IMG/VR virus record: IMGVR_UViG_3300027985_000978
Location: 1-64,000 of that record
From: a virus
Strand: one strand, 5' to 3'
Length of the DNA stretch: 64,000 bases
Shown here piece by piece: positions 1 through 64,000 of this stretch. How positions within the stretch are numbered: the stretch's first letter is position 1; the number at the start of each line of letters is the position of its first letter. A program made the translations under genes and the position numbers. The notes under the pieces are model-generated. The model had not been told where the DNA came from, did no database searches, and worked only from the letters and a program-made list of their open reading frames with translations.

Positions 1-273
1 GCTCTTGAACTGGATGAACTACCAGCATTCAGGAACGGTAACGCCAGCCAGCGCCGTGCTATTTTTCTTGCAGAGATGGCTAGACTCATGGGAACCGCTA
101 CGACTGTCACTATGCCACCAGCAACAGAGCCGGTACATACAGCCACTAGCGAACCAGTTAAACAACCTGTATCAACTGCGCCTGCCCAGCCGGTTGAATC
201 GGAGCCGGAACCAATCATAAAAAACCCTAAGCTACCCAACTTAGGCCGCGTGATTAGCGACGACGACGAATAA
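1..273 (+). CDS. C-terminal end of an unidentified protein (5' end outside window)
   Basis: The reading frame is open from base 1 and ends at TAA 271-273, giving about 90 residues. The first third (LDELPAFRNGNASQRRAIFL) looks like the end of a folded domain; the rest is a Pro/Glu/Thr-rich tail ending in DDDE. I do not recognise it. It is followed after 45 bases by a small basic protein with a ribbon-helix-helix-like stretch, and this pair on the + strand faces the long leftward operon. In a P1-like plasmid prophage this is a plausible place for partition genes, but that is inference only. Internal ATG codons (for example at 76) are not needed as starts because the frame is already open upstream. 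Confidence 0.6.
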   Translation, partial: ALELDELPAFRNGNASQRRAIFLAEMARLMGTATTVTMPPATEPVHTATSEPVKQPVSTAPAQPVESEPEPIIKNPKLPNLGRVISDDDE

Positions 274-318
274 CAGAACTCCCATCCAGCCCAGCCACCA
301 GCAACAGGAGTTTGATTG

Positions 319-552
319 GTGGACGGTAAGAAATATAACCCTAGTGCAAAGCGGCAAAGTCGCTTTAGGAAAACGCAACAAAACGCGGGTAAACAACAGA
401 TGACAATCTGGCTGGATACCCACTCGAAAGGTCAGTTCATCAGGATAAAAGAGTTACTTCAGCGCAACAATGAGGAAACTTTTGAAGCAATCATGACCCG
501 CTTCTCTGAATTATCCGATGAAGAGATACTGAACCGACTCAAAGTGTATTAA
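319..552 (+). CDS. Small basic protein, ribbon-helix-helix-like, possible partition or copy-control protein
   Basis: 77 residues from a GTG at 319; an AGGAG at 306-310 lies 8 bases upstream, so GTG 319 is preferred over the TTG at 316. The N-terminal 30 residues are basic and Ser/Gln-rich; the segment QQMTIWLDTHSKGQFIRIKE resembles the beta strand plus helix of ribbon-helix-helix DNA-binding proteins, followed by a second helix. Small proteins of this kind act as centromere-binding or copy-control factors in plasmids, but no specific family was recognised. The gene ends just before a bidirectional terminator that separates it from the leftward operon. A Chi octamer (295-302) lies directly upstream of its RBS. 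Confidence 0.55.
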   Translation: MDGKKYNPSAKRQSRFRKTQQNAGKQQMTIWLDTHSKGQFIRIKELLQRNNEETFEAIMTRFSELSDEEILNRLKVY

Positions 553-583
553 AAAAGGGGGCTTCCTATGCCCCCTGTTCTTT
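551..583. terminator. Bidirectional terminator between convergent units
   Basis: A GGGGGC / GCCCCC stem with a 7-base loop is flanked by A-rich sequence on the left and TTCTTT on the right, so it can stop transcription from both the + gene ending at 552 and the - operon ending at 566. Confidence 0.75.
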
Positions 584-814
584 CTCTGCCAGATAGCTGA
601 TTTCGTTCTGGTCTGCCAGCTTCCGCATTTCACACATAATCAATTCACAACGATCTGAATAACCAAGGCGCTCTGTAAGCTCGTCTAGCATCTTCAGTTC
701 TGTTTTTGATATACGCATCCCCCTAAGCTCACAAATGCCGAATTTAGCCATTTTAGACCGCCTAGCCGCTTGATATTCGGCGTTGGTCTTCCTTCCCGTG
801 GCTGGCCGACCCAT
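566..814 (-). CDS. Small DNA-binding-like protein (ribbon-helix-helix type)
   Basis: 82 residues if translation begins at the ATG at 814, two bases after the stop of the upstream gene (817); the frame is open further upstream but that would overlap the neighbour. The start MGRPATGRK, a basic segment and then a helix-rich region (SKTELKMLDELTERLGYS) resemble small RHH or replication-regulatory proteins. It is the last gene of the long leftward operon. No specific family recognised. Confidence 0.55.
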   Translation of the reverse strand: MGRPATGRKTNAEYQAARRSKMAKFGICELRGMRISKTELKMLDELTERLGYSDRCELIMCEMRKLADQNEISYLAEKEQGA

Positions 815-816
815 TT

Positions 817-1410
817 TTACATGTTTTCCGCTTCGCCCTGTTCCGTTTCCTGTGCTGGTTCTTTCCATTCTGATTGTCTCTCGATTGCTTCTTCCCAGCC
901 GTCGATCTGCATGTCAGTGAGTTTCATTACTGGCTTGCCGTTCTGGTTATATGCGATATATGGATTTTCTAATTTCGTGCCGTCTAATCGGGTGAGGACA
1001 TACCACTTATGAACCGTGTCAAAAGTAATACTGCATCCGTAATGGGCCGCTATGCGCTGTACGTCTTCTGAAAACGTTCTTACGGGCCTTCTATGTGGGA
1101 TTAGTATTTTCTCTTTCTTCTGCTTCTCGGTGATTGCTGCTGCGCTGGTGGTGAGTTTGTATAGCTTGCCTTGGTACGGTCTTAATCCGCATCTCTTCAG
1201 GTACTTTGCATCGATCATTGCCTTGGCGACACGATAGTTAAGCTGCTTGATACCCACCTCTTGGTGATCGACTATCTGAATTATCCATGTACCCGTTAAA
1301 AATATCTGTCTGGTAGCCGTAGATAATCGTTTAGAGTCCCTGTGCAGTAACAGCACACCCTCTTGTTCCAAGTCATTCAGCAATTCAACACGGTTCTTTG
1401 TAAGCATCAT
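817..1410 (-). CDS. Hypothetical protein, 197 aa
   Basis: Two tandem ATG codons at 1410 and 1407 give near-identical starts. The first half (residues 1-85) is basic and helix-rich and could be a winged-helix; the sequence QLNYRVAKAMIDAKYLKRCG looks like a recognition-helix region. The second half (about 105-165) is a short beta-rich domain, and the C-terminus is acidic. It sits between the VRR-NUC gene and a small DNA-binding-like gene. A Chi octamer lies in it at 1144-1151. No family recognised; function not assigned. Confidence 0.6.
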   Translation of the reverse strand: MMLTKNRVELLNDLEQEGVLLLHRDSKRLSTATRQIFLTGTWIIQIVDHQEVGIKQLNYRVAKAMIDAKYLKRCGLRPYQGKLYKLTTSAAAITEKQKKEKILIPHRRPVRTFSEDVQRIAAHYGCSITFDTVHKWYVLTRLDGTKLENPYIAYNQNGKPVMKLTDMQIDGWEEAIERQSEWKEPAQETEQGEAENM

Positions 1411-1434
1411 TGGGGTATGTCCCTTTCGTTGTAA

Positions 1435-2091
1435 TTAAACCGCCTCTTCCCATTCAATCCATTCACGATCTTTGTCGCGTTCCGGCACGGTTTCCCCTGC
1501 CTTCAGGTTTCGGTATTGGCGGATCACTTCCAGTGCCTCATCACAGCCATAGCAGACGGCACAGTAATAGCCACGACCGGAAAGTGATTTAAGTTTCTGT
1601 TTTTGTTTGTCTGATAGTTTGCCCTTTTCCGCTTTCATTTCAATACGTGCGCCGTGATAAACAGAGACCGGTAAATCAATCACGATATCTGGATAACCGG
1701 CCTTCAGCCCTTCAGCCCTTAAATCGTTCGCGGTCTTGGTTGCTCTTAATCCACCAGCCGGAAAAGCTGTCATGCACTCGTACAGTTCGGGATCTTCTTT
1801 CAGGATAGTTTCAAACAATCGCACCTGTTCGTAGTGTTCCTGATTTCCTTTCAAATTTTCTGGATGGCTTGCCAGATAAGCCAGTGCGACGGCGTGACAT
1901 GACGGTATAACCTCGTTGGGGGCATAAATAGCCGGTAGTTTCTGCCCCTTACGTCCAGTTTTCTTTGTGTTAGCCTCGTCGGGCGGGATGATCCCACCAA
2001 AAGGCAGGCCGGAACCCGCCTTAATGCCCTTGGCCGCCCAGCCTTTCCGCTTTGCCATTTGTTGCGTTAGAAAACTCTCGTCAAAGGCCAT
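1435..2091 (-). CDS. VRR-NUC domain nuclease
   Basis: 218 residues. The C-terminal half carries the virus-type replication-repair nuclease core: GYPDIVID (D135), then the E-x-K of GARIEMKAE (E151, K153), then a conserved Gln/Lys helix and a final strand GYYCAVCYG before an alpha helix. These are the PD-(D/E)XK catalytic residues of the VRR-NUC family, small phage and bacterial proteins that cleave branched or flapped DNA. The first 90 residues are less conserved and basic, perhaps for DNA binding. It is in the middle of the early-type leftward operon; a role in replication or recombination intermediates is inferred from family. Confidence 0.85.
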   Translation of the reverse strand: MAFDESFLTQQMAKRKGWAAKGIKAGSGLPFGGIIPPDEANTKKTGRKGQKLPAIYAPNEVIPSCHAVALAYLASHPENLKGNQEHYEQVRLFETILKEDPELYECMTAFPAGGLRATKTANDLRAEGLKAGYPDIVIDLPVSVYHGARIEMKAEKGKLSDKQKQKLKSLSGRGYYCAVCYGCDEALEVIRQYRNLKAGETVPERDKDREWIEWEEAV

Positions 2092-2099
2092 ATGTCACC

Positions 2100-2570
2100 T
2101 CACGATTTCATTGCTTTAATGACTTTTTCCAGCGTTCCTGTTTGTTCTAGCGCAACTAATGACTGCATAGCGATAGCGATCCTTTCAAGCAACTCAGCCT
2201 GTCTTTCCAGCTTGTCTAAGTTCATGCCTTTGTCTAACGACTGCATGGCTGTATGTAGTTTGTTGGCTGAATCTCTCACTTGCCCTGAAACCTTTTTCGA
2301 TTGCTCTGATAGGTCAGTTTGGGCTTTGTTGAATTGCTGAAGTTTGTTACCAAATACCGTTGTTAATTGCTCAAGGTCTGCGGTTGCTTGTTCGATAGAC
2401 ATTCTTAATTCCTCTTTAATGTATTTATATTCGTTGTTTACCATCATGTTTAAACACAGCATGTCGGCCTGTTCACCAGACCAGACCGGCGCACCCTTGA
2501 TGTATTTATAGGGCTCTAACAGGTTTCCTGATTTTGGTATTTTGTTTCCCGTTGGTAGTCTTATTGCCAT
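2100..2570 (-). CDS. Coiled-coil hypothetical protein, 156 aa
   Basis: The ATG at 2570 has GGGGGA about 8 bases upstream. Residues 1-50 are a small compact region; from about residue 57 to the end the protein is almost entirely heptad-like helix (QATADLEQLTTVFGNKLQQF onward), so a dimeric coiled coil is likely. An internal ATG at 2402 (start MSIEQ) could give a shorter coiled-coil-only product. Gene neighbours overlap or nearly touch it. No enzyme motifs; function unknown. Confidence 0.6.
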   Translation of the reverse strand: MAIRLPTGNKIPKSGNLLEPYKYIKGAPVWSGEQADMLCLNMMVNNEYKYIKEELRMSIEQATADLEQLTTVFGNKLQQFNKAQTDLSEQSKKVSGQVRDSANKLHTAMQSLDKGMNLDKLERQAELLERIAIAMQSLVALEQTGTLEKVIKAMKS

Positions 2571-2574
2571 ATAT

Positions 2575-2832
2575 CTAATCCCCCACCAGCATCACGCGCT
2601 GAAAACGAGCGGCGCGACCAAACAGCCAATTCCGCTTCCAATCCTGCACAGACTTTGCTGTACCGTATGGTTGATTTAACCAGAAAGACGGCGGATCGTT
2701 CCGGTAATTGCTCAACTTGAACGAGCTGGACAGGGGAATGTATTTACCAGCGACACAAACCAACATAGCCACCCGCTCACCCTTTGCATTCAGCGCAATG
2801 TGAATAACTGTTCTGTGCTTAATCTTGCTCAT
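2575..2832 (-). CDS. Hypothetical protein, 85 aa
   Basis: The frame is open upstream to 2880, but the ATG at 2832 (MSKIKHRTVIH) lies just after the end of the preceding gene (2840) and is the likelier start. Basic, beta-rich, with a Trp/Arg-rich C-terminal third. Chi octamers flank it at 2583 and 2847. No family recognised. Confidence 0.55.
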   Translation of the reverse strand: MSKIKHRTVIHIALNAKGERVAMLVCVAGKYIPLSSSFKLSNYRNDPPSFWLNQPYGTAKSVQDWKRNWLFGRAARFQRVMLVGD

Positions 2833-2839
2833 GACTGAC

Positions 2840-3202
2840 CTAACTTGCTGGTGGAATGAACCCACAACCCCAATCTTCACCCTGTTCGTGGTGCTCTAAA
2901 GGAATTGCAAAGATAGCTACCGGACAATCTTCTGTATCATGAATGGATAGCAGAAAAGCGTTTTCAGCTGGCTTTGTTGGCTCCCAGCCCTCACAACCGT
3001 ATTCATTTTCATTAAGGCGGTTATCCTGTATCTCTTCCGGTGCGTCATACTCAAACCAAACACATACGGATTTAATTTGATTGTCTGCGCACCACTGCTC
3101 CCATTCTTCTTTCGGTACATATTCCCTATCATCAAAATCAGGGTACTGTGAGTGAGTCCAATATCCATCAGGATCGCGTTTTACTTCTTCAGGCTGGATC
3201 AT
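2840..3202 (-). CDS. Hypothetical acidic protein, 120 aa
   Basis: ATG at 3202 preceded by GGAG at a normal distance. The product is strongly acidic and rich in Trp, Asp and Glu (for example EWEQWCADN and GCEGWEPTKP), with no transmembrane segment. Such acidic small phage proteins sometimes act as DNA mimics against host enzymes, but nothing specific supports that here. It lies between two other unknown genes of the leftward operon. Confidence 0.55.
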   Translation of the reverse strand: MIQPEEVKRDPDGYWTHSQYPDFDDREYVPKEEWEQWCADNQIKSVCVWFEYDAPEEIQDNRLNENEYGCEGWEPTKPAENAFLLSIHDTEDCPVAIFAIPLEHHEQGEDWGCGFIPPAS

Positions 3203-3209
3203 GGCTTGC

Positions 3210-3491
3210 TTACTCCATTACTGGCTCATGCGTTTCTGCGAATACTTCAGCTTTGCGTAGATGCATATCCCCTGCTTCACCTTTCACAACATAATCACCA
3301 ATGATTGCCAGCGCTGTGCCTTCACCTGTTTTCAGGAAGATACCCACAGGGTTCTCATGCTTCAGAAAATCACGCTCATTGTTATAATGGCGGCCCTTGG
3401 CAGCATCCCCTATGAATGACTCAACAGCTTCAAAATTCAGTTCGGTTAATTGCATGGCTTCAACGATTGTTGGTTTAACGCGGTATTTCAT
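3210..3491 (-). CDS. Small phage protein with a C-terminal GDYVVKG-type domain
   Basis: 93 residues from the ATG at 3491, which has AGGGG upstream; the longer frame to 3515 would overlap the previous gene. The layout (VEAMQLTELN near the N-terminus; then GDYVVKGEAG and F-x-E-T-H-E near the C-terminus) matches a very common small phage protein family whose C-terminal motif is G-D-Y-I/V. The function of that family is unknown to me. It overlaps nothing essential and follows the long coiled-coil gene. Confidence 0.65.
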   Translation of the reverse strand: MKYRVKPTIVEAMQLTELNFEAVESFIGDAAKGRHYNNERDFLKHENPVGIFLKTGEGTALAIIGDYVVKGEAGDMHLRKAEVFAETHEPVME

Positions 3492-3501
3492 GATTATTCC
3501 C

Positions 3502-5034
3502 CTATACTGTTGCACGCTTTGGTTTGACTGGTTTCTTCTGCTTGGCTTTTCTGACCGCTAGTTTTGCTGCTTTCTGCTGGTGGTGTCGGTTCGCTAACGC
3601 TTCCCGTTTGTTCTTCAGACAAATTGCGCGTTGCATCGCAGCTTCAGCATCAGGATTGCGCGTTGCTGCATAGATATTTGCAGCTGCCTCCCCCCGTGCC
3701 ATGACATCCAACATTTCAGCACTGTCTAACTGCATCATGACGCTGGTTATTTCGTCCCATGTCTCTTTAGGCGGCATCACGATATTCATCATGTTTTTCT
3801 CTTCGCCGTTGAACTCAACAAACAGGGACGGGAAGATCAGGTAGTGGTCGCCTGTTTCGTCTGGTTCGGCGGATACCATCACGACACAAGCAAGCCCGTT
3901 GTTATTACCCCACCAGCAAATAGGCTTGTTTGGGTGAATTTCATGATGATCTGTGCTTTTGATGTGATCGGGATTGAGTGACATGATCGATAACCGGCCA
4001 TGATCATTCTTGTAAATCGCCTGCTGGTTTAGGTACTGGACGGTTAATTCTGCAAAGTCTAAGCGGCGCTTTCTGTCTTGTAGTAACAAGTGCTGTTCAT
4101 CCATGACTGATTTAGTCTGTGAACAAGTGAAATCAAGCTCATGGTTTAACTCGGTCAATTCATCAATGACGCGGTTTTTCTCCGCCAACTGTTCGCCGTG
4201 GTGCTCTGCCTTCTGGTGCGCTTGTGCTAGTGCGTCCCGTGCGTTGTCCAGATCGGCCCGTACAGCTACCAGTTCTGCTGCTTTCTGGCGTAGTTCTTTC
4301 AGTTCGTCCGACTCGATGCGGGTAGACCCTCTGAATTGGTCTTCCAGCTGGGTTTTTTGTGCGGCCAATGCGTTCTGTTTAGCTTTGTCTGCAACAGCTA
4401 GTGATGATTCAGCCTGTTTTAGTCTCTTGGCTGTATCCAGTAATTCTTCAGCAAGCTGATTAACCCTGCTTTGTTCATGCGCGGCGGCTAACCGTGCGGC
4501 GGATAGGTCATTTTCTAATTGCTTCTGCTTGCTGGTGGCATGATTCAGGCGTGCGGTTAAATCCGCTACTTGGGAACTGGCATCCGTGGCGCGTTCGTTC
4601 ACACCCATTAGTTTTTCAAGCTTTGCGGCCTGTTCTTCAACGATTGCGCGTTGTTCGATTAACTGTTCACTCAGAATTGCGGCGGCTGCCTGTAGTTCTT
4701 CCACTTCCCCAGCGGCGGCGGTTCTAGCTGCCAACTGTTCGATCAGGCGTTGTTTAGCGCTTAACTCTGCTTCATGCGTCAGTGATTTAGTGACCAGCGT
4801 AGCGACACGGCTTTTTGCAACGGTTAATTCAATGGCTAAGGCGTCACGTTCTGCCGTGGCTTCGTTGGCGGTACGCTCCAGACTATCCATGATATGGCGG
4901 GTTAAAAGGTCAATCTCGACGGACATCAAACCGGCGTAGCCTTCAGATAGTGCGCTTTCAGGTAACGTGATTAGGTAAGAATCGAATTCTTGCGTGATTG
5001 GATCTATGTCTTTGATGTTTGCTATAGCGTTCAT
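3502..5034 (-). CDS. Long coiled-coil protein, 510 aa
   Basis: Residues about 45-330 form one long Ala/Glu/Gln/Lys/Leu-rich coiled coil; residues 340-460 are a globular domain (PNKPICWWGNNNGLACVVMV region) and the tail is Lys-rich and basic. No ATPase or nuclease motif was seen, so it is not an SMC/Rad50 protein. The start ATG at 5034 lies only about 25 bases after a rho-independent terminator on the same strand, and no strong Shine-Dalgarno is visible, which suggests regulated read-through or an unusual leader. Function unknown; a structural or DNA-bridging role is possible. Confidence 0.7.
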   Translation of the reverse strand: MNAIANIKDIDPITQEFDSYLITLPESALSEGYAGLMSVEIDLLTRHIMDSLERTANEATAERDALAIELTVAKSRVATLVTKSLTHEAELSAKQRLIEQLAARTAAAGEVEELQAAAAILSEQLIEQRAIVEEQAAKLEKLMGVNERATDASSQVADLTARLNHATSKQKQLENDLSAARLAAAHEQSRVNQLAEELLDTAKRLKQAESSLAVADKAKQNALAAQKTQLEDQFRGSTRIESDELKELRQKAAELVAVRADLDNARDALAQAHQKAEHHGEQLAEKNRVIDELTELNHELDFTCSQTKSVMDEQHLLLQDRKRRLDFAELTVQYLNQQAIYKNDHGRLSIMSLNPDHIKSTDHHEIHPNKPICWWGNNNGLACVVMVSAEPDETGDHYLIFPSLFVEFNGEEKNMMNIVMPPKETWDEITSVMMQLDSAEMLDVMARGEAAANIYAATRNPDAEAAMQRAICLKNKREALANRHHQQKAAKLAVRKAKQKKPVKPKRATV

Positions 5035-5057
5035 AGTGATGTCGGGCGTTAGGGAAA

Positions 5058-5093
5058 AAGAGCCCCTTAGTACGGTTAAGGGGCGGGGAAAAC
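5058..5093 (-). terminator. Leader terminator (possible attenuator) just upstream of the 510-aa gene
   Basis: Read on the minus strand, GCCCCTTA - ACCGTAC - TAAGGGGC is followed at once by TCTTTTT. It lies between the operator-like elements at 5137-5203 and the start codon at 5034, so transcripts entering from the right would be stopped before the coding region unless anti-terminated. Confidence 0.75.
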
Positions 5094-5136
5094 ATATCTA
5101 ACATGAGTTCGCCGGAAAATGATCCAAACCGACGAC

Positions 5137-5150
5137 TTGATTAGGATAAT
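5137..5150 (+). promoter_or_regulatory. TGATTAGGA operator-like element, copy a
   Basis: TTGATTAGGATAAT, one of at least ten intergenic copies. The right half TAAT makes it a near-palindrome around GGA. It sits in the 170-base gap between the 510-aa gene and the 60-aa gene. Confidence 0.65.
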
Positions 5151-5185
5151 TCATTAATCTGACGCGCTCAATAAATTAATGAATT
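5148..5185. promoter_or_regulatory. 11-bp inverted repeat, candidate operator
   Basis: AATTCATTAAT at 5148-5158 is perfectly mirrored by ATTAATGAATT at 5175-5185 (16-base spacer). It lies between two TGATTAGGA elements, so the gap looks like a compact regulatory site. Confidence 0.6.
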
Positions 5186-5193
5186 AATTGATA

Positions 5194-5203
5194 TGATTAG
5201 GAA
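5194..5203 (+). promoter_or_regulatory. TGATTAGGA operator-like element, copy b
   Basis: TGATTAGGAA, 56 bases right of copy a and just before the stop end of the 60-aa minus-strand gene. Confidence 0.55.
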
Positions 5204-5204
5204 C

Positions 5205-5387
5205 TTAGGCGCGTTTAGAAAATGGATTCGGAATTTTACCGATCAAACGGCGTACAGAACCCACCAGCGATCTGTCTTCTGGCTCAATGTTCTGAATCAT
5301 GCCTCTCAGGAATTGCTCACGCTTGTATTGTTCTTGGCGGTTTTTGATTTCAAACTCAACACACACGGATATATAACTACGCATCAT
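5205..5387 (-). CDS. Small basic hypothetical protein, 60 aa
   Basis: ATG at 5387 with GAGGA about 9 bases upstream. The product is basic and Gln/Arg-rich. The upstream gap (5388-5466) holds a CCTGTTT/AAACAGG inverted repeat and the 14-mer GGGCAACTTACACA that recurs at 30048-30061. No family recognised. Confidence 0.55.
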   Translation of the reverse strand: MMRSYISVCVEFEIKNRQEQYKREQFLRGMIQNIEPEDRSLVGSVRRLIGKIPNPFSKRA

Positions 5388-5439
5388 TGCAACGATTCCT
5401 CACGGTGAAATGGTAACAAAACAACCTGTTTATTCAGTC

Positions 5440-5453
5440 GGGCAACTTACACA
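5440..5453. repeat. 14-bp repeat GGGCAACTTACACA, copy 1
   Basis: An exact copy occurs at 30048-30061. Shorter relatives containing CGGGCAAC are found in leaders at 33572-33579 and 59173-59180. Read on the minus strand it contains TAAGTTGCCCG, which may be part of a phage promoter or transcription start region. Confidence 0.55.
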
Positions 5454-5466
5454 CAAACAGGGCTTG

Positions 5467-6108
5467 TTAGTTTCTGCCGTTCTCATAGACACGGGACGGC
5501 GCAAACAACAACGGGCAGGCTTTGTTTAGTGCGATCTGGCCGCAATGGGCCTCCCACATTGAGTCATCGAGCGCGTGATGTTTAATACCTTTGAATTCGT
5601 CGGCGTACTTAGTGTTAAGTCCAGCTGCGCGGCCTATCCATGTCAGCGTTCTGGCTGATTGGTTGCCGCCAAAATGCCACGGCGTAGAGATATTCAACTG
5701 CTTGTAAGCGTGGTCAATGATTGAGTTATCAAATTCGGGGCCGTTCCCGACGATCTGGATCTTGCCACCACCACTCATAATTTCTGTATCAGTCAGATAG
5801 CAGGCTAACTCTGCCAGCCCATCAAATAACGATGTACGGGCGCTGAAAGTCAGATCGTATGCTTCTTGGCTGGTCTTGGTTCGGTCATGCCAGAAAGCCA
5901 TTGTGTCGCTATCCCGCGTGCGCTCTACTTGGCCGCTAATGTCGCATGAGGTAAAGAACTGGCCCACACAATCACCCGTGGTCACATCAACACTGGTAAC
6001 ACCAATCGACGCGATAGCTGCTGTGATCTTGGTTGATGTGGTCTCAATGTCCAGATAATGCAATAACGGACTGATCCCGAAGTTTTTTAAATGGTTTGTT
6101 ACTGTCAC
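5467..6108 (-). CDS. 3'-5' exonuclease, DEDDh (Rv2179c-like) family
   Basis: 213 residues from a GTG at 6108 (GGAG 8 bases upstream; GTGA overlaps the previous stop). Motifs of a DEDDh exonuclease are present: YLDIET (D20, E22), GNGPEFDNSIID (D127) and KHHALDDS (H177, D182). The length and the glycine-rich second motif fit the exoribonuclease family seen in many phages rather than a DNA polymerase proofreading domain. The likely role is trimming of 3' ends of RNA or DNA during the infection. It lies in the leftward operon beside genes of unknown function. Confidence 0.85.
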   Translation of the reverse strand: MTVTNHLKNFGISPLLHYLDIETTSTKITAAIASIGVTSVDVTTGDCVGQFFTSCDISGQVERTRDSDTMAFWHDRTKTSQEAYDLTFSARTSLFDGLAELACYLTDTEIMSGGGKIQIVGNGPEFDNSIIDHAYKQLNISTPWHFGGNQSARTLTWIGRAAGLNTKYADEFKGIKHHALDDSMWEAHCGQIALNKACPLLFAPSRVYENGRN

Positions 6109-6398
6109 TTGGTTGCTCCAAATTCGTTTGCCATGAATCCGCTTAATAGTTCTCTGGCTCTGGTTACTCGCCCTTCTTCCAACTCTAAACGCTGTTGAAG
6201 TTTGGCGATTGCGTAGTTGATAGCATCTGCTTTATCGAGAAAATGCGCCTGCTGGTGATTCTTGCGCTCATGCCGTCGCCCCTTCACGTAGACACCACGG
6301 CGCGTTAGTTTTTCGCACTGAATTGGAATAATGCGATCCGTGTCAGTGTAATAACACCAGACAATTACATCCCGCGCTTCGACTGTTGCGTTAGCCAT
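6105..6398 (-). CDS. Hypothetical protein, 97 aa
   Basis: ATG at 6398 with AGAGGTGA upstream; the 3' end overlaps the exonuclease gene start by four bases. Residues 1-55 look beta-rich and basic (TRRGVYVKGRRHERK); the C-terminal 40 residues are a long helix (AIAKLQQRLELEEGRVTRAR). Function unknown. Confidence 0.6.
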   Translation of the reverse strand: MANATVEARDVIVWCYYTDTDRIIPIQCEKLTRRGVYVKGRRHERKNHQQAHFLDKADAINYAIAKLQQRLELEEGRVTRARELLSGFMANEFGATK

Positions 6399-6691
6399 TC
6401 GATCACCTCTGCATGTGGCGTAATGAAATCAAACGCCAGCTCACCAACGGTTGATTTTCTCTCTGCCGGTTTCATACCGTCGCCACAATACAAGCAATGG
6501 GTATAAGTTCCGGCTGTCTTGGTTTCATCTTCAGGATCAGGCACAAAGTTTCTCGGTAATCCGGTGCGCTTGATTGTCATTTCAACCGTATCACCACCAG
6601 CAATGTGCTTTATATGTGATTTATGGGGCGCTAGGCCGTAGTACGGGAATGCACAACCACCGCCCCCGTCATTACAATGTCTGCATGTCAT
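6365..6691 (-). CDS. Cys-rich, probably zinc-binding small protein, 108 aa
   Basis: Two CxxC pairs, CRHC at residues 3-6 and CLYC near residue 70, could form a split zinc site; a Gly-rich loop follows the first. The gene overlaps its downstream neighbour by 34 bases and its start overlaps the stop of its upstream neighbour. Similar small zinc-ribbon proteins are common in phage early operons. No defined family. Confidence 0.6.
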   Translation of the reverse strand: MTCRHCNDGGGGCAFPYYGLAPHKSHIKHIAGGDTVEMTIKRTGLPRNFVPDPEDETKTAGTYTHCLYCGDGMKPAERKSTVGELAFDFITPHAEVIEWLTQQSKRGM

Positions 6692-7257
6692 CCCAGCTGC
6701 TCACCATCTAACAAAACATCCAGCGCCAACGGCGCGTCACGGCGCATCAGAGATACCAGTGCGTTGAGCGTTGCGTCCGGCAAATCAACACCAGCTGATT
6801 GACACACAAACGCTTGCAGCCTTGCTTTGTTCTCCGCTCTCTTCGCGTGAACTGCATTCCAATCAATCTGATCTGGACTGAACCGGCTGGCCTCTGCTGA
6901 ATAAGCGTGCTTATCATCCCCTTCAAACAGGATCAGAGTTTTATCACTTGATATACCTTTGATCTCTCCCGCATACAGGATGTGGGGTAGCTCGTCAAAA
7001 GGCTGATACAGCGCACGCGCCCCGATATATGGAAACTGGCAGGCTTTGGCGACCTCGCGCACCGCTACAACCGGCCATTGCACCTTGGCTTCTTTCTGTC
7101 GCTCCCACACAGGGAAATCAGCACGCCACACGAACAAGAGATCGTTTTCAAACTTGTAATAAACACCCCGAATGAAAGCGGCCATCTGCGCATCATCCGG
7201 CGCACCGTTGAAATGACTTTCAACCGTGGCATTATGTGTCGCTATCGTCATGGTCAT
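6688..7257 (-). CDS. Hypothetical protein, 189 aa
   Basis: Two possible ATG starts: 7257, which overlaps the previous stop as ATGA, and 7251, which has GGGG 7 bases upstream and is the better ribosome site. Mixed alpha/beta composition; the middle (DKTLILFEGDDKHAYSAEAS) is beta-rich and the C-terminus is helical. No motif recognised. Confidence 0.6.
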   Translation of the reverse strand: MTMTIATHNATVESHFNGAPDDAQMAAFIRGVYYKFENDLLFVWRADFPVWERQKEAKVQWPVVAVREVAKACQFPYIGARALYQPFDELPHILYAGEIKGISSDKTLILFEGDDKHAYSAEASRFSPDQIDWNAVHAKRAENKARLQAFVCQSAGVDLPDATLNALVSLMRRDAPLALDVLLDGEQLG

Positions 7258-7481
7258 TCCCCAGCTGCTTCAGTGACGATTTCTTTAATCAGGAAAGACA
7301 TGCTTTCAGCTGGACGGCGTGCAGATATATTGCCGCGTTCGTCGCGTTCGTCGTCCAGTTCCGGTGATACCACAACACCGCTATAAACCTTTTTTAAGGC
7401 CCGCTCAATCGTTGCCATGACGTGCAAGCTGCCCGACTCTGGAACACCTGAAACACTCACTACAATCTGTTCTTTACTCAT
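7254..7481 (-). CDS. Hypothetical protein, 75 aa
   Basis: ATG at 7481 with AAGGAA upstream. Begins with a strand (EQIVVSVSGV) and a helix, then an acidic/Arg-rich loop (DDERDERG). Overlaps the next gene by four bases. Function unknown. Confidence 0.55.
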   Translation of the reverse strand: MSKEQIVVSVSGVPESGSLHVMATIERALKKVYSGVVVSPELDDERDERGNISARRPAESMSFLIKEIVTEAAGE

Positions 7482-7496
7482 TGCTATATTCCTTAA

Positions 7497-8144
7497 TTAA
7501 TCTATTAACTTTCTTAGTGCTTCAGACGCTTTTTCTAGCTCTGTCATTGCGATCACTTGCCCGTCGATATGCTTTCGCATCAAACAGACAGACTCAGCAA
7601 CCACCAGCTGAAGCGACGCTACCTGCTCTTTTAGTTTGCTGGGGTTCTCGCGCCCCTCTAATGCTTTGGCTACCTCTAAAAGCTGGGCGGCCTGTTTGGT
7701 TAGATCTGCCGCTGAAACCGCGTTGATCGCGTTTTCTGTTGGTGCGTCCATTTCTATCTGTAACTGTTCTTGCGCTGGCGCTGGGTTTGTTTCCGGCTCT
7801 TTGATTGCGCTTAGTTTTAACTTGGTGCGATCTGACTTTCCGGTGATATCTTCCCGTGGGTACGCTTTTGATACCGGCAACCCTCGGAACTTATAGATAC
7901 TCCCGTGCATCCGGTGATGGAACATGGTTTCTGACTTGCTGCCGCGCCCCTTCAGGATCTTGTATTCAGCAACAAGCCCTGATTTAGTGAGTTGAGCTAA
8001 TACCTTTGGCTTGTCGGCTCTGCTCAAGCGTGCATACGTCATACATTTCTTGGCGATTTCCTTTAGCGTCATACCGCCTGATTGACGCTCTAACAGCACG
8101 CGGATCTCCCGCTCTGCCGTCATGATTAAACCAAAACTATCCAC
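7497..8144 (-). CDS. Winged-helix-like protein with a coiled-coil C-terminus, 215 aa
   Basis: The frame starts at a GTG (8144) after AGGGGG; an ATG at 8123 (MTAEREIRV) is an alternative. Residues 8-75 resemble a winged helix: helix, KEIAKKCMTYARLSRADKPK as helix-turn-helix, then LAQLTKSGLVAEYKIL as the wing side. The last 75 residues are a heptad-rich helix. The family is not recognised; DNA binding and dimerisation are inferred from composition. It is a candidate regulator encoded inside the leftward operon. Confidence 0.6.
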   Translation of the reverse strand: MDSFGLIMTAEREIRVLLERQSGGMTLKEIAKKCMTYARLSRADKPKVLAQLTKSGLVAEYKILKGRGSKSETMFHHRMHGSIYKFRGLPVSKAYPREDITGKSDRTKLKLSAIKEPETNPAPAQEQLQIEMDAPTENAINAVSAADLTKQAAQLLEVAKALEGRENPSKLKEQVASLQLVVAESVCLMRKHIDGQVIAMTELEKASEALRKLID

Positions 8145-8152
8145 TCAACCCC

Positions 8153-8338
8153 CTATTCGATATTCACAACCGGTATTTGTTTGAACTCGTAGGCAGTAAA
8201 ACCACCATTGAATAAAGCGCACTTCCATGACGCATCCTGTATGTGGCAATACTTTTCACACGGGCCGGTTTCCATTGTGCAATCCTGATTCATGCACTCA
8301 GAACAAGCCGCATTACCATCTAACTGTCTTTTGTCCAT
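8153..8338 (-). CDS. Small Cys-rich protein, 61 aa
   Basis: Seven cysteines lie within residues 12-40 (CSECMNQDC, CEKYC, C), suggesting a metal cluster or zinc knuckle. Starts in a TGATG overlap with the previous gene. No family recognised. Confidence 0.55.
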   Translation of the reverse strand: MDKRQLDGNAACSECMNQDCTMETGPCEKYCHIQDASWKCALFNGGFTAYEFKQIPVVNIE

Positions 8339-8664
8339 CAGCTACACTTCCCCATGAATCGGAACGTGAACCACTTATAAATGCAAGTAACCACTATGAT
8401 TAGTAACCACAAAGCCACCAGCACACGTTTATGGTAAAACCAGTACCAAACCCTTTTGAACGCGCTGGGCTTGCGCTGGTACGAATCCAGCGCCCTTTGC
8501 ACTTCATCCAGTAGAAGCACGACATCCATAAATTCAGTGGTGTCTTCATTTCCACAACGAGAGCACACGGAAAAACCGTTCGTTAAATCAGATCTCGCTT
8601 CACTGATTAGGAAGTTTACGCGATTTAAAAAAAGACGCTCTCGTTTTCTGCTGAAAAACATCAT
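8338..8664 (-). CDS. Small membrane protein with a CxxC motif, 108 aa
   Basis: The N-terminal half is soluble with CSRCG near residues 34-38; residues about 80-100 (VLVALWLLIIVVTCIYKWF) form one clear transmembrane helix close to the C-terminus, so the body would face the cytoplasm as a tail-anchored protein. Overlaps neighbours at both ends by a few bases. A TGATTAGGAAG match at 8604 lies inside it and is probably chance. Function unknown. Confidence 0.6.
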   Translation of the reverse strand: MMFFSRKRERLFLNRVNFLISEARSDLTNGFSVCSRCGNEDTTEFMDVVLLLDEVQRALDSYQRKPSAFKRVWYWFYHKRVLVALWLLIIVVTCIYKWFTFRFMGKCS

Positions 8665-8864
8665 TTTTTCGCTCCGTTCGGGACATTTTTCTCAAGCGGC
8701 ACACAGACGTATTTTGCGTACTTGTTCACTTCTGTTTTATAACGTTCGCCAGCGTCTTTGCAGCCCGATTCATACGCAAAAGGGCCGGTAGAAAAACCAG
8801 CGTTGATATTTCCCAGCATTGCGCCTGACATACCAATCATTAATACCCAGCCTTCAATAACCAT
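8661..8864 (-). CDS. Small protein with N-terminal hydrophobic segment, 67 aa
   Basis: Residues 4-24 (EGWVLMIGMSGAMLGNINAG) are hydrophobic enough to be a signal peptide or a membrane anchor; the remainder is polar with two cysteines that could pair in the periplasm. It lies next to another membrane protein gene, so the two may act together. Function unknown. Confidence 0.55.
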   Translation of the reverse strand: MVIEGWVLMIGMSGAMLGNINAGFSTGPFAYESGCKDAGERYKTEVNKYAKYVCVPLEKNVPNGAKK

Positions 8865-8879
8865 TACCAGCCATTCCCT

Positions 8880-9398
8880 TTAAGCCGGAGTTAAGCGACG
8901 GAACGCGGCAAGCGCACCCTGAAGGATCAGTGTGGTATCTGCTTCGCTGGTTCCCTCTGGTATGTCTTGTCGTGCCTGCTCTAAGAAGTCATTCTCAAGG
9001 CGTGTCATGCGTTGCTCTGGCGTTTCCACCAGCGCTAAATCTGCTTCAGTTACCTGATAGGCTGTTGACTCGCCCAACACGTAAAACATGCTGGTTACTG
9101 AATTCTTAGCCCATGCTTTCATCGTTGCGGATAAACTCGAAACCCCGCTTGCATCAATCTTCAGGGCGTTATCTGGTGGCGTTCCGTGGAGTAACTGCGC
9201 TTCATCACGGATTGTCTGAATGATTGCGTCTGTATTAATAAACGTGGTTACGTCTGGTAATGACGCTGACGCAAAATAAATAACCGTACCGGTCGCTATG
9301 ATCCCGCTCTCTTGCTGGGCCTCAAGCAATGCAGCCTCTTTGCTGTTATAGATAAATAAATCGTTATCCAGTGACCAGAAAACTTGTGTATCGCTCAT
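8880..9398 (-). CDS. Hypothetical protein, 172 aa
   Basis: The ATG at 9398 (MSDTQVF) overlaps the stop of the upstream gene and has GGAG 9 bases ahead, so it is preferred over the frame start at 9416. Mixed composition, with an acidic helical C-terminal half. No motif recognised. Confidence 0.6.
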   Translation of the reverse strand: MSDTQVFWSLDNDLFIYNSKEAALLEAQQESGIIATGTVIYFASASLPDVTTFINTDAIIQTIRDEAQLLHGTPPDNALKIDASGVSSLSATMKAWAKNSVTSMFYVLGESTAYQVTEADLALVETPEQRMTRLENDFLEQARQDIPEGTSEADTTLILQGALAAFRRLTPA

Positions 9399-9760
9399 TA
9401 AAAATAACTCCGCCAAACTGCGCCCAATGCGCTTAAAAACTCAGGAAAACCAAACCACCAGCAAATGACATTCAGAATAGTGACAATCCCAACGGGAATA
9501 AAAATTCCTAGCAATTCTTGGCACGTTAATACCTCGCCCACATCATCCAGTTTTTTCATGATTGCAGCGTCAACGTTCCGGTGATTTTCTATCACCTGCT
9601 GACACTCGTTTAGCTGTTCAGAAAGCCACACAACGGATTGCGCTAAATCACCTTTAGCCGTAGCCACAACCCGCACTCCGTCAATATTGATACGATTCAC
9701 AAAATCAATATTTGGCGTCACATCATCATCATGTTCTAAAACCAGTGTTACACGTCCCAT
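9398..9760 (-). CDS. Membrane-anchored hypothetical protein, 120 aa
   Basis: The soluble N-terminal part (about 80 residues) is followed by a hydrophobic segment (IFIPVGIVTILNVICWWFGF, residues about 86-105) near the C-terminus. It starts in an overlap with the upstream gene. Together with the two membrane proteins at 8338-8864 it suggests part of this operon acts at the inner membrane. Function unknown. Confidence 0.6.
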   Translation of the reverse strand: MGRVTLVLEHDDDVTPNIDFVNRINIDGVRVVATAKGDLAQSVVWLSEQLNECQQVIENHRNVDAAIMKKLDDVGEVLTCQELLGIFIPVGIVTILNVICWWFGFPEFLSALGAVWRSYF

Positions 9761-10365
9761 TACACCCCCACGTTTGCTGTTAAAACCGCTATGCGGCGCT
9801 TGATATCGTTGAATACATCTTCGACCGTTGGCGGGTTAATGTTCGGCATGTCCAGTGCGGTTAATGCCTCCCCGATCTCGCCAATCAACAGACTGTTAAA
9901 ATCCACGTTCTGCGCAGTACGTTGGCCGCCAAATGTCATAAATGCGTGCGGATTCTCTGCTGCTACCTCTTCCATTTTTTCGATAACAGGTGCGTACTTC
10001 TTGATCGGGCTCTGCCCTGCTGCATAGTTATCCTGAACCGCTTTCAAGGCTGTTTGCACTGGCGACAACCTCTCTGTGCTGGCTGAATTAACCAACCCAT
10101 CTACGGCATGGATCAGGCGGTTTACCAGCGCTTTCAGTTTCTTGTTTTGCCATTCCACAAAGGCTGTTTTGTTCTGGTTCTCTGATTGGCTGGCGTATCC
10201 AGTGGCATATTTGAAGGCGTTGTAATCCAGCCCACCAGCTGGATCAGTCATAAGGCTTTGCAGTAACTCAGCTTGCGTAGATTCAACCGGTAGATCGATT
10301 GTCAGTGTTTGTGCGTGCTGCAACTGGACGCGCATTTCTGGCGTGATTGGTACTTGAATATTCAT
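9760..10365 (-). CDS. Hypothetical protein, 201 aa
   Basis: Mostly helical and soluble, with ATG 10365 preceded by a short AGG. No catalytic motif or known domain was recognised. Neighbouring genes abut it on both sides. Confidence 0.55.
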   Translation of the reverse strand: MNIQVPITPEMRVQLQHAQTLTIDLPVESTQAELLQSLMTDPAGGLDYNAFKYATGYASQSENQNKTAFVEWQNKKLKALVNRLIHAVDGLVNSASTERLSPVQTALKAVQDNYAAGQSPIKKYAPVIEKMEEVAAENPHAFMTFGGQRTAQNVDFNSLLIGEIGEALTALDMPNINPPTVEDVFNDIKRRIAVLTANVGV

Positions 10366-10371
10366 ATATAC

Positions 10372-10716
10372 CTACCGGTTCAGTAATTGTTTCAGTTCGC
10401 TGGTGGAATCTTTGTGCTGACGGCTTAATACCTGTTTTGTAGTTTCAGCTATGCGCTCCCACTCTGGCTGTCTCTTTGCCGCCTCGATGCGTTTATCACA
10501 AAGCGTCTTGCGTTGCTGTGCGATAGCTTTTTTGTTTTCATCCTTGGCGAACTTGACCGCTTCGCCGTAGTAGTGGCTGGCCGTTTCATAATCCTTGCGC
10601 TGTTCGGCGCGGGTTCCAGTGAGCCAGTTATGCCGGAATTGGCCGTCACCAATGAAATTAGCGTGACCTCGGCGCGTTGGTAGTGTTTCCATTTCGTAAT
10701 CAGTGAGTGAATTCAT
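10372..10716 (-). CDS. Helical, possibly TPR-like small protein, 114 aa
   Basis: Residues about 37-70 (DYETASHYYGEAVKFAKDEN) have the spacing of one tetratricopeptide-like helical hairpin; the rest is basic and helical. ATG 10716 has AAGGA upstream and lies inside the end of the preceding gene. Function unknown. Confidence 0.55.
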   Translation of the reverse strand: MNSLTDYEMETLPTRRGHANFIGDGQFRHNWLTGTRAEQRKDYETASHYYGEAVKFAKDENKKAIAQQRKTLCDKRIEAAKRQPEWERIAETTKQVLSRQHKDSTSELKQLLNR

Positions 10717-11029
10717 TGCTTGTATCCTTCAGTCCTAATAATTCAGCCGCCTTGCTGTTTTCCAGTAACTCGGTTGATATACCCTGACAAAACTTAGCCA
10801 TTGCAGCTTCACGGCGCTGTTCTGCGCTTAATGAAAAAGCATCTCTTTGATAACTGGTAGCGATCCGGTTTGCTATCCCGTGTAACCGTTCCCCCATGTA
10901 CCACATGGAGTTGTTATCAGCGCGGGAAGTGACAAGGGAACGATCAACGTTCCGGCCAATCAGAATATTTGCAGCGAACCGGATCAGCGCAACTTCTAAT
11001 CGCGCCTTCATCCATTCCTTCATACTCAT
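10700..11029 (-). CDS. Hypothetical protein, 109 aa
   Basis: ATG at 11029 preceded by GGAG at 8 bases. Helical; includes NILIGRNVDRSLVTSRADNN and a conserved-looking MWYMGERLHGIANRIATSY. Overlaps both neighbours. No family recognised. Confidence 0.55.
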   Translation of the reverse strand: MSMKEWMKARLEVALIRFAANILIGRNVDRSLVTSRADNNSMWYMGERLHGIANRIATSYQRDAFSLSAEQRREAAMAKFCQGISTELLENSKAAELLGLKDTSNEFTH

Positions 11030-11346
11030 TAAACCGGCTCCTGTTCGTTGGCCTGTTTAATGTCTTCAGGTGTGAATTGCTCACATAGATCTGTTTTGCC
11101 AGTGAGGATATAAACCAGATACGGCGCTAAGGCTGGGTGACTAGCAATGCGGGTTACAATTTCAATCCCCATGTCCCGATATCCCAACTCGTAATTTTTC
11201 AGTGTGGTTGTCGGAAAATCAGGGTGGATCATGGCGGCGAATTTTGGACGGGATAACCCCATACCGTCGCGTACTTCTCTCATGCGTGCGCCACATGCGC
11301 CGTAGTTTTTCGCGTTCTCTTTTGCGCGGTTTGCTTGCTTGGTCAT
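11029..11346 (-). CDS. XRE-like helix-turn-helix regulator, 105 aa
   Basis: Residues about 20-65 fit a Cro/C1-type helix-turn-helix: MREVRDGMGLSRPKFAAMIH, then TTLKNYELGYRDMG with the T-L-K-N-Y-E recognition-helix pattern typical of this family. The C-terminal 40 residues are helical and may dimerise. It sits just downstream of the MT-A70 gene in the leftward operon. It is one of two candidates in the window for binding the operators in 12909-13161. Confidence 0.75.
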   Translation of the reverse strand: MTKQANRAKENAKNYGACGARMREVRDGMGLSRPKFAAMIHPDFPTTTLKNYELGYRDMGIEIVTRIASHPALAPYLVYILTGKTDLCEQFTPEDIKQANEQEPV

Positions 11347-11383
11347 CGTTGTTTCTCTCTATAGTGGTTAGTGGTTTTTGTTG

Positions 11384-12250
11384 TTAGCTGACAGCTGCGA
11401 TTGCGCGGCCTTCAGTGCTTGTATCTTCGAGTTCAGGGCTTGGATCGCCCGTTGTGTTAATTGCTGGTTGTTCATTTTGTTTCCTTATCGTTTTGTTATT
11501 TTTTTGTTGTACTGGCCGGACATCCACCAGCTGAAATGTTTCTGGATCAATTTCAAAATCAGTACGCTCGACCTGATCGCCTAATGCGGCCCAGCCGTTC
11601 CGGTTCAGACGAGTGAAGACATCAAACTTTTTAGCGCCCTTACCCATGAATCGATCAAGGCGCTGGTAAACAGCGTCGGGCTTCACGCTATGTTCCTGCA
11701 CCAACTCTTCCAAAACTTGGTGAATTCCTTTGTCTTCCCGCTTTGGTTTACCACGAAGGCCAATCAGCACGATCTCAGCGTTGGCGCGGGTATGGCTTCC
11801 CATCCCCCAAAACCACTTATCTTTACCGGCCCGTTTCATTTCTTCAGCGTTCAGGAACGTTAAAACGTCTTTAACCGGTACAATCTTTTGCTTGCCAAAC
11901 TTGGCACGGAAAGCGCGGCGCAATGACAATGCAAAATTCGGCCAATAGTTCTTGGTGCGCTTCACCCATACAAAGCCAACGGTTGAATAACGAAAACCCC
12001 ACGCATTCAGCACAGAAAATGATTCTTCGAGTAGTGGAAATGTCGTCCACATGAACAGGTACGCATCTTTCTTGCAGTAGTCGCCCACGTTCATCTGTCT
12101 TAATTCCTCAATAGACATCGTGTCGTACCAACGGGCCGCGCCACCTCGATTCCTGCTTTCGTCTTTGTAGCGCCACGGCGGATCGGCATGTACCAAATCA
12201 AAACCGCTCGGATCGTGTTTAATGATTTTTTTAACGCTTTTCCCTGCCAT
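11384..12250 (-). CDS. MT-A70 family adenine-N6 DNA methyltransferase
   Basis: 288 residues. The catalytic DPPW is at residues 23-26 (HADPPWRYKD); later come the family signatures GMGSHTRANAEIVLIGLRG and HSVKPDAVYQR. These place it in the MT-A70 class of SAM-dependent adenine methyltransferases, which includes several phage DNA modification enzymes. P1 itself encodes a Dam-type methylase (Dmt), so this would be a different solution to self-modification. The last 55 residues form a polar Thr/Glu/Gln-rich tail outside the fold. The upstream gene is a DnaJ-type zinc protein. Confidence 0.9.
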   Translation of the reverse strand: MAGKSVKKIIKHDPSGFDLVHADPPWRYKDESRNRGGAARWYDTMSIEELRQMNVGDYCKKDAYLFMWTTFPLLEESFSVLNAWGFRYSTVGFVWVKRTKNYWPNFALSLRRAFRAKFGKQKIVPVKDVLTFLNAEEMKRAGKDKWFWGMGSHTRANAEIVLIGLRGKPKREDKGIHQVLEELVQEHSVKPDAVYQRLDRFMGKGAKKFDVFTRLNRNGWAALGDQVERTDFEIDPETFQLVDVRPVQQKNNKTIRKQNEQPAINTTGDPSPELEDTSTEGRAIAAVS

Positions 12251-12259
12251 TGGTTCGCC

Positions 12260-12682
12260 TTAATCGAATCTTGAGTTAATTTCGTTACCTTGCTTGATGT
12301 CTTTCAGGCGGCTGATTTCGTCTTCACCCACTAGCAAAACCAGATCGTCCAGTTCCCGTTTCTTTGCGTTAAACATCAGGCGCAACTTGCGGCCACCAGT
12401 AAGCAAGTGCTTCACCAGTGCAACCGGATCTGACAAATCAAAGCCGGTTCCGTCACACAGATAGCATTCTGATTTACTGAACAAGCCGGAAACTATGCCT
12501 GTACCGTGACAGTTCGGGCATTTCTGCACGCCTGCTTTCTTCTCGGCTGCTTCAGCTGCAATGCTGGCCGGAGTATCAAATTTGATATGGAATGATTCTA
12601 AAACGCTGGGTAATTCCTGCTGTTTTCGACCTAACAGGGCTTCCCGTTGCTGGCGTTTGAAAGCAATTGACTCTTCACTCAC
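12260..12682 (-). CDS. Zinc-finger protein with DnaJ-type CxxCxGxG motifs, 140 aa
   Basis: Starts at a GTG that overlaps the end of the regulator gene upstream. CPNCHGTG and CYLCDGTG (residues about 54-84) form a single DnaJ-like zinc-binding pair, so one rubredoxin-like zinc site is expected. The N-terminal helix is Gln/Arg-rich, and the C-terminal 50 residues are helical. Such proteins occur in phage early operons; substrate unknown. Confidence 0.65.
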   Translation of the reverse strand: MSEESIAFKRQQREALLGRKQQELPSVLESFHIKFDTPASIAAEAAEKKAGVQKCPNCHGTGIVSGLFSKSECYLCDGTGFDLSDPVALVKHLLTGGRKLRLMFNAKKRELDDLVLLVGEDEISRLKDIKQGNEINSRFD

Positions 12683-12908
12683 TGATAGCTGCCTTACGTT
12701 CTGCCATCTGGAACGAGTTAAGCATCATGAGAGTTTGAATGTGGCTGGCGATAGTATCCGGCACGCGGTTTCTACGATGAATCGCGGCTAATGCGCTGGC
12801 GTTTCTGAAGCCTAAAAGCTGGGCGAACTTCTTCTTGGAGCCGTACCCGTCCCCAATCAGGGCGATACGTGCAACGTCTAAATCAGTGGGCTTGCTGACT
12901 ATGAACAT
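12675..12908 (-). CDS. Helix-turn-helix regulator, first gene of the leftward operon
   Basis: 77 residues. YGSKKKFAQLLGFRNASALA (residues 22-41) followed by IHRRNRVPDTIASHIQ matches the N-terminal helix-turn-helix of phage CI-type repressors. Its promoter region contains a 9-bp inverted repeat over the -10, so it may repress its own operon. The ribosome site is weak. As the promoter-proximal gene of a 12 kb operon, it is a good candidate master regulator of that unit; whether it is the lysogeny repressor cannot be told. Confidence 0.7.
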   Translation of the reverse strand: MFIVSKPTDLDVARIALIGDGYGSKKKFAQLLGFRNASALAAIHRRNRVPDTIASHIQTLMMLNSFQMAERKAAISE

Positions 12909-12919
12909 TGATACAATCC

Positions 12920-12956
12920 ATTTGTAACCTATTGGCCGTTAATCTACGTTACAAAT
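12920..12956 (-). promoter_or_regulatory. Leftward promoter -10 region with 9-bp operator
   Basis: ATTTGTAAC (12920-12928) mirrors GTTACAAAT (12948-12956). On the minus strand, -35 TTGAAA (12969-12964), a 17-base spacer and -10 TAGATT (12946-12941) form a sigma70-like promoter whose -10 lies inside the inverted repeat, so a bound protein would block it. Confidence 0.65.
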
Positions 12957-12971
12957 CGACGCTTTTCAATC

Positions 12972-12981
12972 TTCCTAATCA
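12972..12981 (-). promoter_or_regulatory. TGATTAGGA operator-like element, copy c
   Basis: TGATTAGGAA on the minus strand, immediately upstream of the -35 of the leftward promoter. Confidence 0.65.
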
Positions 12982-13009
12982 AATTTTAAAATCGAACGAT
13001 CATAAAACA

Positions 13010-13018
13010 TCCTAATCA
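13010..13018 (-). promoter_or_regulatory. TGATTAGGA operator-like element, copy d
   Basis: TGATTAGGA on the minus strand, 38 bases from copy c and in the same orientation, in the middle of the divergent control region. Confidence 0.65.
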
Positions 13019-13050
13019 AACAACCGTCACAAAATCACTGTTTAAAAGTG

Positions 13051-13105
13051 TAGACACATAACAAAACAACTATTACATTAATCATATTGGTTCGTTTGAA
13101 CCAAT
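13051..13105 (+). promoter_or_regulatory. Rightward promoter with downstream palindromic operator
   Basis: TAGACA (13051-13056), a 17-base spacer and TACATT (13074-13079) form a plausible sigma70 promoter. The palindrome ATTGGTTC - GTTT - GAACCAAT (13086-13105) covers the expected start site and would act as an operator. Confidence 0.6.
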
Positions 13106-13161
13106 AAGCGCGGTGTCGTTACCACCGGCCTTTTTAAACCACATCAAGAAGCGAGATACAT

Positions 13162-13332
13162 ATGGACGACTCACAAGCCATTAGCATGAATGCAATCCGT
13201 CAAATCACCACCTTTGACCAGCTGAAAGCCTTTGAAAAACGGGTTTATCAGATGGATATCAACTGGACTTTGCGCGACAAACTGATCCGCCAAGCCACAC
13301 AAAACTTTGCTGAAGCCAGCCCCCTGATTTAA
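13162..13332 (+). CDS. Small hypothetical protein, 56 aa
   Basis: Too short for many gene callers but well supported: it starts at ATG 13162 after the rightward promoter and operator and ends at TAA 13330-13332, directly before a terminator. The product (starts MDDSQAISMN) is helical and soluble. Its leader shares the 14-mer CACATCAAGAAGCG (13140-13153) with the leader of the gene at 25883. The position opposite the regulator gene is typical of Cro- or Cox-like proteins, but there is no clear DNA-binding motif. Confidence 0.6.
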   Translation: MDDSQAISMNAIRQITTFDQLKAFEKRVYQMDINWTLRDKLIRQATQNFAEASPLI

Positions 13333-13344
13333 TTGCTAATCAAG

Positions 13345-13364
13345 CCGCCCACGGGCGGTTTTTT
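13345..13364 (+). terminator. Rho-independent terminator
   Basis: CCGCC - CACG - GGCGG followed by six T residues, right after the 56-aa gene. Confidence 0.8.
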
Positions 13365-13398
13365 AATTGGCGATACCACCAGCGATAGGATTACGAAA

Positions 13399-14214
13399 AT
13401 GAACAAACAAGACCACATCAATAGCGCATTAGAAACTCTGAATACTCACGTTTTCACCAAGCTGGTTAGTAACCAAGATATCGTTGCATGGCGTTGCAAG
13501 CGCCCTAACTCAAGCTGTTATGCGTTCGATATTCTGATCACCCACTACGGGATCTCAGTTGTCGGGGATATTGATAATTTAACGTTTCGTGTCGGTTCGT
13601 CTTACGGTATGGAATTCTTGGCAGGGCGTGACGTTGAATACTATATCCACTCAAAATTAGACCACCACTGTAAAGAGCGGGATCTGAATCATGATCGCGT
13701 TCGTGAGTTCTGCTTGATGCACTGGCTTGAACCAATCCGAGAAGCAATCGTTGACAACTTGGACTATGAACAACAAGAAGCATTCAAAGAAGCGCTGAAG
13801 AAATACGGCTTTAAAGATGAATCTGATTTCATGTGGCTGGATGACGAAAACCAGATCCGCAACCTTTCCTCACTCGATCTGTTAATCGGTATCGCATCCT
13901 GCATCTCTAATGACTTTGACGAACTGGCGGCGGAAATCGAAGACGAAGAAACAGGACATACGCCGATCAATCTGGCAGACCTGATCGCCGCGCTACGCAA
14001 TATTAGCGACTCAAGCACTGAAGAAGAATTTTGCCATTACCTAGCGGATAGCGACACACCAGAAGGGTATATGGAATTGTCAGATTGGACGTTCACCAAG
14101 CCTTCAGAATTTTTAATCAGCCGCCTGTACTTGGTGAATCAGGCTGCTCAGAAAATCATGAAACAAATCAAAGACGCCGAAGAACAGGCGCACAAAGAAG
14201 GAATCCACGCATGA
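13399..14214 (+). CDS. Hypothetical acidic protein, 271 aa
   Basis: ATG at 13399 begins MNKQDHINSALETL; the frame is open upstream but that stretch overlaps the terminator. The protein is acidic, mixed alpha/beta, with several Asp/Glu clusters (for example EIEDEETGHTP). No catalytic motif was found. It is translationally coupled by ATGA to the DUF551-like gene after it. A Chi octamer lies at 13376, between the terminator and this gene. Function unknown. Confidence 0.65.
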   Translation: MNKQDHINSALETLNTHVFTKLVSNQDIVAWRCKRPNSSCYAFDILITHYGISVVGDIDNLTFRVGSSYGMEFLAGRDVEYYIHSKLDHHCKERDLNHDRVREFCLMHWLEPIREAIVDNLDYEQQEAFKEALKKYGFKDESDFMWLDDENQIRNLSSLDLLIGIASCISNDFDELAAEIEDEETGHTPINLADLIAALRNISDSSTEEEFCHYLADSDTPEGYMELSDWTFTKPSEFLISRLYLVNQAAQKIMKQIKDAEEQAHKEGIHA

Positions 14215-14456
14215 AAAACCTACCACCTAAAGCAGATAGCCACCATTGGCTTGATGCCGCCGCAAAACCATCAGTAGTCGTTCTAGCTAAGTTTCAGGCA
14301 TTTAGTAACCTTGTGTTATGTCGGTATTATTATGCTTTGAAAGAATGGCATATTGACGGTTTTCACGGTTCATCACCGGAGCCGGTTGAATGGTGGCTAT
14401 TGCCGGAGACGGGAACCGGAACACGGGTTAATGCTCCCGCTGAACAATCAGCCTGA
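14211..14456 (+). CDS. DUF551-like small protein, 81 aa
   Basis: Start ATG overlaps the preceding stop (ATGA). The central Trp-containing segment and the end PEPVEWWLLPE match the DUF551 pattern (a final V-x-x-W-x-x-L-P) found in many enterobacterial phages and of unknown function. Compact, no membrane segment. Confidence 0.65.
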   Translation: MKNLPPKADSHHWLDAAAKPSVVVLAKFQAFSNLVLCRYYYALKEWHIDGFHGSSPEPVEWWLLPETGTGTRVNAPAEQSA

Positions 14457-14499
14457 TCATGACGGATTGATGAATATCTCCTTTTGGATCTTTTTTTGA

Positions 14500-14528
14500 A
14501 AAAACTCGTTGAAAGACGGGTTTTTTTA
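14500..14528 (+). terminator. Terminator after the 13399-14456 unit
   Basis: ACTCG and CGGGT pair (one G-T) around an 8-base loop and are followed by a run of T; an A run precedes the stem. Moderate strength. Confidence 0.6.
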
Positions 14529-14637
14529 CATCTGCTATTCACGCCAGTAATACCACCAGCACAAACCAATGATTTTAAAAGATATTCCCAAACGGATATG
14601 TATAAATAAACAGGTATCGAATTGATTTAGAACAAGA

Positions 14638-14664
14638 AAAAAGGCTGCACAGTGGCAGCCTTCA
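14638..14664 (-). terminator. Strong terminator on the minus strand
   Basis: On the minus strand AAGGCTGC - CACTGT - GCAGCCTT is followed by TTTTCTTG. No minus-strand gene lies between it and 15800, so it ends either read-through from the protease gene or a small RNA antisense to the rep leader. Confidence 0.75.
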
Positions 14665-14673
14665 TGAAGAATT

Positions 14674-14702
14674 CAAGCCGTTGATTAGGAATCAAGGGCT
14701 TG
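14674..14702. promoter_or_regulatory. TGATTAGGA operator-like element, copy e (extended palindrome)
   Basis: CAAGCCGTTGATT - AGG - AATCAAGGGCTTG: 13-base arms with one mismatch around the central AGG. This is the most symmetric copy and shows that the element can act as a dimer-binding operator. Confidence 0.65.
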
Positions 14703-14763
14703 ATCACTCCAACGCAGATCGGTTAGAGTGAGCGGGTGATCAGGTTCCCATACCCGATCACCC
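14702..14763. promoter_or_regulatory. GATC cluster with 8-bp inverted repeat
   Basis: GATC at 14702, 14717, 14738 and 14756. GGGTGATC (14734-14741) mirrors GATCACCC (14756-14763). About one GATC per 256 bases is expected, so four in 58 bases is a cluster. It resembles Dam-sensitive origin or pac sequences of P1 in kind, not in exact sequence. Confidence 0.55.
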
Positions 14764-14954
14764 AAAAAACGGCCTGAATCGTCTAGACAACGAATTCCGG
14801 CTCATGAATTGATGAACTGAAGTCAACCCATGCACACATACAGAATAGGTGAGGCTGTATGCGGGATACTCTATGTATCTTGTTAATGAGTTTAACACAC
14901 CCGATCTGTAGCTCAAGTGTTCATGTGGTGATTTCACTATTTTTAGGTGAAATT

Positions 14955-15752
14955 ATGAGCAACACAACCAAAGTAAACCACAGTCACAAGATCGTTCTGC
15001 AAGCCCAATCATTTTCTTTCTGTAAAGCTGGACAGGTTTTACTCGCAATCGCTTATCACGCCAAGAAACCAGAAAAATCAGGTGAAGGCTGGCGCTGCTT
15101 TCCAAGTCGTCAAAAAATCGCTGAATTAACAGGCATGGTTGAACGTACCGTGTTTACTCAAACTGAACGCCTGATCAAGGCTGGTTTAATCAAAATTATT
15201 AAAAATGGAAAGAAAGGGATAGCGAACGTTTACGAGTTAAATCTTGATTTACTCTTTAATCCAACTGCTCATGTATTCTTCACTCTGACCAACAAAGAAG
15301 AAACTAGCGAATCACAAGCCATTGTAAGGATGTCTAAAGAACGCTCTGAGAACGGTCTGAAGAAACACCTTGCAAAGATAGGTATCATTAAAAACAACCA
15401 AAAAACTTATCCACAACCTACGCAAAATCCGATCCAACCAAAAACCGGATATACAGGCACAACCAGTGATCAAAACGATCCGAGTAACAGTACAAGACTT
15501 AAAGATCTTAAAGAGAACAACGCGCAAGGCGCGACCCCTTCCCCTTTTATGAATTTTTCAAAACGAGCCATTGAGATGATCGCTGAATCAATCAAGTGCC
15601 AGTTAAGCAAGGCAAACGACACAATCAACCGCCTATCAACCGGTTCTGGCACTGAAAGCGAACTAACCCAAGCGTTTAATGACCTAAATCGTATCAATGC
15701 AGACATTGAACGCTATACGCCAGTAGCGCAGCACTACGGGATAGCGATATAG
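14955..15752 (+). CDS. Replication initiator-like protein with winged helix
   Basis: 265 residues from ATG 14955, with AGGTGA just upstream; the longer frame from 14859 lacks a ribosome site. Residues about 10-100 form a helix-turn-helix/winged helix of the HTH_36 type used by plasmid and phage initiators (CFPSRQKIAELTGMVERTVF, then LIKAGLIKIIKNGKKG). Residues 140-185 are a Gln/Pro/Thr/Asn linker whose DNA holds a perfect DnaA box and short repeats, so the origin may lie inside the gene as in lambda O and P1 repL. The C-terminal 80 residues are helical. It is not obviously a RepL-family sequence, so equivalence to P1 RepL is by position and role only. Confidence 0.7.
   Translation: MSNTTKVNHSHKIVLQAQSFSFCKAGQVLLAIAYHAKKPEKSGEGWRCFPSRQKIAELTGMVERTVFTQTERLIKAGLIKIIKNGKKGIANVYELNLDLLFNPTAHVFFTLTNKEETSESQAIVRMSKERSENGLKKHLAKIGIIKNNQKTYPQPTQNPIQPKTGYTGTTSDQNDPSNSTRLKDLKENNAQGATPSPFMNFSKRAIEMIAESIKCQLSKANDTINRLSTGSGTESELTQAFNDLNRINADIERYTPVAQHYGIAI
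15395..15446. other. Candidate replication origin: DnaA box and short direct repeats inside rep
   Basis: TTATCCACA at 15407-15415 is a perfect DnaA box. It is flanked by CAACCAAAAA at 15395 and again at 15435 (period 40). The region encodes a low-complexity linker, so the DNA sequence is free to serve as an origin. Confidence 0.55.
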
Positions 15753-15766
15753 GCTGGTGAAGGGAT

Positions 15767-15789
15767 TAGCGCCCCATGTCGAGGCGCTA
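15767..15789. terminator. Inverted repeat between convergent genes
   Basis: TAGCGCC - CCATGTCGA - GGCGCTA lies between rep (+, ends 15752) and the protease gene (-, ends 15800). There is no T run, so it is a weak or factor-dependent terminator. Confidence 0.45.
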
Positions 15790-15799
15790 CGATTGCGGG

Positions 15800-16792
15800 T
15801 TACTGGTAGCCTTTAAACTTCTTGCCGAAGATAACTGCACCAGCTGGCACTTTGTCGGTAGTCACTGGTGAAACGCTGGTGACGCGATTAGCTTTACCAA
15901 GCGGCAAAGTGTCTAACTGAATTCCGGACACGGACTCTAAGAACTGGCGGAAAATCAGCGCGTCTTCTGGTGTTTTCATTGCAGCCATAGCACGGCGCTG
16001 TTCATCTGAGAGCATGACCGGAAACTGATCGAGAGATTCAAGGATCAGGGTTTCCCGTTGTTTCTCGCGCTGGTTGAGTTCTGTTTGTGCAGCGTCCAGA
16101 TCGCGCTTTAACTGTGCTGATGCTTGTTTACCTTCAAGTAACATGCCGTTAAGCATGAATACATCGAATTCAGCATTACGCGCCGCTTCAGCTGCAAGAG
16201 ATACGCGATTCCATGAATCAAGGAACATACGATCAGCCTGAATGCCGCGCTGTTGCAGATTGTGAATGATCAGATCGTCAACGGTTGAAACCCCAACTGA
16301 TTCAAACATGGATTGCTGGCGATCATTGGGGATAAAGTTTGGCTGATTCACATAATCGAAACCGAAGAACTGGCGCGGATAGTCTGCACCGTTGCTGGTT
16401 GCACCGGTACAGGCCCATGACCAGCCACCCGCCTGAGATTCAAGCATGGACTGAACAATCAGGCCGCTGGTTGTGTCCATCACTTCCTGAGTATGCGCAA
16501 TGTTGCCTGAATCGTCAGCTTCGATAGACACGGTGAAGTTTGCCGGTACGTTCTGGATAGCAACGGCTTTACCTTCAATCATGACAACTTCAAATTCTGA
16601 AGGTTTCATTTTGTTGGTAGCCTGCCGGACACCATGACCAAAGTAGCCGTACAGTTCGCCCAGCTTTAACCCTTCTTGCGTCTGTGCGGATTCGAGCATG
16701 GCTTTAACCGCGTGCAACACATAACGGCGGCCATTGCCACCAGCACGGCCTTCTTTGTAGATATTAAATTCATCATTAACGCGAATAGGCAT
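15800..16792 (-). CDS. pro: Prohead (head maturation) protease
   Basis: 330 residues, immediately downstream of the portal gene with a 2-base gap. The N-terminal 170 residues contain the beta-rich protease-like part with the conserved-looking GELYGYFGHGVR, GNIAHTQEVMDTTSG and GGWSWACTG segments; S and H residues here could form the catalytic site. A coiled coil (about 220-265) follows and may act as a scaffold. Position next to the portal and opposite darB matches P1 pro-prt. I infer cleavage of capsid and internal head proteins during maturation. Confidence 0.7.
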   Translation of the reverse strand: MPIRVNDEFNIYKEGRAGGNGRRYVLHAVKAMLESAQTQEGLKLGELYGYFGHGVRQATNKMKPSEFEVVMIEGKAVAIQNVPANFTVSIEADDSGNIAHTQEVMDTTSGLIVQSMLESQAGGWSWACTGATSNGADYPRQFFGFDYVNQPNFIPNDRQQSMFESVGVSTVDDLIIHNLQQRGIQADRMFLDSWNRVSLAAEAARNAEFDVFMLNGMLLEGKQASAQLKRDLDAAQTELNQREKQRETLILESLDQFPVMLSDEQRRAMAAMKTPEDALIFRQFLESVSGIQLDTLPLGKANRVTSVSPVTTDKVPAGAVIFGKKFKGYQ

Positions 16793-16794
16793 AA

Positions 16795-18471
16795 TTATTT
16801 TTCTCCGAGTAAATTGATAATTTGGGAGTGAATGAGGTCTTGTAAATAACCATCAAAGCCTTCAGATCCGCCGTGATAACCTACGGACTCCATGAACCCT
16901 TCCCCGCCTGCATTTTTTGCTGCGCTGGCAAGGTCTTTGATGATTTGGTCTGTTTTGTCTTGATCGATGCGGATAATGTCTGTCAGAACTAAACGCTTGA
17001 ATGATTCAGAACCGGCTAATCTGCCGTTTTCGATAGTGTCTAACAGGGTAGCCAAAGCAGTGGCGTAAGCCGTTCTGACTTCGGTTGCATCTGCCTGTTC
17101 CTGCTCAATGGCGGTATTCAGAGAATGGAAACGAATATCAATCGGGCGTGCTGTACCGGCTGGAAAGACTTTGCCGTACTTATAGGCCATATGAATATCA
17201 ATCAGACGATTGACCGCGTTCACAACGCCCACACGTAACCAGTTCGCCCGAATTGTGGCTTGAATGGATGTTCTGAAGAAGCCCCCATCTCCGAGTCCAC
17301 CACTCATAAGATCACCCCATCCGAGCATGGACACGTCGATCCCAAGTCCCGCACTCATGCGTTTGAGGTGAAACATGATATCTTCAATGTGCTGGATATC
17401 TGGCGACACGGTTTGTGTGTCGATGCTAACGCCACCTTTTGAGCCGGAAAGGTTCGGGATAATGCTGTTCCAGACCGAAGGAATAAGCCCTTTCTGACGC
17501 CCCTTGCGGTATGCCGCTTCTAAGTCTTTGCGTAGCTGTGTACCAACCATATTCAGATAGGACGCTGCACGGGCCGGATCTAAATTGTCCATGCCAAGGG
17601 CAATAAACCGGTCAATACGAGAGGCGTTATAGCGTGAGCCCTTCAGACTTCTGATCGCGTCGGACAGGTCACACCATGCCGGATATGCAAACTCAAGAAA
17701 TGATGTGCCGTAGTCTTGCGTTTCGATAGGCACGCGACGGTGCAGATCGTCATATAACGAATACTGTTTACCCGTCTGGTTGAATGGCTCTTTAAAGATA
17801 TTTGGTTGCCAGTACGGAACACGCAACGCCACCAGTTGCCACGGCTCAACTAATCGAACTTCCCCGCCGTTCACCTGTTCTTTCAGGTATTCAGACGTAT
17901 AGCCAGCACACTGACCGCCGCGCACGTACTCGCGTATATGCTGGGCCATCGTGTAATAGCTGGATTCGATATCGAACACGCCGCGCTTATTGTCTGCATA
18001 GGGCCGGATATAGTGCGTCCCAAAGGCAGCCATGATCTTACACCATGACGGTAAACCCTGATTTAACAGCACGCCCAGCTCTGCCTGAAGGCTGGCCGCC
18101 AGCTCTTTGAATTCTGGTGTCTTGCTGGTGATTTCAAGAATATTTCCGGTCTGACTATCAACACTTAGCGCGTGTGATATGTGCATGTCCAGTGCGCCGG
18201 ACAGAACCGGATCACAGACCATATCCTGAATAAGCCCGTACTTAGCAAAACGATCATCCGGCATCTTTTTATCTGCCATCCAATCCATTGTACCGGTTGC
18301 GCTGGTGGCGCTGTTACCGCTCGGATCAGTTGGCGTGTTATTTAGGCCATACATGACATTTGTACCGCCAGCCAGTAGCGGCAATGACGGATCGTCTACA
18401 TCGGCGGGGTTATACCCGCTAAAGGCTTGCTGAAATAAACTAACAAGCCCCTTTTTTGGTTTGTCTGCCAT
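16795..18471 (-). CDS. prt: Portal protein
   Basis: 558 residues from the ATG at 18471 (MADKPKKGLV), with GTGGGGG directly upstream; the frame is open to 18501 but the later ATG has the ribosome site. Length and features fit a phage portal: N-terminal flexible part, a KMPDDRFAKYGLIQDMVCDP segment, a central conserved region with SRIDRFIALGMDNL and a long C-terminal helix region. It is transcribed towards the protease gene and divergently from darB, across a 130-base gap containing an operator-like element and a Chi site. The dodecameric portal is the channel for packaging and ejecting DNA. Confidence 0.75.
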   Translation of the reverse strand: MADKPKKGLVSLFQQAFSGYNPADVDDPSLPLLAGGTNVMYGLNNTPTDPSGNSATSATGTMDWMADKKMPDDRFAKYGLIQDMVCDPVLSGALDMHISHALSVDSQTGNILEITSKTPEFKELAASLQAELGVLLNQGLPSWCKIMAAFGTHYIRPYADNKRGVFDIESSYYTMAQHIREYVRGGQCAGYTSEYLKEQVNGGEVRLVEPWQLVALRVPYWQPNIFKEPFNQTGKQYSLYDDLHRRVPIETQDYGTSFLEFAYPAWCDLSDAIRSLKGSRYNASRIDRFIALGMDNLDPARAASYLNMVGTQLRKDLEAAYRKGRQKGLIPSVWNSIIPNLSGSKGGVSIDTQTVSPDIQHIEDIMFHLKRMSAGLGIDVSMLGWGDLMSGGLGDGGFFRTSIQATIRANWLRVGVVNAVNRLIDIHMAYKYGKVFPAGTARPIDIRFHSLNTAIEQEQADATEVRTAYATALATLLDTIENGRLAGSESFKRLVLTDIIRIDQDKTDQIIKDLASAAKNAGGEGFMESVGYHGGSEGFDGYLQDLIHSQIINLLGEK

Positions 18472-18531
18472 CAATCCCCCACGGGTTGAGGCTAGGTGCA
18501 ATCGGGCGAATTGCTAAGGACGGGAGCCGAC

Positions 18532-18566
18532 TGTCAAGATCCACCAGCCGAACTGATTAGGATGAT
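18532..18566. promoter_or_regulatory. Divergent prt/darB control region with TGATTAGGA element, copy f
   Basis: TGATTAGGATGAT at 18554-18566 (+) lies about 40 bases before the darB start. TTGACA on the minus strand (18537-18532) could be the -35 of the portal promoter. A Chi octamer (18541-18548) sits between them. Confidence 0.55.
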
Positions 18567-18603
18567 AGCATTAATGAACCTGTCAACGTAAAAAGGGCAT
18601 TAA

Positions 18604-21600
18604 ATGAACGCTATCGTAAGCAAGGCGGTTGCGTCTGTAATAGCGGCTCGAACACTTGAGCAGCTGTTAGGGACGTATGACGCGCTATTTCCATTACTCC
18701 ACCAGCAGGACGAACCAGCGCCAGTGTTTGGCGTAGAAAAACAATCTGGTGTATCCATCGAACGAACACGAAAAGAAGCGAACGCGGCGGCGCAAGCTAT
18801 TCTGAAGCGTGTCGGAACCGATCACACGTTACTGACCGAAGAAGACAAAGCTGTTCTACGCCAGTATTCAGGGTTAGGCGGGATTGGTGGCTCTATCCAT
18901 GAATACTACACGCCGCAATGGGTGGCCGAAGGCATTTGGGACGCTATGGCCGCCAATGGCATGGGTGCGGGTAACTTCTTGGAACCGTCAGCCGGTGCGG
19001 GTGTTTTCCACGGAACCAAACCACGCGGCGCAATCATGACCGCAACCGAAATCGATCAAACCAGCTCACAGATCAACCAGCTGTTACACCCTGAAGATCG
19101 CGTCAACAATTCATCCTTTGAAACGCTGGCTGTCAGTTCTGAAGATGGAACGTGGGACGGTGTAGTGGGTAACGTTCCTTTCGGTGAAACTCGCGGTAGT
19201 TATGGCGCACTCGATCCAGAATACGCGCATGTAAAGTATGTCGATGCGTATTTTGTCACTCGTATGCTGGACAAAATCAAAGCCGGTTCGATGATGTGCG
19301 TAGTAGTTCCAATGCGTATCGTGTCCGGCGCAAAATTTAAAGCGTTCCGCAAAGAAATATCTCTCAAGGGCGAATTCTTAGGTGCACACCGTTTGCCGTC
19401 TGGAACGTTCAGCAACAACGGAACGGATACCGCCACAGATATTCTTGTCATGCGTAAGCATCCAGAAGAGTTTTCAGATTTGGTGAACTCACGAAAAACC
19501 ACCGATCTGAAAGCGGCTAACGTGTTATGGGATACATTCATCAATGGCAAATGGTTTGAGACCTCCGAAGGGAAACGTTTTATCCACGGTGAACAATCTA
19601 CAACCGGATCAGGAAAGTTTGCCCGTGAAGTAGTTGATCGGGGAAATATCACTAATGCACAGATCAAAGAGAAATTAGCGCACAAGTTTGAAAGCCGTAT
19701 TGATTGGTTATCACTGGAACTGTCAGAACCAGTTGCGCCGGTTTACGGTGAAGGTGACGAACGCCTGATTAATGGCCGCTGGAACCGTCTTGTCAATGGT
19801 CAATGGCAGGTTATTTCCCTGACTGCAAGCGACGGTGACACAATCGACGCGGGAACGTATGGCGTGAACTCTATCAGCCAGCTAACCACCATGATTAATC
19901 AATCCCCACTGAATGCACTGGAACTGTCATACGATCAAGTTATGGCTGTTGCGCGTGACTTCCCACGGGTGACAGAAGGCGTGATCGCTGATGCTATTAA
20001 ACTTGCGAACGCACAAGATCCGAAGTATCGAGAGCGCATTATCCGTGGCGTGCTGATTGGTCAGCGTATCCGCGACATGAACGACGAAGTGAACCAGACC
20101 GGCATAATTCCGATTGCTACCGCAGCTGAATTGCGCGACTTGGTGAACAACGAGATCGGAAAATATGGTGTTTCAGCTGGTGATAAGAAGATCGCAGCGC
20201 TAACCGGTGGCACTTCTGCCGCTGGCGCATGGAACCAGTTTGTTAGTGCAACGGATATCAACGGCAAATTCTCTGCCCTGCTTACCGGTACACTGCAACG
20301 CGGGGACACGAAAGCCTTTGATGATACCGACGCATCCCAAACTGTCGCCTATTTGTTCGGTCAATTAAACCTGAACCCTGTCGATTTAAGCGACTTTAAC
20401 GATCTGTACCGTGGCGCAACTCCACCTACCCTGTCAGACCTTGCCAAAGTATCCGGTATCGCTATCACACCAGACGGCATGTTAGCGCCAATGGATCGGG
20501 CAACGTGCGGAAATGTCGTTGAAACAACCAACAAACTGATCGCAGCAATGGCAACCACCAGCGATCCGGCGATTCTCAGTAACTACCAAGCGCAGTTAGA
20601 CATGATTAACAAGCGCCGTAAGTGGTCTAAAGTCGATGACATTGAGATCACCATGTCTGCTAAATGGCTGCCGCGCCGCTATGCGCTCGATTTCCTGAAA
20701 GAAGTCGGTTATGAGGCTTTTGAATACTCAAAAGTGACCGACGTTGACGGCGAACTGGTTGATGACAAGGAATACAACGGCTTTGATGGTGTCTTCAGTG
20801 GCTACGGTATCCGTGATGGGAAAAAGCGCTCAAACCAAAACGAGCAGTTTGAACGCCAGTTAGAGAACTATCTAAACGGGGTAACAGTTCGATCCAGTGA
20901 TGCTGCCGCAGCTGCCGGTTATCGCGCCCGTATTGCTGATATCGAGAAGCGTTTTGCAATCTGGATTCGCCAGCATGATGACGTTCAGAAACTAACCGAT
21001 CTCTACAATGACAAATTCAATGGATACGTCCCATTTGATCATCATGATGGTGATTTAGAGCTAGGGGACGATTACCTGTCCGGTAAAGTTGTGCCGTTCG
21101 GTTATCAGTGTTCTGGCGTGCGCCGTCTGTCTGAAGATGGGCGCGGGATTCTGGCGTTTGATACCGGCCTTGGTAAAACTGCATCTGCCCTGTCGCTGGT
21201 GGCGTATAACACGAAGCTGGGCCGCGCTAAACGTACTGCAATCGTCGTCCCGCTGGCTGTGTTCGAGAACTGGTATCACGAAGCAAAAACAGTTTATAGC
21301 GCAAAATTCTTTGAACAGTGTTTGTTTGCTGGCATTGAACCGGTACACACTCAAGACGGCATGATTGAGCAGGAAGCCGTACTGGATGACGAAGGCAACC
21401 CACGAACCGGCGCGAACGGTGAACCACTGACCCGCGATAAGCTCCGCCAGCTGTCCGGCGCTGAAATCACAGCACGCATGAACTCAATTCCGCAAACAAA
21501 CAAAGCTGTCGTTGTCATGACTAAAGAGCAGTTTGCATCTATTCCTATGCGCCCTGAATCAATCGAAGCGCGTTCAGAAAAGATGGTGGACTTGGGTATT

Positions 21601-24600
21601 GATTCCGGCAAGCTGCAAGCAATGGCTAAGAACCACACGCAAGCCATGAAAAAAGAGCGTGCCAAGGAAAAAGCCGCTGACACTGGAACCCTGAAAAAGC
21701 TCGATATTCCTTACTTCGAAGATATGGGATTCGATAACGTCGTGATCGACGAAGGCCATAACTACCGGAACAGCTACAAGGCAGGCCGCGAAAGCAGCAA
21801 ACTTGCTTATTTGCCAACGGCGCAATCAGCAAAAACAGCTATCGATCTGGCGGTTAAATCTGACTATCTGCGCAACAAGTACGACGGGCGCGGCGTCACC
21901 TTGCTGACCGCAACCCCAACGGTGAATAGTCCGATCGACATTTTCAACATGCTCTCTCACGTATTAAGCCCTGAAGAATGGCAGGCTTACGGTATCTATG
22001 ACGCTGACGACTTTGTGAAAGTATTCGGGGAAACCGAAGAAGTCATGGTGCAGAAACTATCCGGCCAAGTTGAGAACAAGCAAGGCTTAACAGGGTTTAA
22101 AAACTTAACCGGCCTACGCTCACTCTTCCACCGCTGGGTAAATCTGAAAGACGCTAAATCAGTGTCAGATACGGTCAAAATCCCTGAACTGGACGAGCAG
22201 AAAACTGAAGCGCCAATGACTGAAGAACAAGCGCAAATCTATGAAACATTGCGTAAACGCGCCGAAGACCTTAGTCACGCTAAAGCATTAGGCATTGTCG
22301 AAACAGACGAAAACGGCTGGCCGATCCCTGAAGATTCTATCTTTGCCATTATTCGAGACATGGATCGCGTCTGTACTGATACTGACTTGTATTACAAGAC
22401 TATGACGTTCCGATTCCCAGCAAACAAGCTGGAAGAGGTTAAGCAGCTGGCCGCCGATTTACCCACTTCAAAAACTATCAAAGCAACTGCCAGTGACAAA
22501 GAGGATGAAGAGGCCGACACGGAAAGTTTAACCACGGATAGCGGCGCTAAAATCACCCCCGACGAGCACGCGGTTACATTGGTTGTTCACGAAGCGTTTG
22601 AAGATGAAGTCATGAAGCGACTGAAAAAGTTCGGACTTGATAAGAAAGACGTTTCACACCCCGTTACACCAAAATATGCGCGTCTGTTGGAAAACCTGAA
22701 AAATGCCTATGAGAACGGCGGCAAACAGATCATCTTCACTGAAGAAAAGAGCCAGCATAACAAGTTAGAGCGCATCATTGCGCATCACTTGGGGATTCCA
22801 TCTGAAGAAATCAGCATCATCAATGCTGCCACCGTCAAGGGTAAAGGATCTGAAGATGATTTACGCGGATTAGAACTGATTGGTGCAGCCTTCAACGAAG
22901 GCAAAGTAAAAATCCTGATCTGTAACAAAAAAGCCGAAGTGGGCGTGAACTTGCACCACGGCACAACTGATATCCATCACCTGACCTTGCCTTGGACACC
23001 TGCAAGCATTAAGCAGCGTAACGGGCGCGGCGCTCGCGTGGGTTCAAAGCAAGACAAGGTGCGCGTCTGGTATTACGTGGGTAAAGGTTCGTTTGATGAA
23101 TTCCGCTTAGAAACACTGAAACACAAGGCGAACTGGCAAAATGAACTATTCACCTCCGATGCGGAACGCATGAAAAATGCCGACGCAGACGATGGCGCAG
23201 AAGCATCTTTGCTACTGGCTCAAGACCCTGAACAGCGTAAAGCGCGTATCGCAGAGAACCAGCGTAAAGCTGAAGAGAAGATCAAACAGGCGGCAATAAT
23301 CCGCGCCAATATCGACCTGCACAACTTCCTGAAAGCGGCGCATGATGCAGCTGGCGATCCTGAAGTGGTAGCCCGTGATTTAGAGCAGGCCAAGGCATTA
23401 ATGGCAACGCTAAACCGGACGTATCAGAACGCGGTAAATAACGCCAATCAAAACCGTGAATATGCAGCTGAGTCTACTACCATGAAAGACTGGTATCTCA
23501 GAAATGCAAAAGACTATGATCGAAAAGCTAAAGCCGCTCTGCCTAAGCTGAACAGCGCCCGAAAAGACGTTGCACGCTTAGAGCGTCAGTCTACCCGTAT
23601 CGCTTCAGCCACCAGCACAATGAAACGCTTACGGCCTGAACTGGAACGCGCCCAGCGTGACAACCTGTTAGAGATCACCAGTGACCTGTTAGACAACGGT
23701 AGCCAATACCTGACAGACGGCAAGAAACTAATCAAGGCTGGAAGCATCTATAACAGCGTATCCGGTGGCAAAATTGCGCGTGTCGAATCATTCAACTTTG
23801 ACACCAAATCAGCCGAAGTCACGTTGCTGTACCTGAAGGGCGAATACCAAAGCAGCAAGTTAAATACGACGACTTGGTGGGGGCTTGAGATTTTCGGCAA
23901 CGAAACCAGTATCAGCATGTCCGAGATAGAAAAACTTCAGAAAATGATGAGCTCACTGGATCTGACCAAAGCGGTTGAGTTACTGGATAAAGCCGAGTTC
24001 AGCGAATACTTACAAGATGGAACACTGACGCTAACCGGTAGCGGTTATGTTTTTTATGATGATGAAGCTGGGTTCCAGTATGAATCGTCGTACAGGATGG
24101 ATAAGAAAGACCTGTCAAAAGTCATCTATCCAGATCCAAAAGATGAAGCGCTGAAGGCGAAAATGGCCGCGTGGCTGTTGAAAGATCGCAGCATGTTAAG
24201 CGACTACCGCTCCGAATATAACTGGATCAAGGCGGTATTCGGTGACAAGCCAACTCAGGCGGTGGAGAACTACGGGGTTAAAGCGCCAGAGCAAGTCATT
24301 AATGAGTGGCTGGCAGGCCGTATGAAAGCCTACAAGGATGCAGCTGACACACAAGGCGAATTGGAGAAACTGAACCGGCTTGAATCTAATGTTTATGGAT
24401 GGAGTTTTGATTCATTCGCATGGCGAAACATGGAAACCCCGCCAGAATATCAGAATATCAGTGACTTTGAGGCTGCCGTTCAGCGTGGTAAAGAGATCCT
24501 GAAGTCTGAAGCCAAGACACTGACTGATGCAGCACAGGCGCGTGCAGCGACGAAATGGCAGGCGAAATGGACGATTGCAGAATCTCAGACACCAGACCAG

Positions 24601-25317
24601 CGAAAAGACCGCCTGAACTGGTTAGATCTGCAACTCAAAAACGCCAGTTCCGCTTACACCAAATCCAAGGAACTGATCAAAGAAGCTGACACCCCATACA
24701 CTGAAGACGGCGAATTTAACCTTGCGCTGGTGGTCAGTGATCTGAAGGCTGTCGGTTTCCTTGAGCGTGACCCGTCCGAGTTCACCCCTAAAGTGCTGAT
24801 CGCTCAATTCCAGAGTGCGGCATTAGGGATTAACAGTTACAGCAACAAGGGCAAGATCTTTAACTGGATACTGGAACTGGAAAGCTCAAAAATCCCAGCA
24901 CCGGAACCAGTGAAAGAGGACGCCCAGCCGGAACCGGAACCAGCCAAGGAAGAGGAAAAAACGGCGGCTGAAACAGTTGTCAAAGCAGTGAAGCAAACCG
25001 GCGAACTACCGCAGATTGGTAAATTAATCATGCGCGTGAACACTAAATCGTTCACAACTGGCGGCGGCAAATATAAATCCCGTGGCGGCTGGCGTACTTC
25101 CCCTACTCGCACAATGGAAGTGGGCGAATGGATTGGCATTCAAGATCCTGAAGCGTTTGAAGGTGTTCTGTATAAAAACAAGGATACGCTCAAGAAACGG
25201 ATCGGCATGGAAAATACAATCTTTGCTAAAAATGCGTCGTCTGAATATCCTGATGCGTGGTGGTTCATCCCAGCTGATACCGACCCAGCATTACTAACTG
25301 AAATCTTAGGGAGCTAA
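18604..25317 (+). CDS. darB: DarB-type antirestriction protein: adenine methyltransferase fused to superfamily 2 helicase
   Basis: 2237 residues, near the 2255 of P1 DarB (from memory). Residues about 95-330 are a class I SAM methyltransferase: GNFLEPSAGAGVFHG (motif I, about 123-137) and VGNVPFGE (motif IV, about 187-194, with NVPF in place of NPPF). From about 840 there is a DEAD/SNF2-like helicase: DTGLGKTASAL (Walker A, about 852), VIDEGHNYRN (motif II, about 1048), LLTATPTVNS (about 1099) and QRNGRGARVG (motif VI, about 1470). The last 700 residues include coiled coils and a Pro/Glu linker before a C-terminal domain. P1 DarB is carried in the head and injected with DNA to block type I restriction; the same is inferred here. 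ATG 18604 has AAAAGGG upstream. Confidence 0.9.
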   Translation: MNAIVSKAVASVIAARTLEQLLGTYDALFPLLHQQDEPAPVFGVEKQSGVSIERTRKEANAAAQAILKRVGTDHTLLTEEDKAVLRQYSGLGGIGGSIHEYYTPQWVAEGIWDAMAANGMGAGNFLEPSAGAGVFHGTKPRGAIMTATEIDQTSSQINQLLHPEDRVNNSSFETLAVSSEDGTWDGVVGNVPFGETRGSYGALDPEYAHVKYVDAYFVTRMLDKIKAGSMMCVVVPMRIVSGAKFKAFRKEISLKGEFLGAHRLPSGTFSNNGTDTATDILVMRKHPEEFSDLVNSRKTTDLKAANVLWDTFINGKWFETSEGKRFIHGEQSTTGSGKFAREVVDRGNITNAQIKEKLAHKFESRIDWLSLELSEPVAPVYGEGDERLINGRWNRLVNGQWQVISLTASDGDTIDAGTYGVNSISQLTTMINQSPLNALELSYDQVMAVARDFPRVTEGVIADAIKLANAQDPKYRERIIRGVLIGQRIRDMNDEVNQTGIIPIATAAELRDLVNNEIGKYGVSAGDKKIAALTGGTSAAGAWNQFVSATDINGKFSALLTGTLQRGDTKAFDDTDASQTVAYLFGQLNLNPVDLSDFNDLYRGATPPTLSDLAKVSGIAITPDGMLAPMDRATCGNVVETTNKLIAAMATTSDPAILSNYQAQLDMINKRRKWSKVDDIEITMSAKWLPRRYALDFLKEVGYEAFEYSKVTDVDGELVDDKEYNGFDGVFSGYGIRDGKKRSNQNEQFERQLENYLNGVTVRSSDAAAAAGYRARIADIEKRFAIWIRQHDDVQKLTDLYNDKFNGYVPFDHHDGDLELGDDYLSGKVVPFGYQCSGVRRLSEDGRGILAFDTGLGKTASALSLVAYNTKLGRAKRTAIVVPLAVFENWYHEAKTVYSAKFFEQCLFAGIEPVHTQDGMIEQEAVLDDEGNPRTGANGEPLTRDKLRQLSGAEITARMNSIPQTNKAVVVMTKEQFASIPMRPESIEARSEKMVDLGIDSGKLQAMAKNHTQAMKKERAKEKAADTGTLKKLDIPYFEDMGFDNVVIDEGHNYRNSYKAGRESSKLAYLPTAQSAKTAIDLAVKSDYLRNKYDGRGVTLLTATPTVNSPIDIFNMLSHVLSPEEWQAYGIYDADDFVKVFGETEEVMVQKLSGQVENKQGLTGFKNLTGLRSLFHRWVNLKDAKSVSDTVKIPELDEQKTEAPMTEEQAQIYETLRKRAEDLSHAKALGIVETDENGWPIPEDSIFAIIRDMDRVCTDTDLYYKTMTFRFPANKLEEVKQLAADLPTSKTIKATASDKEDEEADTESLTTDSGAKITPDEHAVTLVVHEAFEDEVMKRLKKFGLDKKDVSHPVTPKYARLLENLKNAYENGGKQIIFTEEKSQHNKLERIIAHHLGIPSEEISIINAATVKGKGSEDDLRGLELIGAAFNEGKVKILICNKKAEVGVNLHHGTTDIHHLTLPWTPASIKQRNGRGARVGSKQDKVRVWYYVGKGSFDEFRLETLKHKANWQNELFTSDAERMKNADADDGAEASLLLAQDPEQRKARIAENQRKAEEKIKQAAIIRANIDLHNFLKAAHDAAGDPEVVARDLEQAKALMATLNRTYQNAVNNANQNREYAAESTTMKDWYLRNAKDYDRKAKAALPKLNSARKDVARLERQSTRIASATSTMKRLRPELERAQRDNLLEITSDLLDNGSQYLTDGKKLIKAGSIYNSVSGGKIARVESFNFDTKSAEVTLLYLKGEYQSSKLNTTTWWGLEIFGNETSISMSEIEKLQKMMSSLDLTKAVELLDKAEFSEYLQDGTLTLTGSGYVFYDDEAGFQYESSYRMDKKDLSKVIYPDPKDEALKAKMAAWLLKDRSMLSDYRSEYNWIKAVFGDKPTQAVENYGVKAPEQVINEWLAGRMKAYKDAADTQGELEKLNRLESNVYGWSFDSFAWRNMETPPEYQNISDFEAAVQRGKEILKSEAKTLTDAAQARAATKWQAKWTIAESQTPDQRKDRLNWLDLQLKNASSAYTKSKELIKEADTPYTEDGEFNLALVVSDLKAVGFLERDPSEFTPKVLIAQFQSAALGINSYSNKGKIFNWILELESSKIPAPEPVKEDAQPEPEPAKEEEKTAAETVVKAVKQTGELPQIGKLIMRVNTKSFTTGGGKYKSRGGWRTSPTRTMEVGEWIGIQDPEAFEGVLYKNKDTLKKRIGMENTIFAKNASSEYPDAWWFIPADTDPALLTEILGS

Positions 25318-25320
25318 AGA

Positions 25321-25743
25321 ATGATTTCTGAAACGATTATCCCAACCGCTGAAGACATGACCCCTTTGATGGAAGAGGCGTTAGCAGACGGGCGAACAGA
25401 AGAGGAATTTATCAGCGCGTTTACGGGTGGCCTATTGGCTACCCTTAAAGCTGACCCGCGCCAGTATCGCAGCTATGGGCCGTACTGGTGGCCGTTGAAA
25501 TCTATGCTGATTGATGCCGGTTATGCTGGCGTTTTTGGCTCAGAACTTGAACAGGGAACGTTGCAGCATTACACGCTTGATTCACAAGCTATGACACTGG
25601 CGGCGGCATGGGCCTATCAGCAATACCAGATCGGTGAAGGCAAATTGAGAACATCGAGCCACCAGTTAGAAATGGAAGACGGCGAAACATACGAATATGA
25701 GTTAGCCGACACGGAAATGGAAATGTTTATCAGCAATCGCTAA
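25321..25743 (+). CDS. Hypothetical acidic protein, 140 aa, coupled to darB
   Basis: Starts 4 bases after the darB stop, so it is probably co-expressed. Acidic; contains RQYRSYGPYWWPLKSMLIDA and a helical C-terminal half. A clear terminator follows, closing the darB unit. It could assist DarB or its packaging into the head, but nothing but position supports this. Confidence 0.65.
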   Translation: MISETIIPTAEDMTPLMEEALADGRTEEEFISAFTGGLLATLKADPRQYRSYGPYWWPLKSMLIDAGYAGVFGSELEQGTLQHYTLDSQAMTLAAAWAYQQYQIGEGKLRTSSHQLEMEDGETYEYELADTEMEMFISNR

Positions 25744-25748
25744 CCCTC

Positions 25749-25778
25749 AAGCCCTGATATCTAAATCAGGGCTTTTTT
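25749..25778 (+). terminator. Rho-independent terminator of the darB unit
   Basis: AAGCCCTGAT - ATCTAA - ATCAGGGCTT followed by TTTT. Perfect 10-base arms. Confidence 0.9.
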
Positions 25779-25792
25779 ACGCCCCCTATTGT

Positions 25793-25813
25793 AATTCATG
25801 TCTGATATGAATT
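25793..25813. promoter_or_regulatory. 7-bp inverted repeat in the leader of the next unit
   Basis: AATTCAT (25793-25799) mirrors ATGAATT (25807-25813). The same AATTCAT/ATGAATT words make up the inverted repeat at 5148-5185, so both may bind the same protein. Confidence 0.45.
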
Positions 25814-25882
25814 AATATCTACCCAATGGGCGTATTAATCGCCTTCCCACACATCAAGAAGCGGATTAACGGGGAGTTACAC

Positions 25883-26680
25883 ATGAGCACACAAACAACC
25901 AAAGACCTTTTAAAGTCTGCCTTAGATTCAGCCGTTGCAACCATCGAAGCACGCGCCAAAGCACGCATGACCAAATGGATCAAAGCTTGTGCAGCACTAA
26001 ACGATGATTTAGAGCCGACTGTTGATAGCCTTGGCCGTCTGCACGCGCCTTGTAACGGTTATGAGTATGACGATCATAGCTACCAGAAAGGCGAATTTAT
26101 TCACACTCCGCCTGAAGTGTACGAAGCGTTGATCGAAGAAGGTTTCATCATCAATGTTAGACAGCGTGACGAATTCCCGCACAAATTCAAAATCAAAGTG
26201 ACCAGCAAGATCACTGAAGAACTGAAAGAGCTTTCAGCTAACTATCACTTTAAATGTTCATTCGGCAAAAGCTGGGAAGACGGCGATAACAAGATCTGTT
26301 ACGCCTACATTGAAACGGTAAACCCTGCTTATCAGCAAGAGTTGGAAAAGGCCATTACTGCCGCTATGAAAGGCATTGAAGGCCAAGTGGTGAAAGGTGA
26401 TGCGCCAGCAGGAAAACAGACTGTAACAGGCCGTGTCGCCTGCATTAAACTGGAACCTAACCCATACGGCTATCGCGCCCAACCAACCCCAAAAGTGTTC
26501 GTAATTCTTGAGAATAACGCCACGGTTTACGGGACGTTACCCAGCAGCCTTTATGAAGCTGAATCAGGCACACTGATCACATTTACCGCTACATTCGAGC
26601 ACGCCAAGAATGACAGCACTCATGCCTATTTCAAGCGCCCAACTAAAGCGCAAATTATCAGCCAGCCAGAAACTAAATAA
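25883..26680 (+). CDS. Hypothetical protein with C-terminal OB-fold-like domain, 265 aa
   Basis: ATG 25883 has GGGGAG 6 bases upstream; the longer frame from 25826 lacks a site. The N-terminal half is mixed alpha/beta and acidic. Residues about 180-260 (QTVTGRVACIKLEPNPYGYR, then FVILENNATVYGTLPSSLYE, then FTATFEHAKND and AYFKRP) follow a five-strand OB-like pattern seen in several small phage domains. Possible nucleic-acid binding. The leader carries the CACATCAAGAAGCG 14-mer shared with 13140. First of a four-gene run. Confidence 0.6.
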   Translation: MSTQTTKDLLKSALDSAVATIEARAKARMTKWIKACAALNDDLEPTVDSLGRLHAPCNGYEYDDHSYQKGEFIHTPPEVYEALIEEGFIINVRQRDEFPHKFKIKVTSKITEELKELSANYHFKCSFGKSWEDGDNKICYAYIETVNPAYQQELEKAITAAMKGIEGQVVKGDAPAGKQTVTGRVACIKLEPNPYGYRAQPTPKVFVILENNATVYGTLPSSLYEAESGTLITFTATFEHAKNDSTHAYFKRPTKAQIISQPETK

Positions 26681-26692
26681 GGGGATCGCATC

Positions 26693-27250
26693 ATGGCAGT
26701 ATTTATTTATCAGGAAGGCGATCATCCTCGCGGCTTCATCGGTGCAAGGGTAGCTACTACCCTTGGCAATGGTGAATATTCGCAGATGTATTTTTCAGCT
26801 ACATCCGTGTCGCTTAGTTTAGCCAAAGAACGCGCTGACGCTAAAAACAATGAATTAAGATCACAAGCTGAACTCAACAAGAAAACCGCCCGACTTGAGA
26901 AGACAGACAACACCGGCACGATTGCCGGAAACCTCCGCGCTATCATCAAGTGTGATGTGGAGCGCCTAGCCACCGGCACAACCAAATATGTCTATCCGGC
27001 TTTTGTTGTTGGTTCTGGCAAATCCAAGAGAATTCCTATCGGCAATAAATACACGCTCGATGAAGCCTTTGCGCTGGCCGTTGATGAATACTGCAAGCGA
27101 TACGAATACGACGACGAAGCCAAACAGGAACTATTGAGCCGCAAACCATCCAAAGAACTGTTTACCAACTGCCTGTATAACGGCGCAATCAAAAACGGGA
27201 TACCAGTTAACTTTAACGACCTATGCAAAAGATTAAACAAGGGGGATTGA
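26693..27250 (+). CDS. Hypothetical protein, 185 aa
   Basis: ATG 26693 with GGGGA upstream. Basic, Lys/Thr-rich, with a central beta segment (KYVYPAFVVGSGKSKRIPIG) and a helical C-terminus. No family recognised. It follows the OB-like gene by 12 bases, and the next gene starts 3 bases after it. Confidence 0.6.
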   Translation: MAVFIYQEGDHPRGFIGARVATTLGNGEYSQMYFSATSVSLSLAKERADAKNNELRSQAELNKKTARLEKTDNTGTIAGNLRAIIKCDVERLATGTTKYVYPAFVVGSGKSKRIPIGNKYTLDEAFALAVDEYCKRYEYDDEAKQELLSRKPSKELFTNCLYNGAIKNGIPVNFNDLCKRLNKGD

Positions 27251-27253
27251 ATC

Positions 27254-27538
27254 ATGGGATTATCAGTAGTACAGCGCGACACACTTGAAATTATGTATCT
27301 CATTCGCCAGCAGATCGGAGATAAGCCGATCCCATCCATGAAGCTGTTAGAGATCCTGAACGACACACGCTCACACCGCGTACTGCCGCAAAATTTCCGC
27401 ACGTCCTGTCATACGCTGGCACGACATGAACTGATTGCGCTCACACGGCATGAAACCAGCCTTAAACTATCCTTTGCACTCACTAAAAAGGGACTGAAAC
27501 AAGCTGAAACAATCCACCAGCAAAGGAGTCCTGAATAA
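27254..27538 (+). CDS. Winged-helix-like small protein, 94 aa
   Basis: The whole protein fits a single winged-helix or MarR-like fold: helix 1 (TLEIMYLIRQQIG), MKLLEILND, then the putative recognition helix NFRTSCHTLARHELIALTRH, then a wing and a final helix. It overlaps the DUF4236 gene by one base. A Chi octamer lies at 27514 near its end. It could regulate the tandem-repeat promoter that follows. Confidence 0.6.
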   Translation: MGLSVVQRDTLEIMYLIRQQIGDKPIPSMKLLEILNDTRSHRVLPQNFRTSCHTLARHELIALTRHETSLKLSFALTKKGLKQAETIHQQRSPE

Positions 27539-27735
27539 TGGCTATCCAGTTCAGAAAGCGCGTGCGACTGTTGCCGTTCCTATGGCTCAATCTTGGCAAA
27601 ACGGGCGTATCATTCACCCTTGGGGTGAAGCCTATCTTTTTCACTTTCAGTAAGCGTGGGATCGGCTTTAGTGCATCCCTGCCGCGTACCGGTCTAAGTT
27701 ATCGAAAACAACTCACCAGAAGAAAACCACAATAA
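27538..27735 (+). CDS. DUF4236 protein, 65 aa
   Basis: Matches the DUF4236 pattern: start FRKRVRLLPFLWLNLGKTGV, then F-T-L-G-V repeats, then GIGFSASLPRTGLSYR. This small beta-rich domain occurs widely in bacteria and mobile elements, function unknown. Confidence 0.75.
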   Translation: MAIQFRKRVRLLPFLWLNLGKTGVSFTLGVKPIFFTFSKRGIGFSASLPRTGLSYRKQLTRRKPQ

Positions 27736-27750
27736 TTTCACTACATATTG

Positions 27751-27780
27751 TTGACGGGTGCGATATGGGTGCGATATATT
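27751..27780 (+). promoter_or_regulatory. Sigma70 promoter with tandem 11-bp repeats in the spacer
   Basis: TTGACG (27751-27756) and TATATT (27775-27780) with an 18-base spacer. GGGTGCGATAT occurs twice head to tail at 27756-27766 and 27767-27777, filling the space between -35 and -10. A bound protein would block the promoter. Confidence 0.7.
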
Positions 27781-27855
27781 CAAATCGTACTCATTGAGTA
27801 CCTACTAATTTAAGACGCCAGCCAATACCGGCAAGGCATAAAAAGGAGTTCAACC

Positions 27856-28983
27856 ATGTACTTTTCTAACGCTGCTCAAGCCTACACTTTCCTTTCTGAT
27901 AAAACCGCTTATAACGCGCATGTATCCGCTGTTGCTGCAATCAAAAATGAATTAGGCGTTAAGAATTTTAAGGCGCTGGCATCTTCTTATCGCCATACTC
28001 AATCTGCACAAAAAGAAGCCCTTAAAGCTGTTAAAGGCGGCAAAAAATGCACTCAGTCACGATTCGTTGAACTGTGCAAAGAATACAGCTCTTTGCTTGA
28101 GTATCGTAAAAATATTCAGGCAGCTAAACACGCTCGCGCATATACATCCAGCAACACACCACGTAAAAACTGCACTGTGTTTGCATGGAACGCGCACTAT
28201 TCATCCCAAAAAATGGATAACAAAAAAGTGCGTGATATGGCAATCAATCAGGGCCGTTGCGGTACTGAAGCCATGAAAGCAAAACGCTTAGACATCATTC
28301 GCGGCATCATTAGCCGTGAAGTTGTTCCGTCTGTATCTGGCTCTGAATCAATCACTGTTTCACTGGTCACTGATCCTGCGCTGGTTTCTTATAATTCACG
28401 CACCGATAAAGGCGATCAATACAGCAAACGTTGTACTTTCCGTAAAACTGACTTGTATGTGCATGTAAAACTGCCTGCACAATGGTACAGCCGCGTTTAC
28501 AAGCGCGATCTGTATGAAATTGACGGCCTATTTAATCTGGACGTATCAACCGCCCTGCATGGCAATTACGGTGAAGGCGTTGAAGTGTTCGCCGCCACTT
28601 GGTTAGTTGATAGTCGCGGTACATCTAAAAACGTTGTGCGTGGCTTTATCGCTCGTCGTGGTATCTATGCTTTTCATGGCAAAACCTTAGCCAGCGCTGT
28701 GCAAGGATTGGCGCGGAAATGTGAAATTCAATCTCTGATTCAATCAGAGCCTAGCGACATCATTGAACGCGCTAAAAAAGTGGACGGCGTACTTCACCTA
28801 TCTGATAGCTATGCAGTCGGTAACTGTGAATGGGGTACGCTTGATTTCTGCGCTCGTCACAATATCGCCGTAACCGGTGAAAACCCATCTATCACAGTCA
28901 AAGAACTGGCTCAAAAAGTCGCACTCGAACCGCGCCGTGAAGCGCTGGCGGTTCTGGTTCGTGCAATCAAAAAACACATCTAA
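27856..28983 (+). CDS. Hypothetical protein, 375 aa, single-gene unit
   Basis: ATG 27856 preceded by AAGGAG. Basic protein with an N-terminal helical part (1-110) and a longer mixed domain (150-300), including SITVSLVTDPALVSYNSRTD and GFIARRGIYAF. The final 60 residues look like a helical domain. No known catalytic motif. It has its own regulated promoter and about 120 bases of leader, which suggests a stand-alone function. Codon use is ordinary for the region. No family recognised. Confidence 0.65.
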   Translation: MYFSNAAQAYTFLSDKTAYNAHVSAVAAIKNELGVKNFKALASSYRHTQSAQKEALKAVKGGKKCTQSRFVELCKEYSSLLEYRKNIQAAKHARAYTSSNTPRKNCTVFAWNAHYSSQKMDNKKVRDMAINQGRCGTEAMKAKRLDIIRGIISREVVPSVSGSESITVSLVTDPALVSYNSRTDKGDQYSKRCTFRKTDLYVHVKLPAQWYSRVYKRDLYEIDGLFNLDVSTALHGNYGEGVEVFAATWLVDSRGTSKNVVRGFIARRGIYAFHGKTLASAVQGLARKCEIQSLIQSEPSDIIERAKKVDGVLHLSDSYAVGNCEWGTLDFCARHNIAVTGENPSITVKELAQKVALEPRREALAVLVRAIKKHI

Positions 28984-29008
28984 TTCTAGTCCCCACTAGC
29001 AAACCTGC

Positions 29009-29033
29009 CGCGCCTGTTATGGTGCGGCCTTTT
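29009..29033 (+). terminator. Hairpin with T run between the 375-aa gene and the next gene
   Basis: GCCGC - GCCTGTTATGGT - GCGGC followed by CTTTT, directly before the GGAG of the next gene. It probably attenuates read-through rather than stopping it fully. Confidence 0.5.
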
Positions 29034-29045
29034 GGAGTACCTATC

Positions 29046-29462
29046 ATGGCATCTGTAAAAAAATCTGTTCGTCTGATTGATGCAACTATCCGTATTTGTC
29101 GCGTTATTTCCCGTATCAGCAAAGTAGCACCAGACAATGAAATTAACTGGTCTGGTTCGATTAACACTATGGCTGCCGAATATGCGCTGATCATGGAAGA
29201 GAACAAACCAGAACTGACATTCAATCAATGGAACGCGCTTTACTGTCTGTATAACGGCTATATGCCGTCTGAATACCCTGAAAGAGAAGCACGGCTTTTG
29301 TGGTGGCACATTTCTGAAGGGTACACATGGGATGAACAGATAAAGGAATTCTTAGGCACGCAAGAAGCGGCGGCGGCCCTCATTGAAGAAGTGAAAGGAT
29401 GGAACGTTGCCAAACAGCTATCAGCCATCTATCACGCCAAGGCGTTCTGGTCGGAGGTGTAA
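29046..29462 (+). CDS. Hypothetical protein, 138 aa
   Basis: The ATG at 29046 (MASVKKSVRL) has GGAG at normal spacing; the frame from 29019 would start inside the hairpin. Helix-rich with a cluster of Trp and Tyr residues in the middle. It ends 40 bases before the lysozyme-like gene's operator. Function unknown. Confidence 0.6.
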   Translation: MASVKKSVRLIDATIRICRVISRISKVAPDNEINWSGSINTMAAEYALIMEENKPELTFNQWNALYCLYNGYMPSEYPEREARLLWWHISEGYTWDEQIKEFLGTQEAAAALIEEVKGWNVAKQLSAIYHAKAFWSEV

Positions 29463-29501
29463 TCATGCAGCCACTAAAAACACCTTTCACCACCTCACAG
29501 A

Positions 29502-29514
29502 TTGATTAGGATAA
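29502..29514 (+). promoter_or_regulatory. TGATTAGGA operator-like element, copy g
   Basis: TTGATTAGGATAA immediately upstream of (and overlapping the first bases of) the leader hairpin of the lysozyme-like gene. Confidence 0.65.
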
Positions 29515-29553
29515 GATCTCCCATTGGCTCGTAATGACAATGGGAGATCTTAT
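29511..29553 (+). promoter_or_regulatory. RBS-sequestering hairpin of the lysozyme-like gene
   Basis: ATAAGATCTCCCATTG (29511-29526) is perfectly complementary to CAATGGGAGATCTTAT (29538-29553), with an 11-base loop. The Shine-Dalgarno GGGAG (29542-29546) is inside the right arm and the ATG (29555) is one base after it. Any transcript starting upstream would hide its ribosome site. Confidence 0.8.
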
Positions 29554-29554
29554 A

Positions 29555-29992
29555 ATGACAACCACATTACCCCGTGGGATTCGCAACAATAACGCCGGTA
29601 ATATTGATTATCACGCATCAGTTCAATGGCAGGGATTAGACCCCGCAAAACCTTCTGACGGTCGATTCTGCCGGTTCATCAAACCTGAGTATGGTATCCG
29701 CGCTATTACTCGTATCCTGCGCAACTACACTAAGCGTGACGGCACAGCTGGCGTGGGACTGAAGGGCATTGATACCGTTTATGAAATTATCAATCGCTGG
29801 GCTCCGCCAACAGAAAACGACACGGGCGCTTATATCGCCGCAGTCGCTAAAAATGCAGGCGTTGATCCGAAAGAACACATCGAACTGACAGAAGAAAAAC
29901 TGCTAGTTCTGGTGAAAGCGATTGTGAAGCATGAAAACGGGATTCAGCCGTATTCAGATAGCACCATTTTGGCCGGTATTAAGTTAGCTTAG
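29555..29992 (+). CDS. Lysozyme/lytic transglycosylase-like endolysin or virion muralytic protein
   Basis: 145 residues from ATG 29555 with GGGAG 8 bases upstream; the frame from 29534 starts inside the hairpin loop. The N-terminus RGIRNNNAGNIDY followed by W-x-G-x-D and FCRFIKPEYGIRAITRIL is the signature of a phage muralytic family seen in endolysins and virion structural lysozymes. No signal peptide or membrane segment, so export would depend on a holin. It is a single-gene unit between an operator/hairpin and a terminator. The role as P1 Lyz equivalent is likely but the family is not T4 lysozyme. Confidence 0.75.
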   Translation: MTTTLPRGIRNNNAGNIDYHASVQWQGLDPAKPSDGRFCRFIKPEYGIRAITRILRNYTKRDGTAGVGLKGIDTVYEIINRWAPPTENDTGAYIAAVAKNAGVDPKEHIELTEEKLLVLVKAIVKHENGIQPYSDSTILAGIKLA

Positions 29993-30030
29993 AGCCGCTT
30001 AAAACGACTTATTTGCAATCTCTTAAAAAC

Positions 30031-30045
30031 TGATTAGGATAATCA
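30031..30045 (+). promoter_or_regulatory. TGATTAGGA operator-like element, copy h (perfect palindrome)
   Basis: TGATTA - GGA - TAATCA: perfect 6-base arms. No gene lies downstream on the + strand before the terminator at 30097-30122. The 14-mer GGGCAACTTACACA follows at 30048-30061. Confidence 0.65.
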
Positions 30046-30047
30046 AC

Positions 30048-30061
30048 GGGCAACTTACACA
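30048..30061. repeat. 14-bp repeat GGGCAACTTACACA, copy 2
   Basis: Identical to 5440-5453. Here it lies 3 bases after the palindromic operator. Confidence 0.55.
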
Positions 30062-30096
30062 GTAACTTGAATAGGACAAGGCTGGGTAGGATGGGA

Positions 30097-30122
30097 AAAG
30101 GGCAGTCTTCGGACTGCCCTTT
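30097..30122. terminator. Strong bidirectional terminator with TTCG loop
   Basis: AAAGGGCAGTC - TTCG - GACTGCCCTTT, 11-base perfect arms. It separates the lysozyme-like gene (+) from the 118-aa gene (-). Confidence 0.9.
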
Positions 30123-30128
30123 GTCTTT

Positions 30129-30485
30129 CTAGCGGTTCAACAAGTTCAATAACGCATTGTGTCGTCTGACATGGGCCGGAACCGATTCAAACATATCTGA
30201 ATCACTTTCTTCCGAATGATTACCGTCTAAATCGTCGCTGGTGGCCTCTGTCAGCCCCGTTACAGTGATTCCGGCACTTTCAAGCGCCATAGATACCCCG
30301 ATTGGCGTAAATGCGCCTACAGCCATTCTACAGCCTCGCCCGTCCTGTTCGCCGTCGCTCATACCCTCAATTGTTTCCTGATATTCTTCTGGTGTAACAA
30401 TCATTGCGGCTGGTTCGTCGGATGATTCGACATCGAACCGACACACCACCAGCTGATCAAACAATGTAAATGATAGTTCCTGCAT
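30129..30485 (-). CDS. Hypothetical acidic protein, 118 aa, last gene of the antirestriction unit
   Basis: Starts in an overlap with the ddrB stop, so the two are translationally coupled. Strongly acidic in residues 35-100 (Asp/Glu/Ser-rich), with a short basic C-terminus. Small acidic partners beside large injected proteins can be chaperones or inhibitors, but this is speculative. A Chi octamer lies at each end of the gene (30237, 30446). Confidence 0.6.
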   Translation of the reverse strand: MQELSFTLFDQLVVCRFDVESSDEPAAMIVTPEEYQETIEGMSDGEQDGRGCRMAVGAFTPIGVSMALESAGITVTGLTEATSDDLDGNHSEESDSDMFESVPAHVRRHNALLNLLNR

Positions 30486-33400
30486 TACTTACCCTGCCCT
30501 TCCAGTGATAACCCCTGCTTCCCCAGCCGCTTAACAATAGCAAGCATGAGCGCCAAGTGTTCAGGATCTTTCTGTGCTAGTTCCGCAATCCCTTTATCTG
30601 AAGACAAGCACCCCATCCCCATTGAAACAACTTCAGTCCAGCTAACGTCCGGCCATGTACCATAAACCCGCCCAACGTATGGTTCGAAAAATCCATCATT
30701 GATAGCAACCTCATTCTTGCCATAACCAGCGCTTTGACACATATCAGCTAATTTGCGGATCGGACGCGGATCAGAAATCCCCGCGTAACGGCGCTTTAGT
30801 AATGCCGTGGCTTGTTCAAATACCCACTTATTATGAAATTCAATGAAGTGCCCGAACTCATGCCACAGCGTTTCTTTTGTGAGCGCGTTCCCGACATTCA
30901 ACACCAAATCATAGGGGTTTGCACTGGCGCGTTTTTTCTTATATGCCAAGGTGATTTCTTCTACATTGCCGCCTGATAACTGGTAAAGCGTTGCTAAGTC
31001 ATCCCGAACATCTGGGATTGAGTATGTGCCAGCTAAACGAGTGGACGTTATTTTTACGGGCGTATTCTTTGCGCGTGCCTGCGCTGCCTCTGGCGTAACA
31101 ACTGAATTTGCTAATGTATCCGCAATGATTTCCTTTACAGGGTTTATCCCTGCAATGATGTCTGCATTCTTCGCTGAAGCGATCTCTCGGTTTACTTCCC
31201 CCATTAACTTATTAGCAATTTTGAGAATGAAAATACCTTCCGAACGATACTCTTTAAACCAAGCGTTCAGGCCGTCATAAACAGCATCACGCGACATTGG
31301 CGGGTTAGCCTTAACTTTTTCGATAATGTCTTTCACTTTAGCGCTTAATGCCGCTCTGGATGTGGCGCTCATCTGCTTTGCATCTTTAACGCGCTTAACG
31401 GACGCCGTTATCAGTGATTCGTTAATCTGTTTATCTAAATTGTCATCAAAAAACACCGACGCATCAATGGTTGCAATAGACAAGCCTTTCACTATGTCAT
31501 GTATGGCATCAATATCTTTTTCAAAGTCAGTTTTAAGGCCGGTTGATTTATCGAACCACTCCAACAGATCGGGTATTGCGCGTGCTTTTTTCACTTTCGG
31601 TTTATAGAAGTCAAGGTTTCTAAGCATCTGAAAACCAGTTGCTTCAAGCATCACCACCGGTTGATATGCGCCGGTTGTATCGCCGGTATCTAACCACTCT
31701 TTGAAATCATTCATGTGCAGCTGGTGGATCGACTCGGCGGCGTTCCAGCCCGTTTCGTAGTTCGATAGATAAGCATCATGGGCGCTATCTCTGTCAGAAA
31801 ATCCCAGCATTACCTTATGTTCGTCAAAATGCCCTGTTTCTTGGTCAATTTGATTCACAATAAATACTTGGTCACTATCCAGTTCGTCACCCAAGAAGAA
31901 ATCAACGTGATCGCCGTCTGCGCCTTCGGTTCGTTTGATATATCCGTAGTGGTGCATCATCTTGCTTTCCCACTCTTTGCCGGACGCATCAACACCCCGA
32001 CGAACTGAGCCTTTTGGATTCTCATAAGTGAGCGGTAGCCCGTGAAAATCTACATGTCCTTTCGTGTAATTTCCGGCTATCTGTTGCGCTGGCGTTGGAT
32101 CGATATTCACCAGCATTGCAGCTGCCGCGATCTGGCGTGCTAACACTGAGTCAAACATTCCCAGCGTCATTCCTGCTTTGTCTCCGTACTGTTCTTGCAT
32201 CTGCTCTGATACCCGCGCCAGAACGGTGATTAAATCAAGTGGCGGTGCACCAAACATATCACCGGCTGCCTGCCCTTGGTGGGTTAGTTCAGCGTTAATT
32301 TCACCAGCTAATAGCCTGAAGGCTTCGCCCATGCGTTTTGCAGATCGGTTGTTGTCAGCAATGAATTTAGCCAGTGCTGCCGCACTTGGATCGGTATCGC
32401 CAAACAATGCGCCCTGCGCTAAATATTCATCAATGTTCTGGCCGGTTGATTTAGCCGTTCTGACAATCGTTGCAGCGTCCACCAGTGCGGCCAATGCTTC
32501 ATTATCCAGACTGCTGTTAATCTCGATACCATCAGCCACGTTACTAGCTGTTTGTTTGTGGGCCTCACCAGATAAGTAGCGCATAGCGATAAAATCAGGC
32601 GCGGCGGCGTTCAGGGCCGTTAGAACGTTGCGGATTTCTGGATCTGGTTCTTCAACTGACAGCTTTAGTAGCTTTTCGTTTTGATAGGCTTTCGCAAAGA
32701 TAGCGCCTTGTATCCGGTCTACTACCTGCTTTGTCGGTCTGCCGTCTGCCGTCATATAACCGGCTGCCTGTTCGCTGCCAAGTTTTTGCATGAATGCTTG
32801 AATGAAAGGCAGGTTACTAGCCGCCAGCAAATCCCCGCCCTCGGACGGTGAAAATAACGACATGGTTTTTTCATCCAGATTTTCAGCATCTACCCGCGCC
32901 AGTTCGACGGGGCTCATGGCCTGCAAGTCTGAAATGTTTGAATCCTTGGTGAACTGCAAGCGGTCTACATCATCGAGCCGGACGCGCACTAATACCGGCT
33001 GTTCCATGCGTTCAACATCAGCACGTTTAAGCCCGTAGAGTTCAGCGTTATCAATTAGATATTTCCGGTAACTGTCAGCGTTCCCGTCTGCATAGGCTTT
33101 GATAATTGCCATCGAGCGCCCGTTCCCTGACTCAACTACTCGATCACTGCCAACAATCGGCGCACCGTGGCTGGATAAGCCGGAATCCGCCAGCTGTACC
33201 GGCCTTAATGACTTCGATAGTTTGGTGATCTGCATGATACTGGCTGCACGGGTACGATCACGCGGTTGTAGCTCTTGCGGATAAGCTGCATTGATCTTGC
33301 CATCCAGTGAGTTAGACGTAATCAGATCGCTGGCGTCCACCAGCTTAAAGGCTGTTTTGACTTCTTGGCCCTTAACCGTCACGACATAGCTTACACGGCC

Positions 33401-33538
33401 ATGCTCCACCTGATCGGCTTGCGATACCCATTCATCATTGGCTGGGTTTGTAGCTTGATTGAAGACGGCCAAAAGTGACTTTAAATCACTGGCCCCATGA
33501 ACGGCTTGCGCCGCCTGTTCGACGTTTAGTGACTGCAT
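30485..33538 (-). CDS. ddrB: DdrB-type polyvalent protein: ParB-like, pyrophosphatase-like and metallopeptidase domains
   Basis: 1017 residues, close to the 1015 of P1 DdrB (from memory). Residues about 60-190 (RDRTRAASIMQITKLSKSLR and GSDRVVESGNGRSMAIIKA) resemble the DdrB-like ParB-superfamily domain. Residues about 500-600 (MHHYGYIKRTEGADGDHVDF) look like the inorganic pyrophosphatase-like domain of phage polyvalent proteins. H893-E-F-G-H897 inside TLWHEFGHFIEFHN is a zinc metallopeptidase HExxH. P1 DdrB is packaged and helps DarA/DarB. ATG 33538 follows a leader with an RBS hairpin and the GGATGG-CGGGC motif, so a promoter may lie here besides read-through from ddrA. Confidence 0.8.
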   Translation of the reverse strand: MQSLNVEQAAQAVHGASDLKSLLAVFNQATNPANDEWVSQADQVEHGRVSYVVTVKGQEVKTAFKLVDASDLITSNSLDGKINAAYPQELQPRDRTRAASIMQITKLSKSLRPVQLADSGLSSHGAPIVGSDRVVESGNGRSMAIIKAYADGNADSYRKYLIDNAELYGLKRADVERMEQPVLVRVRLDDVDRLQFTKDSNISDLQAMSPVELARVDAENLDEKTMSLFSPSEGGDLLAASNLPFIQAFMQKLGSEQAAGYMTADGRPTKQVVDRIQGAIFAKAYQNEKLLKLSVEEPDPEIRNVLTALNAAAPDFIAMRYLSGEAHKQTASNVADGIEINSSLDNEALAALVDAATIVRTAKSTGQNIDEYLAQGALFGDTDPSAAALAKFIADNNRSAKRMGEAFRLLAGEINAELTHQGQAAGDMFGAPPLDLITVLARVSEQMQEQYGDKAGMTLGMFDSVLARQIAAAAMLVNIDPTPAQQIAGNYTKGHVDFHGLPLTYENPKGSVRRGVDASGKEWESKMMHHYGYIKRTEGADGDHVDFFLGDELDSDQVFIVNQIDQETGHFDEHKVMLGFSDRDSAHDAYLSNYETGWNAAESIHQLHMNDFKEWLDTGDTTGAYQPVVMLEATGFQMLRNLDFYKPKVKKARAIPDLLEWFDKSTGLKTDFEKDIDAIHDIVKGLSIATIDASVFFDDNLDKQINESLITASVKRVKDAKQMSATSRAALSAKVKDIIEKVKANPPMSRDAVYDGLNAWFKEYRSEGIFILKIANKLMGEVNREIASAKNADIIAGINPVKEIIADTLANSVVTPEAAQARAKNTPVKITSTRLAGTYSIPDVRDDLATLYQLSGGNVEEITLAYKKKRASANPYDLVLNVGNALTKETLWHEFGHFIEFHNKWVFEQATALLKRRYAGISDPRPIRKLADMCQSAGYGKNEVAINDGFFEPYVGRVYGTWPDVSWTEVVSMGMGCLSSDKGIAELAQKDPEHLALMLAIVKRLGKQGLSLEGQGK

Positions 33539-33541
33539 ATC

Positions 33542-33560
33542 GCCTCATAAAAAATAAGGC
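33542..33560 (-). promoter_or_regulatory. Leader hairpin containing the ddrB Shine-Dalgarno
   Basis: On the minus strand GCCTTAT - TTTTT - ATGAGGC (one G-T pair); GAGG in the 3' arm is the ribosome site of the ATG at 33538. A Chi octamer overlaps its left edge (33559). Confidence 0.6.
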
Positions 33561-33564
33561 TGGT

Positions 33565-33579
33565 GGATGGTCGGGCAAC
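33565..33579 (-). promoter_or_regulatory. Late leader element GTTGCCCGACCATCC, copy 1
   Basis: Identical 15-mer at 59166-59180, at almost the same distance from the start codon (about 28-42 bases). A related form with 4 extra bases is at 44402-44416. Confidence 0.65.
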
Positions 33580-33585
33580 TATCTT

Positions 33586-35130
33586 TTATGCAGCGTCAAC
33601 GATTAGTGACGGGTTCGCATCAATCCATGACACTACGCCGCTTTTGACCACTTCAAAATCGAGCCCAGCATCAGCAACTTCAACGATTTTTTCACGGAAT
33701 TTATCAGCCGGTAAATCGTTAAACTTGCCCTGTTGGTACTGGTCAAACAGAACGTTACCGCCTGTTTGTTCTGCTGGTGGCGTTGGTTCTGGCGCTGGAT
33801 CTTGCGTTGCCTCACCAGTTGATTTTTTTAGCTCTACTACTGCTTTTGTTACTGTGCCAGCGGTTGCCTTTGCCTTGCCCTTCTTAACAGTGACTTCAGT
33901 GCCGTACTCGCCTTTCTTCAAATAGACTGAGTAATCACCGATCTCTTCATCAATCTTCAGATCGAGCACTTGTCGCTCTGCCATTTTTAAAGCGGCGAAA
34001 ACCTGTGTTTGAAGGTACACGGGGATCTTGTCTCTTATATCCGAATAAGACAGTAAGCCGCCTTTCCAATCTTTCCAGTAGATCAGGAAATCACGATCTT
34101 CAATACCCTTTCTCGCCGTAGTATTCCACAGAATAGCGATACCAAGTTTTTCATTACTAAGAACAATATCAGCGTATTCACCACCGCGAACACCAGACAC
34201 AAAAGCATAGTGATTAGCGTTGAGCCCTTCAAATCCGACGACCGAACCAGACAGATCATCTTTTGCCTCTTGATCTGTAGATGTAACCATCAGGCGGCGA
34301 CTTTCTCTATCCTTTGCCTTTTGGTACGCATCGGCAAAAGTATTGAGATATATAGAGTCAGCGGGGATTTCGCTAATCCATTGCTCCGCGTCGTCACTAA
34401 AGAATGGTAATCGCCCCTGATCTCCCTCCGCTTTAAACAGCATCAGAGATAGCGCCATTGACGCGCTATGATAGTCCCCATCCTCCATTAGTGCGGTTAT
34501 TGCTGGCGCACCCCCACTTGCAGCCTGAAGGGTAGTTACAGCAATAGTAACGGTATCACCGAAAGATACCTGACCGTCCTTTTCTGCATATACATTCTTG
34601 GCCGCACGCTCCCAAGGGAAAGCAAGTAAAACACCGTCTTTCGTCTTCTTGGTTTTAATCAATGCTTCCACTGATTTTAGAGCGCGGTTTTTATAGCGTT
34701 GCGGCTGGGGAACATCCAAACCACCTTCACCACGAATGATTTCTAGTGAGTCACTATCAGCGCCTTTTTGCGGATTCCAGAATACCGCCAACTTCGCTTT
34801 GTCATGACTTAAAACTAAATCACGCTGCTGTGAGCCCTTGAATGACTTGATAATGTCCTTCGTGAATGGGGCATGTTTAACGCCATTGAATGAAAACCCG
34901 ATAATGCTTTCATTGATATCAACCGATTCACCGGCTGGTGGCGTTGGTTCTGGCGTTGGTTCCGGCTCAACTACCGGCGCGGCATCCCCTTTTAATTGCA
35001 CCATGATTTCACGGCGCTGTTTCAGCTTTGCCAGTTTTTCCATTGCCTTTAAAGTACCGCTCTGAATTTCTTCCTTCAGAGCGTTTACCTGTTTTTGCAG
35101 TCGCATTTTTTCGAGTGCTTTGAGAGCCAT
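33586..35130 (-). CDS. Putative DdrA-position protein with an internal duplication, 514 aa
   Basis: After an N-terminal coiled coil (1-45) and a Pro-rich linker (55-68), a domain of about 215 residues appears twice: compare RDLVLSHDKAKLAVFW (103-118) with DIVLSNEKLGIAILW (321-335), each followed by a D-x-L/F-x-I segment and GGL. A second Pro/Glu linker (about 445-460) precedes a small C-terminal helical domain. It lies between the DarA-type and DdrB-type genes, where P1 has DdrA; I did not recognise sequence identity with DdrA, so the symbol is left blank. Likely an internal head protein. Confidence 0.65.
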   Translation of the reverse strand: MALKALEKMRLQKQVNALKEEIQSGTLKAMEKLAKLKQRREIMVQLKGDAAPVVEPEPTPEPTPPAGESVDINESIIGFSFNGVKHAPFTKDIIKSFKGSQQRDLVLSHDKAKLAVFWNPQKGADSDSLEIIRGEGGLDVPQPQRYKNRALKSVEALIKTKKTKDGVLLAFPWERAAKNVYAEKDGQVSFGDTVTIAVTTLQAASGGAPAITALMEDGDYHSASMALSLMLFKAEGDQGRLPFFSDDAEQWISEIPADSIYLNTFADAYQKAKDRESRRLMVTSTDQEAKDDLSGSVVGFEGLNANHYAFVSGVRGGEYADIVLSNEKLGIAILWNTTARKGIEDRDFLIYWKDWKGGLLSYSDIRDKIPVYLQTQVFAALKMAERQVLDLKIDEEIGDYSVYLKKGEYGTEVTVKKGKAKATAGTVTKAVVELKKSTGEATQDPAPEPTPPAEQTGGNVLFDQYQQGKFNDLPADKFREKIVEVADAGLDFEVVKSGVVSWIDANPSLIVDAA

Positions 35131-38018
35131 TATTTAACTTCCTCCGCATCCATCAGCGCCGTTAATTTGTCAGCAACGGTATTCATGAAATCGTTGTATT
35201 CATCAGCTTTACCGGCTGCATCGATATCATTGAATGCTGATTCCATTTTCATGAGATAGGCGTCAACGTTGGTTTCGTTGTCTAACAGGTTTTGAAGGTC
35301 TGCCAGTGCTTTAGTCACTGCTGAATCTTCACCAGTCGCAGTTAGCTCGTCATATAAGGCGTTAACCATACTGATAATGCCGCCCGTATATCCAGCCTCC
35401 TGAAACGCTAGTGTCAGCTGTTTAGGGTAATAAATACCAAGGCTGCTAAACGGACTATCATTAATCATTGAAGCGTTTGGCTTAATCGCTTCGTTAATGA
35501 ATTCAGTCAGTGATTTATTCTGAAGGTATGAATTCATCCATTCTTTGAATGCAGCAAACTTTTCAGCGCGGGATTCTGGCGTCCACATTGGCTCTTTTAG
35601 CTCCACCAGCTCGTAGTCGCTGATTTCTTTATCTGTCAGTGGGCGATCATACGCAATAGCCCCCCAGCGCCATGCAGTATCAGAAGGCATACCGCTAACA
35701 AGTTTGGCAGTTCTTGGATCTGTCATGACATTTTCTGACGCGATAGTGTCAACCTGCCCTGCTGGTTGCGCACCCACACCCAACGGACGGGCGCGTAAGC
35801 CGTACCAGTAAAGAGATTGTTCTGTTGGTTGCGGCTCTGGCGTTGGTTCTGGTGTTACATTATTTTCTTTGGCTTTTGCGGCTATTCTTCTGCCTGCCAT
35901 GCTGATCGCGTATGAGGCGGGATTTCTGTTTTCGATATTAAAATCACGCATCATCTTCTCAATCAGGGCATCTCTGACACTCACATCAAAGAAGCCTGAT
36001 TTATCAACTTTAGGGTTTACTTCCTGAATAACCTTATCAGCCATTGACGCATAATCTCGGTCATTCAAATCTTTAATAATGATCCCCTTTTCCGTCGCGT
36101 CATCAGCCCACAGTAGCTCGCGGTCAAACTTCGATTGCCCCGCGCTATTTAGCTCTACGCTCCCGCTCCCAACCGCGCCGATAGTGTATTTTTTGCCGTC
36201 AATGGTGACTTTATCGCCCACATTAAACACGGTTCCGGCTGGTTCTGGATTGTCTTTTTGCGCTGCTCTGATTTCCATATTACGGGCGTTAACTGCCTGT
36301 TGCGCACCATAGACCAAGCCGGTTGTATATTCAGAAACCTGTAATTTCTTCATGTAATCAACCAAGCGATCTTGTGTGGCAAAATCTAACGTGCCGTCAG
36401 GGTTTGTTGTGTGTTCAATGTCGCTTAATAAACCCTTTGCAAGATCTACATAATCTTCATCGTTCACACCACCAACAATCACACCCATGCTGTTAAGCTG
36501 TTCGATAGAGTATTGGGTAGATGATGAATCACCATCCAATAGCAGGGCGGCGGAACCCATGCCAACCGATGTAACCTTGTATTTACTGCCGTCTGAGTCT
36601 GTCACCGTATCGCCAACACCTGCCGGTTTCGATTTTGGTAGATATGGTTGATCGCGTGGTAATACATCAGTCACCAGATAACCGGCTGCTTTCCCTGCTT
36701 TGTACGCGGTGTATAGCTTTTTCGCGCCTTCGATCATGTCATCACCGGCATTGATTCGATAAGTTTTGTTTTTATCCATCGAATCAAAAATCTCAACATA
36801 CCAATCATCAAAATATTTAAAGCTGCTGACATGGGCGCTATTGTCCAGCACGTAAGAGTTGTCTTTTTCAAGCCCCTTGCGAACCAGCGTAAAGCTATCT
36901 GTTGGCGCGGTAGTGCTGTAAAACAATTCATCAAGCGAATTTCTTGATTTAGTCGTGCCGTCTTTCATCAGGTACATACCTTTGTTTTTGTACCCTACCC
37001 CATCCCATGTATAGCGGGTTAATGTCTTGCGCGTGAAAGGGCCGTTATCTCGTTCAAGATCGATAGTCTTTGCAGATGATTTAACAACCTTGTCTTCTGT
37101 TGACTCAAACACATATCCAGCTAACGGGCGATTGTCTTGATTCACTAGATTCGCAGCTTCAGTTGATAATTCAGGTTTGTTTTCATCCCCTTTAATCACT
37201 GGCTCCGGTACAACTGGATCGGCTGGCTTCATGCCGTCCAATTGCGCCTGTAACGCCTCGTTACGCGCTTTCTGCTTATCAAGTAGGGTTTGCGTGCGTG
37301 CTACCGCGTCGGTTGCATCCTGTTGCTGCTTGTTCAGTTCATCAGCTTGTGTCGTGAGGTTTTCCGCTTCGGTTTGTAACTGGCTGGTGGCGTCCTGAAT
37401 CGTTTTTAACTCGTCTTGCTTCGCTTTGTTGTCAGCCTGTTTAGCCTGAAAGCGTTCGCTGTTGCGTTCGGCAAGGTTCGCCAGTACCAACGTTGTTTGT
37501 TTCAACGAGATATCCTGACCACCAGACGGCGCGACGACGTGGGTTACATCACGTTTATTCAGCAAGAAACGGAACGCCACCAAATCATCGTTTTCTTTGA
37601 TTTTTGACGGATCATTTGTTGGTGAATGAAAAATAATGCTGATTGCCTGACCATCAGAGAGCGGGAACTGCGCCGACATCACGGCGAACTGACCGGCCTT
37701 GCGTGGTGCGCCGATTTCAGCTGTACCGGACTCAATGCCGGAGCCGTTCAGCTGGGCGTTCAGGGCGCGGTTAAATCCGGCCATCGTGCGATCAATGCGG
37801 TTTTTCTTGGTTGTGATTGCGTCATAGTATTTTGACTCTTCAACCGGCGCTGCATCCAGATCGTACAGGTATGTTGCGTCAACCTCTTCCAGCGTACAGC
37901 TTTCAAAAATCCGGTTATCATCACCCACGGCTGATAGGTACTGTTCGGTTGTCACCGGCTTTGCCATGTGATCAATCACGTTTTTAATGTTGATTGCTTG
38001 GGATGGGTAATAACTCAT
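35130..38018 (-). CDS. darA: DarA-domain antirestriction protein, 962 aa
   Basis: Residues about 105-200 contain the DarA N-terminal domain pattern: FPLSDGQAISIIFHSPTN, then LNKRDVTHVVAPSGGQDISL and LANLAERNSERFQ. A coiled coil (about 200-260) follows. Two copies of a roughly 130-residue module begin at about 465 and 597: VGDTVTDSDGSKYKVTSVGM and VGDKVTIDGKKYTIGAVGSG, each followed by G-V/I-I and a D-Y-x-x-x-A helix. The protein is longer than P1 DarA (642 from memory). It overlaps the 208-aa gene by four bases and the next gene by one. Expected to be an internal head protein injected with DNA against type I restriction. Confidence 0.75.
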   Translation of the reverse strand: MSYYPSQAINIKNVIDHMAKPVTTEQYLSAVGDDNRIFESCTLEEVDATYLYDLDAAPVEESKYYDAITTKKNRIDRTMAGFNRALNAQLNGSGIESGTAEIGAPRKAGQFAVMSAQFPLSDGQAISIIFHSPTNDPSKIKENDDLVAFRFLLNKRDVTHVVAPSGGQDISLKQTTLVLANLAERNSERFQAKQADNKAKQDELKTIQDATSQLQTEAENLTTQADELNKQQQDATDAVARTQTLLDKQKARNEALQAQLDGMKPADPVVPEPVIKGDENKPELSTEAANLVNQDNRPLAGYVFESTEDKVVKSSAKTIDLERDNGPFTRKTLTRYTWDGVGYKNKGMYLMKDGTTKSRNSLDELFYSTTAPTDSFTLVRKGLEKDNSYVLDNSAHVSSFKYFDDWYVEIFDSMDKNKTYRINAGDDMIEGAKKLYTAYKAGKAAGYLVTDVLPRDQPYLPKSKPAGVGDTVTDSDGSKYKVTSVGMGSAALLLDGDSSSTQYSIEQLNSMGVIVGGVNDEDYVDLAKGLLSDIEHTTNPDGTLDFATQDRLVDYMKKLQVSEYTTGLVYGAQQAVNARNMEIRAAQKDNPEPAGTVFNVGDKVTIDGKKYTIGAVGSGSVELNSAGQSKFDRELLWADDATEKGIIIKDLNDRDYASMADKVIQEVNPKVDKSGFFDVSVRDALIEKMMRDFNIENRNPASYAISMAGRRIAAKAKENNVTPEPTPEPQPTEQSLYWYGLRARPLGVGAQPAGQVDTIASENVMTDPRTAKLVSGMPSDTAWRWGAIAYDRPLTDKEISDYELVELKEPMWTPESRAEKFAAFKEWMNSYLQNKSLTEFINEAIKPNASMINDSPFSSLGIYYPKQLTLAFQEAGYTGGIISMVNALYDELTATGEDSAVTKALADLQNLLDNETNVDAYLMKMESAFNDIDAAGKADEYNDFMNTVADKLTALMDAEEVK

Positions 38019-38641
38019 TCTGCTGTGCCTCCGAGTTGTTCAATTTGCTCAATCAGACGGTTTGTAGTGGCGCGTTCCACGTCTAACTCTTTTTTCAGTG
38101 CATCCAGTTTGCTGTCAGCATCCGTTTTACTGGTCTGTGCAGCTGCAATGGCAGACGTGAGACGGTTCACGTTTTCCTGTGCCGTGGCTTGCGCGTTCTT
38201 GGCTTCAACAATCCGCGCCTGAACGGTTCGGCTTACTGGTTTTTTCTCAGACGTATCGATCACGCGCTTGGCATTTTTCGCCAGTGAGTCATCAAAACGC
38301 TGTTGATTGGCGGCAACTTTTCCGGCGACTTCTTTCACGTATTTATCCAGCGTTGAAAGGTCTTTCACCGGTAGCACGGTTGTATTCAGTTTGGTTTCAA
38401 TCACATCACCCTGATCGCCCAGCGTGATTGTCACAGACTGACCATTTTCAAAGGTTAAAACGGCCTTCTTCGTGGCTAGGCCGTCTTTCTTGGTGACACG
38501 GTTTGTTGCGTCAACGTTCGCCACTTTGCAGTTGTTCTTTTCAAAGACTGCAATCAGTTTTTTCAGTCCCTTTTCGGTGACATTGGCAAAGTCCAGCGTG
38601 AAATATTTCGCGCCGTTCTTGCTAAAACGTTCATCAGACAT
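38015..38641 (-). CDS. hdf: Hdf-like protein: DarA N-domain fragment plus coiled coil, 208 aa
   Basis: Residues about 60-130 repeat the DarA N-domain layout (ENGQSVTITLGDQGDVIETK, then a K-x-x-A-x-N-Q-Q-R-F helix), but without the LNKRDVT core. Residues 145-205 are a heptad-rich coiled coil. It lies directly upstream of, and overlaps, the darA-type gene, as hdf does in P1 (from memory). Likely part of the head-packaged antirestriction set, perhaps as an incorporation factor. It begins in overlap with the LydB-position gene. Confidence 0.65.
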   Translation of the reverse strand: MSDERFSKNGAKYFTLDFANVTEKGLKKLIAVFEKNNCKVANVDATNRVTKKDGLATKKAVLTFENGQSVTITLGDQGDVIETKLNTTVLPVKDLSTLDKYVKEVAGKVAANQQRFDDSLAKNAKRVIDTSEKKPVSRTVQARIVEAKNAQATAQENVNRLTSAIAAAQTSKTDADSKLDALKKELDVERATTNRLIEQIEQLGGTAE

Positions 38642-39062
38642 TCAAGATCTCCACGGGTATTGTTTTCGATGTTTTCAATGGGAAGTGAGAGTAAAAAAGC
38701 GGGTTTAACCGGTCTGTTGTTTCAATCTTCACGGTTAGTTCCCACTCGCCCAGCGTGAGCAAGTCACGGCGAATAAGCAGGTACTCATTGTTAATGCCAG
38801 CCGCACAACCGGAGATAGATCGCGTCTTGCCAGCGATAACCGTAGTCGGACACTTCTTGTCTCGGATCGAGTAGCTAAGTTCTGACCAATCGGGATCTTT
38901 TTTCACTTTGTACCGGAGTGCAAAACGTAAATAGTTCCCTTCCGGTTCGCCTTCTTCGAGTGAGATTATTTCAACCTCGCCGCGCTTCAGAACAAATCGA
39001 TCAACGGCCCCGACAACCGCCGCGCCTAACGCCGTTATTAAAAACAGGCTGTTACCATCCAT
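38634..39062 (-). CDS. Membrane-anchored protein in LydB (antiholin) position, 142 aa
   Basis: An N-terminal hydrophobic segment (SLFLITALGAAVVGAVDRFV, residues 5-24) is followed by a beta-rich soluble domain of about 115 residues. Its length and place directly after a LydA-type holin fit P1 LydB (about 147 residues, from memory), which delays holin action. Only position and topology support this; it could also be a spanin-like or unrelated membrane protein. Confidence 0.55.
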   Translation of the reverse strand: MDGNSLFLITALGAAVVGAVDRFVLKRGEVEIISLEEGEPEGNYLRFALRYKVKKDPDWSELSYSIRDKKCPTTVIAGKTRSISGCAAGINNEYLLIRRDLLTLGEWELTVKIETTDRLNPLFYSHFPLKTSKTIPVEILNV

Positions 39063-39072
39063 ATGAATTTAC

Positions 39073-39369
39073 TCACTGATTTCTGTTAGTTAAGTTATTC
39101 AGCACACCATCAAAGAGCCGCGCCATTACAGCGCTACCCTTCGACGCGGCCACCAGCACGCAGAAACAGACCAGCGGCTCCGGCCATTTCTGCCATGTTC
39201 CGAGAAAGAACAAACTCCACCCAGCCACGGGCGCTGTCACCAGTTCAGCGGTGATATCCAGCCAACCGGCCTTCAATCGCCCATCCCGCCGCCCCTGAAG
39301 GTATGAAGCTGTGCCACTGATCACGGATATCACTGTAACTATCGCCGCCAGCGCTGGCTCTATCGTCAA
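39073..39369 (-). CDS. lydA: LydA-type holin, 98 aa
   Basis: Start is a TTG at 39369 with GGGG 8 bases upstream. Three hydrophobic segments (about 5-22, 40-58 and 65-82) and the pattern ALAAIVTVISVISGTASYLQ followed by W-S-L-F-F-x-G-x-W fit the class III holin family of P1 LydA. It would form inner-membrane lesions and release the muralytic enzyme. Its upstream region carries a TGATTAGGA element over a TATACT-like -10, so lysis may be repressed in the prophage. Confidence 0.75.
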   Translation of the reverse strand: MTIEPALAAIVTVISVISGTASYLQGRRDGRLKAGWLDITAELVTAPVAGWSLFFLGTWQKWPEPLVCFCVLVAASKGSAVMARLFDGVLNNLTNRNQ

Positions 39370-39399
39370 CTCAGCTACCCCTTTATTATTTTGGTTAAT

Positions 39400-39416
39400 T
39401 GATTAGGAAGTATAAC
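39400..39416. promoter_or_regulatory. TGATTAGGA element, copy i, over the lydA promoter
   Basis: TGATTAGGAA at 39400-39409 (+). On the minus strand the neighbouring GGTTATACTT gives a TATACT -10 about 45 bases before the lydA start, so the operator would overlap the transcription start. Confidence 0.6.
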
Positions 39417-39422
39417 CCTATA

Positions 39423-39824
39423 TTAAACCAATACGATTTCTGGCATTTCCGGCCAATCAATCACACTCGGAAACTCCGCCTGTGCCGTGATATCACGCAA
39501 TAACTGGCGGTATACCTTCACAGCTACCAGTGAGTCAGCACTGATCGGGTAATCCGGCATAAGCAGGTGATCTGTTTTTGTGATTAGCGCATCACGACAA
39601 GATCGCGCCGCCTCTGCCAGTTCGTCAGCTGTTTTCACTGGCGCAACAATATCAACAAAGCCTACCGCGCCGTCACTGGTGATCCCAACCCGCTTTAAGT
39701 TGCTTTGTTGATTAATCAAAGCATCTCGTTCTTCATGCGTGGTCTGGATCGCATCTTCTGGAATAACGGTATGAATATCTGTGTCGTAAAATCCACCCGT
39801 TGAAGGTGAGTAATAAATAGTCAT
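39423..39824 (-). CDS. Tail fibre assembly protein, 133 aa
   Basis: Follows the long fibre gene by 9 bases. The N-terminus MTIYYSPSTGGFYDTDIHTV, the acidic middle and the C-terminal helix with Y-R-x-x-L-R-D-I-T followed by F-P-x-x-I-D-W-P match the tail fibre assembly chaperone family of enteric phages (T4 gp38/P2 G type). P1 U has the same role. It helps trimerise the fibre tip. Confidence 0.75.
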   Translation of the reverse strand: MTIYYSPSTGGFYDTDIHTVIPEDAIQTTHEERDALINQQSNLKRVGITSDGAVGFVDIVAPVKTADELAEAARSCRDALITKTDHLLMPDYPISADSLVAVKVYRQLLRDITAQAEFPSVIDWPEMPEIVLV

Positions 39825-39833
39825 AACTACCCC

Positions 39834-42800
39834 TTAATAACCAATCGCAATATAGAGAATCTTCATGGTTTCGCTGCCACCATTTGAACCAGTAATACGA
39901 GTTGCAACGAATGTTGCGCCGGTTGTGGATACGGAACCAACCGCTGCGGAATGCTCACTCCCTTCCGTATAGCTGCTATTAGCGGCAGAAGGTGAAATAC
40001 CGAGTAGTGCAGTTGGGAACGCGATAGGAAAAGTGACATTAGCCGAAAATTGAGGGTGAAGGTGATCTACGCTACTATTCGCGCTTCCGCCGGTATAAGC
40101 TGGCGGCGTAACTGTGATATACCCCCACTGAATAATTAAACCGCTTGGCAGTTTCTCATAACCATTTGAGGATCTGTTTTTTGTTCCTAGACCGTCATGC
40201 CAGATATTACCACCATCCCAAGTGATCCCACCTGAAGAGATCTGAAGGGTTTTCCTTGTTCCCCATGAAGCCCAATTATCAGGAGTTACATGCAGGAAAA
40301 TACCGCTCTCTGCGCCAATGTGCATCGCTTCGCCAGCGCTGCCAGCGTTGGTATACATGATTCCGGTTGATTCCCCCGCACCAATAAATACGCAGTCATC
40401 CCCCCCTATCCCGATTGATCTGTTGTTATCACCACTATATCGACGGATAACCGGCACTCCGTCAAACGTCATTGCAGCTCCGCCTACCACCCCATACTCA
40501 TGTGACCCAATGAATTTAGGCGCGGTTACTTGTACCGGAAATGAGGTGTTCCCTGATCCATCCAGTAACGTTGCGGTTCTCGTCAGTGAAACAAAATCCC
40601 CCGAATACTGGCGTACATAAATTGGTTCGATGCCGTTGTCGGCAGTGGCAATTTCCGCCCAGCCAAGGTCATCAGTTGCCCCTCCTACAACAATACGAAA
40701 CCAATCATTGGTTGCCATTTTTCCGCGCACCAGTTCAGCTATTTCACCAACATCAGCCGTCGCCGTTACCTTGGTAGCGGTTCCCGCGTTGCCGGTAATA
40801 TTGAATCCGGTATATGTACCGGAAAGGTTAGCGTTCGGAACGACCCCGCTTAGCTTGGTTGCATCCAGTGAGGTAACGGCGATTGAAATGTTTGCTGTAC
40901 CGTCAAACCCTGTCGCTGTGCCGGTTGCACCACCACTGATCGCAATGGTTCGAGCTGTTGTCAGCTTGGTAGCCGTTGCCGCGTTGCCACCAATGTTAGT
41001 GACTATCGTATTAGTGGACGGGTTATAGCCTAGTCCAACATCAATATTCAGGCGTTGGTGTCCATCTGTGGCACTGTCTACAAACGTTAAATAGCGCGTA
41101 GCATTGGTTGAATCGTCGCGCTCGATATACGGCTCCACCACGATATTGGCTGAACCATCAAAGGATACCGTGTTGATCGTTCTGGCGGTTGCTAACTTGG
41201 TTGCAGTCGAAGCGTTGCCGGTCAGTTCGCCAGATAAGCCATTGCTGAATGTAACTAAACCTGTTCCCATGTTGACCTGAATAGGCCGCAAGGCGTTGTA
41301 GTTCCCGTATTGATCGGCTGAATTAGTGACCAACAGGTATAACGTTGAGTTGTAGTTACGCCAGAACGACCCATACGTTTCACCAATCATGCGGTATGAG
41401 TTAGTGCTCTTGGTGATAATCTCCGCGTTGTTGGTTAGTTTGCCGGTTGCATCAATCGAGAGATACGCGCCAGCGTCGCCAACTTGGAACGTCCCATCTG
41501 TTCGCAGAACCCCTGCGCCGCAATAAATCCCACTGGTAAAATCACTGCGTGGGTTCAATCTCAACCATGTATCAATCTGACCACCAATCGCCGTTTTACC
41601 GTTGTACGCTAACCCCTGCCCTGAAGCTGCACCGGTAGCGTTCCACGTCGCCGCATTCGCCTTGCCGTAAGCATCAAAGGTATATGACCAATACGTGGTA
41701 TTTGCGGATTCCGAAGACCCAACCACCAGCGCCGCTTGAGAGAACGCACCGCCACCATAACGATACATCCCCAGCGAGACACGAGACCCATAGCCGTAGG
41801 TTGTCGCCGTACTTGATCCGTCAATGATCGGGTAGTAATCATCTGTACCGGATACCGTGCCAAAGTTTACAGTGATCGGTGAGGAAACCTGACGTAAGGC
41901 CGCAACGGTATGTGTGGTATTCGCTGCCAGCCATGACGTGGCATTTACTGTGAGACTTAAATCAGTCTTTACGCCGCCCGTAGTGTAAATCGCATCACTG
42001 GCCGTGTTTCCTACCAGTAATTTTTTACCGCCATAGGTACGAATCCACGTTGTATCGGTCATGTATAGACCGCCGCCGTAGGTATCATTCACCCAGCCGG
42101 TTGCACCCGTCGAGTGATACCAGTTATTGGCGTAAAACTTCGGTGAGGTTACTTGTACCGGAAAATCGGTATTGCCCGACGCATCCAGTAACGTTGCGGT
42201 TCTATTTATCGAGCCTGTTAATGGCGTTCCGTCGTACTGGCGAACATAGATCGGCTCAGTGCCATTATCACCGGTCGAGATCTCCATATAGCCTGCATCT
42301 GAAGAAGTAGAACTGCCACCAACAAACCAGTAATCATTTGTTCCTGCTGTGCCAAATATGCCACGCTTTACGCCGTCAGCTACCACGGGGAAAGAGAGAT
42401 TCCCGTTAAGTGTGAGCGGTGAATCAATCAGAACACTAGGCCATTCCGCCGCAGGGTTAATAATCAGCTGTGACGCGGATTCACCGGATAGAATGGTTCT
42501 TGCACCAGATTTAAGCGTTTGGCTTGAAGCTGAAATATAGGAGTTATTCAGCACGTCGGCACTACGGGCCGAATCGACGCGCACCCCATAGGTACTTGTC
42601 CCGTTCCAGCCCATCAGAACCGGTGAACCTGCCGTCCATTGTACTGTCGCGTTAGTGTTATCGACCGCGCCACCACTTGGAGATAGAGAGTTCGATGCAT
42701 CAAAGATCGTTGAATTGTTGCCGTTCTTTTGCCATGCCAGCTGCCCGATCACATGCGCTAGAATTCCTTTGCTGGCCCAATCAGTTCGCAAGGCAATCGG

Positions 42801-42968
42801 TACTTTTGTTGCTGCATAATCGTATGTTGTTTTGACCGCCGCCGCCGTCGCATACGTGGTTGTGCTTGAATCATTTACGGCGCTGGTGGCTTGCCAGTTA
42901 TTCACTAGGTCAACCGCCAGATCCAGCCGTAGCAATGATTTCACATCAATTTGCGCAATGTCTGTCAT
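39834..42968 (-). CDS. Tail fibre protein, 1044 aa
   Basis: Long Thr/Ser/Gly/Asn-rich beta-structured protein. A segment of about 50 residues occurs twice (EPIYVRQYDGTPL... near 229 and EPIYVRQYSGDFV... near 773, each followed by RTATLLD and FPVQVT-x-PKF). Several STATKLATARTI-type repeats lie in between. The C-terminal 110 residues (GYEKLPSGLIIQWGYITVTP) match the gp53-like/tail-fibre tip domain. It is the receptor-binding fibre; host range lies mainly in the last part. P1 S is the equivalent by position. No invertase gene was seen in this window. Confidence 0.8.
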   Translation of the reverse strand: MTDIAQIDVKSLLRLDLAVDLVNNWQATSAVNDSSTTTYATAAAVKTTYDYAATKVPIALRTDWASKGILAHVIGQLAWQKNGNNSTIFDASNSLSPSGGAVDNTNATVQWTAGSPVLMGWNGTSTYGVRVDSARSADVLNNSYISASSQTLKSGARTILSGESASQLIINPAAEWPSVLIDSPLTLNGNLSFPVVADGVKRGIFGTAGTNDYWFVGGSSTSSDAGYMEISTGDNGTEPIYVRQYDGTPLTGSINRTATLLDASGNTDFPVQVTSPKFYANNWYHSTGATGWVNDTYGGGLYMTDTTWIRTYGGKKLLVGNTASDAIYTTGGVKTDLSLTVNATSWLAANTTHTVAALRQVSSPITVNFGTVSGTDDYYPIIDGSSTATTYGYGSRVSLGMYRYGGGAFSQAALVVGSSESANTTYWSYTFDAYGKANAATWNATGAASGQGLAYNGKTAIGGQIDTWLRLNPRSDFTSGIYCGAGVLRTDGTFQVGDAGAYLSIDATGKLTNNAEIITKSTNSYRMIGETYGSFWRNYNSTLYLLVTNSADQYGNYNALRPIQVNMGTGLVTFSNGLSGELTGNASTATKLATARTINTVSFDGSANIVVEPYIERDDSTNATRYLTFVDSATDGHQRLNIDVGLGYNPSTNTIVTNIGGNAATATKLTTARTIAISGGATGTATGFDGTANISIAVTSLDATKLSGVVPNANLSGTYTGFNITGNAGTATKVTATADVGEIAELVRGKMATNDWFRIVVGGATDDLGWAEIATADNGIEPIYVRQYSGDFVSLTRTATLLDGSGNTSFPVQVTAPKFIGSHEYGVVGGAAMTFDGVPVIRRYSGDNNRSIGIGGDDCVFIGAGESTGIMYTNAGSAGEAMHIGAESGIFLHVTPDNWASWGTRKTLQISSGGITWDGGNIWHDGLGTKNRSSNGYEKLPSGLIIQWGYITVTPPAYTGGSANSSVDHLHPQFSANVTFPIAFPTALLGISPSAANSSYTEGSEHSAAVGSVSTTGATFVATRITGSNGGSETMKILYIAIGY

Positions 42969-42971
42969 TCG

Positions 42972-43946
42972 TTAAAATCTCCACCCGTCAGACTCATATG
43001 TAAAAATCACGTCTACATCGACATTCACCTGTACCGCCAAGGCGTTACCGGCTCTTGTAATGACTCGACCCCCACCCTCAACCACCACCAAACAGACCGC
43101 ACCGGACGCCAGCAAATCAGGGGAAATTCGCACGCGCACATGTTCACCCACGACAACGCCGGTTGTCGGTAGCGTGAGCGTGCCAGCTGTCATAAAGAGA
43201 TAAGCGCCTTGGGGCTTTGCGGTAGCGCCTGCCGCTTCCACGAACTTGGCCGCTGGCTGCAACGTGCCACCGATCCGGTTGCCATAACCTGCCGCGATCC
43301 GCCCGTCATCCGTGGTAAGGCCCAACTCGCCATCAAACAGGATCATTTCTTCCCGTTCGGTAGAGTCGCCTCGTCGGATCTGAATAGTGGTTGTGCCAAG
43401 TGGGGTATTGACGAACGCGCCGCCGTTGATTTTAAGGACACCTGTTAGATCTACGTCCATGCGTTCGCTGGCGTCGATATGAGAGATCGTGAGTTCGGTA
43501 GTTCCTGCAGGAACGTTTAGGCCGTACAGGATGATATGGTGATCTTGCAGGTCTGCCGTTGCTACCAACTGAAGAGTGGCGGCATCAATTACCGAATCCG
43601 TGGACACCTGTTTCGTAATTGTTCCCACGGCATACAGCGCCTCAAGGACGACATAACCGACAAAGCCAGCGGTCACGGTTAGATCAACCGGTAACACGTT
43701 CTGAACGGTTAAACAGGCGTTGTTACGCTCAACAATGGCTGTCCCCACAAGGTTTTCACCAATGCGTAACACCATTCCACCCGCCAGCGTATAACGGAAA
43801 CCGCGATAGATACCTGCCGGAACGACGCCAAAAAATTTACGGTTAAGCGCTTCTGATCCCATTGGTTCCAGATATTGAACATCTGTCAGTAATGGCATCG
43901 TGGAAATATCAGCCGACGTAGGCGGCATTAAGACAATTTCAGTCAT
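42972..43946 (-). CDS. Tail fibre or baseplate-attached structural protein, 324 aa
   Basis: Beta-rich, Val/Thr/Gly-rich. Residues about 195-230 (TTTIQIRRGDSTEREEMILF, then GELGLTTDDGRIAAGYG) match the N-terminal domain found in many phage fibre proteins and in the major tropism determinant. It abuts the fibre gene. It probably joins the fibre to the baseplate. Confidence 0.6.
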   Translation of the reverse strand: MTEIVLMPPTSADISTMPLLTDVQYLEPMGSEALNRKFFGVVPAGIYRGFRYTLAGGMVLRIGENLVGTAIVERNNACLTVQNVLPVDLTVTAGFVGYVVLEALYAVGTITKQVSTDSVIDAATLQLVATADLQDHHIILYGLNVPAGTTELTISHIDASERMDVDLTGVLKINGGAFVNTPLGTTTIQIRRGDSTEREEMILFDGELGLTTDDGRIAAGYGNRIGGTLQPAAKFVEAAGATAKPQGAYLFMTAGTLTLPTTGVVVGEHVRVRISPDLLASGAVCLVVVEGGGRVITRAGNALAVQVNVDVDVIFTYESDGWRF

Positions 43947-43954
43947 ATGTCACC

Positions 43955-44371
43955 TTACGCAATGTTGGTATCAATGTAGCCTTCGACGACTAACGAGCGC
44001 TTGTCGTTGATCCAAATCGGTGTACTGGCTAATACCGCTACCAATCCGCCTTGGTCATCGAGCACGCCCAATGCCGTAAACTTGCTTTGTGTTCCTTCTG
44101 CCACGGAACCAGCAGGCAGCACAGCGCGGATCGTAATGCGACCATTGGCATAGGTATAAATTGGATCATTAGTGAGGAAAATATCAGGGATGGCCGCCGT
44201 ATCGAGCGGGATTGTCGCCACGGACGGTTGACCGTCTACCGTGTCTTCAAAGCCATCACCCCAGACAACCTGCCCCAACTTAAAATCAGAGATCAAATTG
44301 ATTGACGCTTGAGCACGACGCTCATAATAGCGCGTCATTAGTTGCGCATCGTAAAGTACGACTGTTGACAT
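43955..44371 (-). CDS. Tail fibre structure/assembly protein (P1 R position), 138 aa
   Basis: First gene of the fibre unit. Starts MSTVVLYDAQLMTRYYERRA; the rest is beta-rich (FLTNDPIYTYANGRITIRAV). Its length and place between the gp16-like baseplate gene and the fibre genes fit P1 R (from memory). Its leader contains a GCCTCAT/ATGAGGC hairpin and a GGATGG-CGGGC element, marking an independent late promoter. Confidence 0.6.
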   Translation of the reverse strand: MSTVVLYDAQLMTRYYERRAQASINLISDFKLGQVVWGDGFEDTVDGQPSVATIPLDTAAIPDIFLTNDPIYTYANGRITIRAVLPAGSVAEGTQSKFTALGVLDDQGGLVAVLASTPIWINDKRSLVVEGYIDTNIA

Positions 44372-44377
44372 ATTTAA

Positions 44378-44416
44378 GCCTCATGGGAATGAGGCCGGAA
44401 AGGATGGGAAACGGGC
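44378..44416 (-). promoter_or_regulatory. Late leader: RBS hairpin plus GGATGG/CGGGC element
   Basis: GCCTCAT (44378-44384) and ATGAGGC (44389-44395) form a hairpin whose 3' arm (minus strand) holds GAGG before the ATG at 44371. GGATGGGAAACGGGC at 44402-44416 matches the 15-mer in the other late leaders with a 4-base insertion. Confidence 0.6.
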
Positions 44417-44459
44417 TTTGTTATGCTATCACAGCATCCTGTTTAACATGGGAAAGTGG

Positions 44460-45305
44460 TTAGCCAGCAGGCAACGGGCGATCCACTGTCCAAGCATCAA
44501 GCGGGTACGCATCAAACCTCGCCTGATAGTTATACCGGTACTCACAGCTGTTATTCATTACCGGCATGTATTGAGTCGGGGTATCAGCCTGATAGGTACT
44601 GGTTTCAACGTTTTCCGCCACCACGGGGATCAGCTGTTCAATGTCTGCCGTTCCTCGCGTAAAGATTTCCTCAAGCTCCACCAGCGTATAAGTGAAGTAA
44701 TACCGCGTTCCGTCATACACGATATGCAGCGGGATCATGGGCGTAACAAGTCGCGTCAGTGTCTCTTCAAAGAGCGCCACCTGTTCATCCACACTTTGCG
44801 CTTCGGGGAATACTTTCACCAGTTCAGTGACAGGGATATACAGCACACCACGCGCTGTTAAGAACCACTGATCGGCTGGTATGGTTTCATATTCCAACTG
44901 CGCTTCCGTGGCAAAGTATGAACCATACGGATAGTTAATTTGATCCATTGGTGCATACAGGGGCCGCCACTCAATCTGCAAGCCGGAAAACTCACGGCTG
45001 ATCGCGCTTTCCATCGGGTACTTGGTTTTTTTCAGCCGGATCTCGTCTTGGCGCTGCATCAATGCCAGCGGCCAATCTTCAATCTCTACGCGGTCTGAAA
45101 TCGCAAAGAAACTGCCTAATTCAGCAACCTTTTTGCGTAAGTCTTCCTCGGTCATAGCAAAGGTACTGCTCATACCTCGGAGCCGATCAATCAGCGGTTC
45201 CACCTGTTGCTCGAATATCTCTTGAATTGAATCTGCAAGCTCCGTCCACATCGGGGAGTTTTGCTTTGCGGCGGTTAGCCGGTCACGTAACCAGTTTGTT
45301 TTCAT
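44460..45305 (-). CDS. Baseplate protein, tail protein I-like (P1 gp16 position), 281 aa
   Basis: Starts in a TGATG overlap with the J-like gene. N-terminal helical region (TELADSIQEIFEQQVEPLID) followed by a mixed domain with Y-rich C-terminus (YRYNYQARFDAYPLDAW). Position after a baseplate J-like gene is typical of P2 gpI-like proteins, and its length is near P1 gp16 (278 from memory). It likely links the wedge to the fibres. Confidence 0.65.
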   Translation of the reverse strand: MKTNWLRDRLTAAKQNSPMWTELADSIQEIFEQQVEPLIDRLRGMSSTFAMTEEDLRKKVAELGSFFAISDRVEIEDWPLALMQRQDEIRLKKTKYPMESAISREFSGLQIEWRPLYAPMDQINYPYGSYFATEAQLEYETIPADQWFLTARGVLYIPVTELVKVFPEAQSVDEQVALFEETLTRLVTPMIPLHIVYDGTRYYFTYTLVELEEIFTRGTADIEQLIPVVAENVETSTYQADTPTQYMPVMNNSCEYRYNYQARFDAYPLDAWTVDRPLPAG

Positions 45306-46699
45306 CAGTCTTCATACACCATGTTGTAGGTTGAATTTTCTTCATCCAAGTAGATGTAATCCGCCAGCAACGGATCAGCCTTTTTGTCAGTCACAATGAT
45401 CTTGAAATCTTCCATCACATCGAGCGCGTCAACTGCCGTCCAGATATCCTTTTCCAGAATATCGGAGTCTTTGTCTGTTGTGATATCACGCCCAAAGGTA
45501 TCTCTGAGCATCAACTGAATAGCTTGCGCAACGGTTTCCGGTTGCTGGCGTGCAGCGATAACGCCGTTTACCGTCACCGTGAACGGGCATAAGTTACAGT
45601 TCACATAGGAATAGCGCCGGTTCAGTTCCTCGGTTGTCGCAAACAGATCAAGGATTTTTTCAGAAAGGGCGGTCTGGTCTTCCGTTGGTGAGTATGCACT
45701 GATAAAAATCCGCCCGATATTATCTAGGCTATATCCGCTTTCCGCTTCCTGTTGCACTTCACCCCATACGCGAACCCACGTCAGATCGCCTATGTTGTTG
45801 CGAATGAATTGTTGATAATCGTTATCCCACACGATCTGATTGTCGTATGGTGTGGCGTAGATTGCACCGGCTCGGATCTCTTCGGTAGATTCCCCCGCCG
45901 CACCGCCCGTGATTGGCGTTGTGGTGACGACGGTTACTGATTTTGCTTGATCGGCGGTCAGGTCATCAAAGGTTAATGTCTGCCCTTGCAGCAAGGTTGT
46001 TTCGCCACTGGTACACCAGACGTGTAGCGTAATAGTTGAGCCAGCATCAGGAATACGGCCCGACACGCCATTACCAAACCTGATCCCCAGCTGTTCTGTT
46101 GGTTTGTAAAACTCTGCATACACTTGGCTGGTGGACACGGCACGACGAAACAGAAAACGTTTTTCCCATTGCTCCGTCCCTTTGTTTGGTAATGTCACCA
46201 TCACATCGACACTTGCCGCCTCTGCCGTCACCTCCTTGGATAACAACACTTCAAGCCATTTCTGTGACGCGGTAACGGTTGTCGTGAATACCTTCTCTTC
46301 CAGCTGGGAGATCTCCGCTTCCAGTGTTTCTCCAATCTCTACCCGCACCGATTCAGCCAGAATGTAAGGTAGCCGGTTCGGTGCGGTAATGGTTGCGCCG
46401 TAAGGCAGTAGCAGGGCCGCATTGGTATTATTGGTGATATTGATTTTACCGGTGGACGGCGTGATTTTTCGGCCCACATAACCGCGATCTTCAGCCGCCG
46501 CCAGAATTGAAGCCCGTTTCACTGCCGTACTCATGAACGCTTCTTGTAGCAGGCGCGTTGCCAGCGTTTCGCAACGGGAAACCATTTGCCCCACAAACAG
46601 CGCCAGCCCTACTGCAAACTGAGATCCCAGCAGACGCGCCCACCACGTCTGCTTGCTCAATGATTCATTGAATGAATCTATATTGTCTTGATAGCTCAT
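45305..46699 (-). CDS. bplA: Baseplate wedge protein, J/gp6-like
   Basis: 464 residues. FMSTAVKRASILAAAEDRGY near residue 60, GGAAGESTEEIRAGAIYATP near 270 and the VNCNLCPFTVTVNGVIAARQ region near 370 match the baseplate J-like family (P2 gpJ, T4 gp6). P1 BplA (about 480 residues) holds the same place. Forms the wedge ring of a contractile tail baseplate. Confidence 0.85.
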   Translation of the reverse strand: MSYQDNIDSFNESLSKQTWWARLLGSQFAVGLALFVGQMVSRCETLATRLLQEAFMSTAVKRASILAAAEDRGYVGRKITPSTGKINITNNTNAALLLPYGATITAPNRLPYILAESVRVEIGETLEAEISQLEEKVFTTTVTASQKWLEVLLSKEVTAEAASVDVMVTLPNKGTEQWEKRFLFRRAVSTSQVYAEFYKPTEQLGIRFGNGVSGRIPDAGSTITLHVWCTSGETTLLQGQTLTFDDLTADQAKSVTVVTTTPITGGAAGESTEEIRAGAIYATPYDNQIVWDNDYQQFIRNNIGDLTWVRVWGEVQQEAESGYSLDNIGRIFISAYSPTEDQTALSEKILDLFATTEELNRRYSYVNCNLCPFTVTVNGVIAARQQPETVAQAIQLMLRDTFGRDITTDKDSDILEKDIWTAVDALDVMEDFKIIVTDKKADPLLADYIYLDEENSTYNMVYED

Positions 46700-46709
46700 A
46701 CCCGACCTC

Positions 46710-47054
46710 TTACACGTTTAACTGAGTTGAAATCGCGCCTGCATTGGTCACGATATTCACATTGTACTGATCCATCACGGATGTATCAGGATTGCAAAGA
46801 ATGGAGTAGATTTTCACGCCCTGTACGTCCCGTGGGAGCCCGTTTAGGATCATGTTTTCTAGCCCGATTGCGGTTGTTTCGTTGTGTGGTTCGTGCCGGA
46901 ACGAATTGAAATCATGGCCCCAATCAGGGTTTCCGTAGACTTGACCCCGTGGCGTATCCATCCATTCCTGAATGTTGTTCGCCATTGCCTCGCCTTCGTC
47001 ATCAAACATGACGACGCCCGATTCATCGAGCGACATTAGATAATTGATTTCCAT
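46710..47054 (-). CDS. Baseplate wedge protein, gp25/gpW-like
   Basis: 114 residues with the gp25-like core: NNIQEWMDTPRGQVYGNPDWG, then F-R-H-E-P-H-N, then L-P-R-D near residue 72. The family initiates sheath assembly in contractile tails. It lies between the tape measure and the J-like gene, the usual order. Confidence 0.85.
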   Translation of the reverse strand: MEINYLMSLDESGVVMFDDEGEAMANNIQEWMDTPRGQVYGNPDWGHDFNSFRHEPHNETTAIGLENMILNGLPRDVQGVKIYSILCNPDTSVMDQYNVNIVTNAGAISTQLNV

Positions 47055-47056
47055 GC

Positions 47057-50000
47057 TTACCCCCTATCCCGCGCCAAGTCGCTCATGTGGCCTGATACAT
47101 AGTCATGACCTGATACCGTTGGATTCCTGCCGGTCTCCTTCGTGCTGGTCGTGCTGCCGCCCTGCCCTTTGTTCTGTTGCTTCAGCAGGGATTCAATGTT
47201 GCTTAATGATTTACCCATTGCCGGATCAAGTTTTGCCACCAGCGGCGGTTGTTCTTTTTGTGCTTCGGCTTTGTCTTTCGCTTCGTTGCGTTTCTGGATA
47301 TCAACCGGCGTAGCTGGTGGACGTTGCAGCAATAACGGAACGGTACTAGCTGTAACCTGTGTCGCCGGTTTAGCTTGTGGTTCTGGTGCTGCCAGCATTG
47401 GCGGGATACCTTTCACGCCCTTGCTATCTGCGCCCACTTTGAGCGGGGCCGCCGTCTGGTTTGCAGCAAACTGGCGATCATATTTACCCATCTGTAACTC
47501 GGCAAACTGCCGCGCCGTCATGTTGGCATTCCCGCCGTTTTGCAATACCGCCTGTTTCCCCACAACACTAGAAGCCAGCGCATCGGGATTTTTCAGTAAC
47601 TTCGTACCACCAGCCATCCCTTGTTGGTGCATCAGGTACAACTCACGGCCTGTTGCATCCCGACCCATGTTTTTCTGGAAATAGGCCGCGTTTTGGCGGG
47701 TAAAGTCCACCATTGCCTTTGTTGAGGCTTCGGGATCAAACGGGTTAAAGCCACCCATTGCCGACGCGGTAGACGGCATAAACTGGAACAACCCAGTTGC
47801 ACCGGATTTATTGTGCGCTAATGGATTGCCGCCCGATTCCACACCAGCCACCGCATTTAGATAACCGTCTGGTAATGCTGCCTCTTTCCCCATCTGTGAC
47901 AGTGCAAGTGGGATCTGAACGCCATTCGGCATCTTGCCGCTATACTGGCCGCTCCAGTTCGACGGCGTTGAATAGCTGGTATTGTTAATCGTGGTATCCC
48001 CGTTATCACCGCCCACCTTCACGACGCTGATCAGATCCTTGATTGCATCCACAATCGAATCAGAATTGAAGTCACCCACGGATTTAGCCAATGAACCAAG
48101 TGCGCCCTTATCACTGAATGGGGCGTAAATCGTTTTTGCCAGTGTTCCCGCGTCAAAGTTCATTGCATTTTTAGCGCCCTTGATTCCGGCATCTTCAGCG
48201 ACCGATCCAACTGTTTTCGCAAGGAATGAGGTTAAACCGCCCATATCGATCACACTGGCTGTACCAGACGCTAGTTTCTGGCCGATTGTCATGTTCTCGC
48301 CATCTTTCAGGCCCATTGCCTTTCGTGCAGATCCCCCACTCATGCTGTCATACATGGCTTTTGCGATATCACCAGAATCAAACGTGAGCGCGTCTTGCGT
48401 ATTCTTCATCCCAGCCCAGCCAGCCAGATCGCCAGCTAATCCAGATATGCCAGATGTGAGACCGCCCATGTCTAACACGTTCGCAGCTGCCGTTGATGAT
48501 TTCTGCCCCGTGGTGGCTTGCTGGCCGTCCTTCAGGTTGAAGATACCCTTTTGCGCTTCCGTGTCGTTATAGCCGTTGTAAGCATCATATCCGGCCATCC
48601 CCAGCGCCAAGGCTTGCCCGACCAAAGGCAGAGCACGCGCCCCCGCTAACACACCTTTACCGGTCAATTCGGCTGCACCCTTGCCAACGGATAACAAACC
48701 TTTACCGGTCATTTTGGCCGCGTTCTTGCCAACACTGGCGGCGCTGGCAACTGAAGGGATCTCACTGATTGCTTTCGGGATAGCGCCAGTGACACGGGAT
48801 AACAGGCCGGTTTTTCGTACCAGACCTTTGCTGTTGCGGCCCAGCGTTGGTGTTTTCCGGCCCCGTGCCATTGCCTTTCTTTCGGCCTTGGTTTTGGCCA
48901 CCGTGCTTCGTTCAGCCTTGGCGGTTTTGCCGGTTTTCTCTTTGCCGGTTGTCTTGGTTTTGTCCTTGCCAGTTCCGTTATTGTTAATGTCGATCCCTTG
49001 GCTGTTATCCAAGTCATCCAACACTTCTTCAGCGGTATCCAGCAGTCCACCAGCTGCACGACCAACACGACCCCGCTTAGTGGTTGCCTTCCGGCTAACC
49101 TTGCGTGTGCTGCCGCGTCTGCCGCCTACTGTGCCACGTTGACCACGACGGCCCCGCGTCATATCCCATAGCTGTTTACCACCACCCAGCAGCGAATCAA
49201 CCAGCCCTTTTTGCTTCGGCTTCAGTTCATCCAGAATTTCTTCTAAAACTTGCTGGGTTTGCTCATGATTGGCTTCGATAACATTGATCTGTTTCTCTGC
49301 CCGTGCATCATCAGCTTTTGTTTTCACGCCCTGCTCAAAGGCAGTTTTAGAACCGCTAACCGGTGCAGCTGGCGTTTTTGCTGGCGCAGCTGGTGGCGTT
49401 GCGGTTGTCTCCTGTTTCCGGCCTGTCACCCGATTGAATAGCGCTTTACCGGCACGAACCGGCGCAGTTACCACCCGTTTTACGCCACGCGCTTTATTGC
49501 TGGCGTATTCCTTCACCCCTTTGACGGATGTTAGTTTTCTTAGGCGTAGTGACTCCTTGAAGTTCGACGCCATTTCTGCGACTTCTTTTGCTGCCAGCCA
49601 GTAACTGCCACCAGCCGCCACGCCTGCCGCGTTGGTGGCGTCTGTTTCTGCCGCCTTACCGGTTAGCCGCCCGATAGCCTTTGCCAAGAAACCCATCTGT
49701 GCGCCGTTGGCGTTGGCTCGTTTTGCGGCGGTCTTTTCGTCTACGTCCTGATTCTGTTCATTGTGGTAGCGGCGTAACTCTACCTTGCTGGCAAACTTGC
49801 CATCTGGACGGCGCAGCCTGCCGTTCGCATCCACGTAGTAGCCGTTATTCTTGCTGTCCTGTGCTGGTGGCGTTTCCGGTTTAGCTGGCGCAGCTGCACG
49901 CGCTGGCACAACTTCAGCTGCCGGAGCATCAATCTCAATCGTGCGGTTCCGGCGTGCCGTTTTCGGATCGTAGGGTTTGTTTTTGCCTGTAACCGGTACA

Positions 50001-50485
50001 GAACCAGTGGGTTTTGGTGTGGTATTTTTTGGTTCTTTTTTGGCTTGTTTTGGCGTTTCCTCTGCAATAATTTGGCGGCTTGCTTTTACCTGTTGCAGTC
50101 CTGAAATACCTTTTCTTGCCGTTTCAATGCCACTTTCAGCGGTATTAATCACTGATTGGTTAATACTGGTATCAGGTGTGCCAGTATTGGTATTTCTGCT
50201 TTGTTGCTTTTGTGATTGCTTCTGCTCTTTTTGGCCTGAATTAATGCCAGAAGAGACACTGTTTTGCACAGTGCCTTTTTGCATGGTTCGGGCGTTCTGG
50301 ATGTTCGATTGACGCATCAGGGCGCGTAACTGTTTCTCGCCTTGCTTCTCAAGCGTGCTGGTCAAGTCAGCCAGATCGAGATAAACGTTAGTCTTCAATT
50401 CCTGCACAGTCATTGTGCCAACGTCTAAAGCGTCAACCGTCTGGATATCTGGATTGTCTATGTTGTCGTTTACGTTCTCAGCCAT
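47057..50485 (-). CDS. sit: Tape measure protein with lytic transglycosylase domain (Sit-like)
   Basis: 1142 residues, near P1 Sit (1140 from memory). The N-terminal third is Gln/Thr/Ala-rich and basic; residues about 560-870 contain repeated Gly/Ala-rich segments (MGGLTSGISGLAGDL and similar, at least three versions). From about 868 there is an SLT domain: LNAVAGVESGGNPLAHNKSG (catalytic E883), then ATGLFQFMPSTASAMGG and QQGMAGG. The protein sets tail length and cuts peptidoglycan on injection. Confidence 0.9.
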   Translation of the reverse strand: MAENVNDNIDNPDIQTVDALDVGTMTVQELKTNVYLDLADLTSTLEKQGEKQLRALMRQSNIQNARTMQKGTVQNSVSSGINSGQKEQKQSQKQQSRNTNTGTPDTSINQSVINTAESGIETARKGISGLQQVKASRQIIAEETPKQAKKEPKNTTPKPTGSVPVTGKNKPYDPKTARRNRTIEIDAPAAEVVPARAAAPAKPETPPAQDSKNNGYYVDANGRLRRPDGKFASKVELRRYHNEQNQDVDEKTAAKRANANGAQMGFLAKAIGRLTGKAAETDATNAAGVAAGGSYWLAAKEVAEMASNFKESLRLRKLTSVKGVKEYASNKARGVKRVVTAPVRAGKALFNRVTGRKQETTATPPAAPAKTPAAPVSGSKTAFEQGVKTKADDARAEKQINVIEANHEQTQQVLEEILDELKPKQKGLVDSLLGGGKQLWDMTRGRRGQRGTVGGRRGSTRKVSRKATTKRGRVGRAAGGLLDTAEEVLDDLDNSQGIDINNNGTGKDKTKTTGKEKTGKTAKAERSTVAKTKAERKAMARGRKTPTLGRNSKGLVRKTGLLSRVTGAIPKAISEIPSVASAASVGKNAAKMTGKGLLSVGKGAAELTGKGVLAGARALPLVGQALALGMAGYDAYNGYNDTEAQKGIFNLKDGQQATTGQKSSTAAANVLDMGGLTSGISGLAGDLAGWAGMKNTQDALTFDSGDIAKAMYDSMSGGSARKAMGLKDGENMTIGQKLASGTASVIDMGGLTSFLAKTVGSVAEDAGIKGAKNAMNFDAGTLAKTIYAPFSDKGALGSLAKSVGDFNSDSIVDAIKDLISVVKVGGDNGDTTINNTSYSTPSNWSGQYSGKMPNGVQIPLALSQMGKEAALPDGYLNAVAGVESGGNPLAHNKSGATGLFQFMPSTASAMGGFNPFDPEASTKAMVDFTRQNAAYFQKNMGRDATGRELYLMHQQGMAGGTKLLKNPDALASSVVGKQAVLQNGGNANMTARQFAELQMGKYDRQFAANQTAAPLKVGADSKGVKGIPPMLAAPEPQAKPATQVTASTVPLLLQRPPATPVDIQKRNEAKDKAEAQKEQPPLVAKLDPAMGKSLSNIESLLKQQNKGQGGSTTSTKETGRNPTVSGHDYVSGHMSDLARDRG

Positions 50486-50496
50486 GATTCACCGCG

Positions 50497-50694
50497 CTAT
50501 TTGTATTTTTCCACAAGCCCTTCATTCATCATTTCCACCAGCGGGACGGAACTCTTTAGAATGCTGTCGATTGGCTGTTGCCCGTATATCGTCAGGTTCT
50601 TCAGGATCACGTACCAATCACGGAGCCTATAGCGTTGGTATGAAGTCGATAGGCCGAAATCGGAGCAGTAGAACGGTTGCCGGTACTGGCTCAC
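50497..50694 (-). CDS. Small overlapping protein before the tape measure, 65 aa
   Basis: Starts at a GTG (50694) inside the end of the 272-aa gene, 9 bases after a strong AGGAGG in that gene. A TAG two codons upstream closes the frame, so this is independent initiation, not a simple extension. Tyr/Arg-rich. Its place right before the tape measure gene matches the second tail assembly chaperone of many phages. Confidence 0.6.
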   Translation of the reverse strand: MSQYRQPFYCSDFGLSTSYQRYRLRDWYVILKNLTIYGQQPIDSILKSSVPLVEMMNEGLVEKYK

Positions 50695-51445
50695 CCTCTA
50701 CTGCCTCCTTAGCTTTCGTATCGCAATACAACGGCGGGGAAACTACATCTACCTGTCCATCATGCAACTCAACCGGTAAGCCGTGGCGCAACTCTTCAGC
50801 AGCCACTAAACAGCGTGCCACCAGCGGTTGAAACTCACTCACGCGATCCATATTGCGCACCATGTCTAACTTGGCTTCGGTGGCTTCTTCCCATGACAAG
50901 CCTTCGTGCTGTTGCAGGCTGAACGAATGCACAACTTCCAGCACTTTGATTTCAGCTTTCAGGCGTCTGGTTTGCGCTTCGTCAGCGCCGGTTAGTTCAA
51001 ACCGCTTCTCTTCCAGATGGGTGACGGCGCGACCGTCTAACGGATGGAAACGGGCCGGTAATTCTTTGTCCTGATAGAAAACAACGTCTTCAATGAACGG
51101 ATCACCGCTCAAGGTCAGTACGCCATCATCCAGTTCAAGCAGATCGATATCGACATGATGTGTTTCACCGCAATGAGAACACTCATAGCTGTACGCAAGG
51201 CGCGTATCGTCATGAATACCTATATAAATCCACCAAAGCGCTGTACGGCGATCCTGTGCCGTCCAAATGAGCGGATCGGGACTGCCTTCACTGGTCATTA
51301 GCTGGCGCAGATAATCCGTAGTCGCGGATTCTTCGAGTTCGGGCCGGATACCGGTAAAATCAATCGTGTCAGCCACGGTCGGCGCTCGAAACTGGATCTT
51401 AACTTTTGGCTGGCTAGGCAATGGAAACGGGGGGATAGAAAGCAT
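50627..51445 (-). CDS. Tail assembly protein with a zinc-ribbon-like CxxC, 272 aa
   Basis: Contains CSHCGETHHVD (residues about 88-98), a single C-x-x-C with neighbouring His that could bind zinc. The rest is helical and acidic. It lies directly upstream of the small overlapping gene and the tape measure, the usual place of tail assembly chaperones. P1 PmgB is a similar-sized protein here by memory. Family not firmly recognised. Confidence 0.6.
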   Translation of the reverse strand: MLSIPPFPLPSQPKVKIQFRAPTVADTIDFTGIRPELEESATTDYLRQLMTSEGSPDPLIWTAQDRRTALWWIYIGIHDDTRLAYSYECSHCGETHHVDIDLLELDDGVLTLSGDPFIEDVVFYQDKELPARFHPLDGRAVTHLEEKRFELTGADEAQTRRLKAEIKVLEVVHSFSLQQHEGLSWEEATEAKLDMVRNMDRVSEFQPLVARCLVAAEELRHGLPVELHDGQVDVVSPPLYCDTKAKEAVEGEPVPATVLLLRFRPIDFIPTL

Positions 51446-51455
51446 TTAAAGCCCC

Positions 51456-52049
51456 TTATGATCGGTGACATTCAAAAGTAACTGGATACGACACGAACTG
51501 ATTCAGTTCAGCGCGGGAACGGGAAACCTCGTAGCCGCCAATCGAGACACGCCACTCTGATTCAAGTACCTCTTTGTCACTGGATAAAATGCGATACATG
51601 CGCATCTTGGTTAGATACTTGCTCGATAGGTTTACCGTGCCGTCTGCATTCGTGACCTTATCCGCCATGCTGTCGAAATACTTCATGAGGCGGCCATCTT
51701 CGTGATCGCGCACTGTCAGGGAGATTTCTGTAATGGTTCGGTTGATCGGGGAGTTAATGGAAATACTGCCGATCTGCTTGGTTTCATACTCAACGGTTAA
51801 TTGGCCGTAAGTCACATCCCGCACATACATATCAAAATCAGTCGGCGCACCGTCGATCTCGATTCGGAATTGCCAGCCTTGCTGAAAGGGTGTCTCGATC
51901 AGCTGTTTGACAATCCGGCGTTGTGATTGCAGATATTTACCGGCTGTACTGCCGCCGTACTTGTTGGGTTGCAGCATACCCAGCAGGGACGACGACGAAC
52001 TAGAAGACGACGAACTAAACAGGGAAAGGATCGAGCTAACAATGGACAT
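51456..52049 (-). CDS. Baseplate or tail-tube-associated structural protein, 197 aa
   Basis: The N-terminus holds a run of ten Ser residues (about 12-21), then a conserved-looking domain: QGWQFRIEIDGAPTDFDMYV, and MADKVTNADG. The pattern resembles T4 gp54/gp19-like tube or tube-initiator proteins. The serine run is encoded by a short imperfect DNA repeat (about 51985-52015) which may vary in length. Function inferred from position among tail genes. Confidence 0.6.
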   Translation of the reverse strand: MSIVSSILSLFSSSSSSSSSSLLGMLQPNKYGGSTAGKYLQSQRRIVKQLIETPFQQGWQFRIEIDGAPTDFDMYVRDVTYGQLTVEYETKQIGSISINSPINRTITEISLTVRDHEDGRLMKYFDSMADKVTNADGTVNLSSKYLTKMRMYRILSSDKEVLESEWRVSIGGYEVSRSRAELNQFVSYPVTFECHRS

Positions 52050-52058
52050 GAGCCCCCC

Positions 52059-52634
52059 TTAGAGCGGCTGGATCGTAATGATTGGCAGGATTGCCCGTTG
52101 TGCCTTCATTGCTTCACGCAAGGCGGTTAATTGCGCCTCTCGGTCTTGTGGTGACGGAATGCGGGAGATATCCATGCGTCCAGCTTCTTGCACCCGTGCT
52201 GTGCGCTCGTCGTTCGGAATAGCGATCAGCACTTCTAAGTAGTCCTGAATCATACCAATGCTGGTGGCGGGTAACTGGTAAGTGTCCTGATCGATAGCGC
52301 GTAGATTGACCAGATACATAAACCGCACCGGAAACACGGTGGATTCGTCCAGTTCAAGCGTCAAAGCGCCTTGCTCGTCGGTCAGCACGTCCACCGGCAC
52401 ATAGTCACCGTTCGCACCGGTAGCAACGATAGGCGCTAAGTAATCATCAGGCAGAGAGTAGGTTGCGGGTAAAACTGAATCGGCTGGCTCTGATAAACGC
52501 ACAACCTTTGTCACACCCGCTAAATCTTGGTATTGGCCTAGTGCATCAGTCAGTAATTGATGTTGCTGGGTTTCATCCACCAGCAACACCGAAAAGCGAC
52601 GAACTACACCAGCTAAAAGCTCGGTAGCAGTCAT
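52059..52634 (-). CDS. Head-tail connector or tail completion-like protein, 191 aa
   Basis: Mostly helical N-terminus (ELLAGVVRRFSVLLVDETQQ), a beta middle and a C-terminal helix. The phrase YQDLAGVTKVVRLSEP fits phage neck or connector proteins but no specific family is certain. Transcribed between tube-like genes. Confidence 0.5.
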   Translation of the reverse strand: MTATELLAGVVRRFSVLLVDETQQHQLLTDALGQYQDLAGVTKVVRLSEPADSVLPATYSLPDDYLAPIVATGANGDYVPVDVLTDEQGALTLELDESTVFPVRFMYLVNLRAIDQDTYQLPATSIGMIQDYLEVLIAIPNDERTARVQEAGRMDISRIPSPQDREAQLTALREAMKAQRAILPIITIQPL

Positions 52635-52640
52635 CGTTTA

Positions 52641-53141
52641 TTATTCCCACTCGTACCAGTTGTAAGTGATAGTCATGTTAGGTTTAACCAGCGCTTGCAC
52701 GTCTTCAGTTGCCAGATCGATTGCATCACAACGGATCTTGCAGTGCTCAAGGCGGCAAGTAGTCCCTGTCGGGCTTTTACCGGCTAATGATTCAGGCGTA
52801 GGGCGGATAGTGATATCAACGTATTTCTTACCGCGTACCAAGTCAGTAACGAAAGGAACCACGATACCCTTAATGGTTTCTACACAGCTAACGGTCACTT
52901 CGCCTTTGTTTTCAAGCGGCCCAGCTTGCGTGAAGCTCACACCCATTGGGCCGAAATCTTCAACGTCAGCGCGGCCCTGAGCCGGTAACTGAGTAGTGCG
53001 CACTAATACGGTCATGTTTGGATTGTTGTTAAAAACCATCTCAAACTCTGCACCGCTCATTTTCTCGCCAGCGTCTAAGTTTTTGCGAAACTGTTGTTTC
53101 ACAAAGCTCATGTTGCCTTTTGCGTTGCTATGTCCAGACAT
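52641..53141 (-). CDS. Putative tail tube protein, 166 aa
   Basis: Beta-rich with a long hairpin region; NMTVLVRTTQLPAQGRADVE, FGPMGVSFTQAG and DLVRGKKYVDITIRP give the strand pattern of tail tube proteins of contractile phages. About 166 residues is right for a tube subunit. It lies a few genes from the sheath gene. An alternative is a tube-like baseplate ring protein. Confidence 0.65.
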   Translation of the reverse strand: MSGHSNAKGNMSFVKQQFRKNLDAGEKMSGAEFEMVFNNNPNMTVLVRTTQLPAQGRADVEDFGPMGVSFTQAGPLENKGEVTVSCVETIKGIVVPFVTDLVRGKKYVDITIRPTPESLAGKSPTGTTCRLEHCKIRCDAIDLATEDVQALVKPNMTITYNWYEWE

Positions 53142-53156
53142 AGAAAAAAGCTCCTG

Positions 53157-53753
53157 TTATGTATACAGATTCGGGATTTCTGAACGATTGATCATTTGGA
53201 ACGGCGTTAGGGATAAGTTGACCGTGTTTCGGGTCATGTATCCGTCTTTCGTGCGGGGAGCATCTAACTCTGATTGCACCTCAAGGATCAGAACGTTGGT
53301 CATCACAAAGCGGCGGCCAACGTTGACCGTGACAGACAACGGCGTTAAGCCTGAAGCCTTGGTTAAATCAATGCCTGATACGTTCCCCAGCTGGGGGGAG
53401 GCCATCTGTTCCAGCGCCATGATTGCCAGATCTACTTCCATCTGTGCGTTGTTGACGGCCTGAAAATACAGGGGCAGGGATAGTGTGGGCGGCGTTGTGC
53501 CTTCCCACACCATACGGGAGTTAAACTGTGTAACCAGTGTTTGGCCCGTGCCTGCCTGTAACAGATCGGATACCTTATCCAGACCTGCCGCTTTACCGGC
53601 TGTATCGCTCTCAAACGGTGAAGTCCAGTTGGAGGTCAGCGACTTGCTGGCCCCATCCCCGATATAACCAGTAACCATCACGCCACCCTGAGAAATGCGG
53701 CATTTTAGGTACTGACTGATCCCGTCGTTGTTTGACACTCCATATTGCGGCAT
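53157..53753 (-). CDS. Tail structural protein, 198 aa
   Basis: Beta-rich, tube- or ring-like (KCRISQGGVMVTGYIGDG near the start, then LSLPLYFQAVNNAQMEVDLA, then a strand-rich C-terminus). It may be a second tube-type ring protein of the baseplate. No certain family. Confidence 0.55.
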   Translation of the reverse strand: MPQYGVSNNDGISQYLKCRISQGGVMVTGYIGDGASKSLTSNWTSPFESDTAGKAAGLDKVSDLLQAGTGQTLVTQFNSRMVWEGTTPPTLSLPLYFQAVNNAQMEVDLAIMALEQMASPQLGNVSGIDLTKASGLTPLSVTVNVGRRFVMTNVLILEVQSELDAPRTKDGYMTRNTVNLSLTPFQMINRSEIPNLYT

Positions 53754-53765
53754 GTCTAAAACCCC

Positions 53766-54464
53766 TTACAGGCCGCGTTTAGCGCGGATCTTCATGGATT
53801 TTTTGCGTGCCAGTTTCGCCGCGCCGGTATTCGCTTTCATGCGTGCTTTTTTCAAAGCTGCTCGCTGTGCTGAAGACAGACGTTTTTTGCGCAGTGGGCG
53901 GCGGATCTGTTTCAGTACGCCATTGCGAACCACTTTCACCAGCGATTCCAGCATGACTGATTCACGGACAGAGAATTCACCGATCAGGGTGTCTTCGTCT
54001 GCACCGTCAGCGTCCAGCGCGTCACCAGCAGCGATAAACGCTTGCGCGGCTGCCGTGTCATCACCGGACATTGCATCGTTCGCAACTTTGGCCGGAACGC
54101 CTAAATACGCCAGCGCTTCGCCCATCAGAGACAAGTAGTTTTCGTACTCGCCCTGTTCATCGTCTGGTGATACTTCGCCGTCTTCGTCAACGTCAGCCAT
54201 GCCTTGCGCTAATGCGTCCAGCGCGTCGGCTGAATCATCACCTTCAGCAACCCATTCCATGATCAGTGCCATAGAGTCAGCACGGATAGATTGCAGCGCC
54301 GCAGTCGTCATTGCGTCATCCATTGCCGCACCCGCTTCAGCAGATTCAAAGAATTGCTTCTCTGTCACTTCCGCAGCTGGCGCAGCTTTTGGATCTAAGC
54401 CTTCAAACATACGGCTGAAAATTTGCGCAGCTGGTGTGCCGCGCTTCATATCTTCAAATTTCAT
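53766..54464 (-). CDS. Acidic/basic two-part protein, possibly tail or head assembly factor, 232 aa
   Basis: Residues 20-165 are strongly acidic, Ala/Asp/Glu-rich and helical; the last 55 are strongly basic (KQIRRPLRKKRLSSAQRAAL). Such split charge is usual in assembly scaffolds or DNA-binding structural proteins. It follows the sheath gene. Not recognised. Confidence 0.55.
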   Translation of the reverse strand: MKFEDMKRGTPAAQIFSRMFEGLDPKAAPAAEVTEKQFFESAEAGAAMDDAMTTAALQSIRADSMALIMEWVAEGDDSADALDALAQGMADVDEDGEVSPDDEQGEYENYLSLMGEALAYLGVPAKVANDAMSGDDTAAAQAFIAAGDALDADGADEDTLIGEFSVRESVMLESLVKVVRNGVLKQIRRPLRKKRLSSAQRAALKKARMKANTGAAKLARKKSMKIRAKRGL

Positions 54465-54474
54465 GAGTTAGCCC

Positions 54475-56088
54475 TTAACGGATTAAAGAAGGTGAGCCCA
54501 AAATGCGACGTGCAGTGCCGGTTACACAGCAGCCCCATTGAACGTTCCATGAGTCAATCGCGGTTTGTTCAACGATCAGGGTGTAAGGACTATCGCCGTC
54601 ATCATCTGGATAACGTGGCGTAACCAGCGCTTCCGCAGTCACAAAGTTTTCCAGCACTTCAGTCATGCCACGGGTTAAGCCGCGCTCGGTGATACCGTCA
54701 GGACTGTGCTTCAGCTGGCGTGCAAGGTCATAGAACTGGCGTGAAATCGCGTTCATCACAGAGGAAACATGCTGAAAGCGCAGATAGTCTTCAGTTGAGC
54801 GGCAAGTAATCGCGTCATCAATCATCAGTAAGCCGGTTGAAGACAGACCAAGTTTGTTGATACGGGCCTTATACATGGCCTTCTCGTCAGCAGTGCCGAT
54901 ACCAGACAGGACTTTGATTTCACGACGGTTAATGATGCCGCGATCTTCACCCGCTGGTGAGTAATGCCAGCCACCGACAGAACCGGTAGAAATCGCCACG
55001 CCTTCCGCTTTCGCCTGAAACGCAATACCGGAGATACCCCACACAGCGCGACCACCTGAATGTGGATCTTTGGCTGAATACGGGAAGTGGTAGAAACACA
55101 TGTCATGATTGTTCAGATTCATATCTGACATGAATGTGAGCGCACCCGCGTAGCTGGTGGCTGGTGGAATGTCGAAGAATGAATCAATACGGCGGCCTGA
55201 AGCTAAATCGCCCAGCGCTTCGATCACGGTTGTATCGTAGCAACCTAAGCCCAGCACGGCGGTAAAGCCCACCAGCGCATTGTTTAACACTTCAATCGCT
55301 TTATCATATTGCGTTGCAGAGATAGTTTTCTGATCGCCTAAATCACCACCAGCAAAAGCAGTTTTCGTAATACCAGTTGCAAACGCGCTTAAATCCGCGC
55401 CGTCAGCGATTGCGATAGATAAGCATTCGCTCTGTGACTGCAAACGGTTTTCGATGTAGGACGTAACACCCATATCGTCCACGGCATCCAGATTGAAAGA
55501 TACTTCCAATTCTTCAACCGTGTATTCCACACCAAACTTATCTAGTGCCGATAAAGTCAGCGTGAATGACCCATCTTTGCCATCAATCGGCGTCATTTCG
55601 ATGAAGCGGCCTGATACGTCACCATCTTTTGGATAGAGAACGAATAAATCACCTTCAGAGCTGACACTTGGAATCACACCAAAAGCAGCTGTACTTCCTA
55701 CTGGTGTAACTGGAACTGGATCACCCTCAAGTGGATTATTTGCCGCGTTCAATTCAACGTCAGTTACGCGCAGATATGGGAAAATAGCTTCTTCAGCCAC
55801 CACACGCACAACGTAGCCTGAACCACCTTCCACCGCGTCAGCAACGTGACGTAATGGCTCTGCAATAACGCTGCCTAATGATGGGTGATACGGTAAACCC
55901 AGCTTGCTTTTCCAAGTCGATTTGTCGATCTGGATGATTTCAAACGGCTGGCCCTTTTCACTGATCACGACACCAGCGAAAATTGACTCACTACCCGTGC
56001 CGCCCGTGGAAATGGTAGTGCTGGCGTTGATTGCCTGCACTGCCACTTGTGCCACGTTCGACAGGGTTAATGGAATCGCGTTATTCAT
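54475..56088 (-). CDS. 22: Contractile tail sheath protein
   Basis: 537 residues. The N-terminus (LSNVAQVAVQAINASTTIST, FAGVVISEKGQPFEIIQIDK) and the C-terminal core domain (RKMLYK-like region with KINKLGLSSTGLLMIDDAIT and RFQHVSSVMNAISRQFYDLA) have the general organisation of sheath proteins, including the P1 gp22 type. Next to the capsid gene as in P1. Contraction drives the tube through the cell envelope. A double Chi (55153-55167, two octamers sharing one G) lies in it. Confidence 0.75.
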   Translation of the reverse strand: MNNAIPLTLSNVAQVAVQAINASTTISTGGTGSESIFAGVVISEKGQPFEIIQIDKSTWKSKLGLPYHPSLGSVIAEPLRHVADAVEGGSGYVVRVVAEEAIFPYLRVTDVELNAANNPLEGDPVPVTPVGSTAAFGVIPSVSSEGDLFVLYPKDGDVSGRFIEMTPIDGKDGSFTLTLSALDKFGVEYTVEELEVSFNLDAVDDMGVTSYIENRLQSQSECLSIAIADGADLSAFATGITKTAFAGGDLGDQKTISATQYDKAIEVLNNALVGFTAVLGLGCYDTTVIEALGDLASGRRIDSFFDIPPATSYAGALTFMSDMNLNNHDMCFYHFPYSAKDPHSGGRAVWGISGIAFQAKAEGVAISTGSVGGWHYSPAGEDRGIINRREIKVLSGIGTADEKAMYKARINKLGLSSTGLLMIDDAITCRSTEDYLRFQHVSSVMNAISRQFYDLARQLKHSPDGITERGLTRGMTEVLENFVTAEALVTPRYPDDDGDSPYTLIVEQTAIDSWNVQWGCCVTGTARRILGSPSLIR

Positions 56089-56091
56089 TCA

Positions 56092-56469
56092 TTACTCCTT
56101 GGTTTCAGTAACGGTTTGAGATTTGCGGCTGGTGGATTTCTTGTGTGCCGGTTTCGCGGGTTTCGCTGGTTCTTCCGCTGCCGTTTCCGGTTTAACTTCC
56201 GGCTCCGCTACTGGCGCTAATTCCTGAACCGGCGCAACTTCGACGGCTGGCGCTTCTTGCGCAACCGCATCACCAATCACTTTGATTTGCACTGAAGGGA
56301 TTGACGCTTTGATGTGACGGGTTAGCCAATCCGCGTGCTCTTGGCTGGCAACGTCAAACACCTGAAGCCCCCGCGTTGCGAACAGTGAGCGCACGGTGAT
56401 ACCGGCAAACTTGCCCGTACCATGCACGACAGCACGGCTACCAGTAGGGTTATAAACAGATAATTTCAT
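56092..56469 (-). CDS. Hypothetical protein with Pro/Ala/Glu-rich tail, 125 aa
   Basis: Residues 1-68 are a small globular domain; residues 70-118 are an Ala/Pro/Glu/Lys-rich flexible tail. It lies between capsid and sheath genes. Possible capsid decoration or head-completion protein; not recognised. Confidence 0.5.
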   Translation of the reverse strand: MKLSVYNPTGSRAVVHGTGKFAGITVRSLFATRGLQVFDVASQEHADWLTRHIKASIPSVQIKVIGDAVAQEAPAVEVAPVQELAPVAEPEVKPETAAEEPAKPAKPAHKKSTSRKSQTVTETKE

Positions 56470-56523
56470 TGATATTTACCCTCGTTACAGGCGCGGCCAA
56501 TCAGCCGCACCTATGCGCCACGA

Positions 56524-58167
56524 TTAAGCCGGTTGTGTGAAGGTCAGTTTGGTGAAGTAACGGCCACCGTCATTAGGGTGAACGTCGCAGTAAGCCAGTT
56601 CCCACAAGGTATTGCGGTCAACCAATGCTTTAGTGGTTTCGTGGTTGTAAAGCGTTGCAGGAACCGCATCACCGGCTACGATACCGGCTTGGGTGTGCTG
56701 TTCGCCGCGTGCATAGCACAGACAGTCCCACGCGCCCAGCTTGGTATCTGTATCGCCTTTGATTGCTTCAACTTCAGTAGGTACTTCAAAGATTTTGAAC
56801 TGACCAAACAGCACGCCGACATAGTGGATACGCGGTACTTGTTTATAGTTCGGGGCCATCTGGAAGAAGGTAGAGTCCAGCGATTTGATAACTGCACATG
56901 CCGCAGCACCCATGAACAGACCCACCAGACCAGAAACTTTTGTACGCACCAGCATGTCTTGAGACAGAGTGAGTAAAGTCTGATTCAGTGATTCGTAATG
57001 TTCAGAAGGTTTCAGGCCATCCGGTACGGTCAGATCGAATGAAGCGGTATCAGTTGCCGCGATCAACATTTTACGCAGGTTGCGTAAGTCTTTTTCATAC
57101 GCAAGATAGTTGCGTAAATGGTTCATCTGCATAGAGCGCATATCGAGAGAGAATTCACGATTCATTGCCCAATACGCTTGAATGGTGTGCTCTGCCGCGA
57201 TCACGGATTCATGCGGTTTCAGTTTCCATGATTGCATGTCATGAGTGATAGTCGGGATCAGGTCTGCTTTTGCTTCGATGTCTACATCGAATTCCAGCAT
57301 CAGCTTCATACCAGATGGCAGTTCAGCACCAGAAGTGATAACCGCAACACCTGTTGCATAGGTCAGTGTGGCGTTCAGGGTAATTTCAGTTTCACCAACG
57401 GTGACAGAACCAAACAACTTCGCTGATTGACCGTCGATTTCGGTAGCAACTACTTTGCGGTTTGCCAGCAGTTTGACCGTGCCTTTTTTGAACGGAACAA
57501 CAGTCTGGAAGCCAGCAGTTGAAGAGTCGTAAGTGAAAGATGTTTTCACGCCATCCGGTTGTTGGTCAGCCAAGAACGGGTAGATCTGGTTCATTGACGC
57601 ATATTGACCATTCGCAAACAGGCCGATTTCATCACCCGCTGTGTAGTCACCGAAGGTTGAGCCAGCCACGCGGCGGATTTCAAAAATTTCAGTTTCGTTT
57701 GCTTGTGCTGGGATGTAAGTTACAGCGTCAGAAGTTGCCGCCATCAGCATAACAGGCAGGATCAGACCGGCTTGTTTAGCGCGGATTTCAACACCTTCAG
57801 AAGTGGACAGGGAAGTACCGATACTTTCCAACATCTTCACATTACCGTCAGCTGAAATGCCGGTAGTGATATTGCGTAATGATTGCGCCGCAGACGCTAA
57901 GATCTCGTCAGAAGGCAGCGTACCGTAGCAGTCATAGAATTCTTTGATAGCAGAACCCCACGCCACCGCAACACCACCAGCATGAGCGCCTAACGCTTCA
58001 AACATGGGATGTTTTTCAGCCATTGCAGCGATAGCGTTCATACGCGCTTTGTCGTCAGCGATAAAACCAGACTGATCAAACATTGCATCGACACAAACGG
58101 CGCGGATCTGTTCCGAATCTTGAGTAATAGCAGCGACTCGCGCCGCGTGTTTTTGTTTAGCAGACAT
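56524..58167 (-). CDS. 23: Major capsid protein
   Basis: 547 residues from ATG 58167 (MSAKQKHAARV), preceded by AGGGGC; the frame extends to 58266 but that part lies in the promoter leader. The long N-terminal helical region up to about residue 110 could be a cleaved delta domain. The core (GVEIRAKQAGLILPVMLMAA onward) and the length agree with the P1 gp23/T4 gp23-like capsid group, HK97 fold. It is the first gene of the sheath/tail unit and has an upstream TGATTAGGA element. Confidence 0.75.
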   Translation of the reverse strand: MSAKQKHAARVAAITQDSEQIRAVCVDAMFDQSGFIADDKARMNAIAAMAEKHPMFEALGAHAGGVAVAWGSAIKEFYDCYGTLPSDEILASAAQSLRNITTGISADGNVKMLESIGTSLSTSEGVEIRAKQAGLILPVMLMAATSDAVTYIPAQANETEIFEIRRVAGSTFGDYTAGDEIGLFANGQYASMNQIYPFLADQQPDGVKTSFTYDSSTAGFQTVVPFKKGTVKLLANRKVVATEIDGQSAKLFGSVTVGETEITLNATLTYATGVAVITSGAELPSGMKLMLEFDVDIEAKADLIPTITHDMQSWKLKPHESVIAAEHTIQAYWAMNREFSLDMRSMQMNHLRNYLAYEKDLRNLRKMLIAATDTASFDLTVPDGLKPSEHYESLNQTLLTLSQDMLVRTKVSGLVGLFMGAAACAVIKSLDSTFFQMAPNYKQVPRIHYVGVLFGQFKIFEVPTEVEAIKGDTDTKLGAWDCLCYARGEQHTQAGIVAGDAVPATLYNHETTKALVDRNTLWELAYCDVHPNDGGRYFTKLTFTQPA

Positions 58168-58250
58168 TGAATTGCCCCTATTGTTTAAAAAACGGCTAAG
58201 AGCTGGTTCTGACCAACTCCAAATAGGGCAACAAATTGTATGGGGGATGG

Positions 58251-58264
58251 GAGTGTAACCACTC
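58251..58264. promoter_or_regulatory. Inverted repeat in the major capsid leader
   Basis: GAGTG - TAAC - CACTC. On the minus strand it is followed by CATACAATTT (a TACAAT -10) and then GTTGCCC, so it lies where an activator of a late promoter would bind. Confidence 0.5.
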
Positions 58265-58285
58265 AAGGGTCGTAAGCCGATCTCT

Positions 58286-58296
58286 TGATTAGGAAG
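58286..58296. promoter_or_regulatory. TGATTAGGA element, copy j, upstream of the capsid gene
   Basis: TGATTAGGAAG between the capsid start and the end of the 259-aa gene. It suggests the capsid unit is under the same control as early genes. Confidence 0.6.
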
Positions 58297-58358
58297 TGAT
58301 TACACTGCAATCATATAACAAAGTTTTTGATCAGTGGTGAAACCTGTTTTTACAGGGG

Positions 58359-59138
58359 TTATGAGTTCAGGTAGTCGTTCATTACTGTTTTCGCATCATC
58401 CGGCATCATGGCTTCAGCAGCCGCCTGAAGACACGGATTTTTAAGGACGGACATCAGGACAGATGTTTGTACTGCCTGCTCAAATGAGCTGTATAAATCA
58501 CTCCACATAGCTTCAGCTTCAGACACCATGCTTTGCAGGGTACTGGACGATCCGATCATGCTGGCTATCTTTGTGCCGATATCATCCATAAGCGCCGCCA
58601 GCTGATCGATTTCCGGTTGTGTGAGTTCTTCCACGACACCCACGACACTGACAAAAAACGCCTCAATATCATCGAGCGGTAACAGGCCCAACAACTCGCG
58701 TATATCATCCGTGTTTCCGGTTGATGTCAGCACAGAGAACGCCGCACCCAACGGGCCGCAGCCACCCTCTACCTCACTCATGTTTTGCGCAATGGTTGAG
58801 GCGACACCCATCACAGCCAGATTGCCAGCCGGATCGCTCATGCGGGTACTAATTGCTGCACTCAATGAATCCAGCACTAACCCTGTGCCGGTCACACTGC
58901 CTTGGTGTGTCTTTAGTGTCTCTGCCGCCGCCAGCACTTCAGGCGGGACGTTCATCGGTAATTGCGTCAGTTCGTCGATTGGCGGGTTATCCGAGATATC
59001 TGTAATGGCTTGAATTTGAGCAACAGCGCTATCCACATCACCACGCGCTGCCGTTGCTTTTGCACCAGCCGGAGAACTGAGACCGCCAGCCGCTTTCAGG
59101 GCGCGGTACATATCTTGCGAATAGATATTTTCTAACAT
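58359..59138 (-). CDS. Baseplate/tail-associated protein, 259 aa
   Basis: Ala/Ser/Asp-rich and mainly helical, with acidic C-terminus. Contains NPPIDELTQLPMNVPPEVLA. Preceded by a leader with the 15-mer and RBS hairpin, so it starts its own transcription unit and is also read by no gene upstream. Not recognised; structural role inferred from position between the capsid and the baseplate spike genes. Confidence 0.55.
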   Translation of the reverse strand: MLENIYSQDMYRALKAAGGLSSPAGAKATAARGDVDSAVAQIQAITDISDNPPIDELTQLPMNVPPEVLAAAETLKTHQGSVTGTGLVLDSLSAAISTRMSDPAGNLAVMGVASTIAQNMSEVEGGCGPLGAAFSVLTSTGNTDDIRELLGLLPLDDIEAFFVSVVGVVEELTQPEIDQLAALMDDIGTKIASMIGSSSTLQSMVSEAEAMWSDLYSSFEQAVQTSVLMSVLKNPCLQAAAEAMMPDDAKTVMNDYLNS

Positions 59139-59145
59139 TTCTTGA

Positions 59146-59180
59146 GCCTCTTTTGAGGCGGGTAGGGATGGTCGGGCAAC
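59146..59180 (-). promoter_or_regulatory. Late leader: RBS hairpin and GTTGCCCGACCATCC, copy 2
   Basis: GCCTC (59146-59150) and GAGGC (59155-59159) form a TTTT-loop hairpin; on the minus strand the 3' arm holds GAGG for the ATG at 59138. The 15-mer occupies 59166-59180. Confidence 0.65.
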
Positions 59181-59212
59181 CTGTTAGCGTACTATTTTTT
59201 TACACAGAAAAT

Positions 59213-59244
59213 TATACACCACCTGAGTAGTGTCTATACACCAC
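59213..59244 (-). promoter_or_regulatory. Direct repeats TATACACCAC over a -10 sequence
   Basis: TATACACCAC at 59213-59222 and 59235-59244, 22 bases apart (two helical turns). On the minus strand GGTGTATAATTT contains an extended -10 (TATAAT). Confidence 0.55.
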
Positions 59245-59651
59245 TAGCCACCAACAGAAACGCCCATCAACTGGCCCAACACATTCAGGATCATGCTTAC
59301 ACTTAACGGGGACGCGGGAACGTCAGCCGGTAATACGTGAAACGCCATGATCACAAAGTCTCGGATCAGCAGGTTGTACGTCAGAGAAGCCACCAGCGCA
59401 TAAATCAACGTCGCACGGGCCGCAGCAATGTACTTGCTTGAATTCTTCTCTTCGTTCGCTGTAATCACCGCCTGAATCATGGCCGGTGATTGCTTGGCTT
59501 TTTCCATCAGTACAGACCACTGAGCCTTTTCTTCGTCGCTGGTAAACAGTTTGTCGCCAGCGTCCCCGATTGCCTCAATGACACCAACAGCGCCATTTTC
59601 TACGCTGGTGGCCGTTGGAGCGCCCAACCCTAACATGCTTAATAAACCCAT
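59244..59651 (-). CDS. Holin-like protein, GTA holin 3TM type, 135 aa
   Basis: N-terminal soluble region with the pattern DKLFTSDEEKAQW typical of the GTA_holin_3TM family, then residues about 72-90 and 112-130 hydrophobic (TLIYALVASLTYNLLIRDFV; PLSVSMILNVLGQLMG). It lies beside PAAR and spike genes instead of the lysozyme, unlike the LydA-type gene at 39073. It could be a second holin or a membrane factor for tail function. Confidence 0.7.
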   Translation of the reverse strand: MGLLSMLGLGAPTATSVENGAVGVIEAIGDAGDKLFTSDEEKAQWSVLMEKAKQSPAMIQAVITANEEKNSSKYIAAARATLIYALVASLTYNLLIRDFVIMAFHVLPADVPASPLSVSMILNVLGQLMGVSVGG

Positions 59652-59662
59652 AGATCAACCCC

Positions 59663-59947
59663 TTATGCTATTTGAAATGATTCGTCACCCGTCACAATGA
59701 CCGATCCACACGAAACAACGTCACCCATAATACAGACCTTATCGCCGTTGATGGTAAACGGCACAGAACCGATCCCAATCCCGCCATGAGGTGGACTGTT
59801 TGGCTTTGTGTGCATGGCCCAATTATCGCCGTCACAATGCACCGCCACCCCATTTACACGAAACAACGGCTGTCCCTCAATCGACGGGCGCGGCGGATAA
59901 CCACCGTGACCGGAACAGATAGAACCCTCAAGCGCTACGCCTGCCAT
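59663..59947 (-). CDS. PAAR-domain tail spike tip protein, 94 aa
   Basis: The full sequence fits a PAAR repeat protein: GSICSGHGGYPPRP, then FRVNGVAVHCDGD and a C-terminal V-x-C-G-S. PAAR proteins cap the central spike with a metal-bound tip and help pierce the envelope. It lies next to the gpV-like spike gene. Confidence 0.85.
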   Translation of the reverse strand: MAGVALEGSICSGHGGYPPRPSIEGQPLFRVNGVAVHCDGDNWAMHTKPNSPPHGGIGIGSVPFTINGDKVCIMGDVVSCGSVIVTGDESFQIA

Positions 59948-59950
59948 ACA

Positions 59951-60628
59951 TTACCCCAGCGTCCAATCAGCATTACTGCCGCTAAATTCCAGTGCGCCAC
60001 CAGCTGTAACACTGAACTTGCCACCAGCTGTCACAGCAAAATCTCCTTCGGTTTCCATCGTGACATTGCCGGTTATTTTTACTTGCTGTTTTCCGGTAGC
60101 GGATAGATAGATATCGCTTTCAGCGTGCAACACGATCTTTCCGTCTTTGTTGATTTCAACCGCTGAACCCGACGCCTTTTGTGTAACCCGATACGCACCC
60201 GATTTTTCAATTTCTATCAAGACTCCATTCAGTGATAAAACCGTGTTTTTATGGTATTCCACCGCGTCGGGCGTTGGTTCGCCTTCTGCTCGTTTGTGCT
60301 GGTACGCTTCCGATCCGGCGATTGCCTCATGTGGCAGGTTCGGGACTTTATTAGGCGCATACAAACAACTACCGGTAATGATCGGGGCGCGGGTATCGTC
60401 ATGCTCGAACTGCACCCACACCAGATCGCCCACTTCAACCGGACAAGCCACACCACTATTAGCCCGTGCGCCTAGCGGTAGCTCGTATTCAGCCCACGGG
60501 AGCGCGGATACTGGCAGATCGTCCCATAGCCCCAACACACGGATCTGAACCATGTAATACTTTTCAGGGTGCGCCGTGTTTTCGACGCTGGCCCGATACC
60601 GGCCTGATAGTTTTCCGGTCATGCTCAT
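59951..60628 (-). CDS. Baseplate central spike protein (gpV/gp5-like), 225 aa
   Basis: ATG 60628 overlaps the upstream stop (ATGA). An N-terminal OB-fold (KYYMVQIRVLGLWDDLPVSA, CPVEVGDLVWVQFEHDD, RAPIITGSCL) is followed by a repetitive beta-helix end (VTMETEGDFAVTAGGKFSVT). This is the standard architecture of short tail spikes of contractile phages. Confidence 0.85.
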   Translation of the reverse strand: MSMTGKLSGRYRASVENTAHPEKYYMVQIRVLGLWDDLPVSALPWAEYELPLGARANSGVACPVEVGDLVWVQFEHDDTRAPIITGSCLYAPNKVPNLPHEAIAGSEAYQHKRAEGEPTPDAVEYHKNTVLSLNGVLIEIEKSGAYRVTQKASGSAVEINKDGKIVLHAESDIYLSATGKQQVKITGNVTMETEGDFAVTAGGKFSVTAGGALEFSGSNADWTLG

Positions 60629-61623
60629 GATTGGATCACCCCCGTAGTTACCTTGCACTTGTAGCTCTTTTTATCCCCGATATGACTAACCAGCGTGATT
60701 AGCTGGCGTGCTGGCATGGATTCATCCAGTACAGCATTTTCAGAGAACCGGTTTAAGCGAACACCGATAGTCATTCCAGCCGTATATGAACCATTCCCCA
60801 GCATGTCAGCCAACATGCACGGGACGACATGCACATGAAGGTTATTCAGTGCCTCTAATGGGACTTGCGGGAGTATTTGCGGCGGCGCGTCAGGGTTCGC
60901 CGTTGATTTCTGCATACCGTTGACGATATCCCACGATATATAGCATTTTGTCGCTTGTCGGGCGGCGGCTTCCGCTACGTGGATCGCTTGATAGGCATAG
61001 ATTGGATGGTCTGTTTTCTGGCCCTGATATTCCAGTACCGGATAATCCTTTTCCTGATTCCCCAGCATGGTGAGCGGCGCACAGTAAACCGTCCCGCGTG
61101 CCACCCAAATAGCAGCCCCCAAGTCACGGCAAACTTTGCGCAGCATGGCAGCTGGCGTTGATCCGGCTGTGACATGCTGATACAGCTTGTTTTTCATGCT
61201 GGTGGCATTGCTGGCGATTGAAATCTTATAACCGGCGAATAGTTCAGCCAGAATATCCGCGATCTTGTCACCGTTAAAAAACATGGCTGTCTTCACTGGT
61301 TGCTTGAGCGCGTAGACCTGCTTTTCTATCGCTTCCACGCGCAGCCGATCACCCTGTACGATTGGATGGCCCACAACAAAATCAGTCGTAAAATAAGCAT
61401 CACCGCGCCCGTTCGGATCGCCCATTTTGACGCTTAATACCGCGCCATCCACCAGCCCGTAGTTATCGCGTAGTGTGCCGTCCACATCATAGAAATTGAG
61501 AATGAGTAACGGCCCCTCAAGGTTGATACCCTCAATGTAAGTACCACTATCAAGGTTATAGATCGGGATCTCCGTGCCGTTCACGGTGATTTTCTGGAAA
61601 AAGAGTTGCTGAAGTTCAGCCAT
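60625..61623 (-). CDS. Baseplate hub protein (gpD/gp27-like), 332 aa
   Basis: ATG 61623 (MAELQQLFFQ) with GGGGG 9 bases upstream; a TTG at 61629 is an alternative. NFYDVDGTLRDNYGLVDGAV, then FVVGHPIVQGDRLRVEAIEK and the central SMKNKLYQHVTAGSTPAAML segment resemble hub proteins that hold the spike. It is coupled to both neighbours by overlaps. Confidence 0.7.
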   Translation of the reverse strand: MAELQQLFFQKITVNGTEIPIYNLDSGTYIEGINLEGPLLILNFYDVDGTLRDNYGLVDGAVLSVKMGDPNGRGDAYFTTDFVVGHPIVQGDRLRVEAIEKQVYALKQPVKTAMFFNGDKIADILAELFAGYKISIASNATSMKNKLYQHVTAGSTPAAMLRKVCRDLGAAIWVARGTVYCAPLTMLGNQEKDYPVLEYQGQKTDHPIYAYQAIHVAEAAARQATKCYISWDIVNGMQKSTANPDAPPQILPQVPLEALNNLHVHVVPCMLADMLGNGSYTAGMTIGVRLNRFSENAVLDESMPARQLITLVSHIGDKKSYKCKVTTGVIQS

Positions 61624-61625
61624 GA

Positions 61626-62432
61626 TCAAGCCCCCATGTCAAAAACAGGGATCGGTTCTAACAGGTTGTAATTCACTTCCTGTTCGTTGGCATAAACCCC
61701 CTCATAAACCGGCGCAACCACTTCAACCGTCGCAGTCAGGCACAACAGGCGATCACTTTCGATATCAGGGCTCATATCGTCCCATGAAATCGTGTTAGGC
61801 AGGATATCCACCGTGCCGTCAATCGCCAGCCCAAACACCCGCGATTGCACTAGGAATGTTCGGGCGTGTAGCCGGAAATAACTTGCATACAGTGTCGCCA
61901 TACGGGAAAGCGTGACTTCATCCCATGCCAGCAAATACACCTGATACGTCAGGTTTAAGTGGTGCTGGTGGACATATGCGCCCAGCGTTTCCGTTTCATC
62001 TTCATTCACTGTGCCTAAGTCAGCGATCTGGCGAACTGGAATATACCGATCCCCTTCCGCGTTCGAGAAGCCCAGCTTTCGGTTAAAGAACACGATTGGT
62101 AGCGCCTGTAAGTTGATTGCAGGCTTATTGCCGGTTTCAGCGATAGAACTTGCCACCTCGTCAGTGCGGCCCTTTGCAGACGCCCTCAGAGCCCGTAGAA
62201 ACGATTTCGGATCTTGATAGGGAGATTTCTTCACCTGATCTTTCGGGGCGCGTTCCAAGAATGACAGAAACGCCTCGTATTGCTTGGCTGTACTGGACAC
62301 TTGCGCACCTTGCAGGATTGCCACCAGCAAATTACCGAAGCCGATATCTACCGGCTGGAAATCATGCGTTTCCCGTTCCGTTCCCAGCGTTGCAACAAAC
62401 TCAGTCCATGAAACAATAATTGGATCAGACAT
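61626..62432 (-). CDS. Baseplate-associated protein, 268 aa
   Basis: N-terminal helical part, then a mixed domain with VFFNRKLGFSNAEGDRYIPV and LTATVEVVAPVYEGVYANEQ. No firm family; its position between hub and spike-side genes suggests a tail or baseplate component. Confidence 0.6.
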   Translation of the reverse strand: MSDPIIVSWTEFVATLGTERETHDFQPVDIGFGNLLVAILQGAQVSSTAKQYEAFLSFLERAPKDQVKKSPYQDPKSFLRALRASAKGRTDEVASSIAETGNKPAINLQALPIVFFNRKLGFSNAEGDRYIPVRQIADLGTVNEDETETLGAYVHQHHLNLTYQVYLLAWDEVTLSRMATLYASYFRLHARTFLVQSRVFGLAIDGTVDILPNTISWDDMSPDIESDRLLCLTATVEVVAPVYEGVYANEQEVNYNLLEPIPVFDMGA

Positions 62433-62974
62433 TAGGCGGCCCCCTCAAGGATTGCGGCGGCGGCTTCTTGCTGGGCCGATTCCAGATCGCCACATGGGAT
62501 ACAGATATGCAGCGCACCAGCTGAAGCTGTACCGATCACATCCACTGAATGCACATACCACCAGACAAGGCGGTTTTCGCCGTTGCTGTCCTCTTCGGCC
62601 CACTCCAAGATCGAACCGACCGGCGCTTGACCAGCTGATAACAGCACAGTGAGCGTGCCGCTTGCACCGTCACCCGTACTGTCTGGTTCGTCCCACATAC
62701 CGGAGAATGCGGGATCATCCAGTGTCGCCACTAAGCACGATCCGAATTGTGGCAAATCATATGAGATTGCGTGCTGGTGGATATCCACATCACCAAATAG
62801 CGCGGTTTCATCCGTGGGTTCTTCAGGTGTGTTTTGTGTCCCGTTCGGGATGTAAATCAGCACATCAAAACTGTCAGGATGGATCTCAATTAAGCGCCGC
62901 CAATCATCACGGATCTGGTTGTTGAGTGGGGAGTGTCCGGCATTCCTCGCCCTTGTTAATACCGCTTCGGTCAT
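62432..62974 (-). CDS. Baseplate/tail structural protein, 180 aa
   Basis: Beta-rich, with IPNGTQNTPEEPTDETALFG near the start and an LVWWYVHSVDVIG segment late. It overlaps neighbours by one and four bases. Possibly a baseplate ring or tail terminator protein; not recognised. Confidence 0.55.
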   Translation of the reverse strand: MTEAVLTRARNAGHSPLNNQIRDDWRRLIEIHPDSFDVLIYIPNGTQNTPEEPTDETALFGDVDIHQHAISYDLPQFGSCLVATLDDPAFSGMWDEPDSTGDGASGTLTVLLSAGQAPVGSILEWAEEDSNGENRLVWWYVHSVDVIGTASAGALHICIPCGDLESAQQEAAAAILEGAA

Positions 62975-64000
62975 TTCAATAATTCCTCCAATTTCGACAC
63001 GGTGATTTTTTTCTCTTTGGCGAAAGCGGCCATTGCTTGCGCTTGGGTCATTCCGACGACTCGGAACGCATCAGCAAATGATTGGTATTGCAATTTCAGC
63101 CGGTCTCTTGCCAGCGCTACCGCCTCTTTTCGGGCGGCTTGTCGGGCTTTCGTGGCGGCCTTTTCCGCGTCGATTGCGCGTTTCTCGGCTGCCTTGGCTG
63201 ACTTGCGTGCTTTCACCAGTTTTTCGCGTTCTTTTTCAATGGATTTCTTATCGGTTTTGAACTTGCGGGATAGGGCTTGCTGCCGGTTCTGGTACTCCTG
63301 CCAACGGGCCTTCAGTTTTTCCGCATCCACTTCACCGGAGCGGTTCTTATCTAGTTTTTTCTGCTCGTCTTTGTTGAACACCACCTGTGAGCGCTTGTCG
63401 TCGCCATAGCCGGATTTTCTGGCCTGTATTTCCATCTGCTTTGCTAGGGCGCGTTGCCACACCACAGACTGCAACATGGACATAGATTTAATGACGTGCT
63501 TACACGCAAGGCCGGTTAGTTCAGGGTTACGGATTTTCGGAAAGGCGAACTCTTTGGGGGGCGCTAGGCAGTAGTTCCCCAGCGTTGCCATGTAGCGGTA
63601 ACGGTATTGATGATCGCCACAGTCACAATCAAACGAGACTCGGCCTGCACATGCGTATTTAGCCGCCTTCTGGTAGCCTTTATCTGTGCCGTCAGCGTCA
63701 GCTAACAGTTCATCCCACTCTTCGAGCCGGATCTTGACTCGGTGCTCTTGGTGGACTGACTTCTCCGACGCTTTCACGCGCAACGTGATGATATTGGCCC
63801 TGATACCCAGCAATGAGGCTTTGCTGATCCCGCGCCGGTCATTAGATCGGTTGCTGGCTCGGTCAATACGGATCGAGCTGGAACGCCCAGCGATTTCAAG
63901 CCAAGTTATGCCGGTGACACCGCCACGGCGTTTCTTAAACCGGAGTCGCATCTTGTTCATGCGGTCGAGTTCTTCTAAGGTGAACTCTGTTCCATCCGAT
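62971..64000 (-). CDS. SWIM-type zinc-binding protein, partial (5' end outside window)
   Basis: At least 343 residues; the frame continues past the ATG at 63960 to the window edge, so that ATG is probably internal. A split zinc motif is present, CDCGDH about 36 residues before CKH (C-x-C ... C-x-H), the SWIM pattern. The C-terminal 150 residues are a Lys/Ala/Glu coiled coil. The N-terminal part is basic (LRFKKRRGG). Placed at the head of the baseplate run. The P1 counterpart is not recognised. A structural role is likely, since DNA-binding SWIM proteins are rare in this context. Confidence 0.65.
   Translation of the reverse strand, partial: SDGTEFTLEELDRMNKMRLRFKKRRGGVTGITWLEIAGRSSSIRIDRASNRSNDRRGISKASLLGIRANIITLRVKASEKSVHQEHRVKIRLEEWDELLADADGTDKGYQKAAKYACAGRVSFDCDCGDHQYRYRYMATLGNYCLAPPKEFAFPKIRNPELTGLACKHVIKSMSMLQSVVWQRALAKQMEIQARKSGYGDDKRSQVVFNKDEQKKLDKNRSGEVDAEKLKARWQEYQNRQQALSRKFKTDKKSIEKEREKLVKARKSAKAAEKRAIDAEKAATKARQAARKEAVALARDRLKLQYQSFADAFRVVGMTQAQAMAAFAKEKKITVSKLEELLK

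What the first reader, a model, noticed from the sequence alone, without database searches (positions are those of the whole stretch)
115..62780. Extreme density of Chi sites, about one per kb in both orientations and all frames
Seen: about 69 exact GCTGGTGG/CCACCAGC in 64 kb by manual scan, against about 2 expected at random and roughly 14 expected at the E. coli average density. They sit in every reading frame, in leaders and in intergenic gaps (13376, 14553, 18541, 33559), so codon use alone does not explain them. One-base variants such as CCACCAGT or CCACCAGA were met only a few times. No Chi-free stretch longer than about 2.8 kb was found. In 5-30 kb the minus orientation dominates about 16 to 4; in 30-62 kb the two are about equal. 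Known: Chi turns RecBCD from degradation to RecA loading. I recall that P1 is also Chi-rich (unverified). Inference: the genome is selected to survive RecBCD when linear, for example before circularisation. Overlapping octamers at 55153-55167 are striking.
Basis: partly seen in the sequence, partly recalled or inferred. Interest (0 to 1): 0.85.

Follow-up and report, generated by a model that had tools for sequence, protein, structure and literature searches.

The report
Chi-packed P1-like phage, pac-centred layout
A new relative of phage P1 carries the bacterium's "do not degrade" DNA signal (Chi) about once per kilobase, and comparison with two dozen relatives suggests these signals are laid out around the point where the phage cuts its DNA for packaging, so that the host's DNA-shredding enzyme RecBCD is disarmed when it starts from the cut ends.

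Summary
There are exactly 69 GCTGGTGG/CCACCAGC in the window (27 +, 42 -). It is the commonest of all octamers; the largest gap is 2,788 bp, and 5-30 kb holds 16 minus to 4 plus. The window is 78% of a circular 81.5-kb genome with 94 Chi (1.15/kb), about 5 times the E. coli density. Codon-preserving shuffles give 11.5 +/- 2.9 against 83 in genes.

The genome is a divergent P1-like phage (PacB 57%, capsid 36% identical to P1); its nearest relative is an Aeromonas plasmid. It encodes PacA/B, Cre-like, Ref and DarB proteins; no RecT, ERF or Gam was found. Chi-richness of P1-like phages is already published (Bobay 2013; P1's 50 sites), so this is a new member of a known kind.

What I did not find in the papers held is the layout. 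In 24 of 24 informative P1-like genomes (16 of 16 non-redundant) Chi orientation switches at pac: about 5:1 upstream, in the sense that stops RecBCD leaving pac, about 1:1 downstream. Composition-matched octamers do not switch there. Relatives with RecT or non-enteric hosts lack the enrichment. Best reading: host Chi protects pac-cut ends from RecBCD. In this phage alone the switch is not significant (14:6 against 15:9).

The parts
115..62780 (.). 69 exact Chi octamers (27 GCTGGTGG, 42 CCACCAGC), about one per 0.93 kb, all frames, both strands
55153..55167 (+). overlapping tandem Chi pair GCTGGTGGCTGGTGG
5261..27521 (-). stretch with 16 CCACCAGC against 4 GCTGGTGG; on the circle its first part lies in the zone upstream of pac. 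The pac site itself (about 79341-79612 of the contig, minus strand, inside pacA 78550-79872), PacB (77045-78550), Cre-like recombinase (74007-75119) and Ref (65415-66116) lie beyond the window end in the same contig
18604..25317 (+). DarB homologue (2,237 aa, 40% identical to P1 DarB)
16795..18501 (-). portal (P1 prt homologue, 38%)
15800..16792 (-). head-processing Pro homologue
30485..33538 (-). DdrB homologue
56524..58266 (-). major capsid protein (P1 gp23 homologue, 36%)
54475..56088 (-). tail sheath (P1 gp22 homologue, 43%)

Best explanation
A P1-like temperate phage without detectable recombinase or RecBCD inhibitor of its own keeps host Chi octamers (GCTGGTGG) at about one per kb as a passive defence against, and recruitment of, host RecBCD. 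The sites appear to be selected mainly for the double-strand ends made when PacA/PacB cut at pac. RecBCD that loads on the end left outside the capsid runs upstream and meets Chi in the readable orientation within a few kb; there it stops degrading, loads RecA and starts recombination, with Ref acting on the RecA filaments. Downstream of pac both orientations are kept, matching the two ends of headful virion DNA (pac start and a distal end beyond pac). Shown: enrichment beyond codon, composition and Markov nulls; conservation of sites; orientation switch at pac across relatives; absence of enrichment in RecT-bearing or differently hosted relatives.
For: Chi is the rank-1 octamer here and in 16 further P1-like genomes of the panel; order-3 Markov O/E 3-16. 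Synonymous shuffles: 83 against 11.5 (own), 94 against 17.3 (JK004), 43 against 6.6 (P1), while Rb1 of Xanthomonas gives 13 against 12.8. Chi conserved 35% against 10% for composition-matched octamers at 65-75% identity, and 67% against 33% at 75-85%. The GCTGGTGG excess lies on the PacB-coding strand in every Chi-rich genome. Scanning the whole circle over 15 genomes, the strongest orientation switch lies at pac (upstream 20% 178:39, downstream 20% 135:113; LR 20.7, highest of 1,000 random rotations 7.2; bootstrap -0.01 to +0.03 of the circle); change-point +0.6 kb from pac, range -1.1 to +2.4 kb. Replication set of 10 further genomes: 110:19 against 100:93; 24 of 24 informative genomes agree in sign, 16 of 16 non-redundant, pooled 192:36 against 150:126. 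It holds for sense, antisense and intergenic Chi. RecT is found only in the Chi-poor G022, G023 and Rb1, in none of 16 Chi-rich records; no ERF or Gam; Ref in nearly all Chi-rich genomes. With 0.3 recognition per site (assumed), median DNA unwound upstream of pac is 4.2 kb, against 18.4 kb with orientation reversed.
Against: In this genome alone the switch is not significant (14:6 against 15:9) and its overall strand bias (1.57) does not exceed that of composition-matched octamers (1.68). G+C skew also changes near pac, but about 0.06-0.08 of the circle downstream. The pac positions were placed from the PacB start, and packaging direction is taken from P1. RecBCD inhibitors other than Gam, and recombinases outside RecT/ERF, were not exhaustively excluded. 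Host is inferred only. The Chi-poor relatives differ in host and in recombinase at once, so the two causes are confounded.
Confidence: 0.7

Rival explanations
1. Chi density serves mainly the infecting linear chromosome: RecBCD attacks both virion ends before circularisation, and Chi limits loss and promotes RecA-dependent circularisation across the terminal redundancy.
For: Both orientations are dense in the 10-30% downstream of pac (about 1.1 per kb against 0.5-0.6 mid-genome), where both ends of a first headful would lie; anti-strand Chi is 2-3 times denser there than mid-genome.
Against: Virion ends are expected to be largely permuted by processive headful packaging (P1 knowledge), yet the strongest signal is the one-way bias just upstream of pac, the segment exposed at an end when the concatemer is cut.
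Confidence: 0.3
2. Chi is over-represented to feed RecBCD/RecA recombination during lytic replication (repair of broken forks, concatemer formation), as proposed for recombinase-less phages; the polarity is a by-product of replication direction.
For: Phages lacking recombinases over-represent Chi, and T5-like and P1-like phages most strongly (PMC3784561); RecT is only in the Chi-poor relatives.
Against: The switch coincides with pac, not with oriL or oriR of P1 (about half a circle from pac), and composition-matched octamers, which track skew, do not switch at pac.
Confidence: 0.2
3. Codon usage (Leu-Val CTG GTG), G+C skew or dinucleotide bias produces the octamer.
For: Frame 2 sense sites are the most frequent class; composition-matched octamers share part of the strand bias.
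Against: Codon-preserving and junction-preserving shuffles give 11.5 and 19.9 against 83; intergenic and antisense sites occur at comparable rates; rank 1 of all octamers.
Confidence: 0.02
4. Chi protects against CRISPR spacer acquisition or aids restriction alleviation (RecBCD products feed adaptation; Chi plus EcoKI sites alleviate restriction).
For: Chi-bearing plasmid DNA launches restriction alleviation and SOS in E. coli (PMC11109961); a DarB anti-restriction homologue is present here.
Against: Does not predict an orientation switch at pac.
Confidence: 0.1

Closest known systems
Escherichia phage P1 (Punavirus)
   Same: Gene set and pac arrangement (pacA/pacB, Cre, Ref, DarB, structural genes), Chi as the commonest octamer (50 sites, 31:19 on the PacB strand), no RecT, ERF or Gam found
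   Different: 36% capsid and 57% PacB identity, no megablast DNA match; 94 Chi in 81.5 kb against 50 in 94.8 kb; genes rearranged; probable host Aeromonas-like rather than E. coli
Cronobacter phage JK004 and the Pantoea P1-like contig
   Same: P1-like with about 1.1 Chi per kb and the same orientation layout at pac
   Different: Divergent proteins (e.g. PacB 55-58% identical), different hosts, Chi at mostly different places
Aeromonas hydrophila plasmid NZ_CP121796.1 (P1-like phage-plasmid)
   Same: Nearest relative found (PacB 78%), Chi rank 1 (78 sites, 0.90 per kb), strong upstream bias at pac (14:1)
   Different: G+C 57% against 49%; the two align over only about 12 kb of DNA at 67% identity
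Recombinase-less, Chi-rich lambdoid phages (Bobay et al. 2013)
   Same: Chi over-represented in phages without own recombinase, concentrated between origin and packaging site
   Different: About 0.2 Chi per kb there; orientation relative to the packaging site is not mentioned in the text

Membership tests
P1-like phage | PacA/PacB packase with pac site inside pacA | tested here: met
   PacB 57% to P1, PacA homologue (22-31%), densest TGATC[AG] cluster of the genome inside pacA
P1-like phage | P1-type capsid, sheath, baseplate and Dar set | tested here: met
   prt, pro, 22, 23, bplA, sit, tub, darA, darB, ddrB, hdf, ulx homologues
P1-like phage | Cre/lox-type circularisation and plasmid prophage state | tested here: inconclusive
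   Cre-like recombinase 28% and StbA-like partition protein found; lox site and plasmid state not tested
Chi-rich phage relying on host recombination (Rec-, no inhibitor) | Chi over-represented against composition and codon nulls | tested here: met
Chi-rich phage relying on host recombination (Rec-, no inhibitor) | no phage recombinase | tested here: inconclusive
   no RecT, no ERF; Rad52/Sak-type families not tested
Chi-rich phage relying on host recombination (Rec-, no inhibitor) | no RecBCD inhibitor | tested here: inconclusive
   no Gam; Abc2 and small fast-evolving inhibitors not excluded
Chi-rich phage relying on host recombination (Rec-, no inhibitor) | packaging from concatemers | not testable with these tools
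   inferred from PacA/PacB homology to P1
Chi-dependent protection from host RecBCD | host RecBCD recognises GCTGGTGG | not testable with these tools
   host unknown; Chi rank 1 in the Aeromonas relative suggests it

The most novel reading that the evidence does not exclude
In P1-like phages of Enterobacterales, Aeromonas and Vibrio, Chi is laid out around pac: a one-way barrier upstream of the packaging cut and a two-way barrier downstream, kept while individual sites and genes turn over. The sites are then part of the packaging system, selected by what host RecBCD does to pac-cut ends, and their octamer reports the host's Chi sequence, including for Aeromonas where it was doubtful.
Probability: 0.5. 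Interest if true: 0.72.

Novelty: new member of a known kind. Interest (0 to 1): 0.55.

Why it matters
It links Chi, usually discussed as a recombination hotspot or a self-marker of bacteria, to a defined step of the phage life cycle. If the pac-centred layout is right, the question why recombinase-less phages carry extreme Chi numbers becomes directly testable in P1. Chi orientation could also be used to locate pac and packaging direction in uncultured phages, and the enriched octamer of such phages to read the Chi sequence of hosts where it is unknown.

Tried and rejected
Codon use, dinucleotide bias and G+C skew as full explanations. Coding-strand bias as the cause of polarity. Replication origin as the pivot: origins of P1 lie about half a circle away. 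Looking for a substitute Chi in relatives of other hosts: GCTGGCGC, the Pseudomonas Chi, 61 against 33.9 expected in the Pseudomonas relative, otherwise not clearly above expectation; one genome each, no power. The capsid protein as a query in viral contigs found nothing; megablast against phages, plasmids and E. coli found nothing. T5 as a second case: only 8 Chi, 7 on one strand, too few to test the layout. The 2004 P1 genome paper, where an orientation statement could stand, is not held, and searches for such a statement elsewhere returned none.

Full report
OBSERVATION. The window holds exactly 69 Chi octamers, 27 GCTGGTGG and 42 CCACCAGC, the most frequent of all octamers, with no gap above 2,788 bp and 16 minus against 4 plus in 5-30 kb. 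The window is the first 64 kb of an IMG/VR record of 81,679 bp. The rest was fetched. The ends share a 144-bp direct repeat, so the genome is circular, 81,535 bp, with 94 Chi, 57 minus and 37 plus. Against an order-3 Markov expectation of 8.6 this is elevenfold. Shuffling synonymous codons inside genes gives 11.5 +/- 2.9 against 83; keeping codon-junction dinucleotides gives 19.9. Chi lies in all frames, antisense and in intergenic DNA.

WHAT THE GENOME IS. No DNA-level relative was found by megablast. By protein it is a P1-like phage: capsid 36% and PacB 57% identical to P1, with portal, Pro, sheath, baseplate, tail, DarA, DarB, DdrB, Ref, Cre-like and PacA homologues. The pac site is recognisable as the densest cluster of TGATC[AG] hexamers in the genome, at about 79.34-79.61 kb of the contig inside pacA, arranged as in P1, where the known cleavage lies in the same kind of cluster. 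Nearest relatives are a P1-like plasmid of Aeromonas hydrophila (PacB 78%) and IMG record G001 (77%), so an Aeromonas-like host is likely but inferred.

CHI IN THE CLADE. Chi is the top octamer in P1 (50 sites), D6 (53), Cronobacter JK004 (103), the Aeromonas plasmid (78), relatives from Pantoea, Serratia, Xenorhabdus and Vibrio diabolicus, and the Chi-rich IMG/VR records of the panel (counts for 23 records). It is near expectation or absent in relatives from Xanthomonas, Pseudomonas, Paraburkholderia, Vreelandella and Acinetobacter and in record G022 (0 sites); Shewanella is intermediate (13 sites, 3.4-fold). RecT occurs in G022, G023 and Rb1 (0, 29 and 13 Chi) and in none of 16 Chi-rich records; ERF and Gam occur in none. 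This agrees with Bobay et al. 2013 (PMC3784561), who report that P1-like and T5-like phages have the strongest Chi excess among the non-lambdoid E. coli phages they examined and that recombinase-less phages over-represent Chi. P1's 50 sites are also cited in PMC10028697. For comparison lambda and P22 have 0, N15 2, T4 3, T7 7, T5 8 and SSU5 31. Where relatives can be aligned, Chi octamers are conserved 35% of the time against 10% for octamers of the same composition at 65-75% identity, and 67% against 33% at 75-85%.

LAYOUT. In every Chi-rich genome the PacB-coding strand carries more GCTGGTGG. Pooled over 17 genomes this is 715:414, above composition-matched octamers (1.73 against 1.24-1.30), and it holds within sense, antisense and intergenic sites. 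The bias is not uniform. By tenths of the circle from pac in the packaging direction, pac-strand to anti-strand counts run 56:45, 79:68, 74:75, 54:38, 49:28, 44:22, 50:27, 52:24, 82:15, 96:24. Scanning all positions on the circle, the strongest change lies at pac itself (178:39 before, 135:113 after; LR 20.7; bootstrap over genomes -0.01 to +0.03; random rotations at most 7.2). The change-point is +0.6 kb, range -1.1 to +2.4 kb. Matched octamers give LR 3.2 at pac and peak 0.08 of the circle further on. Ten further genomes gave 110:19 upstream and 100:93 downstream. Over 25 genomes the sign agrees in 24 of 24 informative ones (G001, 13:0 and 2:0, is a tie); after removing close relatives 16 of 16, 192:36 against 150:126. 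The script printed 25 of 25 and 17 of 17 because of a rounding term; I count G001 as a tie. In the present genome the contrast is weak, 14:6 against 15:9.

MECHANISM. Known: RecBCD reads Chi only when it enters from the 3' side of GCTGGTGG, and P1 packs from pac toward PacB (established knowledge, not tested here). RecBCD loading on the end left outside the capsid at pac would run upstream and meet pac-strand Chi, which is the strongly favoured kind there. RecBCD entering virion DNA at pac would run downstream and need anti-strand Chi, which is densest in the first 30% downstream. RecBCD entering at the distal headful end, just past pac, would run back and need pac-strand Chi. With a recognition chance of 0.3 per site (textbook order of magnitude, assumed), the median DNA unwound from the pac end going upstream is 4.2 kb, against 18.4 kb if orientations were exchanged. 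Ref, found in this phage and in nearly all Chi-rich relatives, acts on RecA filaments and so fits downstream of Chi.

LIMITS AND NOVELTY. Chi-richness of this phage is a new member of a known kind. The pac-centred layout was not found in the papers held, but the 2004 P1 genome paper could not be read, so its novelty is uncertain. Relatedness among genomes inflates pooled p-values; the sign counts over non-redundant genomes are the safer figure.

Noticed in passing
window 5139, 5195, 8605, 12973, 13010, 14683, 18555, 29504, 30032, 39401, 58287; contig 65420, 67939, 67989, 68357, 76180, 79896: TTCCTAATCA-like word, 17 copies of TCCTAATC/GATTAGGA against 1.3 expected; probably the dispersed operators of this phage's C1-type repressor, as TTGCTCTAATA is in P1.
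   Followed up: partly
window, about 22 copies of TGTACCGG/CCGGTACA, e.g. 17152, 18289, 33195, 37722: TGTACCGG 23 times in the contig against 2.8 expected; the related palindrome CGGTACCG is 50 times in the Pseudomonas relative and 30 and 18 times in G013 and G020; meaning unknown.
   Followed up: no
Vibrio diabolicus P1-like contig, L187-L191: Palindrome CGCATGCG 34 times against 2 expected.
   Followed up: no
IMG record G022 (L159-L162): A P1-like relative with RecT and no Chi at all in 79 kb (expected about 4), possible avoidance.
   Followed up: partly
window 5467-6108 (-), 11384-12250 (-), 14859-15752 (+): Rv2179c-like 3'-5' exoribonuclease, MT-A70 methyltransferase and O-like replication initiation protein, with no P1 match in the protein comparison; products like the first two are also annotated on the Aeromonas plasmid.
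   Followed up: no
phage T7 record (W12): All 7 Chi of T7 lie on one strand.
   Followed up: no

What the first reader, a model, noticed from the sequence alone, without database searches (positions are those of the whole stretch)
15395..15480. Probable replication origin inside the initiator gene
Seen: perfect DnaA box TTATCCACA at 15407 within DNA that encodes a low-complexity Gln/Pro/Thr/Asn linker, with CAACCAAAAA repeated 40 bases apart. Known: lambda ori is inside O and P1 oriL is inside repL. Inference: origin nested between DNA-binding and partner-binding domains.
Basis: partly seen in the sequence, partly recalled or inferred. Interest (0 to 1): 0.6.

Follow-up and report, generated by a model that had tools for sequence, protein, structure and literature searches.

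The report
P1-type lytic origin inside initiator gene
A phage related to P1 probably starts copying its DNA from a spot inside the gene for its own replication starter protein, as P1 does; this is a new, distant example of a known arrangement, and comparing relatives suggests where that protein binds.

Summary
In detail: a perfect DnaA box (15407-15415, +) lies in DNA that encodes a disordered Gln/Pro/Thr/Asn linker. The gene, 14955-15752, encodes a winged-helix protein of the lambda-O/RepL type. The window is 64 kb of an 81.7 kb P1-like phage of the Aeromonas group. The gene sits beside the head-processing and portal genes, where several P1-like phage-plasmids carry repL, the lytic initiator; P1 oriL lies inside repL.

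The DnaA box alone is weak evidence. Close relatives lack it, and in P1 such boxes can be mutated without effect. Three supports are better. (1) Perfect boxes occur at nearly the same place in P1, Pantoea and this gene, in three different reading frames. (2) Eight divergent repL linkers carry two iterons, CCCCnTGnTCAAAATGANC, 23-25 bp apart, conserved beyond what the protein requires, just before the A/T-rich tract that P1 needs. The best match to this iteron in the whole record is at 15462-15483. (3) An A/T-rich tract with GATC follows, at 15478-15520.

Verdict: probably an oriL-type origin, about 15374-15520; a new, divergent member of a known kind. The iteron pair is a testable bonus. Nothing here shows replication directly.

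The parts
14955..15752 (+). Gene for the probable lytic replication initiator (265 aa, RepL/lambda-O-like, N-terminal winged helix, linker, C-terminal helical part)
   Evidence: HTH_36 31 bits, above the curated cut-off; PHROG 'replication initiation O-like' E 1.7e-9; profile match to the RepL family, probability 90%, E 1.6e-6 over 71 columns; position next to head-processing and portal genes as for repL in P1-like phage-plasmids
15081..15191 (+). Segment encoding the HTH_36 match (residues 43-79), predicted DNA-binding part
15378..15542 (+). Segment encoding the unstructured linker (residues 142-196) that holds the candidate origin
   Evidence: low-confidence AlphaFold model, pLDDT below 50 here; low-complexity composition
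15374..15416 (+). A/T-rich tract running into the DnaA box, comparable to P1 AT1 plus DnaA box
   Evidence: duplex-stability profile: second least stable 43-mer of the gene, -1.156 kcal/mol per step
15407..15415 (+). Perfect DnaA box TTATCCACA
   Evidence: similar position (gene nt 453) to that in P1 repL (442) and Pantoea agglomerans repL (476), each in a different reading frame
15395..15404 (+).
   Evidence: not conserved, probably incidental
15435..15444 (+).
   Evidence: not conserved, probably incidental
15462..15483 (+). Iteron-like site ACCAGTGATCAAAACGATCCGA (consensus CCCCnTGnTCAAAATGANC)
   Evidence: best match in the whole 81.7 kb record, both strands, to a matrix built from 16 sites in 8 other repL genes
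15431..15507 (+). Four GATC sites (15431, 15468, 15477, 15504)
   Evidence: densest 100 bp of the gene, synonymous-shuffle P 0.012
15478..15520 (+). A/T-rich tract with palindrome CTTAAAGATCTTAAAG (15498-15513), candidate unwinding element comparable to P1 AT2
   Evidence: least stable 43-mer downstream of the iteron-like site, -1.200 kcal/mol per step, 98.5th percentile of the record; palindrome
15561..15734 (+). Segment encoding the C-terminal helical hairpin (residues 203-260)
   Evidence: the only long part of the model with pLDDT of about 66-82
14640..14954 (.). Noncoding leader with a minus-strand terminator (14663-14640) and a minus-strand promoter-like pair, possible antisense RNA over the initiator's leader
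   Evidence: same layout in relatives
15800..18501 (-). Head-processing gene (15800-16792) and portal gene (16795-18501): the context that identifies the slot
   Evidence: phrog_1801 and phrog_1497; portal 69-70% identical to Aeromonas phage-plasmids

Best explanation
The gene encodes the phage's lytic replication initiator, a divergent relative of P1 RepL of the wider lambda-O type. Its origin lies inside its own coding sequence, in the DNA that encodes the flexible linker, about 15374-15520. Proposed mechanism: the winged-helix domain binds the iteron-like site at 15462-15483; the neighbouring A/T-rich tract at 15478-15520, with GATC at its core, melts; host replication proteins are loaded there, perhaps with help from DnaA at 15407. 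Shown here: the anatomy, the gene's slot and family, and the shared layout with P1 repL. Inferred: binding, melting, loading, and replication itself.
For: Protein family: HTH_36; PHROG O-like, which P1 RepL also matches; profile-profile match of its winged helix to ten RepL-type proteins, probability 90%, E 1.6e-6. Slot: next to head-processing and portal genes, as for genes annotated as lytic replication protein/RepL in P1-like phage-plasmids of Shigella and E. coli and for their homologs in Pantoea, Salmonella and Enterobacter. Precedent: P1 oriL is inside repL; synonymous changes in the A/T-rich AT2 tract strongly reduce cis activity (PMC9948254). Layout: P1 has A/T tract, DnaA box (gene nt 442), two iterons (451-496), AT2 (about 497-539); this gene has A/T tract (420-462), DnaA box (453), iteron-like site (508-529), A/T tract (524-566). 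Iterons: eight repL genes carry a pair 23-25 bp apart, found by leave-one-out matrices, synonymous-shuffle P 0.026 or less in each and 0.007 or less in seven. A matrix that never saw this gene puts its best match in the whole record inside this linker: rank 1-2 of 163,316 positions with the full-length matrix. DnaA boxes in three genes in three reading frames.
Against: Only one good iteron-like site here, not a pair. The site 48 bp upstream scores badly (-7 bits), and the pair test gives only P 0.057. Much of the match is already dictated by the peptide SDQNDP (single-site shuffle P 0.3), and shorter matrices rank it 2nd to 34th in the record. The protein does not match the P1 RepL family itself (phrog_2418) or P1 RepL by BLASTP; the link is through profiles, the O-like families and gene order. 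The nearest relatives have neither the box nor the iteron in their genes. The linker's A/T-richness is partly due to its amino acids (shuffle P 0.25). GC skew of the record shows no turn at this place; it falls steadily, apart from a plateau where genes switch strand. The noncoding leader upstream is also A/T-rich and GATC-rich, so it is a rival site.
Confidence: 0.7

Rival explanations
1. The protein is the initiator, but its origin is the noncoding leader upstream (about 14640-14950), not the linker.
For: The leader has four GATC sites in 55 bp (14702-14756), inverted repeats and one of the least stable tracts of the record next to it (14568). In the relatives AS3 and pASP-135 the leader is 79% identical over 319 bp although the encoded proteins are barely related, and it holds the densest GATC cluster in both stretches.
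Against: The conserved leader has a minus-strand promoter-like pair and terminator, which fits an antisense RNA or regulatory leader at least as well. In P1 the element needed in cis is inside repL (PMC9948254). The iteron match, DnaA box and A/T tract in P1 order are in the linker.
Confidence: 0.15
2. The gene is a winged-helix initiator or regulator, but the DnaA box, repeats and A/T-richness in its linker are chance products of a low-complexity, Lys/Asn/Gln-rich peptide; the origin lies elsewhere in the record.
For: Each single feature is weak by synonymous shuffling: DnaA box expectation 0.097, A/T minimum P 0.25, single iteron P 0.3. Near relatives lack the box.
Against: The features coincide in the P1 order, the iteron matrix picks this linker out of 81.7 kb, and the slot is that of repL.
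Confidence: 0.12
3. The gene is the plasmid-maintenance replicon, having replaced the RepB cassette of the relatives.
For: Relatives carry a Rep_3 RepB gene between a small conserved ORF and this gene; here that place holds two unrelated ORFs (13402-14214, 14217-14456) and no Rep_3 gene is found in the record. A ParM-type partition gene is present.
Against: Relatives carry both RepB and this gene, so it is an addition to the plasmid replicon rather than its substitute. The record is linear and probably incomplete, so a plasmid replicon may be missing.
Confidence: 0.1

Closest known systems
Phage P1 lytic replicon (repL with internal oriL)
   Same: Winged-helix initiator gene whose linker DNA holds an A/T tract, a perfect DnaA box at nearly the same gene position, an iteron-like site and a second A/T tract with GATC, in the same order
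   Different: Protein too divergent for BLASTP and not in phrog_2418; no kilA directly upstream; only one clear iteron here against two in P1; gene lies beside the portal genes (as in D6-like relatives) rather than in the ant-kilA operon
repL-type genes of D6-like and other P1-like phage-plasmids (E. coli, Shigella, Salmonella Newport, Pantoea, Enterobacter kobei, Serratia, Xenorhabdus)
   Same: Gene order with head-processing protein (and portal where the stretch shown includes it); winged helix, A/T-rich linker, most with paired iterons
   Different: Sequence identity very low; opposite orientation relative to the portal genes in the Aeromonas group
Phage lambda O gene and ori
   Same: Origin nested in the linker of a winged-helix initiator; PHROG 'O-like' match
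   Different: No array of four iterons and no adjacent helicase-loader (P-like) gene found
Aeromonas phage-plasmids pASP-135, AS3 plasmid, YURI17 plasmid
   Same: Same slot and wider synteny; portal about 70% identical in the two complete ones; winged-helix gene beside it
   Different: They also carry a Rep_3 RepB cassette, absent from this record; their linkers lack the DnaA box and the P1-type iteron

Membership tests
P1 RepL/oriL lytic replicon | Protein matches the RepL family (phrog_2418) or P1 RepL directly | tested here: not met
   No phrog_2418 match at E 0.001; BLASTP against P1 RepL meaningless
P1 RepL/oriL lytic replicon | Winged-helix domain related to that of RepL at profile level | tested here: met
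   hhalign probability 90%, E 1.6e-6 over 71 columns; both match PHROG O-like families
P1 RepL/oriL lytic replicon | Genomic slot of repL in P1-like phage-plasmids (beside head-processing and portal genes in the D6-like branch) | tested here: met
   window 15800-18501 compared
P1 RepL/oriL lytic replicon | A/T-rich tract in the linker, the cis-essential element in P1 | tested here: inconclusive
   Tracts at 15374-15416 and 15478-15520, but not beyond what the peptide predicts (P 0.25)
P1 RepL/oriL lytic replicon | Paired iterons CCCCnTGnTCAAAATGANC 23-25 bp apart (defined in this work) | tested here: inconclusive
   One site, the best in the record; pair test P 0.057
P1 RepL/oriL lytic replicon | Replication initiates in the gene when the protein is made | not testable with these tools
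   needs a plasmid amplification assay
Lambda O/ori | O-like initiator domain | tested here: met
   phrog_391, 678, 1032
Lambda O/ori | Array of four near-identical iterons in the linker | tested here: not met
   The repeat finder shows no such array
Lambda O/ori | Adjacent helicase-loader gene (P-like) | tested here: not met
   Downstream neighbour is the head-processing gene on the other strand; upstream neighbours have no family match
Rep_3/RepB iteron plasmid replicon | Rep_3 initiator domain (PF01051) | tested here: not met
   No match in the 81.7 kb record; present in relatives

The most novel reading that the evidence does not exclude
The paired sites CCCCnTGnTCAAAATGANC, 23-25 bp apart, just before the A/T-rich tract are the binding sites of RepL-type initiators. 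They define oriL across the P1-like phage-plasmids, and this phage carries a decayed or drifted version of them (one good site) next to its own unwinding tract.
Probability: 0.5. Interest if true: 0.6.

Novelty: new member of a known kind. Interest (0 to 1): 0.45.

Why it matters
[quoted passage not shown] Comparing eight divergent repL genes gives a concrete candidate: two iterons just upstream of the essential A/T tract, conserved at the DNA level. It also suggests that nesting the origin in the initiator's linker persists across P1-like phages whose initiators have diverged almost beyond recognition, including this Aeromonas-group phage.

Tried and rejected
Direct homologs of the protein: none in phage records or in IMG/VR and GTDB genome contigs by peptide patterns; one plasmid hit, pASP-135 at 28%. 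So relatives were found through the portal gene.

GATC clusters as an origin mark: only suggestive. Linker clusters reach P about 0.01 in this gene and pASP-135 and are not significant in the others.

DnaA box as a conserved mark of the group: rejected, present in 3 of 15 genes.

Synonymous-site conservation of the linker between AS3 and L026: 2/38 against 23/145, P 0.11, not significant.

GC skew: no origin signal.

Rfam on the leader: nothing above gathering score.

A 24-bp iteron array in this gene: CAAAA occurs in 24-bp phase at gene nt 445, 469 and 517, but matrix scores of the extra sites are negative.

Rep_3 search in the record: none.

The structure model was too poor for a fold search (mean pLDDT 47).

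Literature on oriL iterons: none found in the papers held; the 1989 P1 papers and the 2004 genome paper were not read.

Full report
What the window is. The window is bases 1-64000 of an 81,679-base virus record classed as linear. It encodes a P1-like phage of the Aeromonas group: portal protein 69-70% identical to those of Aeromonas plasmids pASP-135 and AS3 and about 38% to P1, a DarB-like methylase-helicase of 2237 aa, a terminase pair and a ParM-type partition gene.

The observation. TTATCCACA at 15407-15415 (+) and CAACCAAAAA at 15395 and 15435 are as described. The DNA encodes a Gln/Pro/Thr/Asn-rich linker that the structure model leaves disordered; the model is poor overall, and only the C-terminal helical hairpin is reasonably confident. 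The box on its own is not beyond chance: 18 near-matches against 14 expected in the window, and two more perfect copies in the record.

What the gene is. The 265-aa protein has an HTH_36 winged helix and matches the PHROG families for lambda-O-like replication initiation. P1 RepL matches the same O-like families but has no BLASTP similarity to this protein. A profile of ten RepL-type proteins matches the profile of this protein and its homolog L025 over the winged helix with 90% probability, E 1.6e-6. The slot is decisive in my view. In P1-like phage-plasmids of Shigella, E. coli, Pantoea, Salmonella and Enterobacter, the gene next to the head-processing protein is the RepL-type gene, annotated as such in Shigella and E. 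coli, and here the gene lies next to the same pair (15800-18501). The Aeromonas relatives have a winged-helix gene in the same slot too. One of these, in AS3 (L013:21820-22455, -), has no matching annotation in its record.

Where P1 starts. A 2023 study found that synonymous changes in an A/T-rich 43-bp tract inside repL (AT2) cut cis amplification by about 7- to 11-fold, that mutating the two DnaA boxes does not matter significantly in its reporter assay, and that it is unknown whether RepL binds AT2 or the C/G-rich DNA before it (PMC9948254).

Comparison of linkers. I collected 15 repL-slot genes. (a) The least stable 43-mer of the gene lies in the linker for P1 (nt 497-539, which I take to be AT2), Vibrio, both Pantoea, Salmonella, Serratia, L003 and pASP-135. 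In AS3 and L026 it also lies just after the winged helix, at gene nt 372, although the script's fixed boundaries labelled it 'other'. In this gene the linker tracts rank second and fourth. (b) A perfect DnaA box on the + strand lies in the linker of P1 (nt 442), Pantoea agglomerans (476) and this gene (453), in three different reading frames; 0.24 such boxes are expected over the set by synonymous shuffling. The different frames mean a shared peptide does not explain it, though the test is post hoc and 12 genes lack it. (c) Eight genes share two copies of CCCCnTGnTCAAAATGANC, 23-25 bp apart, immediately before the A/T tract. With matrices that leave the tested gene out, the pair is found in every case, with synonymous-shuffle P between below 0.0004 and 0.026. 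Two of the 16 copies are read in another frame, so the motif is not simply a conserved peptide. The matrix built from those eight genes, applied to this record, has its best match at 15462-15483, inside this linker and on the same strand: rank 1 or 2 of 163,316 positions with the full-length matrix. Shorter versions rank it lower, and its margin over the next hit is small. The same matrix does not pick out the linkers of the other Aeromonas-group genes.

Mechanism. The most likely reading is a P1-type lytic replicon: the protein binds its own gene at the iteron-like site, the A/T tract at 15478-15520 opens, and host replication proteins load. DnaA may help but is probably dispensable, by analogy with P1. 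Binding, melting and loading are inferred. I give 0.7 that the origin is in the linker.

Rivals. The leader upstream is GATC-rich and strikingly conserved among relatives: AS3 and pASP-135 are 79% identical over 319 bp although the encoded proteins hardly resemble each other. It carries a terminator on the strand opposite to the gene in the relatives examined (in L026 and L003 read by eye) and a promoter-like pair of hexamers on that strand in the same place; this pair passes the consensus scan only in YURI17, while in the others I read it by eye from the sequences. That fits an antisense RNA over the initiator's leader, but an origin there is not excluded. Relatives also carry a Rep_3 RepB cassette between a small ORF (here 13163-13333) and the leader. 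In this record two unrelated ORFs stand there, and no Rep_3 gene is found. Because the contig is probably incomplete, I do not conclude that the plasmid replicon is lost.

Novelty. Nesting an origin in the linker of a winged-helix initiator is known from lambda and P1. This is a divergent new member. The paired iterons across P1-like repL genes are, as far as the held literature shows, not described, and they answer to a direct test. Older P1 papers that might mention them could not be read.

Noticed in passing
window 14640-14950; L013:22468-22786 (-); L001:11640-11970; L007:9525-9815: Noncoding leader before the initiator gene: conserved opposite-strand terminator and promoter-like hexamers (TTGAGC, 16-17 nt, TAAACT/TATAAT), GATC-rich hairpins; 79% identity between AS3 and pASP-135 although the genes they precede barely match. 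Candidate antisense RNA; no Rfam match.
   Followed up: partly
window 13163-14456: The Rep_3 RepB cassette that relatives carry here is replaced by two unrelated ORFs, one with homologs in Pseudomonas phages; no Rep_3 gene in the record.
   Followed up: partly
record position 79391-79700 (beyond the window; L012 about 16392-16701): Densest GATC cluster of the record (11 in 300 bp) inside a terminase (PacA-like) gene; resembles the Dam-site-rich pac site of P1.
   Followed up: partly
L011, L029, L031, L032, L034, L035, L036, L038 repL-type genes: Paired 23-25 bp iterons CCCCnTGnTCAAAATGANC before the A/T tract in eight divergent repL-type genes.
   Followed up: yes
L013:21820-22455 (-): RepL-slot gene of the A. 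salmonicida AS3 plasmid is not annotated; a short hypothetical ORF on the other strand is annotated instead.
   Followed up: no
L023 (PBAS01000007.1, 79 kb): A P1-like portal gene lies in a contig assigned to a Phycisphaeraceae metagenome bin; probably a mis-binned phage-plasmid.
   Followed up: no
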